Shown here in pieces: positions 1-64,000 of a stretch of DNA of 64,000 nt. This stretch comes from Coffea arabica (taxonomy: Eukaryota > Streptophyta > Magnoliopsida > Gentianales > Rubiaceae). How positions within the stretch are numbered: the first letter of the stretch is position 1; each line of letters opens with the position of its first letter. The notes beneath the pieces are model-generated. The model did not search any database, was not told where the DNA came from, and saw only the letters and a program-made list of their open reading frames with translations. The stretch lies in assembly GCF_036785885.1 (NCBI RefSeq), contig NC_092312.1, positions 22,400,001-22,464,000 on the forward strand. The letters are read 5' to 3'. The position numbers were made by a program, and so were the translations under genes.

Positions 1-1316
1 GCATGATCTATGTGTGTTTTTTTTTGCCATTAATACGGTTTTTTGTATCAAATAAATTGTGTTGAACGGCTTTCAGTTAGTTTATTACTAATATTAGCTT
101 CTGTTTGATTGAAAAATAGCTTATTTTTTTAATAACAAAAATATGATTCTTGAAAAGAGAGAAGAAAGAAAATCTAACCAGACACTCAATCGCCAAAATT
201 CAAAAAGCAGAAAAGAAAAATCTGCTTTGAGTAGAAGTCCGGGAGACTTTAGGCAAATAGTAGGCACGCAATCACGGTCCAATTTCTCATGTTGGAGCGC
301 GACAGCCACGTGGGGAGTTCGTATATACGGCCAAAACATAACCGTGAGATTCAACGGCCAACGGCCAAAACCACCATTAACGGCTAACATACGGGCAATT
401 TATGTCCCCCTTTTCAGTTATGTGCGCCAAATATTCTACGAGGAGAGTGGCCTTGAAAACGGGGTCTTTGTTTGGACATATTTTCTACTGGTTAGACTTT
501 TTGGCTTGTTTGTCGCAGCGCATGGAAATAATTTGCAATTTTCATTTATTTGTCGCAGCTCGTAACTAATTAATGAACGTAATTAGTTGATATACATAAT
601 TATTTTTTTTGGGAAAATAATCATTTCCATGTTTGTAATTCTTCTGGATCCCTTGCTTTCAAGTCATGCAAAAATTTCTTTTGACTACTAGTTTCTCCAG
701 TCTTTTCATCAACCAAAAAAAAAGGAAACCTCCAGGTCCCATCAGTTAGCGCCCCTTACATCGGACTCCATAATTTTTTCTTCATGCTGATATTACGATG
801 ACGTATTGAGGTGGAATTGGCCCTTGATTTTTTGTTGCTTAGTGCTCTCTTTGGCATCAGAGGATCTTATCTATCAGTTACATTCTTCCTAACTCAAGCA
901 TTTATTCAAGATTGGATTGCGATACAGTACTATTTTAAAGTAATCCTCTGACCCTTTTTTACACTCAGTCTCACCTCTAACTATCAAATATAAGATTCGA
1001 ATCCTCTTAAACTGACGGCGGAAAAGGCTCCAAGAACAAAGAGTCAAATTAATTTGCCACAATAGTGCCGCTCATTAGGAATTAATAGTGCTAATTTTGA
1101 TGCCCCATAAATAAGTACACGAAGAACGAAGACCATATTCATGGTCAATAACTGCAAATCTTTTACTAGTCTTTAACAGATTCTACAGTAGTCAAATCTC
1201 TAATACTGTATCAGTGTATAGTATAGGCTTTGTAGAACATATTGCACATGGCAAAATTCTCTTGTTCCACCACAATAGACGGGACTGAAGCTTGGCTTCT
1301 TTGGGAGCCTGGCCTC
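1..1316. other. Intergenic DNA upstream of the first expansin gene
   Basis: AT-rich sequence without a convincing gene. A 140-codon open frame at 143-565 has no recognisable domain and runs through low-complexity sequence. Around 990-1005 lies a B-box-like stretch (GATTCGAATCC) that could be a remnant of a tRNA-derived SINE, but no A box or target duplication is visible. The 3' part must contain the promoter of the expansin gene. Confidence 0.5.
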
Positions 1317-1324
1317 TATAAATA
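1317..1324 (+). promoter_or_regulatory. TATA box of the beta-expansin gene
   Basis: TATAAATA lies about 100 bp upstream of the expansin ATG at 1426. This leaves room for a transcription start near 1350 and a 5' leader of roughly 75 bases. Inferred from motif and spacing only. Confidence 0.6.
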
Positions 1325-1425
1325 GCAGCGAAATTCTCAAAATCCAATCAAACCAAATCCATCAAACCTAAAGCATAGGAAGATATATAGAGCACTGATT
1401 TTTTAGCGACCTTCATCCCTTCATC

Positions 1426-3073
1426 ATGGCAACTAATTATCTCCTCTACCTTTCCTCCTACTTAACTCTCTTTTTCCTGGTTACAAACTTCTGCTCTTGC
1501 TTCAACCCCAAGCTTCTTAATGTATCGAAAATTCAATACCAATCCCAATCTGATTGGTCACCCGCTGGTGCAACCTGGTATGGAAGCCCTACTGGCGCAG
1601 GAAGTGATGGTAAGAGAACGAAAACAAAAAATGATATATAACTGTGTCCCCGATTGCCCGATGAGGTACATGTATCTCATCCGGGCAAAATCATCTCAGC
1701 TTGAACTGTTGTTAACGTATAATTCACATATTGAGATTGTAATAAACAACGACATTACAAGATTCTGTGTTTTTATTGTTTAAGGATTATACGCCTTACA
1801 CTTATGAATTTACGTACGTCAAAGAAGAAAACCTGTTTACCAACAATATTCCGACATAAAATCAATGAATTAATTCTGATAACTCCTATTTTCAATCAAC
1901 AATGTAGGTGGGGCTTGTGGATACACCAGTGCGGTTGATCAGCCACCATTCTCTTCTTTAATATCGGCAGGAGGTCCTTCCCTCTATAACTCGGGCAAAG
2001 GTTGTGGAGCATGCTATCAGGTGCATGCCACAAGACACACAAGAATATTAAGTTGTTCAGAAATTTCTAAATCCGTATAAAATGTTACATCTTTTTATGC
2101 AGTTGTGCGTACTTAATTTTGGCTGTCTTATGCGTAGTTTTCTTTTGTTTCGTACTACGTACAAATCTTCAGGTTAAATGCACAGAAGATGTTAATGGAG
2201 CATGCTCAGGATCTCCTGTTACTGTGGTTATAACCGATCAATGTCCAGGAGGTCCTTGCGTCTCAGATTCAGTTCACTTCGATTTAAGTGGCACAGCTTT
2301 TGGAGCCATGGCCACTTCCGGCGAAGCTGATGAATTGCGCAATGCCGGAGTCCTAAAAATACAGTATAAGAGGTTAGAAATCAGATATTCTTCTTTTTCC
2401 AGGCGAAAGTTTCCGTCATTCTTGACTAATTTTTACTGCTCGAAATTGACTAAGGTCATGCTACAAATACCCTACGACGTACCAAGTCAAAAAAATATGC
2501 TCCAATCAGATTGACAATGCGAAGTACAAAGCTAAAAATTCAAACTAAATGGACAGTCAGTCGTATGGCAAAAATTATGGGAACATGTTTTTCACTAAAT
2601 GAAGGTCGTCGTAATCTGATTAGTGTCATCATAACCTGATTTTCCAAGAGAGATGACGCCATGACATTTGTTATATATAGTTTTAACAACAGAACATCAT
2701 ACTCGACATTTTTTCATTAATGCAATTTTCAATTCTGAACAGGGTTCCGTGTAACTATCCTGGAGTATCTGTGGCCTTTCACGTCGATGCTGGCTCCAAT
2801 CCCGACTATTTTGCCGCATTGGTTGAATTCGAAGATGGGGATGGCGAACTTTCGGGGGTTCAACTCAAACAAGCACTGGATTCGGAATCATGGCTTCCCA
2901 TGCAGCAATCTTGGGGTGCTGTCTGGAAATTGGACACGGGTTCTACATTGCAAGCTCCATTTTCAATTAAGCTAACAGCAGAATCCGGCGCCACTCTGGT
3001 GGCAAACAATGTCATCCCTGCTGGCTGGCAACCTGGAAGCACTTATAGATCAGTTGTAAATTTCAATGCCTAG
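1426..3073 (+). CDS. EXPB: Beta-expansin, four exons, apparently intact
   Basis: Secreted cell-wall loosening protein. Exons are 1426-1609, 1908-2020, 2173-2372 and 2743-3073, all with GT-AG introns, and give 275 residues, normal for expansins. A hydrophobic signal peptide (about residues 1-26) ends at a Cys-rich stretch. Domain 1 (double-psi barrel, GH45-like) shows [44 protein letters not shown] and the HFD motif in [15 protein letters not shown]. Domain 2 (cellulose-binding, group-1 pollen-allergen fold) keeps SWGAVWKLD and ends in [21 protein letters not shown] and the TWYG motif place it in EXPB rather than in the expansin-like A or B groups. Expansins bind cellulose and hemicellulose and loosen walls without hydrolysis. 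It heads a cluster of related copies downstream and is the most canonical member. Confidence 0.93.
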
Positions 3074-4256
3074 GTTTAAGGAATATAAGAACCAGCTCAT
3101 AGTTTTTATTAGAGCAAAATGGATGATGAGTACATCGTCAAGGAAATAAGGTTCGACTAGTAACTCTATAGATCTGTACTAGTAATAGTTGACACTTACA
3201 TCCTTTTTTCTTTTCAGCTGAAATAAATGGAAAAACTTCATTATGGAGCAAAGATAAATGTTGCTTTCCTACATCCTAAAAAAAACAAAAAGATAAATGT
3301 TGCTAATATAGCATAGAAACTAGTACTACTAAATCATTATGGTCGATCCAGTGATTAAGGAGAGGGCTCTTAGAATCCTTCCGACTATCCAAAAAAAATA
3401 AATCTAATACTACTAATTTCTGTTGCTTGCATTTATAGAGTGCAAGTCAACCACTATCGAGTTGCATTGATTTCCTTAATTTTTTTTTTCACAAGCATTT
3501 AACCTCTCTTCTTTACGTGTTTAGACAAAATTACTCCTGTATGATAAAGCTCCAGAAACTGCAGAAAGATTTGTAAGAAATTACGCCTAATAATCTATGA
3601 ATATGCGAGATTAAGGAAATTTAGTAACTGGATAATTTATTGCAGAAGTTGCGATTCATCTAGTCCCTAAATCTTTCAAACTCAGATTACACGAATCAAT
3701 TTAGTCCCCTCAAACTAACTTTTGAATTCGAAAATCTCTATCATTAATAGTCGACTGTAAACTTACTTTTCCTTAAAAAAAATTCTACAAGAAAGAAAGA
3801 GGTGAAATTTAAAAAGTGAGAAAGGGGAATGGAAATTAGAACTCAAGACTTGGGGTGAGATTTAAGAAATGGAGAGAAGGAATGAAAATTAGGACCTAGA
3901 ATCTGTGAGTTTTGACATCTTAATTTTAGCCACTTGATTAAAGTCTTCTCGACATACACACACCGTTCTTTTCTTTTTATGCTGTAAATCTATTTGTGGA
4001 ATCCATGATAGAATAGACATAGTTTAACAATAGCAGAAGTATCTCTTGTTATCATTCTTGTATATATGGTGGTTTTCTATCCTTTAATCATCAGAACAGA
4101 AGCAATAAAAGTTGCTCTAGCTTCGTGTCAGTTTTTTACAAAGTAAATTGTTGTTTAGATGGCTCTTAGTATGCTAAGGAGGTCCAGGGGTAATCCGAAA
4201 AGGATTGAATCATCACCAGATCAGACGGGTGCATTACAGCACACTCGCCTGGATTT
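3074..4256. other. Intergenic DNA between expansin copies
   Basis: AT-rich, no gene seen. Around 3340-3400 a tRNA-like stretch followed by a short A-run may be a decayed SINE. Sequence at 3660-3720 resembles the 'agtccct' type ends of MULE MITEs but no partner end was found. Confidence 0.4.
3222..3227 (+). terminator. Candidate polyadenylation signal of the beta-expansin gene
   Basis: AATAAA about 150 bp downstream of the expansin stop codon. Plausible near-upstream polyadenylation element; motif evidence only. Confidence 0.35.
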
Positions 4257-5402
4257 TTGAAATCAAGCCACTTTAAATGTGCCTCCCACCCCACCCAGCC
4301 TTGGTTGCATGAGATTTCTCTTTTGCTAACTTTCATAGGTCTTTTCTCTACATTTAGTTCTTCCAGGAGTGTCAAGTCACATAATGCTTCTCAATCTTTA
4401 GCTAGTTTTTCACCTGCCGTTGCAACATTTTATGGGGATCCCCATGGAGCAGGCAGCACTGGTTCGTATATGGTGACACAAATGTTATATTCCAGCTCTT
4501 CAGATTGTATTGTCATTCATGCATATTTCCCTTTCAAGCGAACATTATAATAAAATTAGTTTAGGGTGCGACAAAGAATTTTCCATTACATTTTGTGGAG
4601 GCAAGCAACATTTTTATTTTCTTTTTGACAAGTCAGATCTAACATTTACAATTAATTAAAGAATGAAACAGTAAAAAATTTTAAAAAAAAATCAGAAAGG
4701 GCAAAGCTGTTGGTTTTCGGAGCGATTTCTTTTTGTCAAAGACTAAAAAGCGTGAAATAGGTAAAAGTAATTAACATTCAATGTTCTAAACCTTGATGAA
4801 CCGCCCATCATTTAAGCAGTAATATGTTTGAAAATTTCAATGGTTAATTCGGTGAGTAGGAGGAGCTTGTGGATATGAAGATGCTGTGGAGAAGCCACCT
4901 TTCTTATCTAGAGTTTCTGCTGGAAATGAAGCTTCATTTAAGCAGGGCAAAGGCTGTGGAAGTTGCTATTTGGTACTAATTAATTATCCATCTATTAATT
5001 GTCTTTACTACATCATAGAATCCTGTACACCTTTACCTCATCGAAAATTCTAATACACCTAAAAAAATATCTCCAGTCTCAACCAAAATTGTGACAAGAC
5101 AAGGCAAGAGATATTCTTAGCCAGTGATAAGTCATTTCAAGTTATTTTGCCTTTACTACTAAGTTGAGGATACGCATGCATGGATCCCAATTTTAGGTGT
5201 TATGCACAACAGCGTCCAATTCGGCCTGTTCTGGTTCTGCAGTAACTGCAGTCATCACTGATCAGTGCGGCGGTTCCTGCGGCGGTGAATGGCGATCCTG
5301 TTCATTTTGATCCAAGTGGAACTGCTTTAGGGGCTTTGGCAAAGCGTTGCCAAGCCGATCAATTGCGCAGCGCTGGCAGGATCAATATTCTTTATCAAAG
5401 GA
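4257..5402 (+). pseudogene. Beta-expansin pseudogene lacking its last exon
   Basis: Homologous to exons 1-3 of the neighbouring beta-expansins. Exon 1 (to 4461) encodes a hydrophobic leader and SPAVATFYGDPHGAGSTG, but no in-frame ATG precedes it. Exon 2 (4860-4972) encodes [15 protein letters not shown] and [11 protein letters not shown]. Exon 3 (5197-5402) starts VLCTTASNSACSGSAV, then a frameshift near 5281-5287 separates [11 protein letters not shown] from [18 protein letters not shown]. The third donor reads AG|GATAAT instead of AG|GT, and the cellulose-binding domain encoded by exon 4 is absent: the sequence runs into a repeat shared with 15.45-16.3 kb. Four independent lesions make function very unlikely. 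Confidence 0.88.
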
Positions 5403-5488
5403 TAATTAGTGCTTCCTTTTTATGTTAATTGCTCACATCTAACTAATTAATTATTGGTCCAACCTCAATCAGTCGTATCATTTTCAGC

Positions 5489-5850
5489 ATGTGATTTCAG
5501 CAACGGCTTAGTAATGGTAATGCAATCAAATTAAGTTTGTAGAAATGCTGATATGTATTGGAAATCTAGGAAAAACAAACTCTAAAAAAGAAAAAGACAC
5601 AGAAAATTCTGAATACTAAGATGCCGAAAAACGTTCACGTACCATATGTGATTGTTTTCTTCTATTTCTTAGATTAATTATCATTCCTTTCGTCCTTGGT
5701 TGTCTAAGCATTTGTGGGACAGAAATGGCTTAGTATTGGCATTGAAGGATTACCATAACATCAATATACCTACCGTTTTATATATTGGTTGAAAGTTAGT
5801 AGATAAACTATTTTTATGTGTTTAATTAGATTACAGTACAATAAAATTAG
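5489..5850. repeat. Segment A, left copy of a direct repeat
   Basis: Aligns in the same orientation with 15453-16297 from a shared start (gatttcagcaa(c/t)ggcttag) to a shared end (ttacagtacaataaaa). The right copy is longer because it contains a MULE-type MITE (15557-16028). It lies immediately outside the inverted expansin block and marks the ancestral duplication unit. Confidence 0.8.
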
Positions 5851-6543
5851 CCCTATGGTTTTTTTTTTTTAGAATTTCTAAAACAAGTGATCAGTCAAAA
5901 AAAGAAAGACCTATGGTTTAATTTTTTTTTTTGACATAAGATCAAGCCCGTCATTAATTCTAAAAACTTAGAAGGTTGCGATGGACCAAATTCTTTTACG
6001 TGGTATTCCATGGCTACAATTAAAGCTCGAAAGTTTTAAAGTACAAGGGAGAATTTTGCATGCTGTAATCATATTTGAAGTCTCAGGGACTTATACCTTG
6101 AGAAAAGTTCGAAAATGATAGAATTCACGAGATGACGGGAATTAAAATCTCAAGAAGACCAAAAGTTCTAACTGAATACTATTAGAGATATTTATTAGTG
6201 TACAAAAGTAATCGAAATAGAGGTTTATTACTTTTTTAACCCCTTTCAGGAAGAGATAATGGTGGCCTAAATCATTCAAAGGATCAACGAAAATTTTGGT
6301 CCCAAAAATTAAAGATTTTGAGTTAAGTCTCACAATTTTTTGAATTTAGACTAATTTTAAATTACTTCCTAGTATTTCTGAATTAATTATTTTTTATTAT
6401 TAATCTCATCACCATTTTAGGCTGCTTGAGATCAAATGTCTCTGGAACAAATTGGCATAATTCTTAATCTTCAAGATAGCACTTCACTGATTGCAAGAAT
6501 ATATGTTTGGCCACAATCCAACAGATAAACAGTTCCTTAGACT

Positions 6544-7935
6544 TCGGGGTGGGCACGGGTCGGGTACCCGCTCCTAACAAGATATGGCTGACCCAACCCT
6601 AAAATATAGGATCAGCCATTTTTCGACCCTAACCCGCTCCTAATGTTTTCGGGTTCTTGAAAAAAAGGGGCGAGTCATAGGGTACCCGCCCCTAAAAAAA
6701 AAACTATTTTTCAATAAAAAAATATTTTTCACTTAATATCAACATATTTTCCAATAAAAAAAAGTATGCTTTCCAATTAACATTGGTAGATATATTATAA
6801 TCAAAATCCATGCATCACCATTCTCACACATTTCATCCAATAATCAAACAGATTTCATAAATTTAGTACATATTAGAATTATAATATCTAATAGATAAAA
6901 CGAAATTTTATGATAATTTTGAGTACATCACCGTTCTCACGCATTTCATTCTTCTATAACATAACAAACACAAGAATAATAAGTACATGGCAACTTTTCC
7001 AACCTTTTCAAGTATAACAAACACAAGGATAAAACGAAGTTTTATGATAATTTTGAGTACATCACCATTCTCACGTATTGCATTCTTTTACAACATAACA
7101 AATACAAGAATAATAAGTATATGACAACTTTTCCAAGTTCCTTAAGGATATTATGGTACAAGATTGCATCCAAAATGAGTCGATTGTGGAATCAAGTTCG
7201 GAAAAGAATTGAATAGAGCTAATAATTTTTGAAGAAAGTATAACCAAAATAATCTCGAAAAATTTTTCCCAACTTTCTTACACCTTTGGAATAGACCTTG
7301 TTGCATTAAAGGTGATGAAAAAGAAAAATAAATTTTTTGCACTAAAATAAAGGAAACAAATTTAAGAGACACAATTGCAATAAAATAAATAAATAAATGA
7401 AAGACACAAATGTTTTAATTATCTAGCTAACAGAAAATTGGAGCTCCAAACACAAATTTTTGATTGAATTGATCAAAATTTTGCAAAAAAGATCGATGGA
7501 AGTAGAATAAAAATGAAAAAGGATGAAAGAGATGAACAATTTTTATGATAGAGTTTCACAAAATTTTCTTTGTTTTATTCATTTGGTTCAGGTTTTACCC
7601 AGAATATTCACTTTTTTTAGACAAGATGAAGAGAGGCGGATCATATGAGATTAAAATATGAGGTTGTGAATTACTTTACTTACACTTAGGATTAAAAATT
7701 ATAAAATTATATAATGAACTCTTATTTTTTTAATATTTATATAATATACCCTGCGGGTCGGGTACCTGCGATTTTTTATTTTGCTGATCCGTATCCGTAT
7801 CCATTTTTGCGGGTACCCCAACCCGCATCTGCCCCATCAAGAAAAATCGGATCGGATATCCTATTTTTCGAATCAGATCGGATCGGGTTGGTCGGGTTTC
7901 GGATCGGATTGGGTTTTTTGCCCCCCCCCCCCCTA
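6544..7935. mobile_element. Non-autonomous hAT element, 1392 bp
   Basis: Flanked by a perfect 8-bp target duplication CTTAGACT (6536-6543 and 7936-7943), as expected of hAT transposons. The ends are inverted and begin T(C/A)GGGG followed by GGGCA, with subterminal GGGTCGGGTACCCG-type repeats. The interior is AT-rich, has no transposase, and contains an internal tandem duplication of about 135 bp (about 6895-7020 and 7030-7155). The right arm of the inverted repeat near 18225-18250 shows the uninterrupted site with one copy of the target, confirming the insertion. Confidence 0.88.
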
Positions 7936-7999
7936 CTTAGACTGACTAATAATCTCAATTCAGCCCTTTGCTTGCCAGCTACAGAATGCTCAAGATTAT

Positions 8000-9477
8000 T
8001 CAAAAATTAACAGATGATATGTAACGTGAGCCGGGCTTCCAATTCGCTGGAATCGCATTTGGAGCCACAAGGCTTCGTCTGGATTCAACTTGTGTCAACC
8101 TGATGGAAAACGGCCCATTTGTCCCGGTTGGAATGTTGTACTTGTATGTTGCACCAAACACTTGTTGCATCGGAAACCACTGCCTGGATCCCGCCGGTTG
8201 GATCTCCGCAGAAGCAACGTCTCCATCACCATTTACGTACTCAATTGCAGCAGACAAGTAGTATCGATTGGAACCGGGGTCGACTTTGAACGCAATCTTC
8301 TGATTACCATAGTTGCACGAGTTAATCCCGAAAATTACTTCAGTAACAATAATATATTTATAGTACAGAAAAAAAATTGTCTTCTATTTTATCCCTGAAA
8401 TCTACTGGCAAAACCTTTATCGTAAGTCTACGTACTATTTGCTCACCTTTGATAATGGACGTTGATTCTACCAAGTTTGCGCAAAACATCGGCCTGGCCT
8501 GGCTTTGCTAAGTAACCAAAAGCAGTTGAACTGAAATCAAAATGAACAGGATCATTGTTGCAGGCATTGGGACACTCATCTGTGATTGTTATCTTGACCG
8601 GAGAACCAGAGCATGCCCTATAAACGTTTGCACTGCATAGCACCTGAAATTGCATGCACGAGTCATTTGAAAACCAAGAAACCATCCCGGGTATAGTTAG
8701 CTACCAAAAATATCAAGCAGGCATTCTTCAAAAAAGAAAAAAATTATAGGCTGCTCTTGATTGCTGCGGATTTTGCAATATTGGATGGGTTTATAGGATC
8801 TAACCATTTTGCCAATTGAAAAATCTAAAATTCAGACAGAGAAAAAATACAAGGGCATGATACAAGATACTGATTTCTTGGAATTAAAATAAAAAAATTA
8901 GGTGAAATAAACGCCGTATCACGATTTAAGCTAGCAGCGACGTGCATTATAGAAGTAACTTATGCAAGCCAACAAAAACATGCAGAGTAAGCATTTACCG
9001 CATAGCAATTGCCGCAGCCTTTGCCCTGTTTAAATAGGGCTCGGTTTCCAGCAGCTATCTTGCTTGAGAAAGGTGGCTGAGCAATGTCATTTTGATTTCC
9101 AAATCCACATCCTCCGCCTGTGTGAATCAAAATGAAAATAAATGAATCTCATAGAAATGCATGTTATAGCCTAGTTTGATAATATTTGTGGCACATTAAG
9201 AGCAGTACTAAGAATTAATGATTGCAATATCTTAACAGGCTATCTTCGTTGTGTATTTTCTTACAAAGAAGGGAGGATATATTATCTTCTAATAAAATTA
9301 TTTTGAACAGCAGATTTTTCTTCTACTAAAGTCATGACATTCAATAGTTACGTGTGTCCTGTAAAAGTGCATACCACGCCCTTCATAAAATGTTGCTATT
9401 GCCGATGAATAAGCAGCTAGGGTTACATTAAGCGACCCAACACTTGCGCAAGAACAAAAACTGGACAAAAATGACAT
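8000..9477 (-). pseudogene. Beta-expansin pseudogene, inverted copy
   Basis: Copy of the gene at 16817-18177 on the opposite strand. Exon remnants: 9375-9477 (from an internal ATG, MSFLSSFCSC), 8999-9117, 8447-8643, and exon 4 from about 8317 to 8000. Coding content is well kept (GGGCGF, VHFDFSSTAFGYLA, a domain 2 ending YISSVNF). Against the intact copy, about 60 bp are missing around the start codon, the TATA stretch is shortened, and 20 bp spanning the intron-3 acceptor and the first codons of exon 4 (Val-Pro-Cys) are deleted at 8314-8317. Intron 1 is 257 bp against 80 bp. Without that acceptor normal splicing cannot occur, so it is most likely dead, though cryptic splicing cannot be excluded. 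Confidence 0.82.
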
Positions 9478-9567
9478 GATAACGAACAGAATCAGCAAGT
9501 AATAAATTTTCTGATTGGTACTATGCTGCGGAATCAAGTGCTTATATAGGAATTAATTTAGTCACTC

Positions 9568-10686
9568 TTGAATTTTTTTTTTTTTGACTGTAAAAAACAT
9601 TTCATTCATTCATTCAAATCTCCAATTACAGCTTTACCCAAAGATGGAGGGAAATCATTCCACCGTACAATTCTACCTACTAATTCCACCGTACAATTCT
9701 ACCTACAATTTTAGACTATGAACTGGCACATTTCTAGTTCTACACACGTGGAAAATCTTACAGCATTCAAAGCTATCATATAAAATTCGAGCGTTATCCA
9801 GCCAGCTCTCCGAATAAGAGAAATCGGCTCTATCACTATTCAATTTTTGAACGACAATGATAGAGTCAATTTCTAGAGTCAACGTCAATTCCAACTTCCT
9901 TAGCCCATTCTAAACCCTTAATGACAGCAAGAATTTCAGAAAATTCAGCAGATGAAGTTTTACCGATTCTTTCCGCAAATGCTGCCATGATTTGTCCTTC
10001 ATCATCTCTGACAATAACACCAATTCCTGCTTCCTCTGGAGTCCGTGCTGCATCAACGTTGATCTTCAAAAGGCCTTGCTCTGGAGGATGCCACTGCCCA
10101 ATCAATTCCTTTGAGCTATAAAACTTGCTTTCTTCCTGACCTTTAATGAACTCCATTAAATATGATTTAGCCTACTCAACCACCACTTGAGGTCTCATTA
10201 CCTATCCTTCAAATAACATGCTGCTATTTCTTGCGTACCATATCATCCACAGGATGGTCACAATCAGCTCTCTCTCTCTCTCTCTCTCTCTCCATTTCTT
10301 GACCAGTTTGCAAAATCATCTGCATTAAATCTAAAATTCTCATATTTCCTTTTACCCCAACCGCCTAATCTAACCTCCATATCAGATACACTTCTGCACA
10401 CACGCTCAACCAAATCATCTTCATCATTTTTCCAGTGCTGACTAATCAATTGACTAGATTCGTCATCATCACGTAACCATGTGGCTTCAAATCTAAAAAG
10501 TCTTCTGCGTACCTGCTTATTGGCTCTTTTCTGTCTTATCTCCACCTTAATTGGAACCTGGTCTCAGTGAGAGGCTGCCACATGTTTAGCCACATTTCCT
10601 GGAACAGATTTTGCCACCCGGAGTTTGTTAGAGCACGATCTAATCATAAATACAAAGTTGCATGGGCTTCTCTTCTATTGCACCAT
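9568..10686 (-). mobile_element. L1-type LINE fragment (LINE A), internally deleted
   Basis: Read on the minus strand it ends in poly(A) (the T-run at 9568-9580). The 3' coding part has a plant LINE RNase H domain at 10156-9700 (GQWHPPEQGLLKINVDAA, GIGVIVRDDEG, AEFSEILAVIKGLEWA). It is preceded by a zf-RVT-to-RNase H linker (ILWMIWYARN, about 10255-10160). The 5' part (10545-10264) resembles the region between endonuclease and reverse transcriptase (FRFEATWLRDDDE). The reverse transcriptase itself is missing, with the junction at a CT repeat. It interrupts the promoter side of the left inverted-repeat arm; the uninterrupted site is near 16690-16710. Stops and the deletion make it inactive. 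Confidence 0.8.
10268..10292. repeat. (CT)n microsatellite inside LINE A
   Basis: A pure CT run at the junction where LINE A lost its reverse-transcriptase region. Confidence 0.9.
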
Positions 10687-11324
10687 GGGAATTCGGGTGA
10701 ACAAACTCAAGGATACAAAACCTTTCATAGACTAATTTTAAAAGACATAGGTTGTAATACATGAAGATGGGATATACAGACAACATGATATCATGCGCCT
10801 GGTCTTGGTATCTTTTTTTTTTTTTTTTTTTTTTTTTTCAAAATGATAACAGGATTGTATTAATAGTATAAACTTTATAATTGCAAGCAAAGCTCGACAG
10901 ATCTATACAAAGAGTGTACCCTGACACTCAGGATTTATGCATTCCTTATCTTGAATTATGCCTAAGGCATAGGAGCTAATGATTCGACTGTGTACATGAT
11001 TAATATCTATACCAACTGGCCAAAAGGAGCACATATGAAACAGTTTTCTCAAGTCCTGTGTATCTTCCATTAAGGCAGACAGCCTGATGTCCTCAGCTTG
11101 TTCACTTGTGAGCTGTCGTATGAGCTGTTTGCTCTCAACTTGGGCCTCAGTTCTTCTCCATTGCTTCATTGCAGCTTTGCTGAGAGTGAGCTTGACCGCC
11201 ACTGCTTCATCTAATGTCGTCATCCCTGTATTTCTCTCCTTCAGGGCCCAAGCTTCCAAGACATTGTTCTTGCCATCAGTTGCTACCAATCCTATCCCAA
11301 GATTGTGGCTTTCCACTTGTGTTT

Positions 11325-11794
11325 TGTTAGGAAATTGGCTTAATTTCTTTTAGTCAAGATCCTTATTTGGTGTAGAAAATAACTAGTTTCCTACTTAGAT
11401 TTTAATTACTTGAAGTAGTAGTCAAATAAAGTCCTATTTGGTTTAGAATTAGATGTTATTTCCTACTCTATATGAGTTTATGAATTAGTATTGGTTTTCA
11501 ATTATTATTTGATTTTTTGGCCAAGTAATATTCTCTATAAATAGGTAGATTGACATACTACAAAAACACAAAAAAAGAGTGAGAGAGTTCTTAGTGGGGC
11601 TTGGGAATCAAGTTGTAATCTTGTGGTGTTTTTCTCTCATAGTAAGAACAAGTTTTTTTCTCCGTGGACGTAGACTTGATAATTAAGCCGCACCACGTTA
11701 ATTCTTGTGTGTTGCTCATCGTTCATGCTAGATATTGTTTTCTATTAAATTGTTGGTCTTTTTCTGTTCAAATAATTGGCCTGATACTCTAACA
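11325..11794 (+). repeat. 5' LTR of the Copia element
   Basis: 470 bp, TGTTAG...CTAACA. Contains TATAAATA near 11535, a probable promoter. Pairs with 13321-13809. Confidence 0.92.
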
Positions 11795-11796
11795 AG

Positions 11797-11808
11797 TGGT
11801 ATCAGAGC
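11797..11808 (+). other. Primer-binding site of the Copia element
   Basis: TGGTATCAGAGC directly inside the 5' LTR, the classic initiator tRNA-Met complement of plant Copia elements. Confidence 0.88.
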
Positions 11809-11858
11809 TCCGTTGGGATTTTGGTTAATTATTTGAATTGAGTGGGTGATTATATACC

Positions 11859-13130
11859 ATGGGGTTTGGAACTATACAGTTTTCAATTCAACCATTTAAT
11901 GGAACTACAAGTTTTACTCTTTGGCAAAGAAGAGTGAAGGATGTTCTAATTTAACAAGATTGGGCAAAAGCGTTGAATGGAAATAACAAGAAGCCAAAGA
12001 GCATAAAGGATGATGAGTTTGAGGAGTTGGATGTAAGATGTGCGAGCACGATTCGGCTCTATGTGGCGGACAACATCATAAACAATGTGATAGATGAGGA
12101 AGATTCTACATCAGACCTCTAGAAAAAATTGAAAAAGCTTTATCTGGCTAAAAACTTGTCCAATAAGTTGCATTTATATAAAGATGGAGGAGGGTGGCAG
12201 TCTCATGGATCACATGAATACGTTCAAAGAAATTTTGGATTAATTCCAAAAGGTTGGCATGGATATTGAGGAAGAAGATAAGGTCCTTTTACTTCTTATC
12301 TCAGTCTCTGATTCTTATGAAAGTGTTGTGACGACCCTGTTGTATGGGAATGACACTTTAGAATTCGAGAATGTGCAGTCTTCTTTGTTGGATCATGAAA
12401 AATAAAAGAAGGCAAACCAGAATGTGATACAAGAAGTTGCGTTAATTGCTCGAGGTAAGAATAAAAGAGGAAAACAATTTGGTTGTGAATCTAAGGTAAG
12501 TGGTTCAAAGGCCAAGAGAAAGAGTGGAATCCAGTGCTTTGGTTGTCATGAGTTTGGCCATATCAAAAGATATTGCCCTCATCAAAAGAAAAATGATGAG
12601 AATGACTATGATGGTATTGCTGGATATGCATCAGGAAGAGATATTCTCATAATCTCCAAAGGTAATAATACTTTTTCTTGTGATGGTTGGATTTTAGATT
12701 CTGGATGTGTTTCACATGTTTGCTCCAGGTTAGACTATTTTGATACTTTTCAAAGAAATAAGGCAGGTTTTATGTCCTTGGGTGATGGATCTACTTGTCA
12801 AGCCAAAGGTGTTGGAGTGGTGAAAATCAAAATGTTAAATAGAGATATTCGTTTTTTGGGTGGTGTGGCTTATGTTCCAAAGTTATGAAGGAATCTAATT
12901 TCTTTGAACCAGTTAGACTCCGAGGACTACTATTTTTCCGCTGCAGGTGAAGTCTTGAAAATCACACATGGCGAAACGGTCTTGTTGATGAGGAAGAAAT
13001 ATGGTAATTTGTATCATTTGAATACCTCAATGGATTGGGAGCGGAAAGAGATCTAGGAATGCTCTCAAATTACAAATGGTGGTGTGAGGAAAAGTCCTGC
13101 TATGAGAGAGGATGAATTGAGGCCTCTCTC
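11859..13130 (+). pseudogene. Copia gag-protease remnant
   Basis: Starts at an ATG with a typical gag beginning (FNGTTSFTLWQRRVKDVL) followed by in-frame stops. A CCHC zinc knuckle (CFGCHEFGHIKRYC, about 12535-12576) precedes the protease active site in GWILDSGCVSHVC (about 12685-12723). The frame stops at 12888 and continues as a GAG-pre-integrase stub (KYGNLYHL). Everything after it, including the DDE integrase and reverse transcriptase, has been lost. Several stops make even gag non-functional. Confidence 0.85.
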
Positions 13131-13320
13131 GTGAGTCACCTAGATGTTGGACTCGATTAGCTACACACGTTCATTTGCCGATGGAATCAGTGGAAAACAA
13201 GACCGTCTTGATTCGGGTGTGTAGTTAGGTACCAAGGTATTTGGTGGAAAAAGGAAAATTGAGTTTTTTTTGGATGATTTGCTATGTTTGCTAAAAGAAA
13301 TATTCGCTAAGGTGGAGATT

Positions 13321-13809
13321 TGTTAGGAAATTGGTTTAATTTCTTTTAGTCAAGATCCTTATTTGGTGTAGAAAGTAACTAGTTTCCTACTTAGATTTTA
13401 GTTACTTGAAGTAATAGTCAAGTCCTATTTGGTTTAGAATTAGATGTTATTTCCTACTCTATATGAGTTTAGAAATTAGTATTGATTTTCAATTATTATT
13501 TGATTTTTTAGCCAAGTAATATTCTCTATAAATAGGTAGATTGGCATACTATAAAGACACAAGAAAAGAGTGAGAGAGTTCTTAATGGGTGAGAGGGTTA
13601 TACAAGAGTTGGGGCTTGGGAATCAAGTTGTAATCTTGTGGTATTTTTCTCTTATAGTAAGAACAAGTTTTTCTCTCCGTGGACGTAGGCTTGGTAATTA
13701 AGCCAAACAACGTTAATTCTTGTACGTTACTCATCGTTCATGCGAGATATTGTTTTCTATTAAATAGTTGGTCTTTTCCTTTTTAAATAATTGGCCTGAT
13801 ACCCTAACA
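13321..13809 (+). repeat. 3' LTR of the Copia element
   Basis: 489 bp, same ends as the 5' LTR and preceded by the purine-rich tract AAGGTGGAGATT. Carries about 20 bp (near 13588-13610) absent from the 5' LTR. Confidence 0.92.
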
Positions 13810-14612
13810 TGTTTTAATTTGCACTCTTAGCTATACCATTTCATCTCCATTCTGTTCTTGCTGAGGTAAGTTTTTAGAGGCCACTGTTTCTGCTGTGCTC
13901 AACCCATTGTTTCTGCTCAATGCTTCATCAAATTCCTTCCATTCTCCCAGCCTTTTGTATGATCTTTAAAGATTTCTGGTACTTGTCATTGAACTGTCTT
14001 TCATTTCGGTTATTCCAAATTTGCCATGGGATGGTCATTACCTGACCGTCTGTACCTTGCTTCTGTAATTGTACTCCACCAATTCTGGAAACATCCTTGC
14101 TGGTCCTGCTCCCCATCCCACTGACATGGGGCTGTGTGCCAAACTTCCTTAGCCTTGGTGCATTCCAACAGCATATGCTCCACAGTTTCCACCTTCTCAC
14201 CACACACCTTGCACAAAGGATCCCCCATTTTAGTTCCCTCGAAGATCACTTCTTTGACTGGAAGAGCATTGTTAATACATTTCCAGATAAATGTTTCAAT
14301 TTGTGCTTGATTGTCAGCTTCCATAGGTGCCTCCACATCTGGCGACTATTGCTTTCCCAACTAGTACCAACTCCCTGTGCCTGCTTCTCCTTTTGCAATG
14401 CATTGTTCTCTATCTGTGTTTTGTAGCCCGAGTTGACAGTATACTCTCCATTAGCTGCATGCAACCAGGAATGCCTATCCTCTCTCCCCGATAAGCTTAG
14501 AAGAATCTTCAGTATTCGCTCTGCATCTTCTTTATTGAAGTGACGAAATATTAAGTTCCTGTTCCAGTGTTGTTGACATATTAGATCCTCCACCTTTTGC
14601 ATTTCTGTACCG

Positions 14613-15452
14613 CTAAATCTCATCCACAGTACTCTAACTAAAACTAGGACTAACCTTAAATCCAAATTAACCAACCTAAAGTGCCACTATTAAGTGTTCA
14701 TTGATTAGTACTGTTTTAATAAAACGATAATTTTTTGCGTCTAGTGAAAATTTTCATTGAAATCATGCCCAATAAATCTAAGATATTCAGTATGCAACGT
14801 GGCAGATTCAAGTTGATATTCTAGAGAAATTATTTAAGTTATATTATGATGTTGGCAGGCAAATGCACAGATTGATTTTTAGGTGAAATCCCCAAAAGCA
14901 TCGAATTCAGCTTACTACATGTCATCGAATCCTGGGATGCTAATCCTGCTATTTTAATTTGAATGGGCCTTGATAGTCTTGATTAACGGGGCATATCATG
15001 CATTCATGCATATTCATGCATAAAGCTTGTCTTGAGCTTACATGAGGAGAAAGCTTATTTCACAATTGCAGCACCATGTCAAATTTGTTTTGCCACAATT
15101 ATCTACCGCAAATAACCATTTGAAGATTAGCTTGGTAATGTAATCTATATTCCAATCTCATGACTGAGTTGCTAAGCTTGGAAATAGGGTGCAGCAGATA
15201 TACAGAAAAATTCTTGTCAATTACAAGGCTCTCCTTGCACACTTGTAAGACGTGTTGAACATGATATCATTAATCCGAATTTGAACTTAATAACGCAAAA
15301 CTAACACTTACTCGGAAATATGGTAATTAATAGCCTCATTTCATTGAGATGTTATCGAAATTGGTAATGGATATTGGAATATAATTTTATGCTTATTAAA
15401 ATCAAATTTAAAACAAAATTTTTTGTAATATAGAGGTAAAGGTAACAAGATA
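14613..15452. other. Intergenic DNA between LINE B and segment A'
   Basis: AT-rich, no gene found. Its first 44 bases (14613-14656) are nearly repeated at 19378-19428 upstream of the zinc-finger gene. The rest shows nothing recognisable. Confidence 0.5.
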
Positions 15453-16297
15453 TGCGATTTCAGCAATGGCTTAGTAATGGTATGCAATCAAATAAAGTTT
15501 GTAGAAATGCTGATGTGTATTGGAAATCTAGGAAAAGCGAATTCAAAAAAAAAAAAGGGCAAATTCCACTTTATCCCCCTGTAGTTTAGCATTTTTTTAC
15601 ATAACCTTCTTATGGTTTCAAAAACTATATATAACCCCCTCATGGTTTGGATTAAAATATCAAAGTGACGGGAATGATCATCCATAACGGAGTCACCTAA
15701 AATGTCAAAAATACCCTTATATAAAGTTGAAAATTATTTATTAACCAAGGGGGGTTATATGTATATTTTGAAAATTATAGGGGGTTATATGGTAAAGTAT
15801 TAAATCATAAGAGGGTTATATGGTAAAATATAAAAATCATATGGGATTAGTGTGTCATGTATTTATAAGGTAATTTCGACATGTTTAGAAGTTTCATTAC
15901 GAATGACTATTTCCGTCACTATGACACTTTAATCCAAACCATGAGGTGATTATGTATAGCTTTTGAAACCATAAGGGGGTTATGTAAAAAAAAGGCTAAA
16001 TCACAGGGGGGTAAAATGTAATTTGCCCAAAAAAAAGACACATAAAACTCTAAATACTAAGACCTTGTTTGGATTGTGATTTTTTGCAGAAAATTTTTTA
16101 TATTTTTCATGAATACATTTCTCAATCACCTTTTATCTCACATTTGTGGTCATCATTTGATTTCAGAAATGGCTTAGTATTGGTATTGAAGGATTACCAT
16201 AAAATCAGCATACTTACGATTTTATATATTGGTTGAAAGTGAGTGGATAAACTATTTTTTATGTGTTCATTTAAATTACAGTACAATAAAAGTAGCT
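15453..16297. repeat. Segment A', right copy of the direct repeat
   Basis: Direct-orientation partner of 5489-5850, interrupted by a MULE-type MITE at 15557-16028 and by a further partial MITE-like stretch (ttgtttggattg, about 16065-16150). It precedes the right expansin block as segment A precedes the inverted left block. Confidence 0.8.
15557..16028. mobile_element. MULE-type MITE with long terminal inverted repeats
   Basis: 472 bp with terminal inverted repeats of about 130 bp starting GGGCAAATT. The terminal repeats contain recurring 'ataacccccttatgg' motifs. It is inserted in an A-run, so the target duplication (about 8-9 A) cannot be sized exactly. The left copy of segment A (near 5550-5610) lacks it, which confirms insertion. 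Confidence 0.82.
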
Positions 16298-16748
16298 TTA
16301 ATGATGTAAATTTGGGATGTTAAAACCATTTAGTATTATTTTCTAACCAGCCAAATTTGTCAAGCATTAAATTGGAGGATATCTAGCTTTTCTACTAGCT
16401 ATTAGCTAAGTGATTTAATACTTTCAATTTAAAATTTCAATGCTTCAGTCACCAAGACCAGGTACATGATTTCAAGTTGTTTGTATATCCCATCTTCATG
16501 TATTACAAGTTACGGCAGCCTATGCCTTTTAAAATCCCTATATGGCAAGGTTTTATGTTCAACCAATTCAAGAGAGTAACTAAATTAATTTCTATATGAG
16601 CACTTGACTCGCAGCATAGATGTTCATGCATTATTAACCTATGGATTTTAAAATTCCTGTATGGCAAGGTTTTAATATCCTTGAGTGTGTTCATCCAAAT
16701 TCAAGACTGACTAAATTAATTTCTACACAAGCACTTGACTCCACAGCA

Positions 16749-16754
16749 TATATA
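16749..16754 (+). promoter_or_regulatory. Candidate TATA box of the divergent expansin gene
   Basis: TATATA in gcatatatagtacc, 63 bp upstream of the ATG at 16817. The inverted copy reads gcatagtacc and has lost 4 bp of it. Motif-based only. Confidence 0.45.
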
Positions 16755-16816
16755 GTACCAAACAGAAGATATATTACTTGCGTATCCTGTTGGTTTTACA
16801 GTGACGAATATTCGGC

Positions 16817-18177
16817 ATGGCTCCGAAAAATTGTTTTTTGTCTGCCTTCTTCGTCATCATGTCATTTTTGTCCAGTTTTTGTTCTTGCAGAAGTGCCAGG
16901 TCGCTTAATGTAACTCTAGCTGGTTATTCATCGGCAGTAGCAACATTTTATGAAGGGAGTGGTATATATGCATTTTTTACAAGACGCACTTGACTACAAA
17001 TCTGCTGTTCAAATCATTTATTTTCATTTTGATTCACACAGGCGGAGCATGCGGATTTGGAAATGAAAATGACATTGCTCAGCCGCCTTTCTCAAGCAAG
17101 ATAGCTGCTGGAAACCGAGCCCTATTTAAACAGGGCAAAGGTTGCGGCAATTGCTATGCGGTAAATGCTTACTCTGCACATTTTTGTTGGCTTGTATAAG
17201 TTACTTATATAATGCTGGTCACTGGTAGCTTAAATCGTGATACGCGTTTATTTCACCTAATTTTTTATTCTAATTTCAAGAATCAGTGTCTTGTATCATG
17301 CCCTTGTATTTTTTCTGTGTCTGAATTTTAGATTTTTCGATTGGCAAAATGGTTAGATCCTATAAACCCATCCAATATTGCAAAATCCGCAGCAATCAAG
17401 AGCAGCCTATAATTTTTTTCTTTTTTGAAGAATGCCTGCTTGATATTTGAGGTAGCTAACTATACCCGGGATGGTTTCTTGGTTTTCAAATGACTCGTGC
17501 ATGCAATTTCAGGTGCTATGCAGTGCAAACGTTTATAGGGCATGCTCTGGTTCTCCGGTCAAGATAACAATCACAGATGAGTGTCCCAATGCCTGCAACA
17601 ATGATCCTGTTCATTTTGATTTCAGTTCAACTGCTTTTGGTTACTTAGCAAAGCCAGGCCAGGCCGATGTTTTGCGCAAACTTGGTAGAATCAACGTCCA
17701 TTATCAAAGGTGAGCAAATAGCAGACTTGCAATGAAGTTTTTGCCAGTAAATTTCAGGGATAAAATAGAAGACAAATTTTTTTTTTTTCTGTACTATAAA
17801 TATATTATTGTTACTGAAGTAATTTTCGGGATTAACTCGTGCAAATGTAAAGGGTGCCATGCAACTATGCTAATCAGAAGATTGCGTTCAAAGTCGACCA
17901 CGGTTCCAATCGATACTACTTTTCTGCTGCAATTGAGTACGAAAATGGTGATGGAGACGTTGCTTCTGTGGAGATCCAACCGGCGGGATCCCGGCGGTGG
18001 TTTCCGATGCAACAAGTGTTTGGTGCAACATACGAGTACAACATACCAAAGGGGACAAATGGGCCGTTTTCCATCCGGTTGACACAAGTTGAATCCAGAC
18101 GAAGGGTTGTGGCAAAACAGGCGATTCCAGCTGATTGGGAGCCTGGCTCACGTTACATATCATCTGTTAATTTTTGA
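16817..18177 (+). CDS. EXPB: Divergent beta-expansin, four exons, apparently intact
   Basis: Exons 16817-16961, 17042-17160, 17513-17709 and 17853-18177 join in frame with GT-AG introns into 261 residues. A signal peptide is visible (MAPKNCFLSAFFVIMSFLSS). Domain 1 has ATFYEGSGGACGFG, KGCGNCYA, CSGSPVKITITDEC and the HFD motif (VHFDFSSTAFG). Domain 2 runs from VPCNY to a C-terminal YISSVNF. It differs from canonical EXPB: the loop between TFY and GGACG is about six residues shorter, and the SWGAVW motif reads VFGATY, replacing both tryptophans by other aromatics. Predicted role is wall loosening by binding polysaccharide; altered binding is inferred. The start is the first ATG that gives a full signal peptide. 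It lies in the right inverted-repeat arm; the mirror copy is a pseudogene. Confidence 0.88.
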
Positions 18178-18942
18178 ATAATCTTGAGCATTCTGTAGCT
18201 GGCAAGCAAAGGGCTGAATTGAGATTATCAGTCAGTCTAAGGGACTGTTTATCTGTTGGATTGTGGCCAAACATATATTATTGCAATCAATGAAGTGGGA
18301 TCTTGAGGATGAAGAATTATGCCAATTTCTGGCCAATTTGTTCTAGAAATATTTGATCTCAAGCAACCCAAAATGGTGATGAGATTAATAATAAAAAAAT
18401 AATTAATTCAGAAATACTAGGAAGTAATATACAATTAGTCTAAATTCAAAAATTGTCAGACTTAACTCATGATCTCAGAATTTTCGTTGATCCTTTGAAT
18501 GACTTAGGCCAGCTTTTTCTCTTCCTGAAAGGGGTTAAAAAAATAATAATAAACCTCTATTTCTTTTACCTGTGTACACGTACTAATAAATATCTCTAAT
18601 AGTATTCTGATAGAACCTTGATCTTCTTGAAATTTTAAGTGCTGTCATTTCGTGAATTCTATCATTTTCAAGCTTTTGTCTAGATATAAGACTTCAAATA
18701 TGATTGATTAGAGCATGTGAATTCTCCTTTGTACTTTAAAATTAACTTTCAAGTTTTAATTGTAGCCATGTAATACCAAGCAAAAAAAAAAAATTTTTTT
18801 GATCCATCACAACCTTCTAAGCTTTTAGAATTAATTAATGACGGCTTGATCTTATGTCAAAAAAAAAAAAAAATTAAAATAAACCATAGGCCTTTCTCTC
18901 TCTCTTTTTTTTTTTGGACTGATTGCTTGTTTTAGAAATCCT

Positions 18943-19581
18943 AAAGAGACCTCTAAAAGTTTTAATTGGTTTGTAATACTAATGTGCGAGAAGGTAGCTA
19001 AGGCCAACGCACAAATTAACAAGAAACACAGAGTTTAATTTTCTTGACCTGAAATTGAAGGGACAAAAACAAGTCAGCAGTTAGAACCAGTCTTACTTTT
19101 CTACTTCACTGGACGGACGAGAGAAAAACACTCTTCACTACTCCTCCACTCACTCCGCAAAATATACTCGGCATCTTTAGTACGCAGCTCTACCTACAAG
19201 AGAATGTAAACTTTAATAAAAACAACTATCCTACCATTCATTTATCATTCTCCGCCGTCCGTTTGGTTGTTCACAGCGCAGCGCCACCGTGACAATGTCG
19301 TAGAAAAAGTCCTTAACTTCTTCTTCTCCTTCCACTTGTCACACCCACTATACTCACACTCCTATTTTTCTCTACCTCTAAATCTCATCCACAGAACTCT
19401 ACTCAAACTAAAAACTAGGACTAACCTTCTTTTGACCATATAATGTAAACTTCCAATTGAACAAACTCTTGCTACAAAATGAAGCTGGCTCCAACCCTCT
19501 GTTGTACATATTTCCCAGTGCTTGAGTAATTAACTTCTTCTCCTTTTAAAATAAATTTTTTTTAAAAAAAAATTTATTTTC
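18943..19581. other. Upstream region of the first zinc-finger gene
   Basis: No gene seen. Contains the duplicated short segment 19378-19428. Presumed promoter and leader of the zinc-finger gene; no clear TATA box. Confidence 0.4.
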
Positions 19582-21051
19582 ATGGATTGTACAGAAGATC
19601 AACCACCAAAGTTTAAACACTATTGTAGGATATGCAAGAAGGGTTTCATGTGTGGGAGAGCTTTAGGTGGGCATATGAGGGCTCATGGTATTGGAGATGA
19701 AGGTGGAAGTCTTGATGACGATGATGTTGCAAGTGATTGGGAGGATAAATTTGGAGGGGCTGATAGGACATGTAGAAGAATGTACCAGCTAAGGACAAAT
19801 CCGAATCGACTAAAAAGTTGTAGGATTTGTGAGAACTGTGGTAAAGAGTTTGCCTCATGGAAATCTTTCCTTGAACATGGCAAATGTAGCTCTGACGATG
19901 CTGAGTCATTGGTATCTTCTCCAGGATCTGATGGAGAGTACGAGGGGGAGCGAAAAGGGTGTCAATGGTCTAAAAGGAAGAGGTCATTGAGGACTAAAGT
20001 GGGCAGTTTTAGCTCAGCTTATCCTTCAAGTGAGGATGAAGATCTCCTCCTGGCAAGATGCCTAGTAGATTTAGCAAATGCTAGGTTTGAAGTTGAGCCG
20101 GAAGAATCTTGTGCTTCCGCCAGTAAGGAGGAAGAAAGGCGGATTAATCCGGTGACGGCCTACTTTAACACTCCCCTAATTGCAAGTCGAGTCCCTTTAG
20201 ACAAGCCTAAAGGTGCATCCAAAGGCTTGTTTGAATGTAAAGCATGCAAAAAAGTGTTCAATTCTCATCAAGCACTAGGAGGACATAGGGCAAGTCACAA
20301 GAAGGTGAAGGGCTGTTTTGCAGCTAAGCAAGATCAGCAAGATGATAGCAGTTTAGCTGATGACGATGTGACCATCCATGACGAATTCTTTCCATCCAAA
20401 TCTCCTTCGTCCTTACAATTCGAACAAGGCCCAACAATGGCAGGAGCTTCTAGGAGAAAATCCAAAGTGCACGAGTGCACAATTTGTCACAGGGTCTTTT
20501 CTACCGGACAAGCCTTGGGTGGACACAAGAGGTGCCATTGGATCACCTCCAACTCCCAGGAAACTTCTTCGCTAGTGAAGCTGCAATTCAATCATGATCA
20601 CATGGATCATCAAATACTACACCAGGGTCCACCATTAATCAACAAGTCCGAGACACTAGATCTCAACATCCCGGCAACTCAAGGCGATCATGAACTATCG
20701 GGCATATTAAGGCCTCAAAATCCATTGAGCTTTGAGGTCTCTACTGATATTCGCCTTCACACATGGACGCCCAATTTAGGTGCAGAAACAAAATGTGATA
20801 GCCAGAATTGCCATCACCAGAACGATGATGATCAAGGCAACGAGAATGATCGCCACAATGATAGTAACAATATCAACAAGAACAACATAAATTGTAGTAA
20901 CGGTCCAATTGAAAATGCGGACGATGAAGCTGATAGTAAGGTGGAGCTGGCAAAGCTAAGTGACCTCAAAGATATAAACTTAAGTGGAAATTCTTCACAG
21001 TGGTTACAAGTTGGAATTGGTTCAACAGCTCGAGTCAACACTAACCCCTAG
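19582..21051 (+). CDS. C2H2 zinc-finger protein, ZAT4/ZAT9-like, with EAR motif
   Basis: Intronless, 489 residues, probably a nuclear transcriptional repressor. Fingers: residues 15-35 (CRICKKGFMCGRALGGH), an aberrant C2HC finger at 83-102 (CENCGKEFASWKSFLEH, then Cys in place of the last His), 219-239 (CKACKKVFNSHQALGGH) and 299-319 (CTICHRVFSTGQALGGH). QALGGH is the plant-specific DNA-contact helix. An acidic, degenerate L-box-like stretch (EDEDLLLARCLVDLA, about 151-165) precedes the finger pair. LDLNIP at 359-364 is a DLN-type EAR repression motif. The C-terminus is Asn/Asp-rich. Layout matches the ZAT1/4/9 subgroup, whose members are often stress-responsive; targets are unknown. A related gene follows at 25919. 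Confidence 0.9.
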   Translation: MDCTEDQPPKFKHYCRICKKGFMCGRALGGHMRAHGIGDEGGSLDDDDVASDWEDKFGGADRTCRRMYQLRTNPNRLKSCRICENCGKEFASWKSFLEHGKCSSDDAESLVSSPGSDGEYEGERKGCQWSKRKRSLRTKVGSFSSAYPSSEDEDLLLARCLVDLANARFEVEPEESCASASKEEERRINPVTAYFNTPLIASRVPLDKPKGASKGLFECKACKKVFNSHQALGGHRASHKKVKGCFAAKQDQQDDSSLADDDVTIHDEFFPSKSPSSLQFEQGPTMAGASRRKSKVHECTICHRVFSTGQALGGHKRCHWITSNSQETSSLVKLQFNHDHMDHQILHQGPPLINKSETLDLNIPATQGDHELSGILRPQNPLSFEVSTDIRLHTWTPNLGAETKCDSQNCHHQNDDDQGNENDRHNDSNNINKNNINCSNGPIENADDEADSKVELAKLSDLKDINLSGNSSQWLQVGIGSTARVNTNP

Positions 21052-23642
21052 GTATTTTATTGCTGATCCAAATTGAGATTTGATTATACGTCTTCTTGTA
21101 TCATCATGCACAATACTCATAATTAGCGATCCAAATGTACATGGAAAGTTTTTCATTCTCGTGACACTTTTTATACTACTTCTGTTCACTTTTTGAAAGA
21201 GCTGTAGAGGGATGGATATTTTTTTGAGAGAAAATTCTGAAAAACTTATCAAAGCCATGTATCCGTGTATACCGTACATAAAGAAGGCCAACATTTTAGC
21301 CAATTATATAAGAAACAGATTTTCGCAGCTTCAAGTGCAAGGGATCAAACAATAACAGAATTACTGATTTTCTTTTTCTGGTTTTCTTGATTAGCAATGT
21401 GCTGTTGTAATTTATCAGTTACCCTACTCATTTCTGGGCACTACGTTTCTGGGCAAAGAGTAACCAGCGACAACTACCTTCCGCAATTATGCTTTGCTGC
21501 CTCAATTGTAGTATGCCAAATTTCATGTTCATAGATTTCGAAGAATTATAAGTGCTCCTGAGAAAATGAAGAAGTAGAGAATCACTAGGCATTGAATTCA
21601 ACCATGACTAAAGTCCGCGTAAGATGCTAGACTCGTTGATAATGTTGACAAACGAGGAACTTAGACTAGACTCAAAAGGTCATGAATTAAAGCAAAGTTC
21701 AAAGAGCTCCAATTTTCACGGAAAAAAAAAAAAGAAAAGAAAAAGTGCAATTGAAAATACCAAAAAACTTGAAACCGTCTTCTTTTCTTTGTCATTCCTT
21801 TGTATATGATCTGTGAACGAAATCAAGCATATTCATAGATGTACAAGCAAATTTTGTGAAGAGCTATTAATACTTACTAGGCGTCAGTTCTCAAAACATT
21901 ACCCTTGCATTTATAGAATTAATTTCGGCTGACCACTTATTAGTTTGATATATGGATTGATAAGTTACTTGATAACACTGTTGGCAACCAAAAGTATGGA
22001 AAGAAAAATTAGTTGGCAGTGTTTTGGGAATTTATAATGAACTCGTTTTATTTTGAAATTATGCATTTACAATAAGTATTATTGCTTTCCCCATCACACC
22101 ATTGCGCGCAATGGGTATCATGCTGAAATAACAAAATTTAAGGTAATTGTGCAAATTGGAGTGAGTTGACTTGCGTGGAGTATTACTCAAAGTGATTGAA
22201 TCGGTCAATTATGAATGGGGTTCAAGGAATGAGATTGAGCTTTTTAATATTAATCCCATGATGATTATGTAGTATCTAGAACCATCATGTTACTCATGTC
22301 ATGAAGACATGGACTAATTCACCTGGCAAATGATGGAGCCACACCCTAAAATCTCAAATGCAACCAGCAAAGTGTATAAAGCTACTCGTATAATATAGCC
22401 CCTAAAATATACTTAAGTTTCAGATTTTTATGAGTTATTGGTTTAAGAAAGGAGAGAACTTAAAAGTTAAGAGCCAGAGCTAATTTGGTTCATTGAAAGT
22501 GTAGTTGCCAGAATTAATTTAATTAATTTGGCTTTTGCTTTTTCATTTTTTCTAGGGAGTTGGTAGCTAGATTATCAAAACTTAGAAGAATTGTCCCATG
22601 CATGATATTAAACCTTAAACAAAAGATTAAGCAGCCAAGGAAGGGAGTTCAGAGTCCAGTTCCTCTACAGTATACAGACGAGTGGTGTAGTACCAAAAAT
22701 GGGTTACGCGTTGTTGGACTCTGACTGTCCCTCCAACACGCAAAACTACAAGAAAAATGATTGGGACTTGACAGTGAAGTTGTAAGGGCCCCTGAATTAA
22801 TCCCGCAAATTTTGCCATGATCGTATTCTAAACTCAGCCTACTTTTTTCTTTTTACGGCATAAGATGCGTCTACTTGGAATAAAGGGTACTTTTTTTTAT
22901 ATTTAAATTAACATTAATTACCATATAGTATATACATCTAATGATAATAATATACATGCAGTTAGTGATCCTGTCTATATATATATATTTTTGAGTTTAG
23001 TATAAGTTATGGAACTATTTTCTTGTATAGTGTGCCAAGTAATTAACAATTTTTATGTGTGAAAATGATGAAAAGACTGGTCACAATATATGTGTGCGTG
23101 TACGCGCGCGAGCACACACCTGTTAGCATTTGTAAATTTTCGAGACGTTGAAAATTCACTGTGGAGTTTCTGAGACGAATTAGATGAATGTCATTTTCAA
23201 CTGATTTTTTCCTCTCATGCCAAAATTTCCCCCACCCAACCCAGTTAAGAAGAAGGAAAAAGAATATTTGTTGTACAATGAATGAATAATGTAAGTCTGT
23301 TGGCAATGAAAAGACGCTACTGTTAAATTTGACTAATCAAAATCGTGCCAGCGACTAGTTTTTATTCATCTTCTTCCCTTGTTACTGCTTTTTGGACCAG
23401 TGGGTGGAGGATTTTGTGGATTCACCGTCTAAAGTTCATGACTTTGGGAAAAGATACTGCAGCTTGTAAATGCATGTCCTTTTTGTTTTTCTGGTAAAAT
23501 TGTAAAGTGTATGACCAAGTTGGAGATACAGACCTGCAACCTAGTAAGAAAAAGAAAAAAAAATATATATATAAAGAAAGATTTTAGCCCCATTTTAGGA
23601 ATTTGATTATTGACATGTCAAACAGCCCTTCTTGGCTTCTTC

Positions 23643-23704
<62 letters not shown>

Positions 23705-25702
23705 GTTGTCTCATGAAGATGCCAGCACTCCCACTAGACAAGTTATATGTCCTGCCCCTGAATTCCCTAAATACAACTTCTTATCATGAACCTCTCGTAT
23801 TTCTTTTCTTGTCTACTTTTGGTCCATATATACATATAACCCTAATGAAAATCTTTTTCTTTTTTTGCACTGTTGTTATTTCAAATGTAATTCATTAGGT
23901 GCCATTTATACAAACCAATACATAGGTGAGTGAGCATTCAAGAGACATTCTCGTACGTTTTCAAAAAAAAAAAAAAATAATAATAAAGAAGAAGATTTTA
24001 GCATAAAAGTCACTTGAAGATTTTCAATTACTACAGCTTGATTAAGCTGAAATGGATGCTTTCAGCTAAACATTAGCGTTCGACCCTTATTAAAATGCAA
24101 TTCTTGAGCTTGTCATCTTTGATCCAAAAGCACTATTGCCCAAAATCAGAATTTGAAATTTTACTTATTATATAAGCTCTTTCTTATTGAGAAGCTTCTG
24201 CACCTTGACCACACTATTGACTTAAAGAAGTTAATTTGGAAAAGTGTATAACTATAAAGGTGGATAATAATTATTAGTATGTACGTATACAGGATAGGTT
24301 GGGTATGATTTGCGCGTATTAACGAGTGTTCAATGGTTGGGCACTTGTTGAAAAAATCTTTAAAGAAAAAACTAAATGAGAAGGGAAAAAAATAACTACG
24401 CCAATGATGATTTTTACATTTTCTTTTTATATATGTAATTGGAAATCTTCAGACTAGTTCCAATGAAATTTCTAGCATTAACTTCATCGTACAAAATACA
24501 GAAAAAAACAAATCACCGGGCAAGGACTGAGTTGGAGGCTAATTGTACATGTAATGGGGAAAACAAAAAAGAAATAGATGAAAACTACATCGTAGTATGT
24601 CATCTAATGCTTGTTCGGTAGACGGGGTTGGATCGAGTGATGAGATGAGAGGAATTGTAAGCAGTAGGATATGGGTTCAAAGCCTCCGACTCAACCCAAA
24701 AGAAAAAAATCTTATGCTTGTTCAAATGAAAGGCAAAAGAAGAAGAAGGAGGACCAGGTCCACCAATTTGCCCAAATAAAACGGCATTTACTTTACTCCC
24801 CTAGAATACTCCATTCTCAAAGGAAAGAAGTTAGTTTCCTCCTCATTTCCCCACCCCACATTTTTATCACACATTTCAACCAAAGATCCAAAATTAAAGG
24901 GGCAGATTTTCCAAATATAATGCCAAACTCTTTAATCTTTTTTATGACTCATTAATTATGAATCTATATGTCCCCCAAGATGAATTCCCACGTCATGCAT
25001 GGAATGGCATTCTTGAACCAGCCCCACCCTCCAAACCTTTGTACTTTGGCCCCTTTTTACCAGCCAAAAGGTAACAGAATCTACCGGCTTTTAATTTAAG
25101 TGATTTTCGACTTTTAATTGTATTTAATTACTCGAAATTTACTCTACCAAAGCAGCCACATTCCGTTATTAATCTTGAGTATACCACCAGCCCATACAGT
25201 TCTGTCAAACACCATATCCTACTGAGGTTGTAGTTGTTCCCTTCTTCTCAGGTCACTGCTAACTAGTTTGGGGCCATTTCTTTAATTATTATTGGATTAT
25301 TTTGGTTACATTAAACTTGCAAGATAGGTAATATTAATCATTCATCCAACAAAACCCACCAAAAAAAAAAAGATAAAAGGAATAGAAAGGAAGAAAGAAA
25401 AGAAACAGAGTTATTAAGGGCTGTTTAGGAATGTAAAGATGCGGATAGACTTAAATGCAAAAGCTCGAATGTTACACGTCTTCATGCATACCCCTCAATT
25501 AATTAAGCAGTACAATTTCTTAATTTATTGCTGTTTGCCGTTTTTAACCAAAAACAAAAAAAGATTTACTTCCTCAAATTAAAGAAATCTGAACCGAATT
25601 CTCAAGACTGCATTACTAGATTATTATTATTATAATAATATATATTTTCAATGGTTGTTCGTGTAGGCTCATATACATAGTCACTCTCCTCGGTGTAAAG
25701 AA
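21052..25702. other. Intergenic region between the two zinc-finger genes
   Basis: About 4.6 kb of AT-rich DNA without a supported gene. It contains a long (TA)n microsatellite (23646-23701). Near 24615-24710 a tRNA-like stretch (gatatgggttcaaagcc) followed by A-rich sequence may be a SINE remnant. Confidence 0.5.
23646..23701. repeat. (TA)n microsatellite
   Basis: 28 uninterrupted TA units, likely highly polymorphic. Confidence 0.95.
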
Positions 25703-25918
25703 ATGCTTGTCAACTACTCCTTTTTAGTTTCCTTCCACTCTCTTTATGCTTCAAACCAGAGAGGAAGAAGCAGCCTCCCAAGCACTTCTCTCCACAAAAA
25801 ACAAAAGCATAAAGGGAGAGAGAGTCCTAATCCTAAGTTAGAGGGGGGGCGGGGGGAAAAGAAAAGAGAAGAGGCAAAAATTTTTTGGTGGGGTGAAGTT
25901 GATTTTGGCTTCTTTGAT

Positions 25919-27184
25919 ATGGAGAAGCACAGATGTAAGCTATGCTCTAGGAATTTTGCTAATGGCAGAGCTCTGGGTGGGCACATGAGATCTCACATGA
26001 TGAATCTGTGCGCAGCATCCAAGGCCAAGCAGGAATTCATCAAAGAGGAGCATGAAGAAGAAGAAGTTATGAACATTAATGATGAGAGGCAAATTAGTGA
26101 AGAGTTTGAGTCAGTGCCATCATCATCTTTTTCATCATCATCATCGTCAGAAGATGAAGAGATTAATCCAAAGAAAAAGGTCGGCATGGTGATGGATCAA
26201 GAATTCTGTTTTGGAGGAGTTGAGGTAACCGCTGCTGCTGCTGATTCTGTTGTTGTTCAGGATAGGGAGAGTGAGACCGAGTCATCAAAGAATCCAATTT
26301 GTAGAAGATCCAAAAGAGTTAGGAAATCAAGAGTTTCGGATGCAGTCCAATTTTCCGGTTATATTAATGATAGGATGGCAGAACTGAAAAAGCCCAAGTC
26401 TGGAAAACAGGGCAGGTTTTCTTGTGAATTACCATTTGCGGATGCTGAACCCGTTAGTTCAATCTCTGATACCACCACAGAAGAAGTTGTTGCTTATTGC
26501 TTGATGATGCTATCTAGAGACAAGTGGAAGAAAGAAGACAATGAAGAAGAAGCCATGTACGGAGGAGAAGAAGTGGAGGAGGAGGAGGAGGAGGCAGAGG
26601 AAGGAAAGGCTGATCATGAAGAACCAAAAAAGCAGAAAAAGAATAAAGATGCAAAGAGCCAGTACTGTCATGATTTTGGTGTGGTTAAAGTAACCAAGAG
26701 CAGGACTAGGGGGAAGTACAGATGTGAAACATGTAACAAAGCATTTCGCTCTTATCAGGCCTTGGGGGGGCACAGAGCCAGTCACAAGAGAATTAAAGCC
26801 CACAACAGCAATTCAACAGAGGAAGAAGTAGCAGGGGTGGAAACAGGGAATGCGGCCTCAGCTGCTGCAGTTTCTAGTGCGGTGGTTGAAGAGAAGATAC
26901 ATGAATGCCCAGTTTGCTACAGAATTTTCTCATCAGGTCAGGCTCTAGGTGGGCACAAGAGATCACATGTCATGGGTGCAGCTGCAGTAGCGGCAGCGGC
27001 GGCAGCGGCGGCAGCAACCACACATGTCAGTATCAGGACTAGTCCTGCAGCTAAACCATTTTCAAGATTTGGAGAGACTTTCATAGATCTTAATCTTCCA
27101 GCTCCAGTTGATGATGATGAGATCAGTCAAATCGAACTTTCTGCAGTTTCTGATGCTGAATTTGTCAACCCATTCAAGCAATGA
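25919..27184 (+). CDS. Three-finger C2H2 zinc-finger protein, ZAT-like, with EAR motif
   Basis: Intronless, 421 residues, probably a nuclear repressor. Fingers at residues 6-26 (CKLCSRNFANGRALGGH), 269-289 (CETCNKAFRSYQALGGH) and 330-350 (CPVCYRIFSSGQALGGH). A good L-box (EEVVAYCLMMLSRDKW, about 185-203) lies before a Glu-rich stretch, and the EAR motif DLNLP is at 390-394. Between finger 3 and the EAR motif is a poly-Ala tract encoded by gcagcggcg-type repeats. The start at 25919 is chosen because family members begin only a few residues before finger 1. The frame is open up to an ATG at 25703, which would add 72 basic, low-complexity residues. It neighbours the related gene at 19582 and is likely a diverged tandem paralogue. 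Confidence 0.92.
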   Translation: MEKHRCKLCSRNFANGRALGGHMRSHMMNLCAASKAKQEFIKEEHEEEEVMNINDERQISEEFESVPSSSFSSSSSSEDEEINPKKKVGMVMDQEFCFGGVEVTAAAADSVVVQDRESETESSKNPICRRSKRVRKSRVSDAVQFSGYINDRMAELKKPKSGKQGRFSCELPFADAEPVSSISDTTTEEVVAYCLMMLSRDKWKKEDNEEEAMYGGEEVEEEEEEAEEGKADHEEPKKQKKNKDAKSQYCHDFGVVKVTKSRTRGKYRCETCNKAFRSYQALGGHRASHKRIKAHNSNSTEEEVAGVETGNAASAAAVSSAVVEEKIHECPVCYRIFSSGQALGGHKRSHVMGAAAVAAAAAAAAATTHVSIRTSPAAKPFSRFGETFIDLNLPAPVDDDEISQIELSAVSDAEFVNPFKQ

Positions 27185-28820
27185 AACTCTTCAAATTAGG
27201 AACTTTTTGCAGGAAAAAAAAAAAGAAGAAGTAGATTCACAGTAACAGATGAACTTTTCTTGGGTAGCTTGAATGAATGAAATCCCATCGGTTTACTAAT
27301 CAGAATGTAATTTAAACCATTGGATAGAAAGGGTTTCTTGATATTTGCCCATTTTACTTATCATTGGCCTGTAATTCGCTTCATTCCAAATCCTGTTACT
27401 CTTGACAGCTACGACATCATTTAACCCAAGGCAACTCATTTTAATCAGTACTGATAGCTAAAACTCTTCCAAATTTGGAACAAGATTATGCAGAAAAGAG
27501 CTCTTGCATGTGCCAACACTTTTCGGTAAAATGGAAATACGGTACTGCTATTATGTTTTTTGGTTGCTTTTTCATATATGCTATAGGTGACAAGGAGGAA
27601 AATCCCAAGTGAGACTCCAATACAAGTAATTGATCTGAACAAAGAACAAATCGTTCATATTTACCAATGGGATTAACTCTCGTGTCGCTACAGTGACAGG
27701 GAATCAGTTTTGTGGGGCGCAGTGGTTCGGCTTCCTACCAAGTGCGGATCACAGTTTGGCCATTTCAATGTGGCTTTCATTATTTTATTTTTATTTTCCC
27801 CCCTATTTTGACCGCGTGGGGAAGGGGGGAGTTGGAAGACTTGAAGCAGTATCGAAAGTGCTCTGATCTCATGGTTTTCTTTTCCATTCCACCTGTTCAA
27901 TCAATCCAAGTAGGCATTTTCTTTGTAATTTCTTGAACAAAAAAATTTTTGTTTTTTTTTGGCTTTTTTGGGGGAAAGAAGTTGCTTAAGAAAGGAAGGT
28001 GTGTGAATGAAATGAAATAATAAATAATGATAAAAGGCAAGTTCCACCTGTCACAACTGTCCTAATAGTACCAGAGTTCGGTGGAGTTGAAGCTCAGCAA
28101 CAACAGAGGAAGCTAATTCCCTCTTAGCATTTCCTCTGTTCTTTCCTTGTCTTTGTCTCCTCTTTTCCTCTCTCATCTTTTTTGTACTTTTACTTTCCGT
28201 GGTGCCTGCAACTATTCCAGGCTTCGGTTGAAGATCTGAAATTATTTTCAGCCTACTACGCACTCCACAGAATTCAATAGTCTAATTTCAATTCAATTTT
28301 TAGGAGCAAATAATTTACATTAAGCTTTTATACTATTCAATTCTTGAAAAGATAAATGGAAAGTGAAAAATGCTTTCCTTTGTTTAATTGTTGGAGGGGA
28401 ATATTGATGGACGGTTTGGTCATTGGTGTTGTGTTGTGTTATCAATGAGAGAGCCTAGTAGTATCATATCAGGTTCATGCATGGTGAGTGAAAATATACC
28501 ACAGCCTTTACTCACATTGATGAGTGGATATCGATTGGCCAACCTGCTTGCTTTTGGTTTTCTACTGCTTACCTCTTCTTCTTTCTTTTTTTTTTGTTTT
28601 AAATAATCGAAAAAGAACACTAATAAATTACTATATTCTTTTCGTCTAATATAAATACAAGTAAGTAATTAATAAAGTAGAACGACTGAATCCTGTAAAC
28701 ATAGGTTTTAAAGCGTTATCTTTGTGATTTTGATTTTTTTTTATCGTTTACTTTCTCCTTAATTATGTTGTATTCATTACATCTTTAGAGCCAATGGCAA
28801 AGGCTAGGAGACGAATTTTA
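27185..28820. other. Intergenic DNA
   Basis: AT-rich, including the presumed 3' end of the zinc-finger gene. No gene, RNA or transposon ends recognised. Confidence 0.4.
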
Positions 28821-28929
28821 GAGGGGTTACGACTTCTTTCTATTATGAAGGAATTGTATATAGTTCTTGAGGGGTTACGACTTTTGTTTATGAAGGAATT
28901 ATATATAATTCTTCAGGGGTTACGACTTA
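28821..28929. repeat. Short tandem repeat, about 2.4 units of 45-48 bp
   Basis: Three occurrences of GGGGTTACGACTT (starting near 28823, 28871 and 28916) separated by similar spacers containing atgaaggaatt and a tatat stretch. The third unit is truncated. Confidence 0.8.
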
Positions 28930-29266
28930 AGTACAAAGTCAGGTTTAGATGGGTTTTTTTTTTTTTTTTTTTTTTAAATTTAGGGTTTGATTATTAAACA
29001 CATTGAAAGTGATATAAGGAGACACTTGTCATTTCCTAGGATCAAATGTCATGTTGGGTTTCCTTTAGTGCCACAAAGCATAACTATATGGCCAGCATTT
29101 TCAGCAAGCCAATTTTTTTTTTTTGTAATTTTTGGAAATTGGAGTAACTTGGAGCTTCTTTTCATTGCCTAAACAACATGCTCCAGACGTGTCGAGCAGA
29201 AAATCACAGTACCATTCCATTAGTAGCATACAAAGGCAAATTTATGTACCAATGATCGACCACATT

Positions 29267-29467
29267 TGTCCCCACGAGTTTAGCCACATGGTAGCAGTGT
29301 TTACTTGGGACATTCAGGTCCCGGGTTCGAAACTGTGCTATTGGGACGCCTGTGCACTTATCCTGCCTTGGTCGGGTTGGAGCGCCGGGCTCGGGCCGCA
29401 GGGGATTAGTTGGACTCCGTAAGAATTGACCCAAACATCCCTGTGTCGACAAAAAAAAAAAAAAAAA
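29267..29467 (+). mobile_element. tRNA-derived SINE with poly(A) tail
   Basis: 201 bp flanked by a perfect 12-bp target duplication ATCGACCACATT (29255-29266 and 29468-29479). The 5' part is tRNA-like with an A-box-like region (TTTAGCCACATGGTAGCA) and a B box (GGTTCGAAAC near 29324-29333). It ends in an A-run of about 18. A SINE needs a LINE for mobilisation; two L1-type LINE remnants occur in this window but no shared 3' tail was noted. Perfect flanks and tail suggest a fairly recent insertion. Confidence 0.88.
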
Positions 29468-29479
29468 ATCGACCACATT

Positions 29480-30543
29480 GGTTTTCTTTTGGATATATTC
29501 AAATTGCAACTAGTATATCCAATTTAAAAAAAAAAAATTTACCAACTAAAGCAAAGAGAACTTAATTGATTTTTTTCCAATTCAAAAGAAAAAAGGGAAA
29601 AGAAAAAGAATTGAAGCTGTTGAAAATATGTAGTAGCTATTTGATTTAAACCACTAATTAATATTCTTCAACATTCAACAACCATCCAACTTGCAAGCTT
29701 GGGCATTTTACCTTTTTGTTTGTCCATTGGTTCATGGTTCTGGGGTTGGAAATAAAGTCAACTTCGACCACCACATCTCTCAAGATGGATGGATGACTCA
29801 AAGAGTAGAAATTTTATCGGTGACATTTGAAGGTTTCGTTCCAGAGCAGAGTTATTCAACACCAACGATGTTCTAGTTTCTGGTTATATTTTAGAATTTT
29901 CTGTGCTCAACTAACTATATGGATATTCGGTCAACAGAAATTATCAATGCACAATAATCAAAAGTCAAAGCTCTGATACATGACGAAACCAATCAAATTT
30001 ATGGGCAAGGTGGCCTTAGTCGGCTTACGGATTTAGCGCCCCTAAAAATTTTTAAAAAAATGCTTATTGCAGTTGAATTATTTTATATATTTTTTTTGGA
30101 TAGATAAAGTTTGGATGGATTCAACTCGCCACCATCACAAGTTAAAACATGCACTCGAAAGTGGATTTTTACAGATCATCGACCAATAAAGTTCTCAAAT
30201 TGATAATAGGATTCAAATACACAATCAGAAACTCTTACAAATCATCTATCAATACAGTCCTCACATCGATATCGGAATTCAAAACACGAATTATACAACC
30301 CTTATATGGACGGCGAGATTTGAACGCACAGCCTTTGATAAAAAAAAATTGATCCGTCCTTATTAATTGAGTCAACTTGTATTAGGCGTACTATATGTTT
30401 ATTAGTTCCTGTGCAATCTACGACTTGTTCTTTCATTCAACTAGATTATGTTTAAGGAGGTACGGATGTGGTCCTGTTTAATTAATCTTTGGTTGGGGGA
30501 CAACGGATGTTTCCAAAGAAGTTGAGGCCGTTATCGTGAAATC
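29480..30543. other. Intergenic DNA
   Basis: No gene seen. At about 30140-30330 two related stretches (tacagatcatc/tacaaatcatc followed by aatacagtcctcac-like text) suggest an old internal duplication or repeat fragment. Confidence 0.35.
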
Positions 30544-30546
30544 TTA

Positions 30547-30693
30547 TGCCTTGTTTGGATTGCTGTTTTTCGTCGAAAAATTACGTCGTTTTCCGAAATC
30601 ACATTTCCCTATTACCTTTTTCCCTCACATACATCAAATCGTTGCAGTAATTTTTCCATGAAAAATCATGAAAAATGCAATCCAAACACAACC
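30547..30693. mobile_element. Tourist-like MITE
   Basis: 147 bp with terminal inverted repeats (TGTTTGGATTGC on one side, GCAATCCAAACA on the other) and a TTA duplication on each side, the pattern of PIF/Harbinger MITEs. A half copy of the same terminus is at about 16065-16090. Confidence 0.7.
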
Positions 30694-30696
30694 TTA

Positions 30697-32566
30697 ATTA
30701 AGCATTCTATTCGACCTTCTAAAGTACTTTATTTTTGTTAGAATGGAGAGTTAATATTATATACACTGAATTGAACATGTATACAATATCAGGTCGGTTG
30801 AATACATAATACATATACAATATTTGAATTTTAAATTCAAATTTAGATTAATTGTTATGTATTTAATAGTGATAGTTTATACTACTACATTATATCACTG
30901 TATAGAAAATTAATTTTAAAATGAAACCTGATTCTTAATTGAACCAGTGTGTATAAGAAATTTCGGTTCCACGGCCAGAAATATCCGGAGTCTTCAGCAG
31001 AGTTACACGTATTTTCAATTGAAAACAATCGAAAGATCCATGGAGAAGGATCCATGCAATGTTGTGCTTTTTTTTTAAGGTCAAAATGATCATGCTAATA
31101 TTCTTTACACAGAATTAATGCCTAATGGGATTCCTCCCCTATCTATCTTGCTTTTCACACAAAAAGGAAAAGCCTAAAGGAAAGTGCAATCAGAACTACT
31201 GCTACCATGACCAAATGCTAGAATATACCACCACTTCATTTGTTTGCTTTCTTTCTTTACAACTTTTTCGTTTTTCTTATAGTTTCAGTGGATGAGATAT
31301 TTGAGATTGCGCATCGCGTGCAATTCCAATGGCACATTTTACTGGGATTAGAACGTCGAATCCCCTATTCAAGAAGTAAAAGAAAACTTTTGATTCTCTG
31401 TCCTTACATATAAGTGGATGTGTCATCTTCAACTTCAACAGAACTTTCTATTATGAGAGTTAGGACGAGGGAAAAGAAAATTAAGCAGACCTGATTCTTC
31501 TTTTGGATCAGGATTTAACAATTACGGCTCCCAATTGTCTAGGTCAATTCTAAGTAGAGGCATTAGCACATCTTTAACAAAATCTTTTTAGTATGATTGA
31601 AAAGAATTAACGCTTTAAATTTGCATGAATTGCAAAAATAGCTAGTTATTTGTAAGCAAGTTTCAAGCATAAAATCTGAATAATTGGCTGTGACAAAAAA
31701 TCATAAACCTTCACCAATCTGGAGACGAGTTCCTAGTCTCTTTAAGTCTTGACTTTGATAACGCTAATCTTTAGTTAATGGGTGATCAAATCAGCCAAAG
31801 CCACATAAATCAAGTGAGCATAGTTATGGGAGGAGAGGATTGGGTTGGGTGGCTTTTTATAGTTGGATGTGAGGCGCATTGCGTCGGTGGGTCGGTCCTG
31901 CTTCCATTGAAAACGAAAGAAACTTAAAACAGACGAGAAAAACCTAATAGCAAGTGCCTTCACATTTCTATGCACCATGCAATCGATCCATGACACCGAG
32001 TGGTAAGTGGTGCGGAAAGTCTTGATTGGCCTTCTTCGTGTGGAATTTTGAAGGTTGGAGAAACAAACGAAACCACCCATGATAACTTTTGCCGGCTTAT
32101 GACTTCCAAATTATGTCCCCCAAAAGGAACGAGTCAACAATAATCTTTTCACCTCTTTTCTTCATATTTCTACCAAAAAGACTACAATACATCATCACAA
32201 GTTACATCATTGGAACTGCACTTTCTTGCTAACATTAATTAATCCTAATCGATCGGCTGTATTTGTGTATCCAAATGGATGGAATTTAAAGCTCAACTCT
32301 AGCAACCACGAATCTAGTCTACACCTCTTTGGTGACTCTGGATTTTTGGGTCATCAACTTGAATCAATGTATAGCTTTTAATCAATAGTACTACTTTCAA
32401 CGACTTTGTCAGTCTAACTTGGACGTTTTGTTCCAATTCAGTCTTCCATCTTTGTGACCCGCCATAATTACTTTTCTCAAACTGCTAGACATGGAACTGT
32501 GCACTTCTCTTTCTTTAGTTATTTTTTTACTGCATCATTTCACACTGGGGGTTAAATTTAATACTA
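30697..32566. other. Intergenic DNA
   Basis: AT-rich. A 101-codon minus-strand open frame at 31775-32080 shows no recognisable domain. Nothing else supported. Confidence 0.35.
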
Positions 32567-32575
32567 TAATAGAAA

Positions 32576-33686
32576 GGGAAATTTGCCAAATTGATCCCTA
32601 ACAGTTTCACAAAAAACTTTTTTAGTCTCTAACATTTAAAATCAGCCAGAATAGTCCCTAACATATAAATTATGAGCCAGTTTGGTCATAATACTAGTAT
32701 TTGCTCATTTCTCTGACTAAAAATAGCACGCCTCTCTCACGTGGATATAATTTTAAGGGCAAAATCGGAAGACATTCGTTAATCCATGGTTTTAGACTCT
32801 TAAAGAAAGAGAATATTCTCTTCAAAACTCAAGTTCTCAATGGCTACTCTTCCATAACTCCACCCACTCCTCCTAGAGTCAATCTTGAGTCATTTTCCCT
32901 GCACCTACTCCATCAGATGCATTCCACCATCACCACTATTCCAAAGCCTGATGATCTCAAGAGAACCAGAAAACTTGAAGTTTGAAGAAGGTGAAATTTT
33001 GCATTTTGCAATCCTTCACGATATCCCAAATTGTTGAATCCTTCAGAAGCAGCGATTGTCCATCCTAGAATTCTCCATACTGTTCTTTCCATCGTTGATG
33101 ACATCCCATCCTACCGCAAGATTTTTATCAAAAGTCTATGGTTTTGTTACTTTCAAGAATGTTGAGTCTTTCTTGCTTGCCCTAGAAAACCCTAGCAATA
33201 AAATTGATGGGTTTGTCAGCAATAAAATTGGTAGAGAATGTGCCAACCAACTGAGATGAGTTCTGAGACTTTGTTGAATTATTTTGAGAGGTATGGTGAA
33301 ATTGAAGAAGGGCTTGAGGGTTTGATATGGGGACAGGGAAATCAAGGAAAGTGCAAAAGCTGCTTTGACTGAGAAGGTGAAATTTGTTGATGGTTTCCGG
33401 TTAGTTTGCAAAATGGTGTCGAGGGAAAGGGGAAAAAGTAATAGGAATCCAAAGGGGGTTTTACCTGTAAAATCATGGATTAACGAATATTTTCCGATTT
33501 TGCTCTTAAAATAATGTCCATGTGAGAGAGGTGTGCTGTTTGTAGTCGAAGAAATGAGTAAATACGAGCATTAGGACCAAACTGGCTCATAATTTATATG
33601 TTAGGGACTATTCTGGCTGATTTTAAATGTTATAGACTAAAAAAGTTTTTTGTGAAAATGTTAGGAATCAATTTGGCAAATTTCCC
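32576..33686. mobile_element. Pack-MULE carrying RRM-protein gene fragments
   Basis: 1111 bp with terminal inverted repeats of about 210 bp (32576-32788 and 33474-33686) and a perfect 9-bp target duplication TAATAGAAA (32567-32575 and 33687-33695), typical of Mutator-like elements. The unique centre is not transposase. It contains host-like pieces: SYRKIFIKSL, then KVYGFVTFKNVESFLLALE with KIDG, then SSETLLNYFERYGEIEEGLEG, each resembling part of an RRM of UBA2-type RNA-binding proteins. The pieces are broken by frameshifts and their order differs from an RRM, where the SSET...GEIEEG part precedes GYGFVTF. Family assignment of the captured gene is from memory of the motif. Confidence 0.78.
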
Positions 33687-33695
33687 TAATAGAAA

Positions 33696-36600
33696 TACAT
33701 ACTTCAGCTAAAGTGGTGGTGTTATCAAGCAAAGGTTCCTCACATACTACAATGGCTTGCCAGATTATGTGTACACTTTCCATTCCAATTATAAACACAA
33801 AGAAAAAGGAAAGTCTAGTTATTTCATCAGGGTGGTAAATTTATCACGTCCAGCTCACTGTCCAGTCAATCTCTTGTCCCTGAACTGAAGCCTAAATTTG
33901 ATTTATTAAAAAAAAAAAAAAAAAGATGAGCAGTTTGGCATCGAGCACAATACACATGGTTGGATGGTTATAGGACTTTGCCCGATCAGTTAAAAATAGT
34001 ATGTGATGAAGAAAGTAATGTAACTGATACCTAATGGTGTTTGAACAAATTAATCATGCTACTTACCTAACGAGTCCAAGATTTTTCCCTCTTGTTCCGG
34101 TGAGAAGAACTGATAGGTCAACTCCATTTTCATCATAGTTTTTTATTTTTAATGAAGGGATTGCAAATTGAAGGCAACTACTATCTTTGAGTTGCATTTC
34201 TCATATAATTGAAAAGAACTTGCACTGAAGTTTTCTAGCCATTTATAGATCAAGGCATTTAATGCAATATAGTACAAACAGAGTATTGCATCATTTTTTA
34301 AGTATCGGGTTTGTACGAGAATTATTTCTTGTCAATGTACTCTAATATCCAGGAGGACCAAGACCCATCTTTATCTATTTCATTATTCAATTCGCTGCTC
34401 CGATGGAGGAGTTGTAGTTAGAACTTCTTGATAAATGAAAAGGTGATTACGTTTGTTTTTAGTCGTTAACAGCATTTACCTTCTAATTAAACCTTCATGA
34501 AGTGGCACATATTGGGAGTAGTAATTCAATAGTCAATTCTCAAATTGGCATGTAAATTATCCATTCACCAGTTCATGAAGACCCCATAATCTTGCATCAT
34601 ATTGTTCTATATCCAATTATATGAGAATTTTTTTACAGTTAATTCATATTCATAGAATTTACTGAAGAAAGAAAACTTCTACTTGTATATATGTAAGAAA
34701 ACTAGTCATGACAGCTTTAAATTACTGATTCACTGCCGTATCAAGGTGTGTGTGGTTCACAACCTAACCGCGCTAGTACAGTCTCCATTTCCACCTATGG
34801 AAGATCACAAGAGTGGAGCATTTAACCTTTTTCAACAGCTCAACTAATCTACAATTAGCAAGAAGTAAAGGTTAAATTGTTAGCTTAGACACCATGCACA
34901 AAGCCAAAATCAGGCAAAAAACCAACTCAATAAATACAAAGCAAGTAATACCAAATCAATATAGCCAAAAGAGGAGGCTGCCGAATGTTTCTCTCCTTCA
35001 TTTATTGAGCAAACAAAAGAAGAGGCATAAGGATTCAAATAGCTTACCTATGAAATAAAGAGAGCGAGAGCAAGCAAGCAAAACTGTTATTTCCATTCAA
35101 ATTTGTATAGTGGAAGAAGACAGCTTCGTGCTACCTTTTTCTTTTGTGTTGCATTCTTCCACACAATTTGCTTCTTTTTCCCTTGTTTCAAGCTATCTTT
35201 ACATTTTAATTTAATGAGGATATTCTTTTGAGGTACCATCTGGAGTTACCTTAGGTTCACGCTACAAACACCATGATTTCATGCCACTCTTGAGTAAGCT
35301 ATACACTCAATGCCCTCACACAACCACGTCTTGCCTGCGTGCTTCAAAATATATACATGCTTTCAACTTCACTACCTTTAGTCTTCTTTGGAATGATATC
35401 AAAAGGGCTCACAGGTTCTTGCATTAGTTAAGGAAGTACGAAAAGCCAGAAAATGAAAATAAAATTCAATTATGCACCTACAAAGGCTAAATTTTTCCAG
35501 TAAATCCACTAATATGATTGTTTTAAATTAAGCAAACCTAAATGATTGCAACACAATGATGGTTTTTATTCTACACTATATTATTGTTCAGGCACATTTT
35601 CCTAGTATTACGTTGTAGGCAAAAAATGCTTGTCCTGTATAAAAAGGCAAGCTGCAGCCGGTGAAATTTAGGATCCTAGTATATTTATATATATACCAGT
35701 TTGACTAGGAAAATGGAAAGAAAGAAAAGCATGAATTCTAATTTTTAGTACCTAAGATACGTACTTGGTCTTCATTTTGTTTAGTTCAAACTTTGACGTA
35801 AACCACAGAACATTCAAACACAAGAAATATAAAGTTGTCCTTTATACTTTTCATAATTGTTTCTTTGATAGCTTCTCAAAAGTACTGAAGGGAAAAAGTC
35901 ATCTTCAAGTTCGCACGGTATCTAGTTGGAGGCCATTGCATATTGAGCCACGTAATCTTTTTATATATGAAGTACTAGTTCTAATACAAGAAAAAAAAGG
36001 ATGAAAAAGTGTAATTGTAGTTCAATCAGAGATATGTGATATATAAACAGAACTACAGTTTCTGTCAATTAATGATCATATTGGCACTCTAGTACTTGCT
36101 GTTATTGGCACCATATTTTGTTAATGTTCTTTTACAAAAATTATAAAAGATATAAGGTGCGGTTAATAGTAATTGGAGTGGCACTATTATCACTTTGGAA
36201 ATGAAAAACCGGTAACTTTTCGATGATTTCATACTTTGTAATAAAAAAAAAATGTACGAGCAATTTCGCAGTATCCTAAAGTTGCTAGAGGAAATCTCAG
36301 ACTGGACAGAATATGGTATTAGTATTACTAGTCCAACTTGATGTAGCCAGATTCACATTCAACGCAATGTGTAACACATCAACCCCTGGAGGAAGACCCC
36401 TATAGATATCAATTACAATTCAATTATGTTGATATGTTTAAACCAACTCGCTAATGAATGGATTTGAGTATGCAATGAATTTTGAATAGGTTTAAATGAG
36501 TGATTCAATTAAACCTATTTAATTGGTGGATAGGTTGACTCGCACTATCCATTTACACCCACTTAAGACTAATTGCACATTTAAACTAATTTTTTAGTAG

Positions 36601-37830
36601 ACGTTAAGTGGATAAATTTGAATTTTTTAACAACCAAATAATAATAAAAAAAACGTTATTTTTTTGTCAAACAACATTGAAAAAATTAAGAACAAGGGAG
36701 CCATGCATAGAGAATTAGATATACCTGTACCCATTTATTAAATGGACTGACCCATTTTGACCAATTCATTGAATGGATATACATCAACTAACCCAACATT
36801 ATACCTATTACCTAATCATGATCCATCACCCATTTGACACCTCTAGTGATGCCGTAGTGGTTCAAAATGATATACTTTAGAAATTATCTTGGTTCAATTC
36901 TTGTGTATAAAAATAACAATTAGCAGTGATGGTGAAAGTTAACGAGCATACGTCAAATAATGGTCCTTCGATTATGGAAGGTATTCAATTTTTCTGGGTT
37001 GAGGTGGAAAGATAAAAAGAACAAGAAAAAAAAATATTTTCATATTGTTCTTTTGAGATTACCTTTGATGGTGTAGGTTCTAGCCAGGACCCTTGCTAAT
37101 TTACCCCAAAAAAAAAATGGTGATAGCATTGCTATCCACTTTTTGTATTGGCACTTTATCCTCTTTACAAATTTTATTTTGAAAAAAAAAAAAATGAAGC
37201 AAGTGATTACCAATATCACTGTCCTAATGAAATTAAGGAGTAAAAGGAACTAGAGGGACACAGATATTCCTCATGTAAGCTTCTAGTCCAATATGTATTG
37301 CCCGTAGCTAAGGTAGGAAGGAAAAGTTGCCACATAATAAGCAGGATTACAATTTGAGTTGCATCCTCGATTCTCTAGAAAATCAGCAAGCCTGGTTTGG
37401 TTCTCTTTTATTACTACTGTTCTAGGAAAAAAGGGAAAAAAATAAGAAAAGAAAACCTTCCCCTAGTAATAGTAATCCTTGGAGCTTTGCTAAGCCCGTT
37501 GATAAGGTTGTATAGAACCTTTGAATCCAGTTCCACCAGAATGAGAAAATGAGAGACAAACAAGATTGGTTGCAAAACTCGGGAGAAAGAAAATCAACAA
37601 AAACACATAATTAGTTAGTAGAATTAAGTTAACCGATTCTTATCTGCATTTAGCATCAAAAAAATTTCGAATCAACGAATCACTTGGAAATGTTTTGTTT
37701 ATTAGGATGATCTTTACTTTCACATGATGTACTCAGATAATTGCAGGCCGTTAGTTGGATATGTATATATATATATATTTTTTATCACTGTTATCCTGGC
37801 TATAGTAGTATATTATGTGTTAAGTCCAAG
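33696..37830. other. Intergenic DNA with possible decayed repeats
   Basis: About 4 kb, AT-rich, no supported gene. Around 36400-36845 sequence ending CATTTGACACCTCTA resembles the end of a hAT-type MITE, but neither a matching left end nor an 8-bp duplication was found. Near 37060-37110 a tRNA-like stretch precedes an A-run. Confidence 0.35.
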
Positions 37831-37956
37831 CCTAAACATCTCTTGAATTCAGTTCATGCATCTTACAGTAACATAAACTCTTTATTTCTAACCAGTACTG
37901 CAACAAAAGGAAAGTAGGCCGTAATAAGCTTCGTCTCGAAGAAGCAAACATACATA

Positions 37957-37977
37957 CCCCCCCCCCCCCCCCCCCCC
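37957..37977. repeat. Poly(C) run, 21 bp
   Basis: Uninterrupted homopolymer; run length may be affected by sequencing. Confidence 0.85.
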
Positions 37978-38189
37978 ACAAACAATAGCTTTTGGAAATT
38001 ATCACAATCCAGTAAATGTTGACAGAAGGAATATGGACAAACATTGCAAGATTGTATGACACGAAGAAGAAGAAGAAGATTAAAACCTGGCAATGGAATG
38101 CTGTACTCCTTTTTCCATGATAATGCTGTTGCCATATTGTTGTTCTTCGCCCTTGTTGGCATCCATATCTCCATTGTTGGCGTGGGCTG

Positions 38190-38610
38190 TGTAGTTTCTT
38201 CTGATGGATCCACCAAACAAAAATTTCCTTTCCGGTATACCCAAGTTGGAAACCCGCAATCAGGGTTGAATAATCCTGAAATGCAGGTGACAGAGGAACG
38301 TCTTGAAATTTGTGGTCATCCAAGTCGAAGAAGATGATGCATTCATGATCCAAAACTTTCCAATAATAAAATCCCATCACCAAAACATATCGTCTAGATC
38401 TTTCTCATAACAACACTTGTCTCCAAGCTTTCTCCAACTCCATAAGATGTCGTCTCTTGTAACATTAATACCATGATTAGTAGTAGAGAAAGTAAGTATC
38501 GCATAACCAGTAACAAACTTATTAAACTCTCCCTGGGAGTCGGAGATTAAGTGGATCACAACATATTCATTCGTGGTGGCAATGAATCCAAATCCCCCTA
38601 CCACGGTCAC
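38190..38610 (-). pseudogene. F-box-associated domain gene fragment
   Basis: On the minus strand, two overlapping frames (38610-38377, then 38383 to about 38200) carry text typical of plant F-box-associated interaction domains: GFGFIATTNEYVVIHLI, then YYWKVLDHECIIFFDLDDHKFQDVPL. A frameshift lies near 38380. No F-box is visible upstream and the C-terminal part dissolves into low-complexity sequence, so this is a fragment, not a working SCF adaptor. Family recognition is moderate. Confidence 0.5.
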
Positions 38611-40381
38611 AGTGGAACTGTGGCAATCTGACTAATTGTTCGACACTAGGATTTCAGAGATAAAATGCTATGCTCATTGACTAGACACATTAGATCCAGT
38701 GGCGGAGCCAAGAATTAGGTTTAGGGGGCGGACGAATGTGTACTGCAAAATTTTGAACTTTTATTAGAAGGAGAAGAAAACTCAGATGATCTGCCATCCA
38801 GAACCACTGAGATTTAGCAAATGCACCACAAGAATGGAGTTTGACCAGTGAAATTAGCATGTTCTGAAATTTAGGTAGCACTTTTCCATTTCACCAATAA
38901 CATAACGCAGCTTAGCCTGATCTTTGAGACAAGGCGAACATTTTCCCCTTTTACTCGCGATAATGCCTATCATAGTAGAAAAAAAAAAGGGGGGGGGGGG
39001 GGGGGGGAAGCAAACACTTTCAGAGAAAGGCATCACGTACATGAATTGCAGAGATAAAGACCAGTGCAATGGAAACAGTACAAGAAAATGACTGAATAAT
39101 TATTAGCATTAGTCGTGGTCTACTACGTACCTGCGTTTTACTTCTTAATTATCAAGCCATTTGCTAGGTCTCAATAAATGAGCTGCAGCAAACACATGAG
39201 AGGTGCCAACAATACTAACATACCAACCTTTAATAGCTTCATTCCACTATAAACTCAAAGAAAAAAAAATGGTTTTTTTACTTCCATAATTAACTCCAAC
39301 CACAAAGTACAAATGTCAAATATTAATTAATAATGCACGCGGAAATACAAATCTACTTCACTATCATCCCAAAATTGATCTCGAGTTAAAACATATTCCA
39401 AATCCCAATATCAAATGGGAAAAATCAAAATCTTCAACCGACAAAATAATTCAACAAAATATACACATTAGACATCAGCAATCAATCTCGCCAATACGCA
39501 AACTACAAGTTGTATCAAATCGCCAATTAATTATTGAGGATCAAAATTTACACGACTAAGAGGCATAGCGAATTGATATGCGAACTAAACTTCAATATTA
39601 CCAATGCATGTCAAAATACACGGGTATGGTCGACTAATGTGATTATATTGGTCGACTGGGGCCTTTTCTAATAGCGTGCCCAGGATTTCCCCCAAAAAAG
39701 CTATGAGGGGAGAAGTTCTTTTTCGCTAGTGCTAAGGGCACACTAGCGCACGCATACACTGTATGTGCAATTTAGAGATGTAAAATGGTTTGTGTGAATC
39801 AATTTTATACAAAAATTTCTTCTTTTTTTTTTTGTACAAAAGCAAGGATCAGACCCTTAACTACTAACAAATCTAGAGGTAGTTACTCCAATGATCTCTT
39901 GATATTCTTTGAATGAAATGATAACTATTGTCCTTGTGGTAATTACAATGGTTAAAATTGATGAATATGTAGTTAGATGTTTAAAGTAAAAATTGCTTAT
40001 AGGTGTGTTATATAACTAAAGTAAAATTAGTTTTTGTAAAGATAACAAAATTAGAAATTTATAAAATGACAATAAATATCTATGCCAAATCTAAATGCTT
40101 AGTACAGATAACCACAAATTCTTATAGCACTTCGTTTGTACGTAGATTAGTTTCTAATGGTTCTTATGATTTTCAATTCTTTAAAATCAGGTAGTTGTCC
40201 TTTTTTTTTTTTTGGTCAAGATTCTGGTTGCAAATAAGATAGTTTGATTAAGTTTTTGTTGCTTTCGTACACCAATTTGGTTACAGTAACTATCATAAAA
40301 ATCACATTTTAATGGGGTAAAGAAAATATTTTAATTTATGCCGCAAACCAAGATGTGATGATGATGGGAAGGAAAGGACGG
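38611..40381. other. Intergenic DNA
   Basis: No gene supported. CAGTGGCGGAGCCA at about 38698 looks like a hAT terminal motif, without a partner end. A 19-bp G-run lies at 38989-39007. At about 39725-39750 a small hairpin (CGCTAGTG/CACTAGCG) is seen. Confidence 0.4.
38989..39007. repeat. Poly(G) run, 19 bp
   Basis: Homopolymer directly after an A-run, about 1 kb from a 21-bp C-run. Confidence 0.85.
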
Positions 40382-40981
40382 TGAAGAGGTGATTTTCGGT
40401 TGGTACCTAGACCGACCTGGATCAGTCCTCTCTGAGATGAAGTGAGGTGAACTCCTGTGTCCGAAGTGAACCTCGGTGTCCGAAGTGAGTGGCGGGGCTT
40501 CTCCCCTGGATCAGTCCGACGATCAAGTTAGTATGAGAACGAGAATAATAAGAGTATAAGCAAATGAACAGTGTGCTTACTTGTTGGGAGTGTGTCTGGG
40601 GTATTTATAGAGGGAGAGTAGAGGACAGAGCGGAGGGCTTATGCTGGTGGGACCCACCCTCTGGTCATTACGGCTCTGTCCCGTGTCAGGAGGTCTGACT
40701 CTGACACTGTAGCTGCCTGGGCATGATGACGGGGAGGATTGTGCAGGTGCCATTAAGTGCCTCCAGTGCTTTTCAGATAAAGCACTGGTCCTGGGCGATG
40801 TCAGATGGTTTGACATCATCAGCGTGCAGCTGAGGTGGGGGTGCCGAGGTCGGCTACACAGTAGGCTAGGGAAACGGCCGAGGCCGAGCTCAGGGATGAT
40901 GCCCGGGACACGGATGAGCTCTGATGAGGGACGAGGTGAGTTCACCTCGGCCACTCGGGATGGCCGAGGTGAGCATCCTCA
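40382..40981 (-). repeat. 3' LTR of Tat-1
   Basis: 600 bp, reading TGAGGATGCTCACC...CTCTTCA on the minus strand. Contains a 33-bp segment (near 40941-40973) absent from the other LTR; it forms an 11-bp stem with a 7-bp loop (CACCTCGGCCA/TGGCCGAGGTG). Confidence 0.92.
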
Positions 40982-40982
40982 A

Positions 40983-40995
40983 TAAGCCCCCCAAG
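40983..40995 (-). other. Polypurine tract of Tat-1
   Basis: Minus strand reads CTTGGGGGGCTTA immediately before the 3' LTR; the priming site for plus-strand DNA synthesis. Confidence 0.75.
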
Positions 40996-41289
40996 CCTCG
41001 GATGCTCCGAGCAAGGGAGGTGCCGAGACTTCCTTGTGCTGAAGTCATGAAGAGTCGAGGTCCCGAAACCGCTCCGGAAGATGCGGGGACGCGACACGTG
41101 GGCTAGTCAGTTGATAGGACGTGGTCACTGGTAACCGTCGCGTCGTGAAGTAGTGGGACGTTTCGCGATGATGGGGTGTCAGTCGAAAGGACGGGTCATT
41201 AATGAAGAGAGAGAGTGCCACGGCGTTTTGAATCCGAACGTGGTCGTCTTTTCGTATTCTTGCCACCTCTTCGGATTCTGGCCATCCCC

Positions 41290-41297
41290 TATAAATA
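41290..41297 (+). promoter_or_regulatory. TATA box of the antisense gene in Tat-1
   Basis: TATAAATA inside CCCCTATAAATAGGGGG, 178 bp upstream of the antisense ATG (41475), outside the LTR. Element Tat-2 has the same motif at the equivalent place, which supports a real promoter. Confidence 0.6.
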
Positions 41298-41474
41298 GGG
41301 GGTCCTTTTCACCACCTGCCCCATCATTTTCTTCTTCTGTCTGCGACTTGCAAAATTTGCGAGCGTTGCCGAGATCAATCCTGCCAGCCGAGATCACAGC
41401 CGAAGTCATCCACTTCGTCCAGTTCAGTATACAATAGTAAGTATCCCTTTTCCTTCTTATCTTGTCTTTCACAC

Positions 41475-43790
41475 ATGGCTAAAACCGCGAAGACCCATAA
41501 GGAAACCGTGTCACCGAGCTACCAGGCCGAGGTGAAGCCAGATCCTGAAGAAGAAGCGACGACGTCCAGCTCGGAGGGGTCGACACCGAGTTCAGAGGGG
41601 TCGACCGAGGTGAGGGTCGGAGAGACAGCCTCAGAGTTGGAGTCGTCCGAGATGAGCGAGGGTGGTTCCGAGGTCGAATACAATACCGAGCTCGGGACCG
41701 AGATACCCCATGACGAGGGTGTTCAGGAGCCAGTTGCTCCAGTGGACGCAGCCGACATCGACTTCGGCCAGATGCCGAAGTTTAGGAGTCGCGTAGGAAG
41801 AGATAGGGCCGTGAAGGTAGTGAACAAGTACCCATTCCGGCCGGGGTACGAAATTCTGCTGCCCGAGTTGGATGACACAGCCGCGAAGCCCCCTTACGGC
41901 ATGGTGGCCGTCTACGTTCAACAGCTGGAGGCCGGGCTGAGGATGCCGACGTCGAGGTTTCTCCGGGATTTGCTTCGTCACTTCGGTGTGAGGATCACCC
42001 AACTCACCCCGAACGCGATCCGCATCATCGTGGGGTTCGAGATGCTTTGCCGACATCAGGAGGTGACTCCCTCCGTCGACCTCTTCCGCCGATGCTATAC
42101 TCTCAAGGCGCACGGGACGGATAAAGGATGATTTTATGTTGGCAATCGAAACAATGCCATCCCGAAGTTGGTGATCGGTGCTCCCAACTCGATCAAGAAC
42201 TGGAAGCGCGACTACTTCTTCGTGTCCGGAGTGGACTTCCCGAGGGATTTTTGGTGGAGGCCAATTAAGGCGAAGGCCGACCCCTCGGCAGGGGATGCCG
42301 AAGAGAAATCCTTTCAGAAGTTGATGAAGTCGGGACTTCGGCTGTTCAGCCATGATTACCCCGAAGCCGTGCTCGTGGATGGGGGGATAAGTCGAGCCGT
42401 GATCAATACTACCAAGCCTCCCTTCTTTTCCACTGAACTTGAGATACCTTGTAATTTTTCTTTCGTAGCTTTGCTTTCACTTCGGTTAAGGCATATGATA
42501 ATATTTATTTCTTGTGCAGTGACTAAACTGTCCAACCTCGTCGTCTCTGGCTCGTCCGAAGTGGCCAAGAGGCAGAAGAGGAAGAGCACTGACGAGACCT
42601 CAGCACCTCCGCCAAAGAAGAAGAAGTCACAAGGACCAGCCGCTAAGACTTCGGCGCCTAAAGGCACTCCCACCAAGGTTGGCCAGAGCAGCTCGGCCAC
42701 TGCGGCTACTGGGTCCACCTCGTCTGTACCAGAGGGAGTTCCCCTTGGAGTTGTTACAACAGTCACACCTCCTTCTGGCCGAGGCAAGCAGCTGAAGCCT
42801 CCAGTTAATCCGGTGTCGGGGACCTCGCTATGGAATCGTTTCCATAGCCCCCCAGTGTTTCCCGGAGACGAGAAGACGCACTCCGGCAATCATTGGTGTC
42901 CGAACTGGAAGATTTCGGTCAACGACAGGTGCCAATATCCTCGGGTCGCTCAAGAGCTAGTAATGCACTCCACTCTGCCAAGGGATTTGGAGTTCATGAA
43001 AAAACTAAGCCCGGCCGAACTGGTTCAAAGTCTGATGGTGACCACGGCTTCCAACTCAGCTTTTGCGGCCGAGATGGCTCACAGATACTGTGCTCTGGTC
43101 GAGGAGCAGGACACCGGCAAGCTGCAGACTCAGATCTCCAAGTTGGAGAAACAACTGGCGGTGTCCGAATCCGAGAAGTCGGAGCTTCAGAGGCGACTTC
43201 AAGAGGCTGAAGCTAAGGGTGAGGAGGACGAGACTACGATGAATAGTCTCAGATCAGCCCTCGAGGAGGAGCAGAAGAGGGGGGACGAAGTGAAGAAGTC
43301 CCACGCACAAGCTCTCGAGGGTGCTGGAGCCTCGGCAGTGGATGCGTTTCGAAGGTCCGATGCCTTCATCAAGGACCTCGGCCAACTGCTTACGCCTAAC
43401 TTCATGTTTGGCTTCACATCGGCCATTAATGAGGCTGCGGCTCACCTCTCCTCCGAAGTCTTGGAGTCTTTGAAAAACCATGACAGCTACAATGAGGACT
43501 CCAAGGAGTTATGTGATCGGATGGCCGAAGGCATTCAGGCATGAAGGAATTTGGCCGAAGTCCAGGTCGAGTTCAACAAGTGGCTGTCCGAACTCGACGA
43601 TGTGTTCGAGGAGGTGGAAGTAGAAGAAGTTGGAGGAGCGGACGCTGAGGGAGACGAAGCCGCCGGGGACGAAGTCGGAGTGGACATCGGCAAAGAGCAT
43701 GGAGATGAACACCCCGGCGGAAAAGAGGCCGAAGAGAAGGCTGCCCAGGAGGGAGCCAAGACCGGGGATGGAGCCGAGACGGGGGTCTAG
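41475..43790 (+). pseudogene. Antisense gene of Tat-1, 'putative gypsy type transposon' (Transposase_28) family
   Basis: One reading frame of 772 codons, antisense to gag-pol, broken by two in-frame TGA stops (42129-42131, at a position where the other element has Trp, and 43542-43544). The acidic N-terminus is followed by a conserved block (PPYGMVAVYVQQLEAGLRMP, HFGVRITQLTPNAIRIIVGF, WKRDYFFVSGVDFP) of the Transposase_28 family. Then come a basic, Pro/Ser-rich segment and a long coiled coil (about 43125-43310). A GT-AG intron of 69 bp is likely at 42451-42519, matching one in Tat-2. Antisense ORFs at this place are known in Tat elements (maize Grande 'gene 23' type); function unknown. The stops suggest it is no longer functional in this copy. 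Confidence 0.8.
42451..42519 (+). other. Predicted intron in the Tat-1 antisense gene
   Basis: 69 bp from CTT|GTAATT to TTGTGCAG|TG, T-rich, length a multiple of three and open, so the frame survives with or without splicing. Splicing gives EIPLTKLSNL, which aligns with LTALKRFSQL in Tat-2. Confidence 0.6.
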
Positions 43791-44077
43791 GCTCAGGCTT
43801 TAGGGGGTGGCCGAGGTGGAGAGTGCTTAGTAGCATTCGGACCTCAACCTTGTATTCTTTGTAGCACTCTTTCCTATTAAATGAAAGCCTTTTTCTTCTC
43901 ATCTCAGCGCTTTTTGTTTCTTGCTTTGACTTCATCCCTTGTTTGTCCCCCTTATTTTTTAATAATTGATGCTGGGCATCATATTGTTTGAAAAATAACT
44001 AAATAGCTGAAGTCATAACTTGACAAGATAACTGGATGAAGTCAACTTTGATGAAATAACTGAATGAAGTCACAACT

Positions 44078-47000
44078 TCAAGCATAATACAATCTAAGGT
44101 TCTCGGCGTGCCAAGACCTCGGCACTAATGAGCCATTTCGGTAGCTCAGTTTACAATACCCCTTAGGGTCAGATTCCACAACTCGGTAAGGGCCTTCCCA
44201 TTTCGGGCATAATTTCCCTTGCGGCTCAGCTCGGCTAACTGAATTTTTCCTGAGAACCAAGTTTTCAGGACGGAATCTACGATGTCTGACACGGGCATTG
44301 TAATAGTGTGCCAGTGTGTTCTTGTATGAAGCTATCCGGGCTGAGGCGAGGTCCCTTCGTTCTTCGACGAGGTCGAGGTCCAGCTGCCTCTCTTCGTCGT
44401 TCACCTCGGCGGCATAGGCTGCCAGCCGAGGGCTGGAAGTAAGGATCTCAGCTGGGATGACAGCCTCGGCGCCGTAGGTCAGGGAGAATGGGGTCTCTTG
44501 CGTCGCTGACCTCGGCGTGGTCCGATATGACCACAAGACACTGGAGAGTTCCTCCACCCAAGATGACCCAGCTCGGTGTAGTCGGGTCTTGAGGCCATGC
44601 AGGAGAGTCCGGTTGAAGTTTTCTGCTTGACCATTGGCCTGAGGGTGGCTTACCGAAGTGAAGTGTTGTTTGATGCCGAGGGTCTCGCACCAGGTCTTGA
44701 AGGGGTTCTCGGTAAACTGTCTCCCATTGTCCGAGATGATGACCTGAGGTATGCCGAAGCGGCAGATAATGCATTTCCAAAAGAATTTTTGGATGGCTAG
44801 CCCCGAGATGGTCCGAAGTGGCTCGGCCTCGACCCACTTAGTGAAGTAGTCCACAGCGGTCACTAGGAAGGTATAACCCCCGACGGCTTTAGGGAAAGGA
44901 CCTATGATATCTGTCCCCCATTGCTCGAATGGCCAAGGTGAAGTGATGGGAACCATGAAATTTGAGGGCTGGTGATGCTCGGGTGCGTGGACTTGGCAGG
45001 AAGGACAGCTGAGAACGAGGTCCTGGGAGTCTTGCCGAAGTGATGGCCAGAAATACCCAAGAAGCATAGCTTTCTTGGCTAACATCCGGTGGCCGACGTG
45101 AGCCCCACATACGCCTTCGTGGATCTCGTGGAGGACGTGACGTCCGGCCTCGGGAGTGACACACCTCAGCCATGGGCCGAGGTAAGAGCGTTTGTATAGT
45201 TCTCCATCGCGGAAAGCGTACCGAGCCGCCTTGCGTTGTATTTTTCTCGCCTCGGCTCGGTCTTCAGGGAGTGTTCCCTGACTCAAGAAGAGGATGAACG
45301 GGGTCATCCAGGTATCTTCGGAGTGCACGGGGCAGGCCACCTCTTTTACATATCCGGGTTCACTCAGAACTTCCACTAATACCGTTTTGTTGAGGTCAGA
45401 GAATGAAGTGGAGGCCAGCCGGAATAAGGCGTCGGCTCGCTTATTCTGGGACCGGGGGATTCTTTGGATTTCGAATGACTTGAAGTATGCGGTGAGTTGG
45501 TGAACTTTGGAGAGGTACCTTTGCATGGTCTCATCCTTAGTCTCGTATTCACCGAGAACTTGGCGTACCACGAGCTGGGAGTCACTGCGGACGTGGATTT
45601 GCTGGGCGCCGAGCTTGCGGGCTAGCTGGAGTCCAGCGATTAGAGCCTCGTACTCGCCTTCATTGTTGGTGGCCGGGAAGTCAAAACGGATGGCGTACGA
45701 GCACGCCTCCCCCTGAGGTCCTTCCAGGAGCAGTCCGGCTCCGCAGCCGTCTCCATTAGAGGATCCATCGACATACAATGTCCACAAGGATGAGGTGGAC
45801 ACCCCGGCTAAGGCCGAGGTGGACTCCGGACCTTCCGTGAAGGTGAGCTCAGCAAGGAAGTCAGCCAAAGCTTGAGCTTTTATGGCGGTGCGTGGCTCGT
45901 AGGACAAGTCATATTCTCCCAATTCGACAGCCCACTTGGTGAGGCGACCAGAAGCTTCGGGCCGCACCAATATTTGCCGAATGGGCTGGTCAGTCCTGAC
46001 CGAGATAGGATGGGCTAAGAAGTAGGGATTCAACCGCCGAGCGGTGTGGACTAGTCCCAGCACCAGTTTCTCCACCTGAGTGTATCGAGTCTCCGGCCCG
46101 CGAAGAGCTCGGCTGACGTAGTAGACCGGCACTTGAGTGCCCTCATCTCGGATGAGCACAGCGCTGACAGCCTCGTCGGCTGCAGAGAGGTAGAGGTAGA
46201 GCTTTTCCTCGGACCGAGGTGAAGCAAGAGTTGGGAGGTGATGCAAGTACTGCTTCAGCTGGTCGAAAGCACCCTGACACTCCTCAGTCCAGGCGAACTG
46301 GTCAGCCTTTTTTAGCACCTTAAAGAAGGGCAGAGCTTTCTTGGCGGATTGGGACAAGAAGCGATTCAGCGCGGCCAGGCGTCCATTTAACCTTTGGACT
46401 TCTCGGACGTTTCGAGGTGGGGACATATCTTGAATGGCCTTGACCTTGTCGGGATTGGCCTCAATTCCCCGGCGGGAAACCAAATACCCCAAGAATTTTC
46501 CGGAGGTGACGCCGAAGACGCACTTCTTTGGATTCAATTTCATCCTCGAATCCCGCAGGACGCCGAAGACTTCCCTCAAATCAGATAGGAAGGCCGAAGT
46601 GGCCTGGCTCTTGACAAGGATGTCGTCCACGTAGGCCTCCACATTGCGGCCGATCTGGTTTTTGAAGAGGCGATTGATCAATCTCTGGTAGGTCGCCCCG
46701 GCGTTCTTTAGCCCGAATGGCATGGTAGTATAACAATAAGTACCTTGGTCGGTGTAGAACGCCGTTTTCTCTTGGTCCTCTTCACTCATTCCTATTTGAT
46801 GATACCCTTTGAAGGCATCTAGGAAGCAGAGGACTTCATACCCCATCGCCGAGTCGACGAGGGCGTCTATCCTTGGCAGGGGATAGCAATCTTTGGGGCA
46901 GGCCTTGTTGAGGTCGGTGAAGTCTACACAAATTCTCCATCCACCGGTGTCCTTTTTGACCATAACTGGGTTGGACAGCCAGGTGGGATATTGGACCTCG

Positions 47001-48715
47001 TGGATCATCTTGGCCGGCAAGAGCTTGTCGACCTCGTCCGATATGGCCTTGCTGCGTTCGGGGCCGAAGTGCCTTCGTTTCTGCCGCACAGGTCGGGCCT
47101 GTGGGTTAACGTTAAGTTGGTGAGTCATAAGCTCGGGTGGCACTCCGACCACTTCATCTGCGGACCACGCGAAGATGTCTCGGTGGTCCTTGATCAGGGA
47201 GATCATTTCCTCTTTCAGGGGTGAGGGGAGTCCGGTCCCTACTTGGACCAGTTGGTCAGGTTTGGCTTCATCCAAGACCACTTGCTCCACCTCATCCCCG
47301 GGCTCAAGCCTGCTGGGCTCTCCTGCCTTCTGAGGGTCGATGCAGTCTATGGAGAGGACAGCCGGCCTCTTTTCTTCTGACCTCGGCGGGGGCTGAGGTC
47401 CGACTGCAGCTTGGATGGTGGCGAGGTAGCATTCTCGAGCGGCGCCCACGTCACTGCTCACCTCGGCCACACCCTCTGGTGTTGGAAACTTGAAACTCAG
47501 GTGGTAGGTGGAATATACGGCTCTCAAGGCATTGAGCGTGGGCCGGCCTATCAGCATGTTGTAAGGAGAGTCCGCTTTGACCACCGCAAAGCTGACAGGC
47601 ACAGTTCGGCAGCGGGGATGACGCCCGATAGTCACCGTTAAATTCACCATGCCCTCCGGGTGGACGACGTGTCCCCCGAAGCCGACAAGGGGAGTTCTGA
47701 CCGGAGTGAGTTGCTCCCGGGTCAACTTCAAACTCTCGAAAGTTCGGTAGTACATGACGTCTACCGAGCTTCCGGGGTCAACGTAGACCTTTTTGACTAT
47801 GTAGTTATTTGTGAGGACCTCAATCACTAGGGTCTCGTGATTGCTGGAGGCGGCGGGGACAGGGTCACGGGGACCATAAGTTATCACCTCGGACAGCCTC
47901 GAGCTCGGCTCGGCCACATCCATGCCGGCTTGGCGGTAGGTTCGCTTTCGGGAGTTCTGGCTGTCTCCTCCCGTGGGGCCACCTGATATGGTGTTGATCA
48001 CCCCGGCAATGTTTGGGCCGTAGCCTGGTGATCCGTCACGTGGAGGCCTCTGATCCCCCTTGTGGTCCTCAGGACCTCGGCAATTAAGCTTGGTGTCCCG
48101 CCTGTCTTCTCGACGAGGACCTCGGCTCTCCCGGTGGGAGGCACTTCGGCCGAAGCTTCCGTCTTTGCGGATGAACTGCTTCAGGTATCCTTGTCGGATT
48201 AGGTTTTCGATCTCTCGCTTCAGATCGTTGCAATCTTCAGTCTCGTGCCCAACGTCTCGGTGGTAGGCGCAGTAGAGGTTGGAGTTCCTCTTATCTCTCC
48301 TCCCATGGATCTCAGGAGGTGTTCGGCCGAGGTGGTTCTGCCTCATTACAGCCAAGACGTGAGACCGACTAGAATTGAGCGGGGTCAACTCGGCGTCCGA
48401 GGTGGACGATCTCCCTTTCACTATTCGATCAAAGACACTCCGGCGGTCTCGGAGTTGGTTTGAAGTGCCACTTGGGCCGGGTTCACCTCGGCTGGTGTCT
48501 CTCCTCCTCCGGGGATCTTGCCCCGTACGAGAGGCTTGGGCCTCTCGCTTCATGCGGTTTACATCCTCACTTCGGATTCCCTGGTCCACTCTGTCCCAGA
48601 GTTCCCGAAGTGTACGGGGGTACTCCCGATGGATTTCAGTGTTGAAGATTCCCGCCACCAATCCGTTGGTAAAGGCCGCGATAGTTACCTGCTCGTTCTG
48701 GTCAGGTATCTGCAC
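44078..48715 (-). CDS. Tat-1 gag C-terminus plus complete pol polyprotein
   Basis: Uninterrupted 1545 codons. Order: the end of gag with a zinc knuckle (YCAYHRDVGHETEDC, about residue 150); aspartic protease (VYVDPGSSVDVMYY, about 310); reverse transcriptase (CFLDAFKGYHQI, YVDDILVKS about 697); RNase H (YLYLSAADEAVSAVL, about 842); a second, Tat-specific RNase H (WTLYVDGSSNGDG, about 985; RIPRSQNKRADAL); integrase with an HHCC region (HEGVCGAHVGHRMLAKKAM, CPSCQVH) and D,D,E residues (WGTDIIGPF about 1266, ISDNGRQF, QAENFNRT). It ends after a WEGPYRVVES-type C-terminus without a chromodomain. All visible catalytic residues are present. The true start lies in the upstream gag frame, from which it is separated by one frameshift near 48733. 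Confidence 0.93.
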   Translation of the reverse strand: MQIPDQNEQVTIAAFTNGLVAGIFNTEIHREYPRTLRELWDRVDQGIRSEDVNRMKREAQASRTGQDPRRRRDTSRGEPGPSGTSNQLRDRRSVFDRIVKGRSSTSDAELTPLNSSRSHVLAVMRQNHLGRTPPEIHGRRDKRNSNLYCAYHRDVGHETEDCNDLKREIENLIRQGYLKQFIRKDGSFGRSASHRESRGPRREDRRDTKLNCRGPEDHKGDQRPPRDGSPGYGPNIAGVINTISGGPTGGDSQNSRKRTYRQAGMDVAEPSSRLSEVITYGPRDPVPAASSNHETLVIEVLTNNYIVKKVYVDPGSSVDVMYYRTFESLKLTREQLTPVRTPLVGFGGHVVHPEGMVNLTVTIGRHPRCRTVPVSFAVVKADSPYNMLIGRPTLNALRAVYSTYHLSFKFPTPEGVAEVSSDVGAARECYLATIQAAVGPQPPPRSEEKRPAVLSIDCIDPQKAGEPSRLEPGDEVEQVVLDEAKPDQLVQVGTGLPSPLKEEMISLIKDHRDIFAWSADEVVGVPPELMTHQLNVNPQARPVRQKRRHFGPERSKAISDEVDKLLPAKMIHEVQYPTWLSNPVMVKKDTGGWRICVDFTDLNKACPKDCYPLPRIDALVDSAMGYEVLCFLDAFKGYHQIGMSEEDQEKTAFYTDQGTYCYTTMPFGLKNAGATYQRLINRLFKNQIGRNVEAYVDDILVKSQATSAFLSDLREVFGVLRDSRMKLNPKKCVFGVTSGKFLGYLVSRRGIEANPDKVKAIQDMSPPRNVREVQRLNGRLAALNRFLSQSAKKALPFFKVLKKADQFAWTEECQGAFDQLKQYLHHLPTLASPRSEEKLYLYLSAADEAVSAVLIRDEGTQVPVYYVSRALRGPETRYTQVEKLVLGLVHTARRLNPYFLAHPISVRTDQPIRQILVRPEASGRLTKWAVELGEYDLSYEPRTAIKAQALADFLAELTFTEGPESTSALAGVSTSSLWTLYVDGSSNGDGCGAGLLLEGPQGEACSYAIRFDFPATNNEGEYEALIAGLQLARKLGAQQIHVRSDSQLVVRQVLGEYETKDETMQRYLSKVHQLTAYFKSFEIQRIPRSQNKRADALFRLASTSFSDLNKTVLVEVLSEPGYVKEVACPVHSEDTWMTPFILFLSQGTLPEDRAEARKIQRKAARYAFRDGELYKRSYLGPWLRCVTPEAGRHVLHEIHEGVCGAHVGHRMLAKKAMLLGYFWPSLRQDSQDLVLSCPSCQVHAPEHHQPSNFMVPITSPWPFEQWGTDIIGPFPKAVGGYTFLVTAVDYFTKWVEAEPLRTISGLAIQKFFWKCIICRFGIPQVIISDNGRQFTENPFKTWCETLGIKQHFTSVSHPQANGQAENFNRTLLHGLKTRLHRAGSSWVEELSSVLWSYRTTPRSATQETPFSLTYGAEAVIPAEILTSSPRLAAYAAEVNDEERQLDLDLVEERRDLASARIASYKNTLAHYYNARVRHRRFRPENLVLRKNSVSRAEPQGKLCPKWEGPYRVVESDPKGYCKLSYRNGSLVPRSWHAENLRLYYA

Positions 48716-49386
48716 ATTCTCCTCGTTGAACCTTGAGTATACGAGCGAAGGGACTCGCCCTGACCCTGTTGCAGGTTCAAGAGGTAAGCTGAAGTCTTGG
48801 TTATCGGTCGGGACGACACGAAGCGGTGGATGAACCGGTCTATCAGTTCATCCAGGGAGGAAATGCTCCCCGGCTCTAAACTCCAGAACCACTTGCGGGC
48901 AGTCCCATGTAGGAAAATGGGGAAAGCCCGGCATATCACGGCGTCGGGGACGCAGTAGAGTCGGAAGGCAGAGATGAAGGCGCGGAGGTGATCCTCGGGG
49001 TCACCTCGGCCGTCATAGGTGGGCAAGTTTGGAAGCTTGAAGTTCGGGGGTACCATCTCCCCATTGATGTCATCAGTAAAGGGCGGAGCCCTCATGTAGT
49101 CAGAAGCTAGGCCCCCGGGGCGCCGAGGTGGGTTCTCAACTCGTTTCCCCAGCAGTCCCCGAGAAAACGCCCGGGAGATGGAGGCAAGTTTAGACGTCGC
49201 CTTGGAGGAGGCGCGCCTGGAGGTACTCCGAGAGAGTCGCCCCTCATCTGAGTCTTCACCTGAAGGTACCTCAGGGGACTTCGTCAGCCTCCTCTTGGAG
49301 GACTCGGCCTTTTCTTTCCCCTGTCTTTTGAGGTACCTTCCTAGCTCCTCAAAAATGGTAGGGTTGTGTGATACGAACTCGGCCAT
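48716..49386 (-). CDS. Tat-1 gag, N-terminal part (frameshifted)
   Basis: Capsid-type gag with a Retrotrans_gag domain: LPTYDGRGDPEDHLRAFISA, FPIFLHGTARKWFWSLEPGS, LDELIDRFIHRFVSSRP, GESLRSYTQ. After SLRSYTQ the frame shifts by one base (near 48733); the gag sequence then continues in the pol frame (QIPDQNEQVTIAAFTNGL). The first good Met is at 49386. The same frame is open upstream to near 49510 without an ATG, so the natural start is uncertain. The frameshift is probably the main reason this otherwise intact copy would not be autonomous. Confidence 0.82.
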
Positions 49387-49544
49387 CTTGGCGATGGCCT
49401 CCTCGTTGTTAGGCTGGGTCCTCGGGGACCCTTGCTCTTCAGAAATGCGATCTTGCTGGGCTCCCGAGGTCTGCCAGCCCCAGTTGAGGGAACTCGACCA
49501 CTTCTGGAGCGCGTGAATCTCATTTTAGTAATAGTAGTCTCGTT

Positions 49545-49562
49545 CCCACAGACGGCACCAAT
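49545..49562 (-). other. Primer-binding site of Tat-1
   Basis: Minus strand reads TTGGTGCCGTCTGTGGGA just inside the 5' LTR, the form usual in Tat elements. The equivalent Tat-2 site is one or two bases different. Confidence 0.78.
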
Positions 49563-50130
49563 TGAAGAGGTGATTTTCGGTTGGTACCTAGACCGACCTG
49601 GATCAGTCCTCTCTGAGATGAAGTGAGGTGAACTCCTGTGTCCGAAGTGAACCTCGGTGTCCGAAGTGAGTGGCGGGGCTTCTTCCCTGGGATCACTCCG
49701 ACGATCAAGTTAGTATGAGAACGAGAATAATAGGAGTATAAGCAAATGAACAGTGTGCTTACTTGTTGGGAGTGTGTCAGGGGTATTTATAGAGAGAGAG
49801 TAGAGGACAGAGCGGAGGGCTTATGCTGGTGGGACCCACCCTCTGGTCATTACGGCTCTGTCCCGTGTCAGGAGGTCTGACTCTGACACTGTAGCTGCCT
49901 GGGCATGATGACGGGGAGGATTGTGCAGGTGCCATTAAGTGCCTCCAGTGCTTTTCAGATAAAGCACTGGTCCTGGGCGATGTCAGATGGTTTGACATCA
50001 TCAGCGTGCAGCTGAGGTGGGGGTGCCGAGGTCGGCTACACAGTAGGCTAGGGAAATGGCCGAGGCCGAGCTCAGGGATGATGCCCGGGACACGGATGAG
50101 CTCTGATGAGGGACGAGGTGAGCATCCTCA
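49563..50130 (-). repeat. 5' LTR of Tat-1
   Basis: 568 bp, TGAGGATGC...CTCTTCA on the minus strand. TATAAATA (plus-strand 49784-49791) is the probable promoter. Lacks the 33-bp hairpin of the 3' LTR. Confidence 0.92.
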
Positions 50131-50135
50131 GACGG

Positions 50136-51401
50136 TATGCTGTGGTGGACGGTGCTGATGATAGCATGCATTAATAAACTAAACAATCAGCATGTGTATA
50201 AAGTATAAACACTACAAGCCACCCCATGCAGTACATTTCATCGCCGTTTCCCGTCTCAAAATTATTTGTTTCCTGCGAGACCGAACGATGATGATGGAGT
50301 TCTCTTGTTTGCTATATAATAAGATAATGATGCCTAACTTAATTGGTATTAAAGCTAATGATGCCTGACTTCTATTGATATTTTTACTGAGGATTTGATG
50401 TTAAAAAGAAGTGGTGCTATGGATATTATTCGACCACCATTTGTGGATGCATGCTGTTATTGAGTTTTGGTTCCTATCTTTTCAGTTCCTGTTTCTTTCT
50501 TGTTTTTCTGGGCTTCTGTGCATTGGTCTTAATGATTTTTTCCTTGGAGGAGAGTCGGTCATTATTGAGATAGTGAAATTGATCCAACTTTTGCAAACTA
50601 CTAGATTTATGATATTTGACATTTTTGGAAATAAATAATTACTTGCAAAATACTAGTCCAAGCATGGTTCACCATGGTGGGTCGCGATCACATCACGATA
50701 GTGTTGTTCCACATTCATCACGGCATATCAATTGGATATCAAGTGATACACATATTATAGCATATAAAAATTTTCAAAAGTTTTGAAAAATTATTAAAAA
50801 TAGAAAATATCATAAAAGGCACAATCTGAAAAAATATCTAAATTGACTTTGAGTGGACTCAAATATTTTAACCGATTCCATGCATCACGGATTCAAATCG
50901 ACAAATATTGGTCGAATCAGAGCGAGTCGTCGGGGATGTAAAATTATCCATGATTCAGAGATCGGTATCATAACGGTCCCCTCCATTCTGTGACTCAGCT
51001 GAGTCGTATCAAACAAGGCCGAGATTGCTAATCATGAGTCCAAGCCAAATTTAGGTAATTAAGTAGGGCTTGTGTGGATTTTCTCCTCAATCTTGAGTGA
51101 ATGGAGTTGAGCCATAACATCCCACTACATGCCTTCACAGCTAGGCTGTGATGCTAAAGGGAATGGTCATTACAAGTACGCCATGGTCAGAATTAAGACA
51201 TATAGTACCAAGTACGCAATGGTCATTTCTGTTACAGACTGAGTGTTGAAACTCATTATCCTGTTACTAGACTAGATTATAGAGTATGTGTTGCCTGGTT
51301 CATACTGTTTTACTAGAATGCTTTGACAGGCCAGTCTACACTTTACTTTGGAGTGCTCTGTTTCTTGGACAAATACAAAAATTAAGCTTTGTTTAGTGCC
51401 T
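50136..51401. other. Intergenic DNA between Tat-1 and a hAT MITE
   Basis: AT-rich, no gene. At about 50640-51030 a patch (ctgtgactcagctgagtcgt, gtttgat-like ends) looks like a dispersed repeat that I cannot classify. Confidence 0.4.
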
Positions 51402-51409
51402 GTTCTAAG

Positions 51410-51802
51410 TAGAACTGTAAACGAATCGAACCGCTCACGAGCGACTCGAGTCAAGCTCGATTCGAGTTCAATCAATATCAAGCTCGAGCTCGAGTCAAAT
51501 TCGAGTTCGAACAATATTAAGCTCGTTACTTGCAAGCCGGCTCACGAGCTCAAGTGTGTGTATGTGTGTGTATATATATATTAATAAAATTACATATATA
51601 TCCTTAATATTTTATTATTTATTAAGAAAAAATATTATTTTATTTATTTTTTAAAAAAATAATTATTTTTAATTTTTTCGAGTTCGAGCTTTAAATTGTC
51701 AACTCGTCGAGCTCGAACTCAAGTTCGAGTTTAATAAAACTAAGTCAAGACTTAACTCGATTAGACCAAAACTCGACTCAACTCGGCTCGTTTGTAGCCC
51801 TA
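51410..51802. mobile_element. hAT MITE, 393 bp
   Basis: Terminal inverted repeats TAGAACTGTAAACGAATCGA and, from the other end, TAGGGCTACAAACGAGCCGA. Perfect 8-bp target duplication GTTCTAAG (51402-51409 and 51803-51810). The subterminal parts are dense in GAGCTCGA/TTCGAGTT repeats and the core is AT-rich. No coding capacity. Confidence 0.9.
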
Positions 51803-51810
51803 GTTCTAAG

Positions 51811-52194
51811 CAACTTAACTTTAGTTTGTCATTTGATGCTAGTCCTTTGATAAGTGAACCAGACAGTTTATACTGTTGAATTGCTATCTAGGTTGGTTAA
51901 TCTGAGCATCTGTTTAACTTTTATGTCTTTAAGTCCTAAGATGCAATGGTGGGTAGCGTGTTAGCCTCCTCATTGCTGGGCCGTGACATCTAAAACTAGC
52001 ACGCTTCTACCGATAGATTAGAGCAGGCCAATGCCCAATAATACAGATTTTTTGTTACCTGAACTGGTTAGTGGATACTCGTGTGGTCATATTGGGGCCC
52101 TGGATTGTTCATGTCTAAAAATAACAAAGATAAAAGATTGAGTCAAATGTCTTCGATATTCTTTTTTTTGTTTTATTTTTATAGCAAAATCAAT
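51811..52194. other. Intergenic DNA upstream of Tat-2
   Basis: No gene or element ends recognised. Confidence 0.4.
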
Positions 52195-52199
52195 CCTTG

Positions 52200-52692
52200 T
52201 GTAATGGGGCAAATCCACGCATGACACATGTCAGTTCGGCATGCCGCACACACGAGGTCGGCCATATAAATCCCACAGCTCGTACACCTCAATTCGGCGT
52301 AAAAGGGGCCAGCTCGGCCGTAACAGACGCCTCTCCATGGAATGGGCCTCGTGGGCCACCGCCTCTGAACTTGTAGGGGTCGTCATACAAAATCCTAGGA
52401 AGACTCCGAACCCTAAGGGGACTCCTACTCCTATATGGAAACTACTACCCGGAAGCCTATAAATATGGCGCCATAAGGCGACATAAGGTACACGATCTAC
52501 AGTACTCTATACTATTGCCCTACTCATAGGCTCTGCTGACTTGATCATCGGAGCTATTCTGGGGACCCTAGTCCCGCCGTTGTTCTCTCTCTACAGGATA
52601 GTCAGTTCGGTTCTCCCCTCTCGGTTCGGCTACGCTCATCCAGCTCGGCTCGTGGCAGCTCAGCTCGAACTACGTTCTTGGCCGTCGTATCA
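52200..52692 (+). repeat. 5' LTR of Tat-2
   Basis: 493 bp, TGTAATGGGG...GTCGTATCA, with TATAAATA near 52459. Confidence 0.92.
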
Positions 52693-52693
52693 A

Positions 52694-52710
52694 TTGACGC
52701 CATCTGTGGG
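52694..52710 (+). other. Primer-binding site of Tat-2
   Basis: TTGACGCCATCTGTGGG directly after the 5' LTR, the Tat-type site with two changes from the Tat-1 form. Confidence 0.72.
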
Positions 52711-52736
52711 AACACATAATTCTTCTTTTGCGAATC

Positions 52737-54170
52737 ATGCCAAGGACGAGGTCTCAGAGGAACGCTGATGGATCCAAGGGGAACGAGAGGAGCAGCCCCC
52801 AAAACCTCATTCAGGGTCCGACCCCTGGAGAAGAGGAGGCGGGGCACTCACGGATCCCGCCTGAACAATTAGTCTAGACGGTGGCCGAAAACCTACCAAC
52901 CTTCGAGGCGATCATGAATTACCTCAAAGGGCAGACAGAAGGTCATCCCGGCCAGGGGCCAAAGAGCCAAGGAGATGGGCTGTTCGAATCTTGAACTGAG
53001 AGCCCTAACCCCCGGGCCAAGCGGGTGGGCCAGGAGCTCACGCGTGAACAGGTCGACGTTGTGGAGCCTTCTCACAAACACTCCCGAACTGAGCACCCAG
53101 AGCCCTTCCGGAGGTATTCCCAGGAGGAGCTCTCCCCGCGGAAAGAGCAGCTCCAGGTATAGGACGAGTTGGACCTGCTTTTAGACCCTGAGGCGAACAA
53201 GTACATCGCTTCCCCCTTCGTGCCCGATATCGAGAACTTCCCGCTGCCCGCGAAGTTCAAAATACCGAGCATGAAATCTTACGATGCGACCACGGATCCG
53301 GAGGATCACCTGTTCGCTTTCATGAGGCAAATGCGCCTGCAAATGGCTGCGGATGCGGTCAGATGCAAGACCTTTCCAATGTTTCTGGACGGAAAGGCGC
53401 GTCAATGGTTCCAGGGCCTTCCCCCCAGGTCTATTCGATCCTTTGCCCAGCTCACACGACTGTTCTCAGCACAGTTCGTTTCGTCGCGGGTCTTCTCCAA
53501 AAGCACTGCCCACTTGATGACCATCCATCAGAAGCCTGAGGAGTCCTTACGCGAGTTTATGGTGCGCTTCAATAATGAGTCCCTCCAGGTCCGCGACCGG
53601 GATGACAAGGTAGTCATGGCCGCCTTTATTAACAGGCTGCGTAAACAGAAACTCTACACCGAACTCGTGGAAAGACCTCTCAAGTCAGTACGAGAGATAC
53701 AGGACCGAGCTCACGAGAAGGCCAACGTTGAGGAGGCCAATCGCCTAAAGAGCATGCAGGAGAGACTAAGGAACGATAAGCGCAGGAGAAGCACTGATCA
53801 GATAGACGTGCGGCCTGGCCAGAGGCGGAAGAATGCCTACGACCGCCTGCCCAGGACTCGGCCCCTGGGAGGAGACAAGTCATGGACTACCCTCACCGCA
53901 CCTCGATCTCGGGTCCTGGCAGTGATGGAACAGGAAGGGCTCTCCCGACCTCCCCGGCTCTTGGCCGGAGACATGAGCAGACGGGACCAGGGTCTGTACT
54001 GTGCGTATCACCGAGATGTGGAACACGATACGGAGGACTGTCATCACCTCAAGAAAGATATCGAAAAGTTGATTAGACGAGGCCACCTCGGGCAATTCAT
54101 ACGTGATGAACGAACTGACCAGCGACGGGAAAGGCCCCAACCGGAGCACCTGAGCTACTCTCGAGACTGA
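52737..54170 (+). pseudogene. Tat-2 gag, broken
   Basis: Starts MPRTRSQRNADGSKG, then meets an in-frame TAG at 52873 and further breaks up to about 53160. From 53169 a long frame encodes the capsid region (SYDATTDPEDHLFAFMRQMR, FPMFLDGKARQWFQGLPP, FAQLTRLFSAQFVSSRV, EESLREFMVRFN) and the zinc knuckle (YCAYHRDVEHDTEDC, about 53999-54043). A TGA at 54168-54170 separates it from the protease in the same frame. Confidence 0.88.
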
Positions 54171-57100
54171 CCTCAGGGGCCCCGTGGCCGAACTCCCGAG
54201 CAGGAAGCTCAGAATCTTGCCTGGGTGATTAACACTATTGCAAGAGGACCAGTTGGAGGGGACAGCCATACAGCTCGGCGACATAACCACCCTCCTCCCA
54301 GCGGAGAGAGTTCGAGCAAACGATTGAAGATGTACGAGGAAATCATTTACGGACCTGAGAATGCGGTCCCTTTGGCCTCTAATAATCACGAAGCCATCGT
54401 GATAAAGGTCATTACCTGCAACTACAAGGTAAAAAAGGTATACATAGACAATGGTAGTGCCATAGACGTACTGTATTATAAGACCTTTAAGGAGCTACAG
54501 CTAGAGGATAGACAGCTCGTCCCAATTCGAACTCCATTGATCGGTTTTGCACATTCTCCGGTGAGGCCGGAGGGAATGATAACTCTCATGGTTACGGTGG
54601 GGGTGTCTCCGAAGTGCCGAACTGTTCCGGTAAATTTCGCGGTGATAAAAGAGCCTTCATCGTACAATATGATTATAGGGCGGCCCACCCTGAACGCCCT
54701 TCGGGCTGTCTGCTCCACCTTGCACCTCAGTATGAAATTTCCTACTCCTGCTGGGGTAGCTAAGGTGCTCGGAGATCCAGAGGTGGCCAGGACCTGTTAC
54801 ATTGCAACTCTTAAGGGCAAAGAAAAGTTAGTTGCTCAGACAGCTTGTTTGGAACCCTGGGAGCCTGTGGAGAAAGGAGAGAGACTGGAGACGGACGAGG
54901 GACTGGCCGAGCTGTCGATCTGCCCGGAGTGACCTGAGCGCACTGTCAAAGTCGGCACCTGTCTAAGTGAGCTGACCCGAAATGAATTGGAAACCCTTTT
55001 AGAAGAATATGCGGAGATCTTCGCTTGGAGCGCTGAGGACATTCCCGGGATCTCCGCCGAGCTAGTTGTTCACAAGTTGCACGTGGACCCTCATGCCCGA
55101 CCTGTGAAGCAGAAAAAAAGGAATTTTACGCCGGAGCGAAACGAGGTCGTCAAGAGTGAGGTAGGTAATCTGTTGGAAGCCAAGATCGTGAAAGAAATCT
55201 ATTATCCGATCTGGCTGGCTAACCCAGTCCTGGTCAAAAAGGAAGTAAGGACTTGGAGGATGTGTGTGGACTTCACCGATTTAAATAAGACTTACCCAAA
55301 TGACTGCTACCCACTACCGCGGATTGACTAGCTCGTGGACTCAACATTTAGGTATGAGATTTTCTGTTTCTTGGACGCCTTCAAAGGATACCATCAGATA
55401 GCCCTGGACAAGGAGAATCAGGAGAAGATCTCGTTTATCATTGAGAACGGCACTTACTGTTACGCCACCATACCGTTCGGGGCTGAAAAATGCGAGCGCG
55501 ACCTACCAGAGGCTGGTCAATAAGTTGTTTAAGGACCAGATCAGTCGAAATATAGAGGTCTACGTGGATGACATGTTGGTGAAAAGTCGGACTCAGGAGC
55601 AGTTCATTGCTGACCTCAGGAAAATTTTTGATGTCCTTCGGAGCTCACAGATGCGGCTGAACCCCAAGAAATGCACATTTAGAGTCAGGTCGGAAAAATT
55701 CCTGAGCTATATGATTTTCAAAGAAGGGGTAAGAGCTAACCCAGACAAAATCAATGCTATCATGGACATGGCTCCACCTCGAAATATTAAGGAGGTGCAA
55801 CGCCTGACTGGGAGGATGGCATCTCTGAACCGGTTCTTGTCCAAGTCAGCAGTTCGGGGCTCTTCTTTCTTCAGAGTCTTGAGAAGAGGTCCTCAATTTG
55901 AGTGGACCTCGAAGTGCCAGAAGGCATTTGACGAGCTGAAAGCTCACCTTGCTCGGTTGCTGGCCCTAACCTCTCCCGAGTAGGGGGAAACCCTGTTCAT
56001 CTATCTAGCTGTGGGGGAGGAAGCTGTTAGCGCTGTGTTGGTGCGAGAGGAAGACAAGGTCCAGAAACCCGTATACTATGTTAGTCGCGCCCTACAGGAG
56101 GCCGAAGCAAGGTACTCGGCAATAGAACGCTATGTCTTGATATTAGTACATGCCGCTCGGAAGCTCTGGTTGTACTTTCAACCTCACCCCATAGTAGTGG
56201 TGACGGACCAGCCCCTGAAGCAGATCCTCTCCAAGTCCGATATCTTGGGTCGGATGGTGAAATGGGCTGTGAAACTGTTAGAGTACGACCTCGGTTACCA
56301 GCCGAGGACGGCCATCAAAGTCTAAACCCTGGCAGACTTCATGGCAGAAGGCGTCTCCTTTGGATCGTCCGAAATGGAGGTCGACCAGGCCAAAGAAGTA
56401 GGAAAGGCTGGAAAGGTCAAAGAAATTGCTAAGGACGCACACACTAGACTAGCAGCCAAGGCCCTACAGGCCCAAGAAACTACCAAGGCCACACAGGCCC
56501 AAGAGGCAGTTGAGGTCCTGCGGACTGGAGATACTGCCGAGGTCGCCCAAACCAATCAGGTAGCAGAGGTCGGACAGGCCGAAGACGCAGCTAAGGCCGA
56601 ACAGGCCAGAGAAGCTGCCGAGGTCGGACAGGCCGGAGACGCAGCTGAGGCCACACGGACCAGAGAAGCTGACGAGGTCGGACAGGCCAAAGAAGCAGCG
56701 GAGACCGAGCAGACCCAAGAAACTGCCAAGGTCGGATAGGCCAGAGAGGCAGTTAAGGTCAGACGGGCCGGAGAGGCTGCCGAGGTCACGCAATCTGGAA
56801 GAGCAGTCCAGGCCGAACTGGCCAAAGAGGCTGCTCAGACCAGGAAGGCTACAGAGGCTGCAGGACGAACAGAACCTATCTGGACGCTATACGTAAACGG
56901 CGCGTCGAGCAGGGAAGGATGTGGGGCAGGACTCCTCCTAATCAACCCCACTGAGGAAGAGCTGGCCTACGCCTTGAGGTTCGATTTTAGAGTCTCTAAT
57001 AATGAAATCGAATACGAGACTCTAATTGCAGGGATGGAGATGGCTCGAAAATTAGGGGCTGAGTCAATAAAAATCTACAGCGATTCGCAGTTGATAGTGA

Positions 57101-58584
57101 ACCAGGTACTGGGGAGCTACGAGGTCAAAGAGGGGCCACTAAGGAAGTACATCGCCAAGATGCATGAGCTGATGGACCAGTTCAAGCAGTTCACGCTCGA
57201 GCAGATCCCACGGAGCCAAAACAAGAGAGCTGATGCCCTGTCCAAACTGGCATCTACCTTGTTTAGCACTTTAAATCAAAAAATATTGGTGGAGGTCGTC
57301 AAAAGTCGGGCGTATGAACAGTTAAACACCACAGTCATTTAGGTGATAAGCTCTTGGATGGATCCCATTGTCCAATACCTGACTCATGGGGAGCTCCCCC
57401 CGAGCAGGGCGGAGGCCCGCAAAGTCCTCCTCAAATCACAAAAGTACGTACTCACGCATGGAGTACTATATAGGAAATCTTACTTGCAGCCATGGTTAAA
57501 GTGTGTGACGCTTGAGGAAAGGAGCTATGTCTTGCGCGAACTATATGAGGGGATCTGTGGCAATCACGTCAGGCCAAGGGTACTGGCCAAGAAGGGAATG
57601 TTATCTGGATACTATTGGCCCACCATCTTCAGGGACTCCGCCGAGCCGGTAGCCAGATGCAAGTATTGTCAGTTGCACGCTCCAATTCACCATGTCCCAA
57701 CTCAGGAGATGGTTCCTCTCCATAGCTCGTGACCGTTCTTTCAATGGGGAATTGACCCACTAGGCCCATTTCCCCGAGCTCCGGGAGGTTATGAGCATCT
57801 GGTAGTGGCCATTGACTACTTTACTGAATGGATAGAGGTCGAGCCACTCAGCACGATCAATAATAGGTCGATCCAGAAGTTTCTTCAGAAGGGCATAGTC
57901 TGCCGATTTGGCATACCCCGGATTCTGATCTCAGATAATGGATGGCAATTTGCAGATAGATCCCTCCAGGAGTGGTGCACCGAGCTCGGCATCCAGCAGC
58001 GTTTCACTTCCGTAGGGCACCCACAAGCTAATGGACAGGTCGAGAATGCTAACAGGACCATCTTGCACGGCCTGAAGACACAAATAGAGTCTGCCAGAAC
58101 TGGCTGGCTGGAGGAGTTGCCTACCATATTGTGGGCCTACCGGACAATACCTCGGACGGCCACCCGGGAAACCCCGTTCGTCCTGACATATAGGGTCGAA
58201 GCAGTGATTCCAGCAGAAATTGGAGTACTCTCAAGTAGGGTGCAACACTTCGTGGCTAGGGATAACGAGGAGGAGATGCGACTCAACCTAGATCTGCTCG
58301 AGCATCGAAGGGAAGAAGCAAACATAAGAATGGCTAAGTATAAAGGTCAGGTCGCACGATACTACAACGCCAGAGTAAGGCACCTCTCTTTCAAATCAGG
58401 GGACTTGATTTTGCGCAGAAACTCTGTGAGCTGAGCTAGGGGCACGAGCAAGTTAGACCCGAATTGGAAAGGTCCCTACGTGGTGAAAGAAGCTGATCGG
58501 GCGGGGTACTGTAAGCTAGCTCATCTCAATAGGGATAAGGTCCCGCGCACCTGGCACAATTCGAATTTAAGGCTTTTTCGCTAG
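54171..58584 (+). pseudogene. Tat-2 pol, broken by stops and a frameshift
   Basis: Protease (VYIDNGSAIDVLYY, GRPTLNALRAV), reverse transcriptase (CFLDAFKGYHQIAL, YVDDMLVKS), RNase H (FIYLAVGEEAVSAVL), a long repetitive linker (56341-56865), second RNase H (WTLYVNGASSREG; the usual VDGSS Asp is Asn here), integrase (ICGNHVRPRVLAKKGM, CKYCQLH; D,D,E in GIDPLGPF, ISDNGWQF, QVENANRT). Stops at 54930, 55329, 55981, 56323, 56737, 57340, 57730 and 58432, and a frameshift near 55490. The first catalytic position of the protease reads D-N-G instead of D-P-G or D-S-G. Non-functional. Confidence 0.9.
56341..56865 (+). repeat. Degenerate coding minisatellite in the pol linker of Tat-2
   Basis: About 175 codons of imperfect repeats with unit about 30 bp or its multiples (variants of gaggtcggacaggcc and gaagcagctgaggcc). 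They encode Ala/Glu/Gln/Thr-rich, probably helical text such as EVGQAEDAAKAEQAREAA. They sit between RNase H and the second RNase H domain, where Tat-1 has only about 30 unrelated residues. The frame is kept through the array apart from one Gln-type stop (56737-56739), so the array grew while the frame was under selection, or by in-frame slippage. Confidence 0.85.
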
Positions 58585-59426
58585 ACCTTAGCCCAAGCGG
58601 AGGAAGGAAGTTCGGAAGATTTACGTGGCCATAGCTGCAGAGGTCAGCTCGATGGGTAGTTAGCTCGGTAAGCTGTTAGATCGGTACTTGGGGTCACAAG
58701 AATGTATTCAAGATTCTATGAAAAAATAAAAAATTCTTTGCCAAGTGTTGAATGAACAGGCCATCTATTTCCTTTCCAAAAGAAATATACATAAGGGGGG
58801 CCATACAAAAAGAGTTGGCTAGCTCGGACCCTACTCTACGTCCTACCTACACCTATGCTGAGCATTGCCTAATTTTCTCCTTGCAGCTCCTGCTCGGCGG
58901 AGGTTGCAGGCAGGGAAGGATCCGCCACCAGCGCGGCCAGGTCGCACCCATGCGTGTAGCCGTCCACGAGCCTGTCAATCTGGTGAACTGCCTGGGGATT
59001 ATAGTTGGGCCACCTGCTCAGGTCGAACCCAAGCAAGTTCAGAGATTGCACGTCATGCATGGCTTGGGCGTACCCCACCTGCAGGATGGGCCCGTTAAAA
59101 ATGGCCAGGTCCTTCATAAAGTCCTCAGACTTCTTGAAGTCCCTGACGCCCAGCTAGCGGCCCTCCTCACGAGCTGCTTCAATCTGACCAAGCAGCTCGG
59201 CGGATTTCTTCTGCTCCACCTCCAGCTGTGTGGTCAGCTCGACCGACTTCTTTTTTTCCAGCTCACAGGAGGCCTGAGACTCGGCAAGCTGCTTTTTCAC
59301 GGACTCTAGCTCTGCCTCCGCTGCCTCCAACTGACTGGACAGCATGTTCTTGGCCGCATCAGCCTGGAAGAGATTCTCTCCCATGTTCTCGTACCTTTGT
59401 GCCAACTCGGCACCAGTCACATTGAG

Positions 59427-59501
59427 CTACAAGACGAACACAGAATAAGAGACTGACAAGTCAAAGGAATTTCACTGAGGCACCACCAGTTGAGGAGTTA
59501 C
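59427..59501 (-). other. Second predicted intron of the Tat-2 antisense gene
   Basis: 75 bp, GCTCAG|GTAACT to TTGTAG|CTC. Contains an in-frame stop; removal joins SVAQ to LNVTGAELAQ and reaches the coiled coil. No counterpart seen in Tat-1. Confidence 0.6.
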
Positions 59502-60034
59502 CTGAGCTACACTCAGGTAATAGTGCTCCAGTAGCTCAGAATTGGACGCGAGTTGGATGAAGTGGTGATCACGTGAGAGCACCGTACCCCTGATAAGCTC
59601 CCGGGCAGTCTCTGGGAACTGAGTTCGGTCGTTCACCGATAACCCCCATTTGGGGCAGAAATGCAGGGGATGCGGGTGAGTGCGCAGCCCGGAAGGAGGC
59701 TTCAGAGGTATCACATTCCTCCTCCGCCACATAGCTGGTGACGACTCGGACGAGGCCTGCTGCTCGGCAGTGTTCACCCCGTAATGGGTTGCGGAGGCTG
59801 CTGAGGGCCCTTTCAGGGGCGGAGGAGAAGTCTCCTCAGTTCGCGCCTTCTCGGCCACGGTCTTCTTCCTCTTTTTCTTAGGCTCCTCCCCAGGCGATGA
59901 CTGAGCTGCAATCTGAGGAGTAGACACTGGTGGAGGGGGAGGAGCTGCGCTGCTAAGAGCGGTGGAAGGTGCAGGAGCAGGCGTGCTCGTGCTGCCAGTT
60001 CCCCCAATGTTCAACAATTGAGAAAACCTCTTCA

Positions 60035-60130
60035 CTACAAAAGAGAAAGGATGGGTCAGTCGGACGATGTGACCAAACTTAAAAACAAAAAAAAAAAAAA
60101 AAAAGAGAAGGGATGAGGTCAAGAAGTTAC
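60035..60130 (-). other. First predicted intron of the Tat-2 antisense gene
   Basis: 96 bp, GCTT|GTAACT to TTTTGTAG|TG, poly-T rich. Same position and phase as the 69-bp intron of Tat-1; also a multiple of three without stops. Confidence 0.62.
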
Positions 60131-61272
60131 AAGCTGTCAGCTCCTCGAGGGTGAGGGGTCGGAGATCGGGGGCAGGGTTGTTCACCTCTACTCGAATCAA
60201 CCCCGCCGACCAGAGTTGGGCATTATTAAATACCTTCACCTTTAGCCGAGCTTCTGAGCTGACCAGACGGTCCAACTCGGCCGCTGGCAGAGGTGAGGGA
60301 ATGGGATCAGATACCTGGGTCTCCTCCCTCCAGGTCAGGGGAGGAAACCCTGTATTCTTCACAAAAAAAAACTGGGCTTTCCAGCCCTTGATTGAGGAGG
60401 GCATCTATGTGAACAGCTCGCGGGTGGGGAGCTCCCTTCCGCTCCTGCGAGCGAAGTAGAACCAACCGTGAACCGGGCCACTCATTTTCATTTGAAAAAA
60501 TGACCTAAACAGGTCCAAAGAGTAAGGGATTTCAAGAACGCGGCACAAAATAAAAAAGCCAATGATGGACCGAATAGCATTGGGGACGAACTGGATGATC
60601 CGAATCCCCCAAAAGGTTAGGATCTGGTAAAGAAACTGAAGGATAGGAAGGCGGAAACCAACCACGAGCTGATCTTTGTAGATGGCCACGAACTCAGAAG
60701 GAGGTCGACAAGCGTACTCCCCTGGCCAGGCAGCCCTAGTCTCGAACTGAGGGGGAATGTCATACCTCCCTACTTGTTCGTCTGCATCCCCTAGTCCAAG
60801 AGGGGGGATAATCTCGACCTTCCCGAAGTCGATATCCGGCCCCCTGGGGCGTCCCGCCCTGGTACGAGCTGGAACTGCCTCCAGAGGAATCTCTGGGGCA
60901 GCAGCTTCAGCTTCAGGTTGGGCAGGTTGACCGGGCTGGTCCATGTCTATGGCTGGAGAGGGTGCTGGGGAAGGAAGATATTCAGACCCAGACGAACTGG
61001 AAGAAGAAGAGCTAGAAGAAGAAGAGAGTATCTCTATAGGAGCAGGTCGGACTACTCTACGTCTAGGTGCTGAGCTAGTAAGGTCTGAATGTGTAGTAGA
61101 AAAAGACATAAAAAGAAAAGAAGACTTACTAGCGGATAAGAGGGAAGAGCTGGTAGGTGCTTAAAAGGAGACGCTATTCTCGGATGGACTCACTAAGCGT
61201 GGAGCGAGTTGATGAAGATTTGGAAGGAGGAAAAGTGAGATAGGAAGCTTGAAAATGACGTTTGGTGAGGTC

Positions 61273-61280
61273 TATTTATA
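61273..61280 (-). promoter_or_regulatory. TATA box of the antisense gene in Tat-2
   Basis: Minus strand TATAAATA in CCTATAAATAGACC, 164 bp upstream of the ATG at 61109, outside the LTR. Mirrors the arrangement in Tat-1. Confidence 0.6.
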
Positions 61281-61538
61281 GGCCACCTGGGCGGGAAGAC
61301 AAAGAGTCCCGAATTGAAATTTCGAATTTATTGCAAAGGAATTGCTACCTTGGGAGACGTTTGAGCTGACAACCACCGTTGTGAGAGAACGTGACCGTTG
61401 AAGTGAGAGTTGCGACAGTAGACATGGCGGTTACCCGAACAAGGGGCACGATCATGGGATCGTGGGCCCCACACCACGCCGACCTGACGCCTCGTAATTT
61501 GGTCCAGACTCACGCGACCTCTCGGTGACTCTAGACTC

Positions 61539-61551
61539 AAAGGGGGGCTAG
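61539..61551 (+). other. Polypurine tract of Tat-2
   Basis: AAAGGGGGGCTAG immediately before the 3' LTR. Confidence 0.8.
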
Positions 61552-62044
61552 TGTAATGGGGCAAATCCACGCATGACACATGTCAACTCGGCATGCCGCA
61601 CACACGAGGTCGGCCATATGGATCCCACAACTCGTACACCTCAGTTCGGCGTAGAAGGGGCCAGCTCGGCCGTAACAGACGCCTCTCCATGGAATGGGTC
61701 TCGTGGGCCACCGCCTCCGAATTTGTAGGGGTCGTCATACAAAATCATAGGAAGACTCCGAACCCTAAGGGGACTCCTACTCCTATATGGAAACTATTAC
61801 CCGGAAGCCTATAAATATGGCGCCATAAGGCGACACAAGGTACACGATCTACAGTACTATATACTATTGCCCTACTCATAGGCTCTGCTGACTTGACCGT
61901 CGGAACTATTCCGGGGACCCTAGTCCTGCCGTTGTTCTCTCTCTACAGGATAGTCAGTTCGGTTCTCCTCTCTCGGTTCGGCTACGCTCATCCAGCTCGG
62001 CTTGTGGCAGCTCAGCTCGGACTGCGTTCTTGGCCGTCGCATTA
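61552..62044 (+). repeat. 3' LTR of Tat-2
   Basis: 493 bp, TGTAATGGGG...GTCGCATTA. The final CA has become TA by a transition; the other LTR keeps CA. Confidence 0.92.
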
Positions 62045-62049
62045 CCTTG

Positions 62050-63175
62050 CAATATTCTTTTTTTTTTTTTAAGAAAAGGCAACAATAATAATAATAAGTT
62101 TGTTGGATTTGGATTTATCCCACTAACTGTTATTGGGATATACCCCAAGCCCAACAAAGTTAACAAGAGTGTTTTTTTTTTTTTTGCAGTATTCATGTTC
62201 TAGTAAGCCGTGTCCCAAATTGAGTGCGTTACTGATTCTCAGTAACTTGGCTTTCTAGTATATCGCAAATTAATATTTACTTCCCTTTATTTTTATTTAT
62301 ACATAATCTGTTATCGAGAAAAATATAAAGAGAGAACATGAGTAACTAGTGACAATTAATAGCAATTATTCAAATTTTTGTGAGTAATCAATTATTTTTC
62401 TACAAAATCCGTTAAATTTTTCACAAGGCAAAAAAAGGGAGGAAAGTGCAGAAAAATGCAAAAAAAAAAAAATTCAACATTCCTCTAACAAAATATATAT
62501 AAAGGAAAAAATGTCTGAGTTTCCTTCAATTGTTCATACTATTGCCTGCAAACAAACATTACCTTGGGTAATACTAAATTTTTCTTGGTGTTTTTTTCTT
62601 ATATATCACCGTCATTCTATTCTATTGAGTTGTATTGCGATAGGTTCATATTCCTTGTTGATCGAAGAGAATATGCGGTTGAACAAATGCCGAAGGAAGA
62701 GCTTAAACAGAGATCTCAATTGGTAAATGTTCTTCTTCTTCTTTTTTCCAGAAAGATATATTATTAACATATTATATTCTACAATCCCTTTGGGTATTAA
62801 TATCCTCGAGTTAAATTCATCATTAAATGATGAAATGAATATTTTTTCGACCTTTAAATTTTAACAATTTCAAACATTTAAAATACAAAAAAAAAAAAAA
62901 AAGCTATTATCACATAGGAATACAAATTGAAGGAATGGTTCCTACGAGGACCATAGAATTTCCCGATCATATGTAACTGAACTTCTACCCCCTTGTGATC
63001 CTCCTACATATTATGAAAATTCAACCATAAGAGTTGGTAAAATGTCAGCCATTTGCTCTCAGATATCCAAACCTGCAACCTTTTTGTACAAGATAAACTA
63101 TCTAATCAATACCAGTCAAGAAGTTCAATCCTGAGAATTTATGCAGCATCAGAGAGTCGATTAGCTAAATACACT
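62050..63175. other. Intergenic DNA downstream of Tat-2
   Basis: AT-rich with several T- and A-runs. At about 62100-62160 an imperfect palindrome (gttggatttggat and aagcccaacaa) may be a tiny MITE. No gene supported. Confidence 0.4.
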
Positions 63176-63183
63176 GCCGAGAG

Positions 63184-63684
63184 TAGGCCTGTCAACGGGT
63201 CGGGTCTAGACCCGGATCCGGACCGGATCCGTGAAATTATTGCGGGTATGGGTAGGGATTTAATTCCGTTTCCCGGATCCGGATCCGTTTTGTCAAACAA
63301 AAAACGGGTCGGATACGGAATATAGTATTCCGACCCGTATTAGACCCGGATCCGAATATAAATGAATTAATAATTTAAAAAATATATATTTATCAATATA
63401 ATTTGATTAGGGTGATGTATTTTAATAAAATTAATTTGATTTCTTTTCTTATTTGATTTTTTCTTTGCATTAGTTAGAAATTAGTTTACAAATATATTTT
63501 TTTCTCATTTTTATTAGAAATTATAAAATTTGATAAATTTGTTCGGGTAGACCCGGATCCGGATCCGGAACATAGAATAAAAGACCCGTCGGGTAAACGG
63601 GTCGGATCCGGATCCGGCATAGTAATTCGGGTCCGAGTCTGGAATAATGAATTTCGGCTCGGACCCGACCCGTTGACAGCCCTA
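63184..63684. mobile_element. hAT MITE, 501 bp
   Basis: Terminal inverted repeats TAGGCCTGTCAACGGGTCGG and TAGGGCTGTCAACGGGTCGG (one mismatch). Perfect 8-bp target duplication GCCGAGAG (63176-63183 and 63685-63692). Subterminal regions are built of GGATCCGGATCC-type repeats; the core is AT-rich and non-coding. Confidence 0.93.
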
Positions 63685-63692
63685 GCCGAGAG

Positions 63693-64000
63693 AGAGCTCA
63701 TAATCTCTGTCAACTTTTCATCTTCCAGGTTCCTTTACATTTGAAGTTTAATACTAGGTGTGAAAATAACTTGTGAATTGATTATGTCAAATTAGATGGC
63801 AGGAAACTAAGCATTAGAAATGCCGGACGGACTAAAATACACGAAAGAAAAATAAAGTAGAGGATCCAGAATTTGTTGCAACAAAATAGATTCCCATGTA
63901 TCCAAAAACTATCCAGGACGGGCACTTAGTCGGCAACAAATAAAATTGATAAGACACTGAATAAGATTTCGTTCAAAAGTTTCTTCCATAACATGATACC
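63693..64000. other. Window end, no feature seen
   Basis: AT-rich sequence without recognisable gene or repeat ends. Confidence 0.4.

Follow-up and report, generated by a model that had tools for sequence, protein, structure and literature searches.

A candidate spliced antisense accessory gene with its own TATA box in two Tat/Retand-type LTR retrotransposons

Introduction

HBZ, an antisense gene of HTLV-1, has a spliced form. Its product is a nuclear antisense protein (PMC11963269), and the HTLV antisense promoter lies inside the 3′ LTR (PMC7264820). Among plant elements there is already an example of an antisense gene with a promoter of its own: gene23 of maize Grande is described as having such a promoter and encoding a nuclear protein (Gomez-Orte 2013, as cited in PMC7264820). 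In the Retand lineage, antisense ORFs with a TRP28 domain were surveyed by Vicient (2025), who counted 104 antisense ORFs, 57 of them with TRP28 (PMC11963269). The open literature searched yielded no mention of conserved introns in such an antisense gene.

Here we describe such a gene in two elements of a window of Coffea arabica DNA (the whole stretch that was analysed, 64,000 nucleotides). With a probability of about 0.78, it appears to be an antisense accessory gene of Tat/Retand-type elements that has its own TATA box, is spliced at an old phase-1 intron and encodes a nuclear regulator protein.

Results

The two elements of the window

The window contains two LTR retrotransposons, the exact LTR ends of which were set by eye:

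40382..50124, minus strand: Tat-1 LTR retrotransposon, gag-pol on the minus strand
40382 to about 40944 and 49563 to about 50124: 3′ LTR and 5′ LTR of Tat-1, 98.75% identical over 560 aligned bases
52200..62044, plus strand: Tat-2 LTR retrotransposon, gag-pol on the plus strand, frames broken
About 52200 to about 52692 and about 61552 to about 62044: LTRs of Tat-2, 95.1% identical over 492 bases

Both are Ty3/gypsy elements. Between its LTRs, Tat-1 shows the Ty3/gypsy order gag (PF03732), RT (PF00078), RNase H and rve, and in Tat-2 gag, RT and rve were recognised in separate pieces. One Tat trait is a second RNase H-like domain that follows RNase H and precedes integrase; the corresponding test concerns Tat-1 only (the scanned Tat-2 pieces do not span that region), where PF13456 was recognised at 983-1097, between RT_RNaseH (836-935) and Integrase_H2C2 (1191-1244). 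The label Tat/Retand-type is a putative one for both elements, given on the basis of architecture. A PBS-like stretch adjoins the 5′ LTR of Tat-1, for which no target-site duplication was recognised by eye. Tat-2 has the target-site duplication CCTTG and a PPT adjoining its 3′ LTR (both by eye).

Antisense gene models

In both elements, an antisense ORF lies between pol and the 3′ LTR and matches PF04195 (Transposase_28) with 66.5 bits in Tat-1 (residues 146-211 of exon 1) and 52.8 bits in Tat-2, the gathering cut-off being 26.2 bits. The models are as follows:

41290..41297, plus strand: Tat-1 antisense TATA box, TATAAATA, 185 bp before the ATG (41475) and about 350 bp outside the 3′ LTR
41475..42450, plus strand: Tat-1 antisense exon 1, carrying PF04195, with a premature TGA at 42129-42131
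42451..42519, plus strand: Tat-1 antisense intron, 69 nt, GT..AG, phase 1 after CTT, T-rich, stop-free here
42520..43790, plus strand: Tat-1 antisense exon 2, with basic NLS-like clusters and sub-threshold coiled-coil matches
61273..61280, minus strand: Tat-2 antisense TATA box, TATAAATA, 171 bp before the ATG (61109) and about 270 bp outside the 3′ LTR
60131..61109, minus strand: Tat-2 antisense exon 1, carrying PF04195, with a premature TAG at 60405-60407
60035..60130, minus strand: Tat-2 antisense intron 1, 96 nt, GT..AG, phase 1 after CTT, stop-free
59502..60034, minus strand: Tat-2 antisense exon 2, with a KKKRKK basic cluster
59427..59501, minus strand: Tat-2 antisense intron 2, 75 nt, GT..AG, containing a stop
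58869..59426, minus strand: Tat-2 antisense exon 3, with an in-frame TAG at 59154-59156 and the frame ending at 58869-58871 (by eye)

The end of Tat-1 exon 2 was placed from copies with a 748-aa spliced frame; in the window copy the frame already stops at 43542-43544. With a premature stop in exon 1 of each window copy, neither is an intact gene. The two exon-1 proteins are homologous, with 34.8% identity over 233 aa (E 1.7e-35), and their ends coincide in position and phase. An expanded T run makes intron 1 of Tat-2 longer than in its relatives (71-86 nt); intron 2 was found in six aligned Tat-2-type relatives, in which its sequence and length vary.

These models agree with a preliminary description of the locus, which had reported a homologous Transposase_28 gene in both elements, a first intron of shared position and phase with the coordinates and stop-free lengths divisible by three listed here, and a second, stop-containing intron in Tat-2. 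It had also placed TATAAATA outside the LTRs, 160-180 bp before the ATG; motif and location stand, but the distance is slightly off for Tat-1. The premature stops of the window copies are not mentioned in it. Across copies, 49 of 51 rows carry TATAAAT at a distance of 160-199 bp upstream of the ATG, and the remaining two carry an upstream TATAAATA, with the window Tat-1 counted twice and L051-L065 left out, as their stretches begin too near the ATG.

Intron position and composition across copies

The sample comprised 66 copies from one plant genome, namely 64 other loci and the two window copies. In 64 of them (63 tallied and L057 by eye) a GT donor occupies the shared protein position, the exceptions being L034, which has TT, and L007, which has no recognisable donor. 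The tally of 64 introns, which leaves out L007 and L057 (GT..AG by eye), gave GT in 63 and AG in all 64; splice sites were located by motif search where exon homology stops, so that these counts are partly by construction, and many copies are of recent common ancestry, so that they are not independent. Although identity between exon-1 proteins of the Tat-1 and Tat-2 types is only 29-41%, the donor is present at that position in 64/66 copies, which argues that the intron shared by Tat-1 and Tat-2 is more than chance.

The T content of the introns is 37-52%, as compared to 18-21% in the 300 nt on either flank. Over 105 pairs, the mean difference was 0.190 in the intron vs. 0.191 at third positions of the last 100 exon-1 codons, and intron differences distributed over hypothetical codon positions (531/332/336) showed no third-position excess. 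The excess at hypothetical position 1 was counted against the spliced-gene explanation. Intron-less retrocopies were searched with two exact junction patterns, which gave no match vs. 81 and 18 matches to comparable unspliced patterns; the pattern flanks differ, and diverged copies are missed, so that this negative result carries little weight. One scan of viral contigs yielded no relatives outside this genome.

Selection on the exons and protein features

Exon 1 and exon 2 are under purifying selection, with omega mostly 0.1-0.3 in the chosen copies. For exon 1, omega was 0.15-0.46 in 100 of 105 pairs from 15 copies, with a single pair above 0.31 (five pairs were left out, four with dS ≤0.03 and one with undefined dS); for exon 2, the median was 0.18 (range 0.13-0.29; 54 of 55 pairs, 11 copies), and Tat-2-type exon 1 gave 0.11-0.22 (3/3 pairs). 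These copies were picked because their frames are open, and an upstream ATG served as the start of five of the 15 exon-1 sequences. On the same strand, the remaining two frames gave 0.66-1.30 and 1.42-3.36 (six pairs). In the opposite-strand frame with aligned third positions omega was 0.18-0.31 (six pairs), as expected because third positions coincide. Coding on the sense strand was considered and rejected: the opposite frame of exon 1 has 8-14 stops in all seven copies checked, and the longest sense stop-to-stop stretch spans 125-225 of about 635 codons. A minus-strand ORF of 240 aa was observed there in the window copy. Splice sites and frame are conserved in other copies, so that one of the refutation checks named beforehand was passed.

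The exon-2 set takes in copies whose intron is 68 nt long or bears a stop (L001, L005, L017, L018, L025, L035), and therefore exons 1 and 2 can there form one protein only via splicing. Since the donor is conserved, the introns are T-rich without third-position excess and the exons are under purifying selection, splicing is very likely the working state of the antisense gene.

Of 29 chosen copies, 26 have NLS-like clusters within the first 85 residues past the intron, and none has them in exon 1. Exon 2 starts in frame directly after AG (LTKLSD or LKRFSQ type), and no conserved methionine was found in its first 85 residues (29 copies). An AlphaFold model of the TRP28 domain from a two-sequence alignment (mean pLDDT 44.1) was too poor for use.

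Alternative explanations

The best surviving alternative, though an unlikely one, is that the antisense transcript is itself functional and forms dsRNA with the 3′ end of the genomic RNA, leading to silencing or self-limitation, the protein being secondary. Such a role has been proposed before (PMC7264820), the whole antisense unit is located opposite the internal 3′ region of the element, and the account of HeT-A cited here describes splicing conserved in antisense transcripts only (PMC3235214). However, purifying selection acts at the protein level on both exons and needs translation, so that a role of the RNA alone leaves it unexplained. RNA and protein roles can coexist.

Slightly less probable still is the existence of two separate antisense ORFs (TRP28 and coiled-coil) that splicing does not connect, with GT..AG left as a remnant. 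This would suit the published survey, which counts the 104 antisense ORFs (57 with TRP28) one by one (PMC11963269), but donor, acceptor and phase are kept across families that differ in intron length and sequence, the intron is T-rich relative to its flanks, and exon 2 continues in frame right after AG with no conserved methionine of its own in the 85 residues examined in 29 copies.

The preliminary description had proposed an exitron, in which spliced and unspliced forms would both be functional proteins differing by a short hydrophobic insert. Both window introns are multiples of three and stop-free, as are 20 of the 64 tallied introns and 31 of 81 Tat-1-type pattern matches (vs. about 1/8 expected from length and composition, the copies not being independent). 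Against this, 30 of the tallied introns are not multiples of three and 14 are but contain a stop; the Tat-1-type matches (42 introns of 68 nt, 37 of 69 and 2 of 70) include 44 of the former kind and 6 of the latter; and no intron divisible by three was found among the 18 Tat-2-type matches or the seven fetched Tat-2-type relatives (71-83 nt). Tat-1-type introns are 68 nt in L001-L005 and L025-L031, and 69 nt with a TGA in L016-L019, L023 and L032-L038; the L001-L005 group, with 68 nt and stops, amplified recently (exon-1 divergence 0.3-1.5% among L001, L002 and L005). Moreover, shuffled introns are stop-free in 28-39% of cases with Tat-1-type and 46-60% with Tat-2-type composition, and the 531/332/336 distribution reveals no coding constraint. 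The hydrophobic insert is what T-rich (U-rich) intron sequence encodes. Given intron lengths, stops and the lack of codon periodicity, the exitron is contradicted in most of the subfamilies covered, is very improbable and was rejected: length divisible by three and freedom from stops, on which two in-frame protein forms depend, are not conserved.

Discussion

According to the preferred explanation, a spliced antisense accessory gene, transcription would start from a TATA promoter of its own inside the element and outside the LTR, and the transcript would be spliced at an old, position-conserved phase-1 intron, as sequence evolution strongly suggests. The predicted product is about 690 aa long in the Tat-2 type, as calculated from coordinates, and 748 aa long in the Tat-1 type, and would carry an N-terminal TRP28 domain from exon 1, followed past the intron by NLS-like clusters and a coiled-coil-like tail; most likely it acts as a nuclear regulator of the element. 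From established biology, retrotransposition would not be expected to remove the intron, whose splice signals are unusable in the genomic RNA because they are on the opposite strand. An unspliced transcript whose intron is not a multiple of three or has a stop would either be degraded or encode a TRP28 fragment lacking NLS and coiled coil.

A more tentative reading, on the whole rather doubtful in all its parts taken together, is that Retand-type elements placed a splicing step between the TRP28 part and the NLS/coiled-coil part. The antisense strand would then be the sole place where an LTR element keeps an intron through retrotransposition, and use of the intron would predate the split of the TRP28 families seen here. 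Spliced transcripts would yield the nuclear regulator and retained ones a TRP28-only form outside the nucleus, and protection of the antisense mRNA from silencing could be a further role of the intron. In this reading, the presence of introns and of an own promoter suggests that the gene entered as genomic DNA and not as a transduced mRNA.

If the spliced gene is confirmed, ORF-based surveys of plant Retand elements split one spliced gene into separate "antisense ORFs", and the gene model changes to a TRP28 domain joined to NLS and coiled coil. Its origin by DNA capture or mRNA transduction would become testable from intron positions, and antisense splicing would provide a clean strand-diagnostic RNA-seq marker of real antisense gene expression.

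Comparison with known systems

Like the published Retand ORFs, the gene described here is antisense, lies between pol and the 3′ LTR and matches PF04195, and the published set likewise includes further antisense ORFs with Smc, Mis12 and similar matches. That survey used ORF Finder, and the word "intron" is absent from its main text; unlike the ORFs described there, the downstream ORF seems here to belong to the same gene as its exon 2 (PMC11963269). With Grande gene23, as presented in PMC7264820, our gene shares the position of an antisense accessory gene downstream of pol, and a promoter of its own and a nuclear protein are predicted for it as well; promoter activity here is suggested by the TATA box only. 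HTLV-1 HBZ is also a retroelement antisense gene and encodes a nuclear regulator, which is putative in our case; the HBZ promoter is in the LTR, while the TATA boxes found here are separated from the inner edge of the 3′ LTR by about 350 and 270 bp. Drosophila HeT-A, in the cited account, is a non-LTR element with 3′ UTR transcripts of putative regulatory role and no protein under selection (PMC3235214). Finally, Ogre, as portrayed in PMC6317226, is also a plant LTR element with a spliced intron, which is predicted in our case and, unlike that of Ogre, is antisense.

Two elements carrying a split antisense gene

The window contains two adjacent Ty3/gypsy LTR retrotransposons, Tat-1 and Tat-2:

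40382-~40944 and 49563-~50124, minus strand: LTRs of Tat-1, 98.75% identical over 560 aligned bases
about 52200 and 62044, plus strand: LTRs of Tat-2, 95.1% identical over 492 bases

A repeat search (minimum 60 nt, seed 16) gave no repeat family common to the two LTR pairs. The pol of Tat-1 is a single long ORF, with a second RNase H-like domain ahead of the integrase; the gag-pol of Tat-2 is fragmented, and its target site duplication, CCTTG, was recognised by eye. In both elements the interval from pol to the 3' LTR holds a gene on the strand opposite to gag-pol. Its N-terminal part matches PF04195 (Transposase_28, TRP28) with 66.5 bits in Tat-1 and 52.8 bits in Tat-2 (cut-off 26.2), in agreement with the family assignment of the preliminary description. 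The coordinates proposed there for the antisense genes were also correct: TATAAATA is found 185 bp (Tat-1) and 171 bp (Tat-2) upstream of the ATG, a homologous phase-1 intron follows CTT (69 and 96 nt, respectively), and the Tat-2 gene has a further, 75-nt intron. Premature stops interrupt both window copies (TGA at 42129-42131 in Tat-1; TAG at 60405-60407 and 59154-59156 in Tat-2), and for this reason other copies were needed.

The PF04195 profile search of the window's own 1.2 Gb genome gave 979 first-look candidates, 150 of which were scored and listed. When the Tat-1 and Tat-2 genes were used as DNA queries, 416 and 234 candidates were obtained, respectively, and 40 of each were scored. 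The 65 loci fetched (8 + 30 + 12 + 15; L001-L065) include the window itself as L009, and with both window copies the total is 66. They include Tat-1-type, Tat-2-type and L050-type genes. Seven near-identical Tat-1-type genes, all with a 68-nt intron (L025-L031, contig C8, about 16.207-16.263 Mb), mark a tandem array of elements; six of the seven share an orientation and are spaced at about 9.5 kb.

In 49 of 51 rows, TATAAAT lies 160-199 bp upstream of the ATG; the rows are L001-L050 except L007, together with both window copies (window Tat-1 counted twice). In the remaining two rows (L045 and L048), where the ATG was missed by the pattern, TATAAATA was found upstream.

Other features were observed in the window. 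Direct repeats at 11323-11797 and 13319-13812 (91-96% identical, about 2 kb apart) enclose an ORF at 12424-12888 that by eye resembles a copia gag/protease fragment; the unit is probably a short, non-autonomous LTR-flanked element. Large inverted repeats at about 5294-9486 and 16850-18690, with arms of up to 441 nt that are 99% complementary, surround this copia-like piece, and a foldback or MITE-like inverted repeat (32575-32794/33468-33687) has 220-nt arms, 91% complementary and 673 nt apart. Two plus-strand ORFs, 19582-21051 (489 aa) and 25703-27184 (493 aa), show by eye several QALGGH-type C2H2 zinc fingers and are probably host transcription factor genes.

Conserved intron position and selection on both exons

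Protein homology places the end of exon 1 at one common point in the Tat-1 and Tat-2 types, whose exon 1 products share 34.8% identity over 233 aa; for the L050 type, identity is about 51% with Tat-1 and 35% with Tat-2. The donor is GTAA, GTAC, GTAT or GTCA, preceded by CTT (CCT, CTC or GTT in some copies), and the acceptor is CAG (TAG in the window Tat-2), followed by TGA or TGG (TAA in L057). The splice sites are conserved in other copies, with GT at 63 of 64 donors (TT in L034) and AG at all 64 acceptors, counts that are partly by construction because the sites were located with motif patterns. The tally leaves out L009, L057 (GT..AG by eye, acceptor missed by the pattern) and L007, a PF04195 copy in which unrelated sequence replaces the expected donor region after exon 1, and which alone among the 66 copies has no recognisable donor. 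Intron position, phase and composition are independent of these patterns. The T content of the intron is 37-52%, as compared to 18-21% in the 300-nt flanks on each side (35-50% in introns of later loci). All 7 aligned Tat-2-type copies (window and L039-L044) have the second intron, which is bounded by GT and AG and varies in sequence.

Both exons are under selection, and the frame is conserved on the antisense strand. For exon 1, 100 of the 105 pairs among 15 copies chosen for open frames gave an omega (dN/dS) of 0.15-0.46, a single pair exceeding 0.31; the pairs not reported are four with dS ≤0.03 and one with undefined dS. Exon 2 had a median omega of 0.18 (range 0.13-0.29; 54 of 55 pairs, 11 copies) and Tat-2-type exon 1 gave 0.11-0.22 (3 pairs), as compared to 0.66-1.30 and 1.42-3.36 in the other two same-strand frames (6 control pairs). 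L001, L005, L017, L018, L025 and L035, whose introns are 68 nt long or contain a stop, keep at least 363 open codons of exon 2 in the frame given by splicing. We infer that the antisense gene is transcribed and spliced in vivo.

The proposed use of the intron as an alternative coding segment

The preliminary description had proposed an exitron, that is, a stop-free first intron of a length divisible by three (3n), whose spliced and unspliced forms would both be proteins. This proposal did not hold across copies: only 20 of the 64 introns are 3n and open, 30 are not 3n and 14 are 3n with a stop. Genome-wide, Tat-1-type pattern matches (52-77 nt allowed) have introns of 68 nt (42/81), 69 nt (37/81) or 70 nt (2/81), 31 being 3n and open and 6 being 3n with a stop by hand count. 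Tat-2-type matches (58-88 nt allowed, which excludes the window's own 96-nt intron, whose extra length is a T run) have 71 nt (10/18), 83 nt (7/18) or 86 nt (1/18), and none is 3n. The 3n-open state is commoner among Tat-1-type copies than expected by independent chance, the copies being related and not independent, and it is lost in several subfamilies whose spliced frames stay open. Shuffling gave stop-free introns in 28-39% of cases for the Tat-1-type composition and in 46-60% for the Tat-2-type composition.

The substitutions, too, speak for an intron and do not support a conserved exitron. Among the 69-nt introns of Tat-1-type copies (105 pairs) the mean difference was 0.190, as compared to 0.191 at the third positions in the final 100 codons of exon 1, where first and second positions differ less (0.106 and 0.066). 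Sorted by hypothetical codon position, intron differences were 531/332/336, with an excess at position 1 and none at the third position. The 3n, stop-free introns of both window copies are best read as a coincidence, and the hydrophobic insert, previously taken as a protein feature, as what a U-rich sequence encodes.

Proposed product and comparison with known elements

From the 66 copies, 29 that represent the subfamilies were selected and scanned for NLS-type motifs. Such a motif lies among the initial 85 exon-2 residues of 26 copies (the exceptions are L042, L060 and L062), and none of the 29 has one in the last 325 residues of exon 1. After the intron, the Tat-1 type has KRQK, KRSK, KRPK or KRLK, then PPPKKK, the Tat-2 type KKKRKK and the L050 type KKRK, basic clusters that we take to be of the classical NLS type. 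According to the most likely working model, the spliced antisense mRNA would yield a nuclear TRP28-coiled-coil regulator, nuclear entry and regulation both being presumed. In subfamilies with non-3n or stop-containing introns, the product of a retained transcript would end in or soon after the intron, without the NLS. Since the splice signals lie opposite to the genomic RNA strand, the intron would stay in place when genomic RNA is copied into a new element; searches with two exact exon-junction patterns turned up no intron-less copies, a weak negative result.

In the open PMC literature searched, we found no report of introns in the Retand-type antisense TRP28 gene, and the word "intron" is absent from the main text of PMC11963269. 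PMC7264820 calls for antisense and spliced transcripts to be examined, and cites a report that gene23 of maize Grande has its own promoter. Ogre and EVADE are named, in a review, as notable exceptions among the generally intron-less plant LTR elements (PMC12786077), and antisense-only splicing is known for Drosophila HeT-A (PMC3235214). Exon 2 of Tat-1 gives only sub-threshold coiled-coil matches, e.g. to CENP-F and Mis12, which resemble the Smc and Mis12 matches of the Vicient antisense ORFs (PMC11963269); those ORFs probably correspond in part to exon 2 of the present gene.
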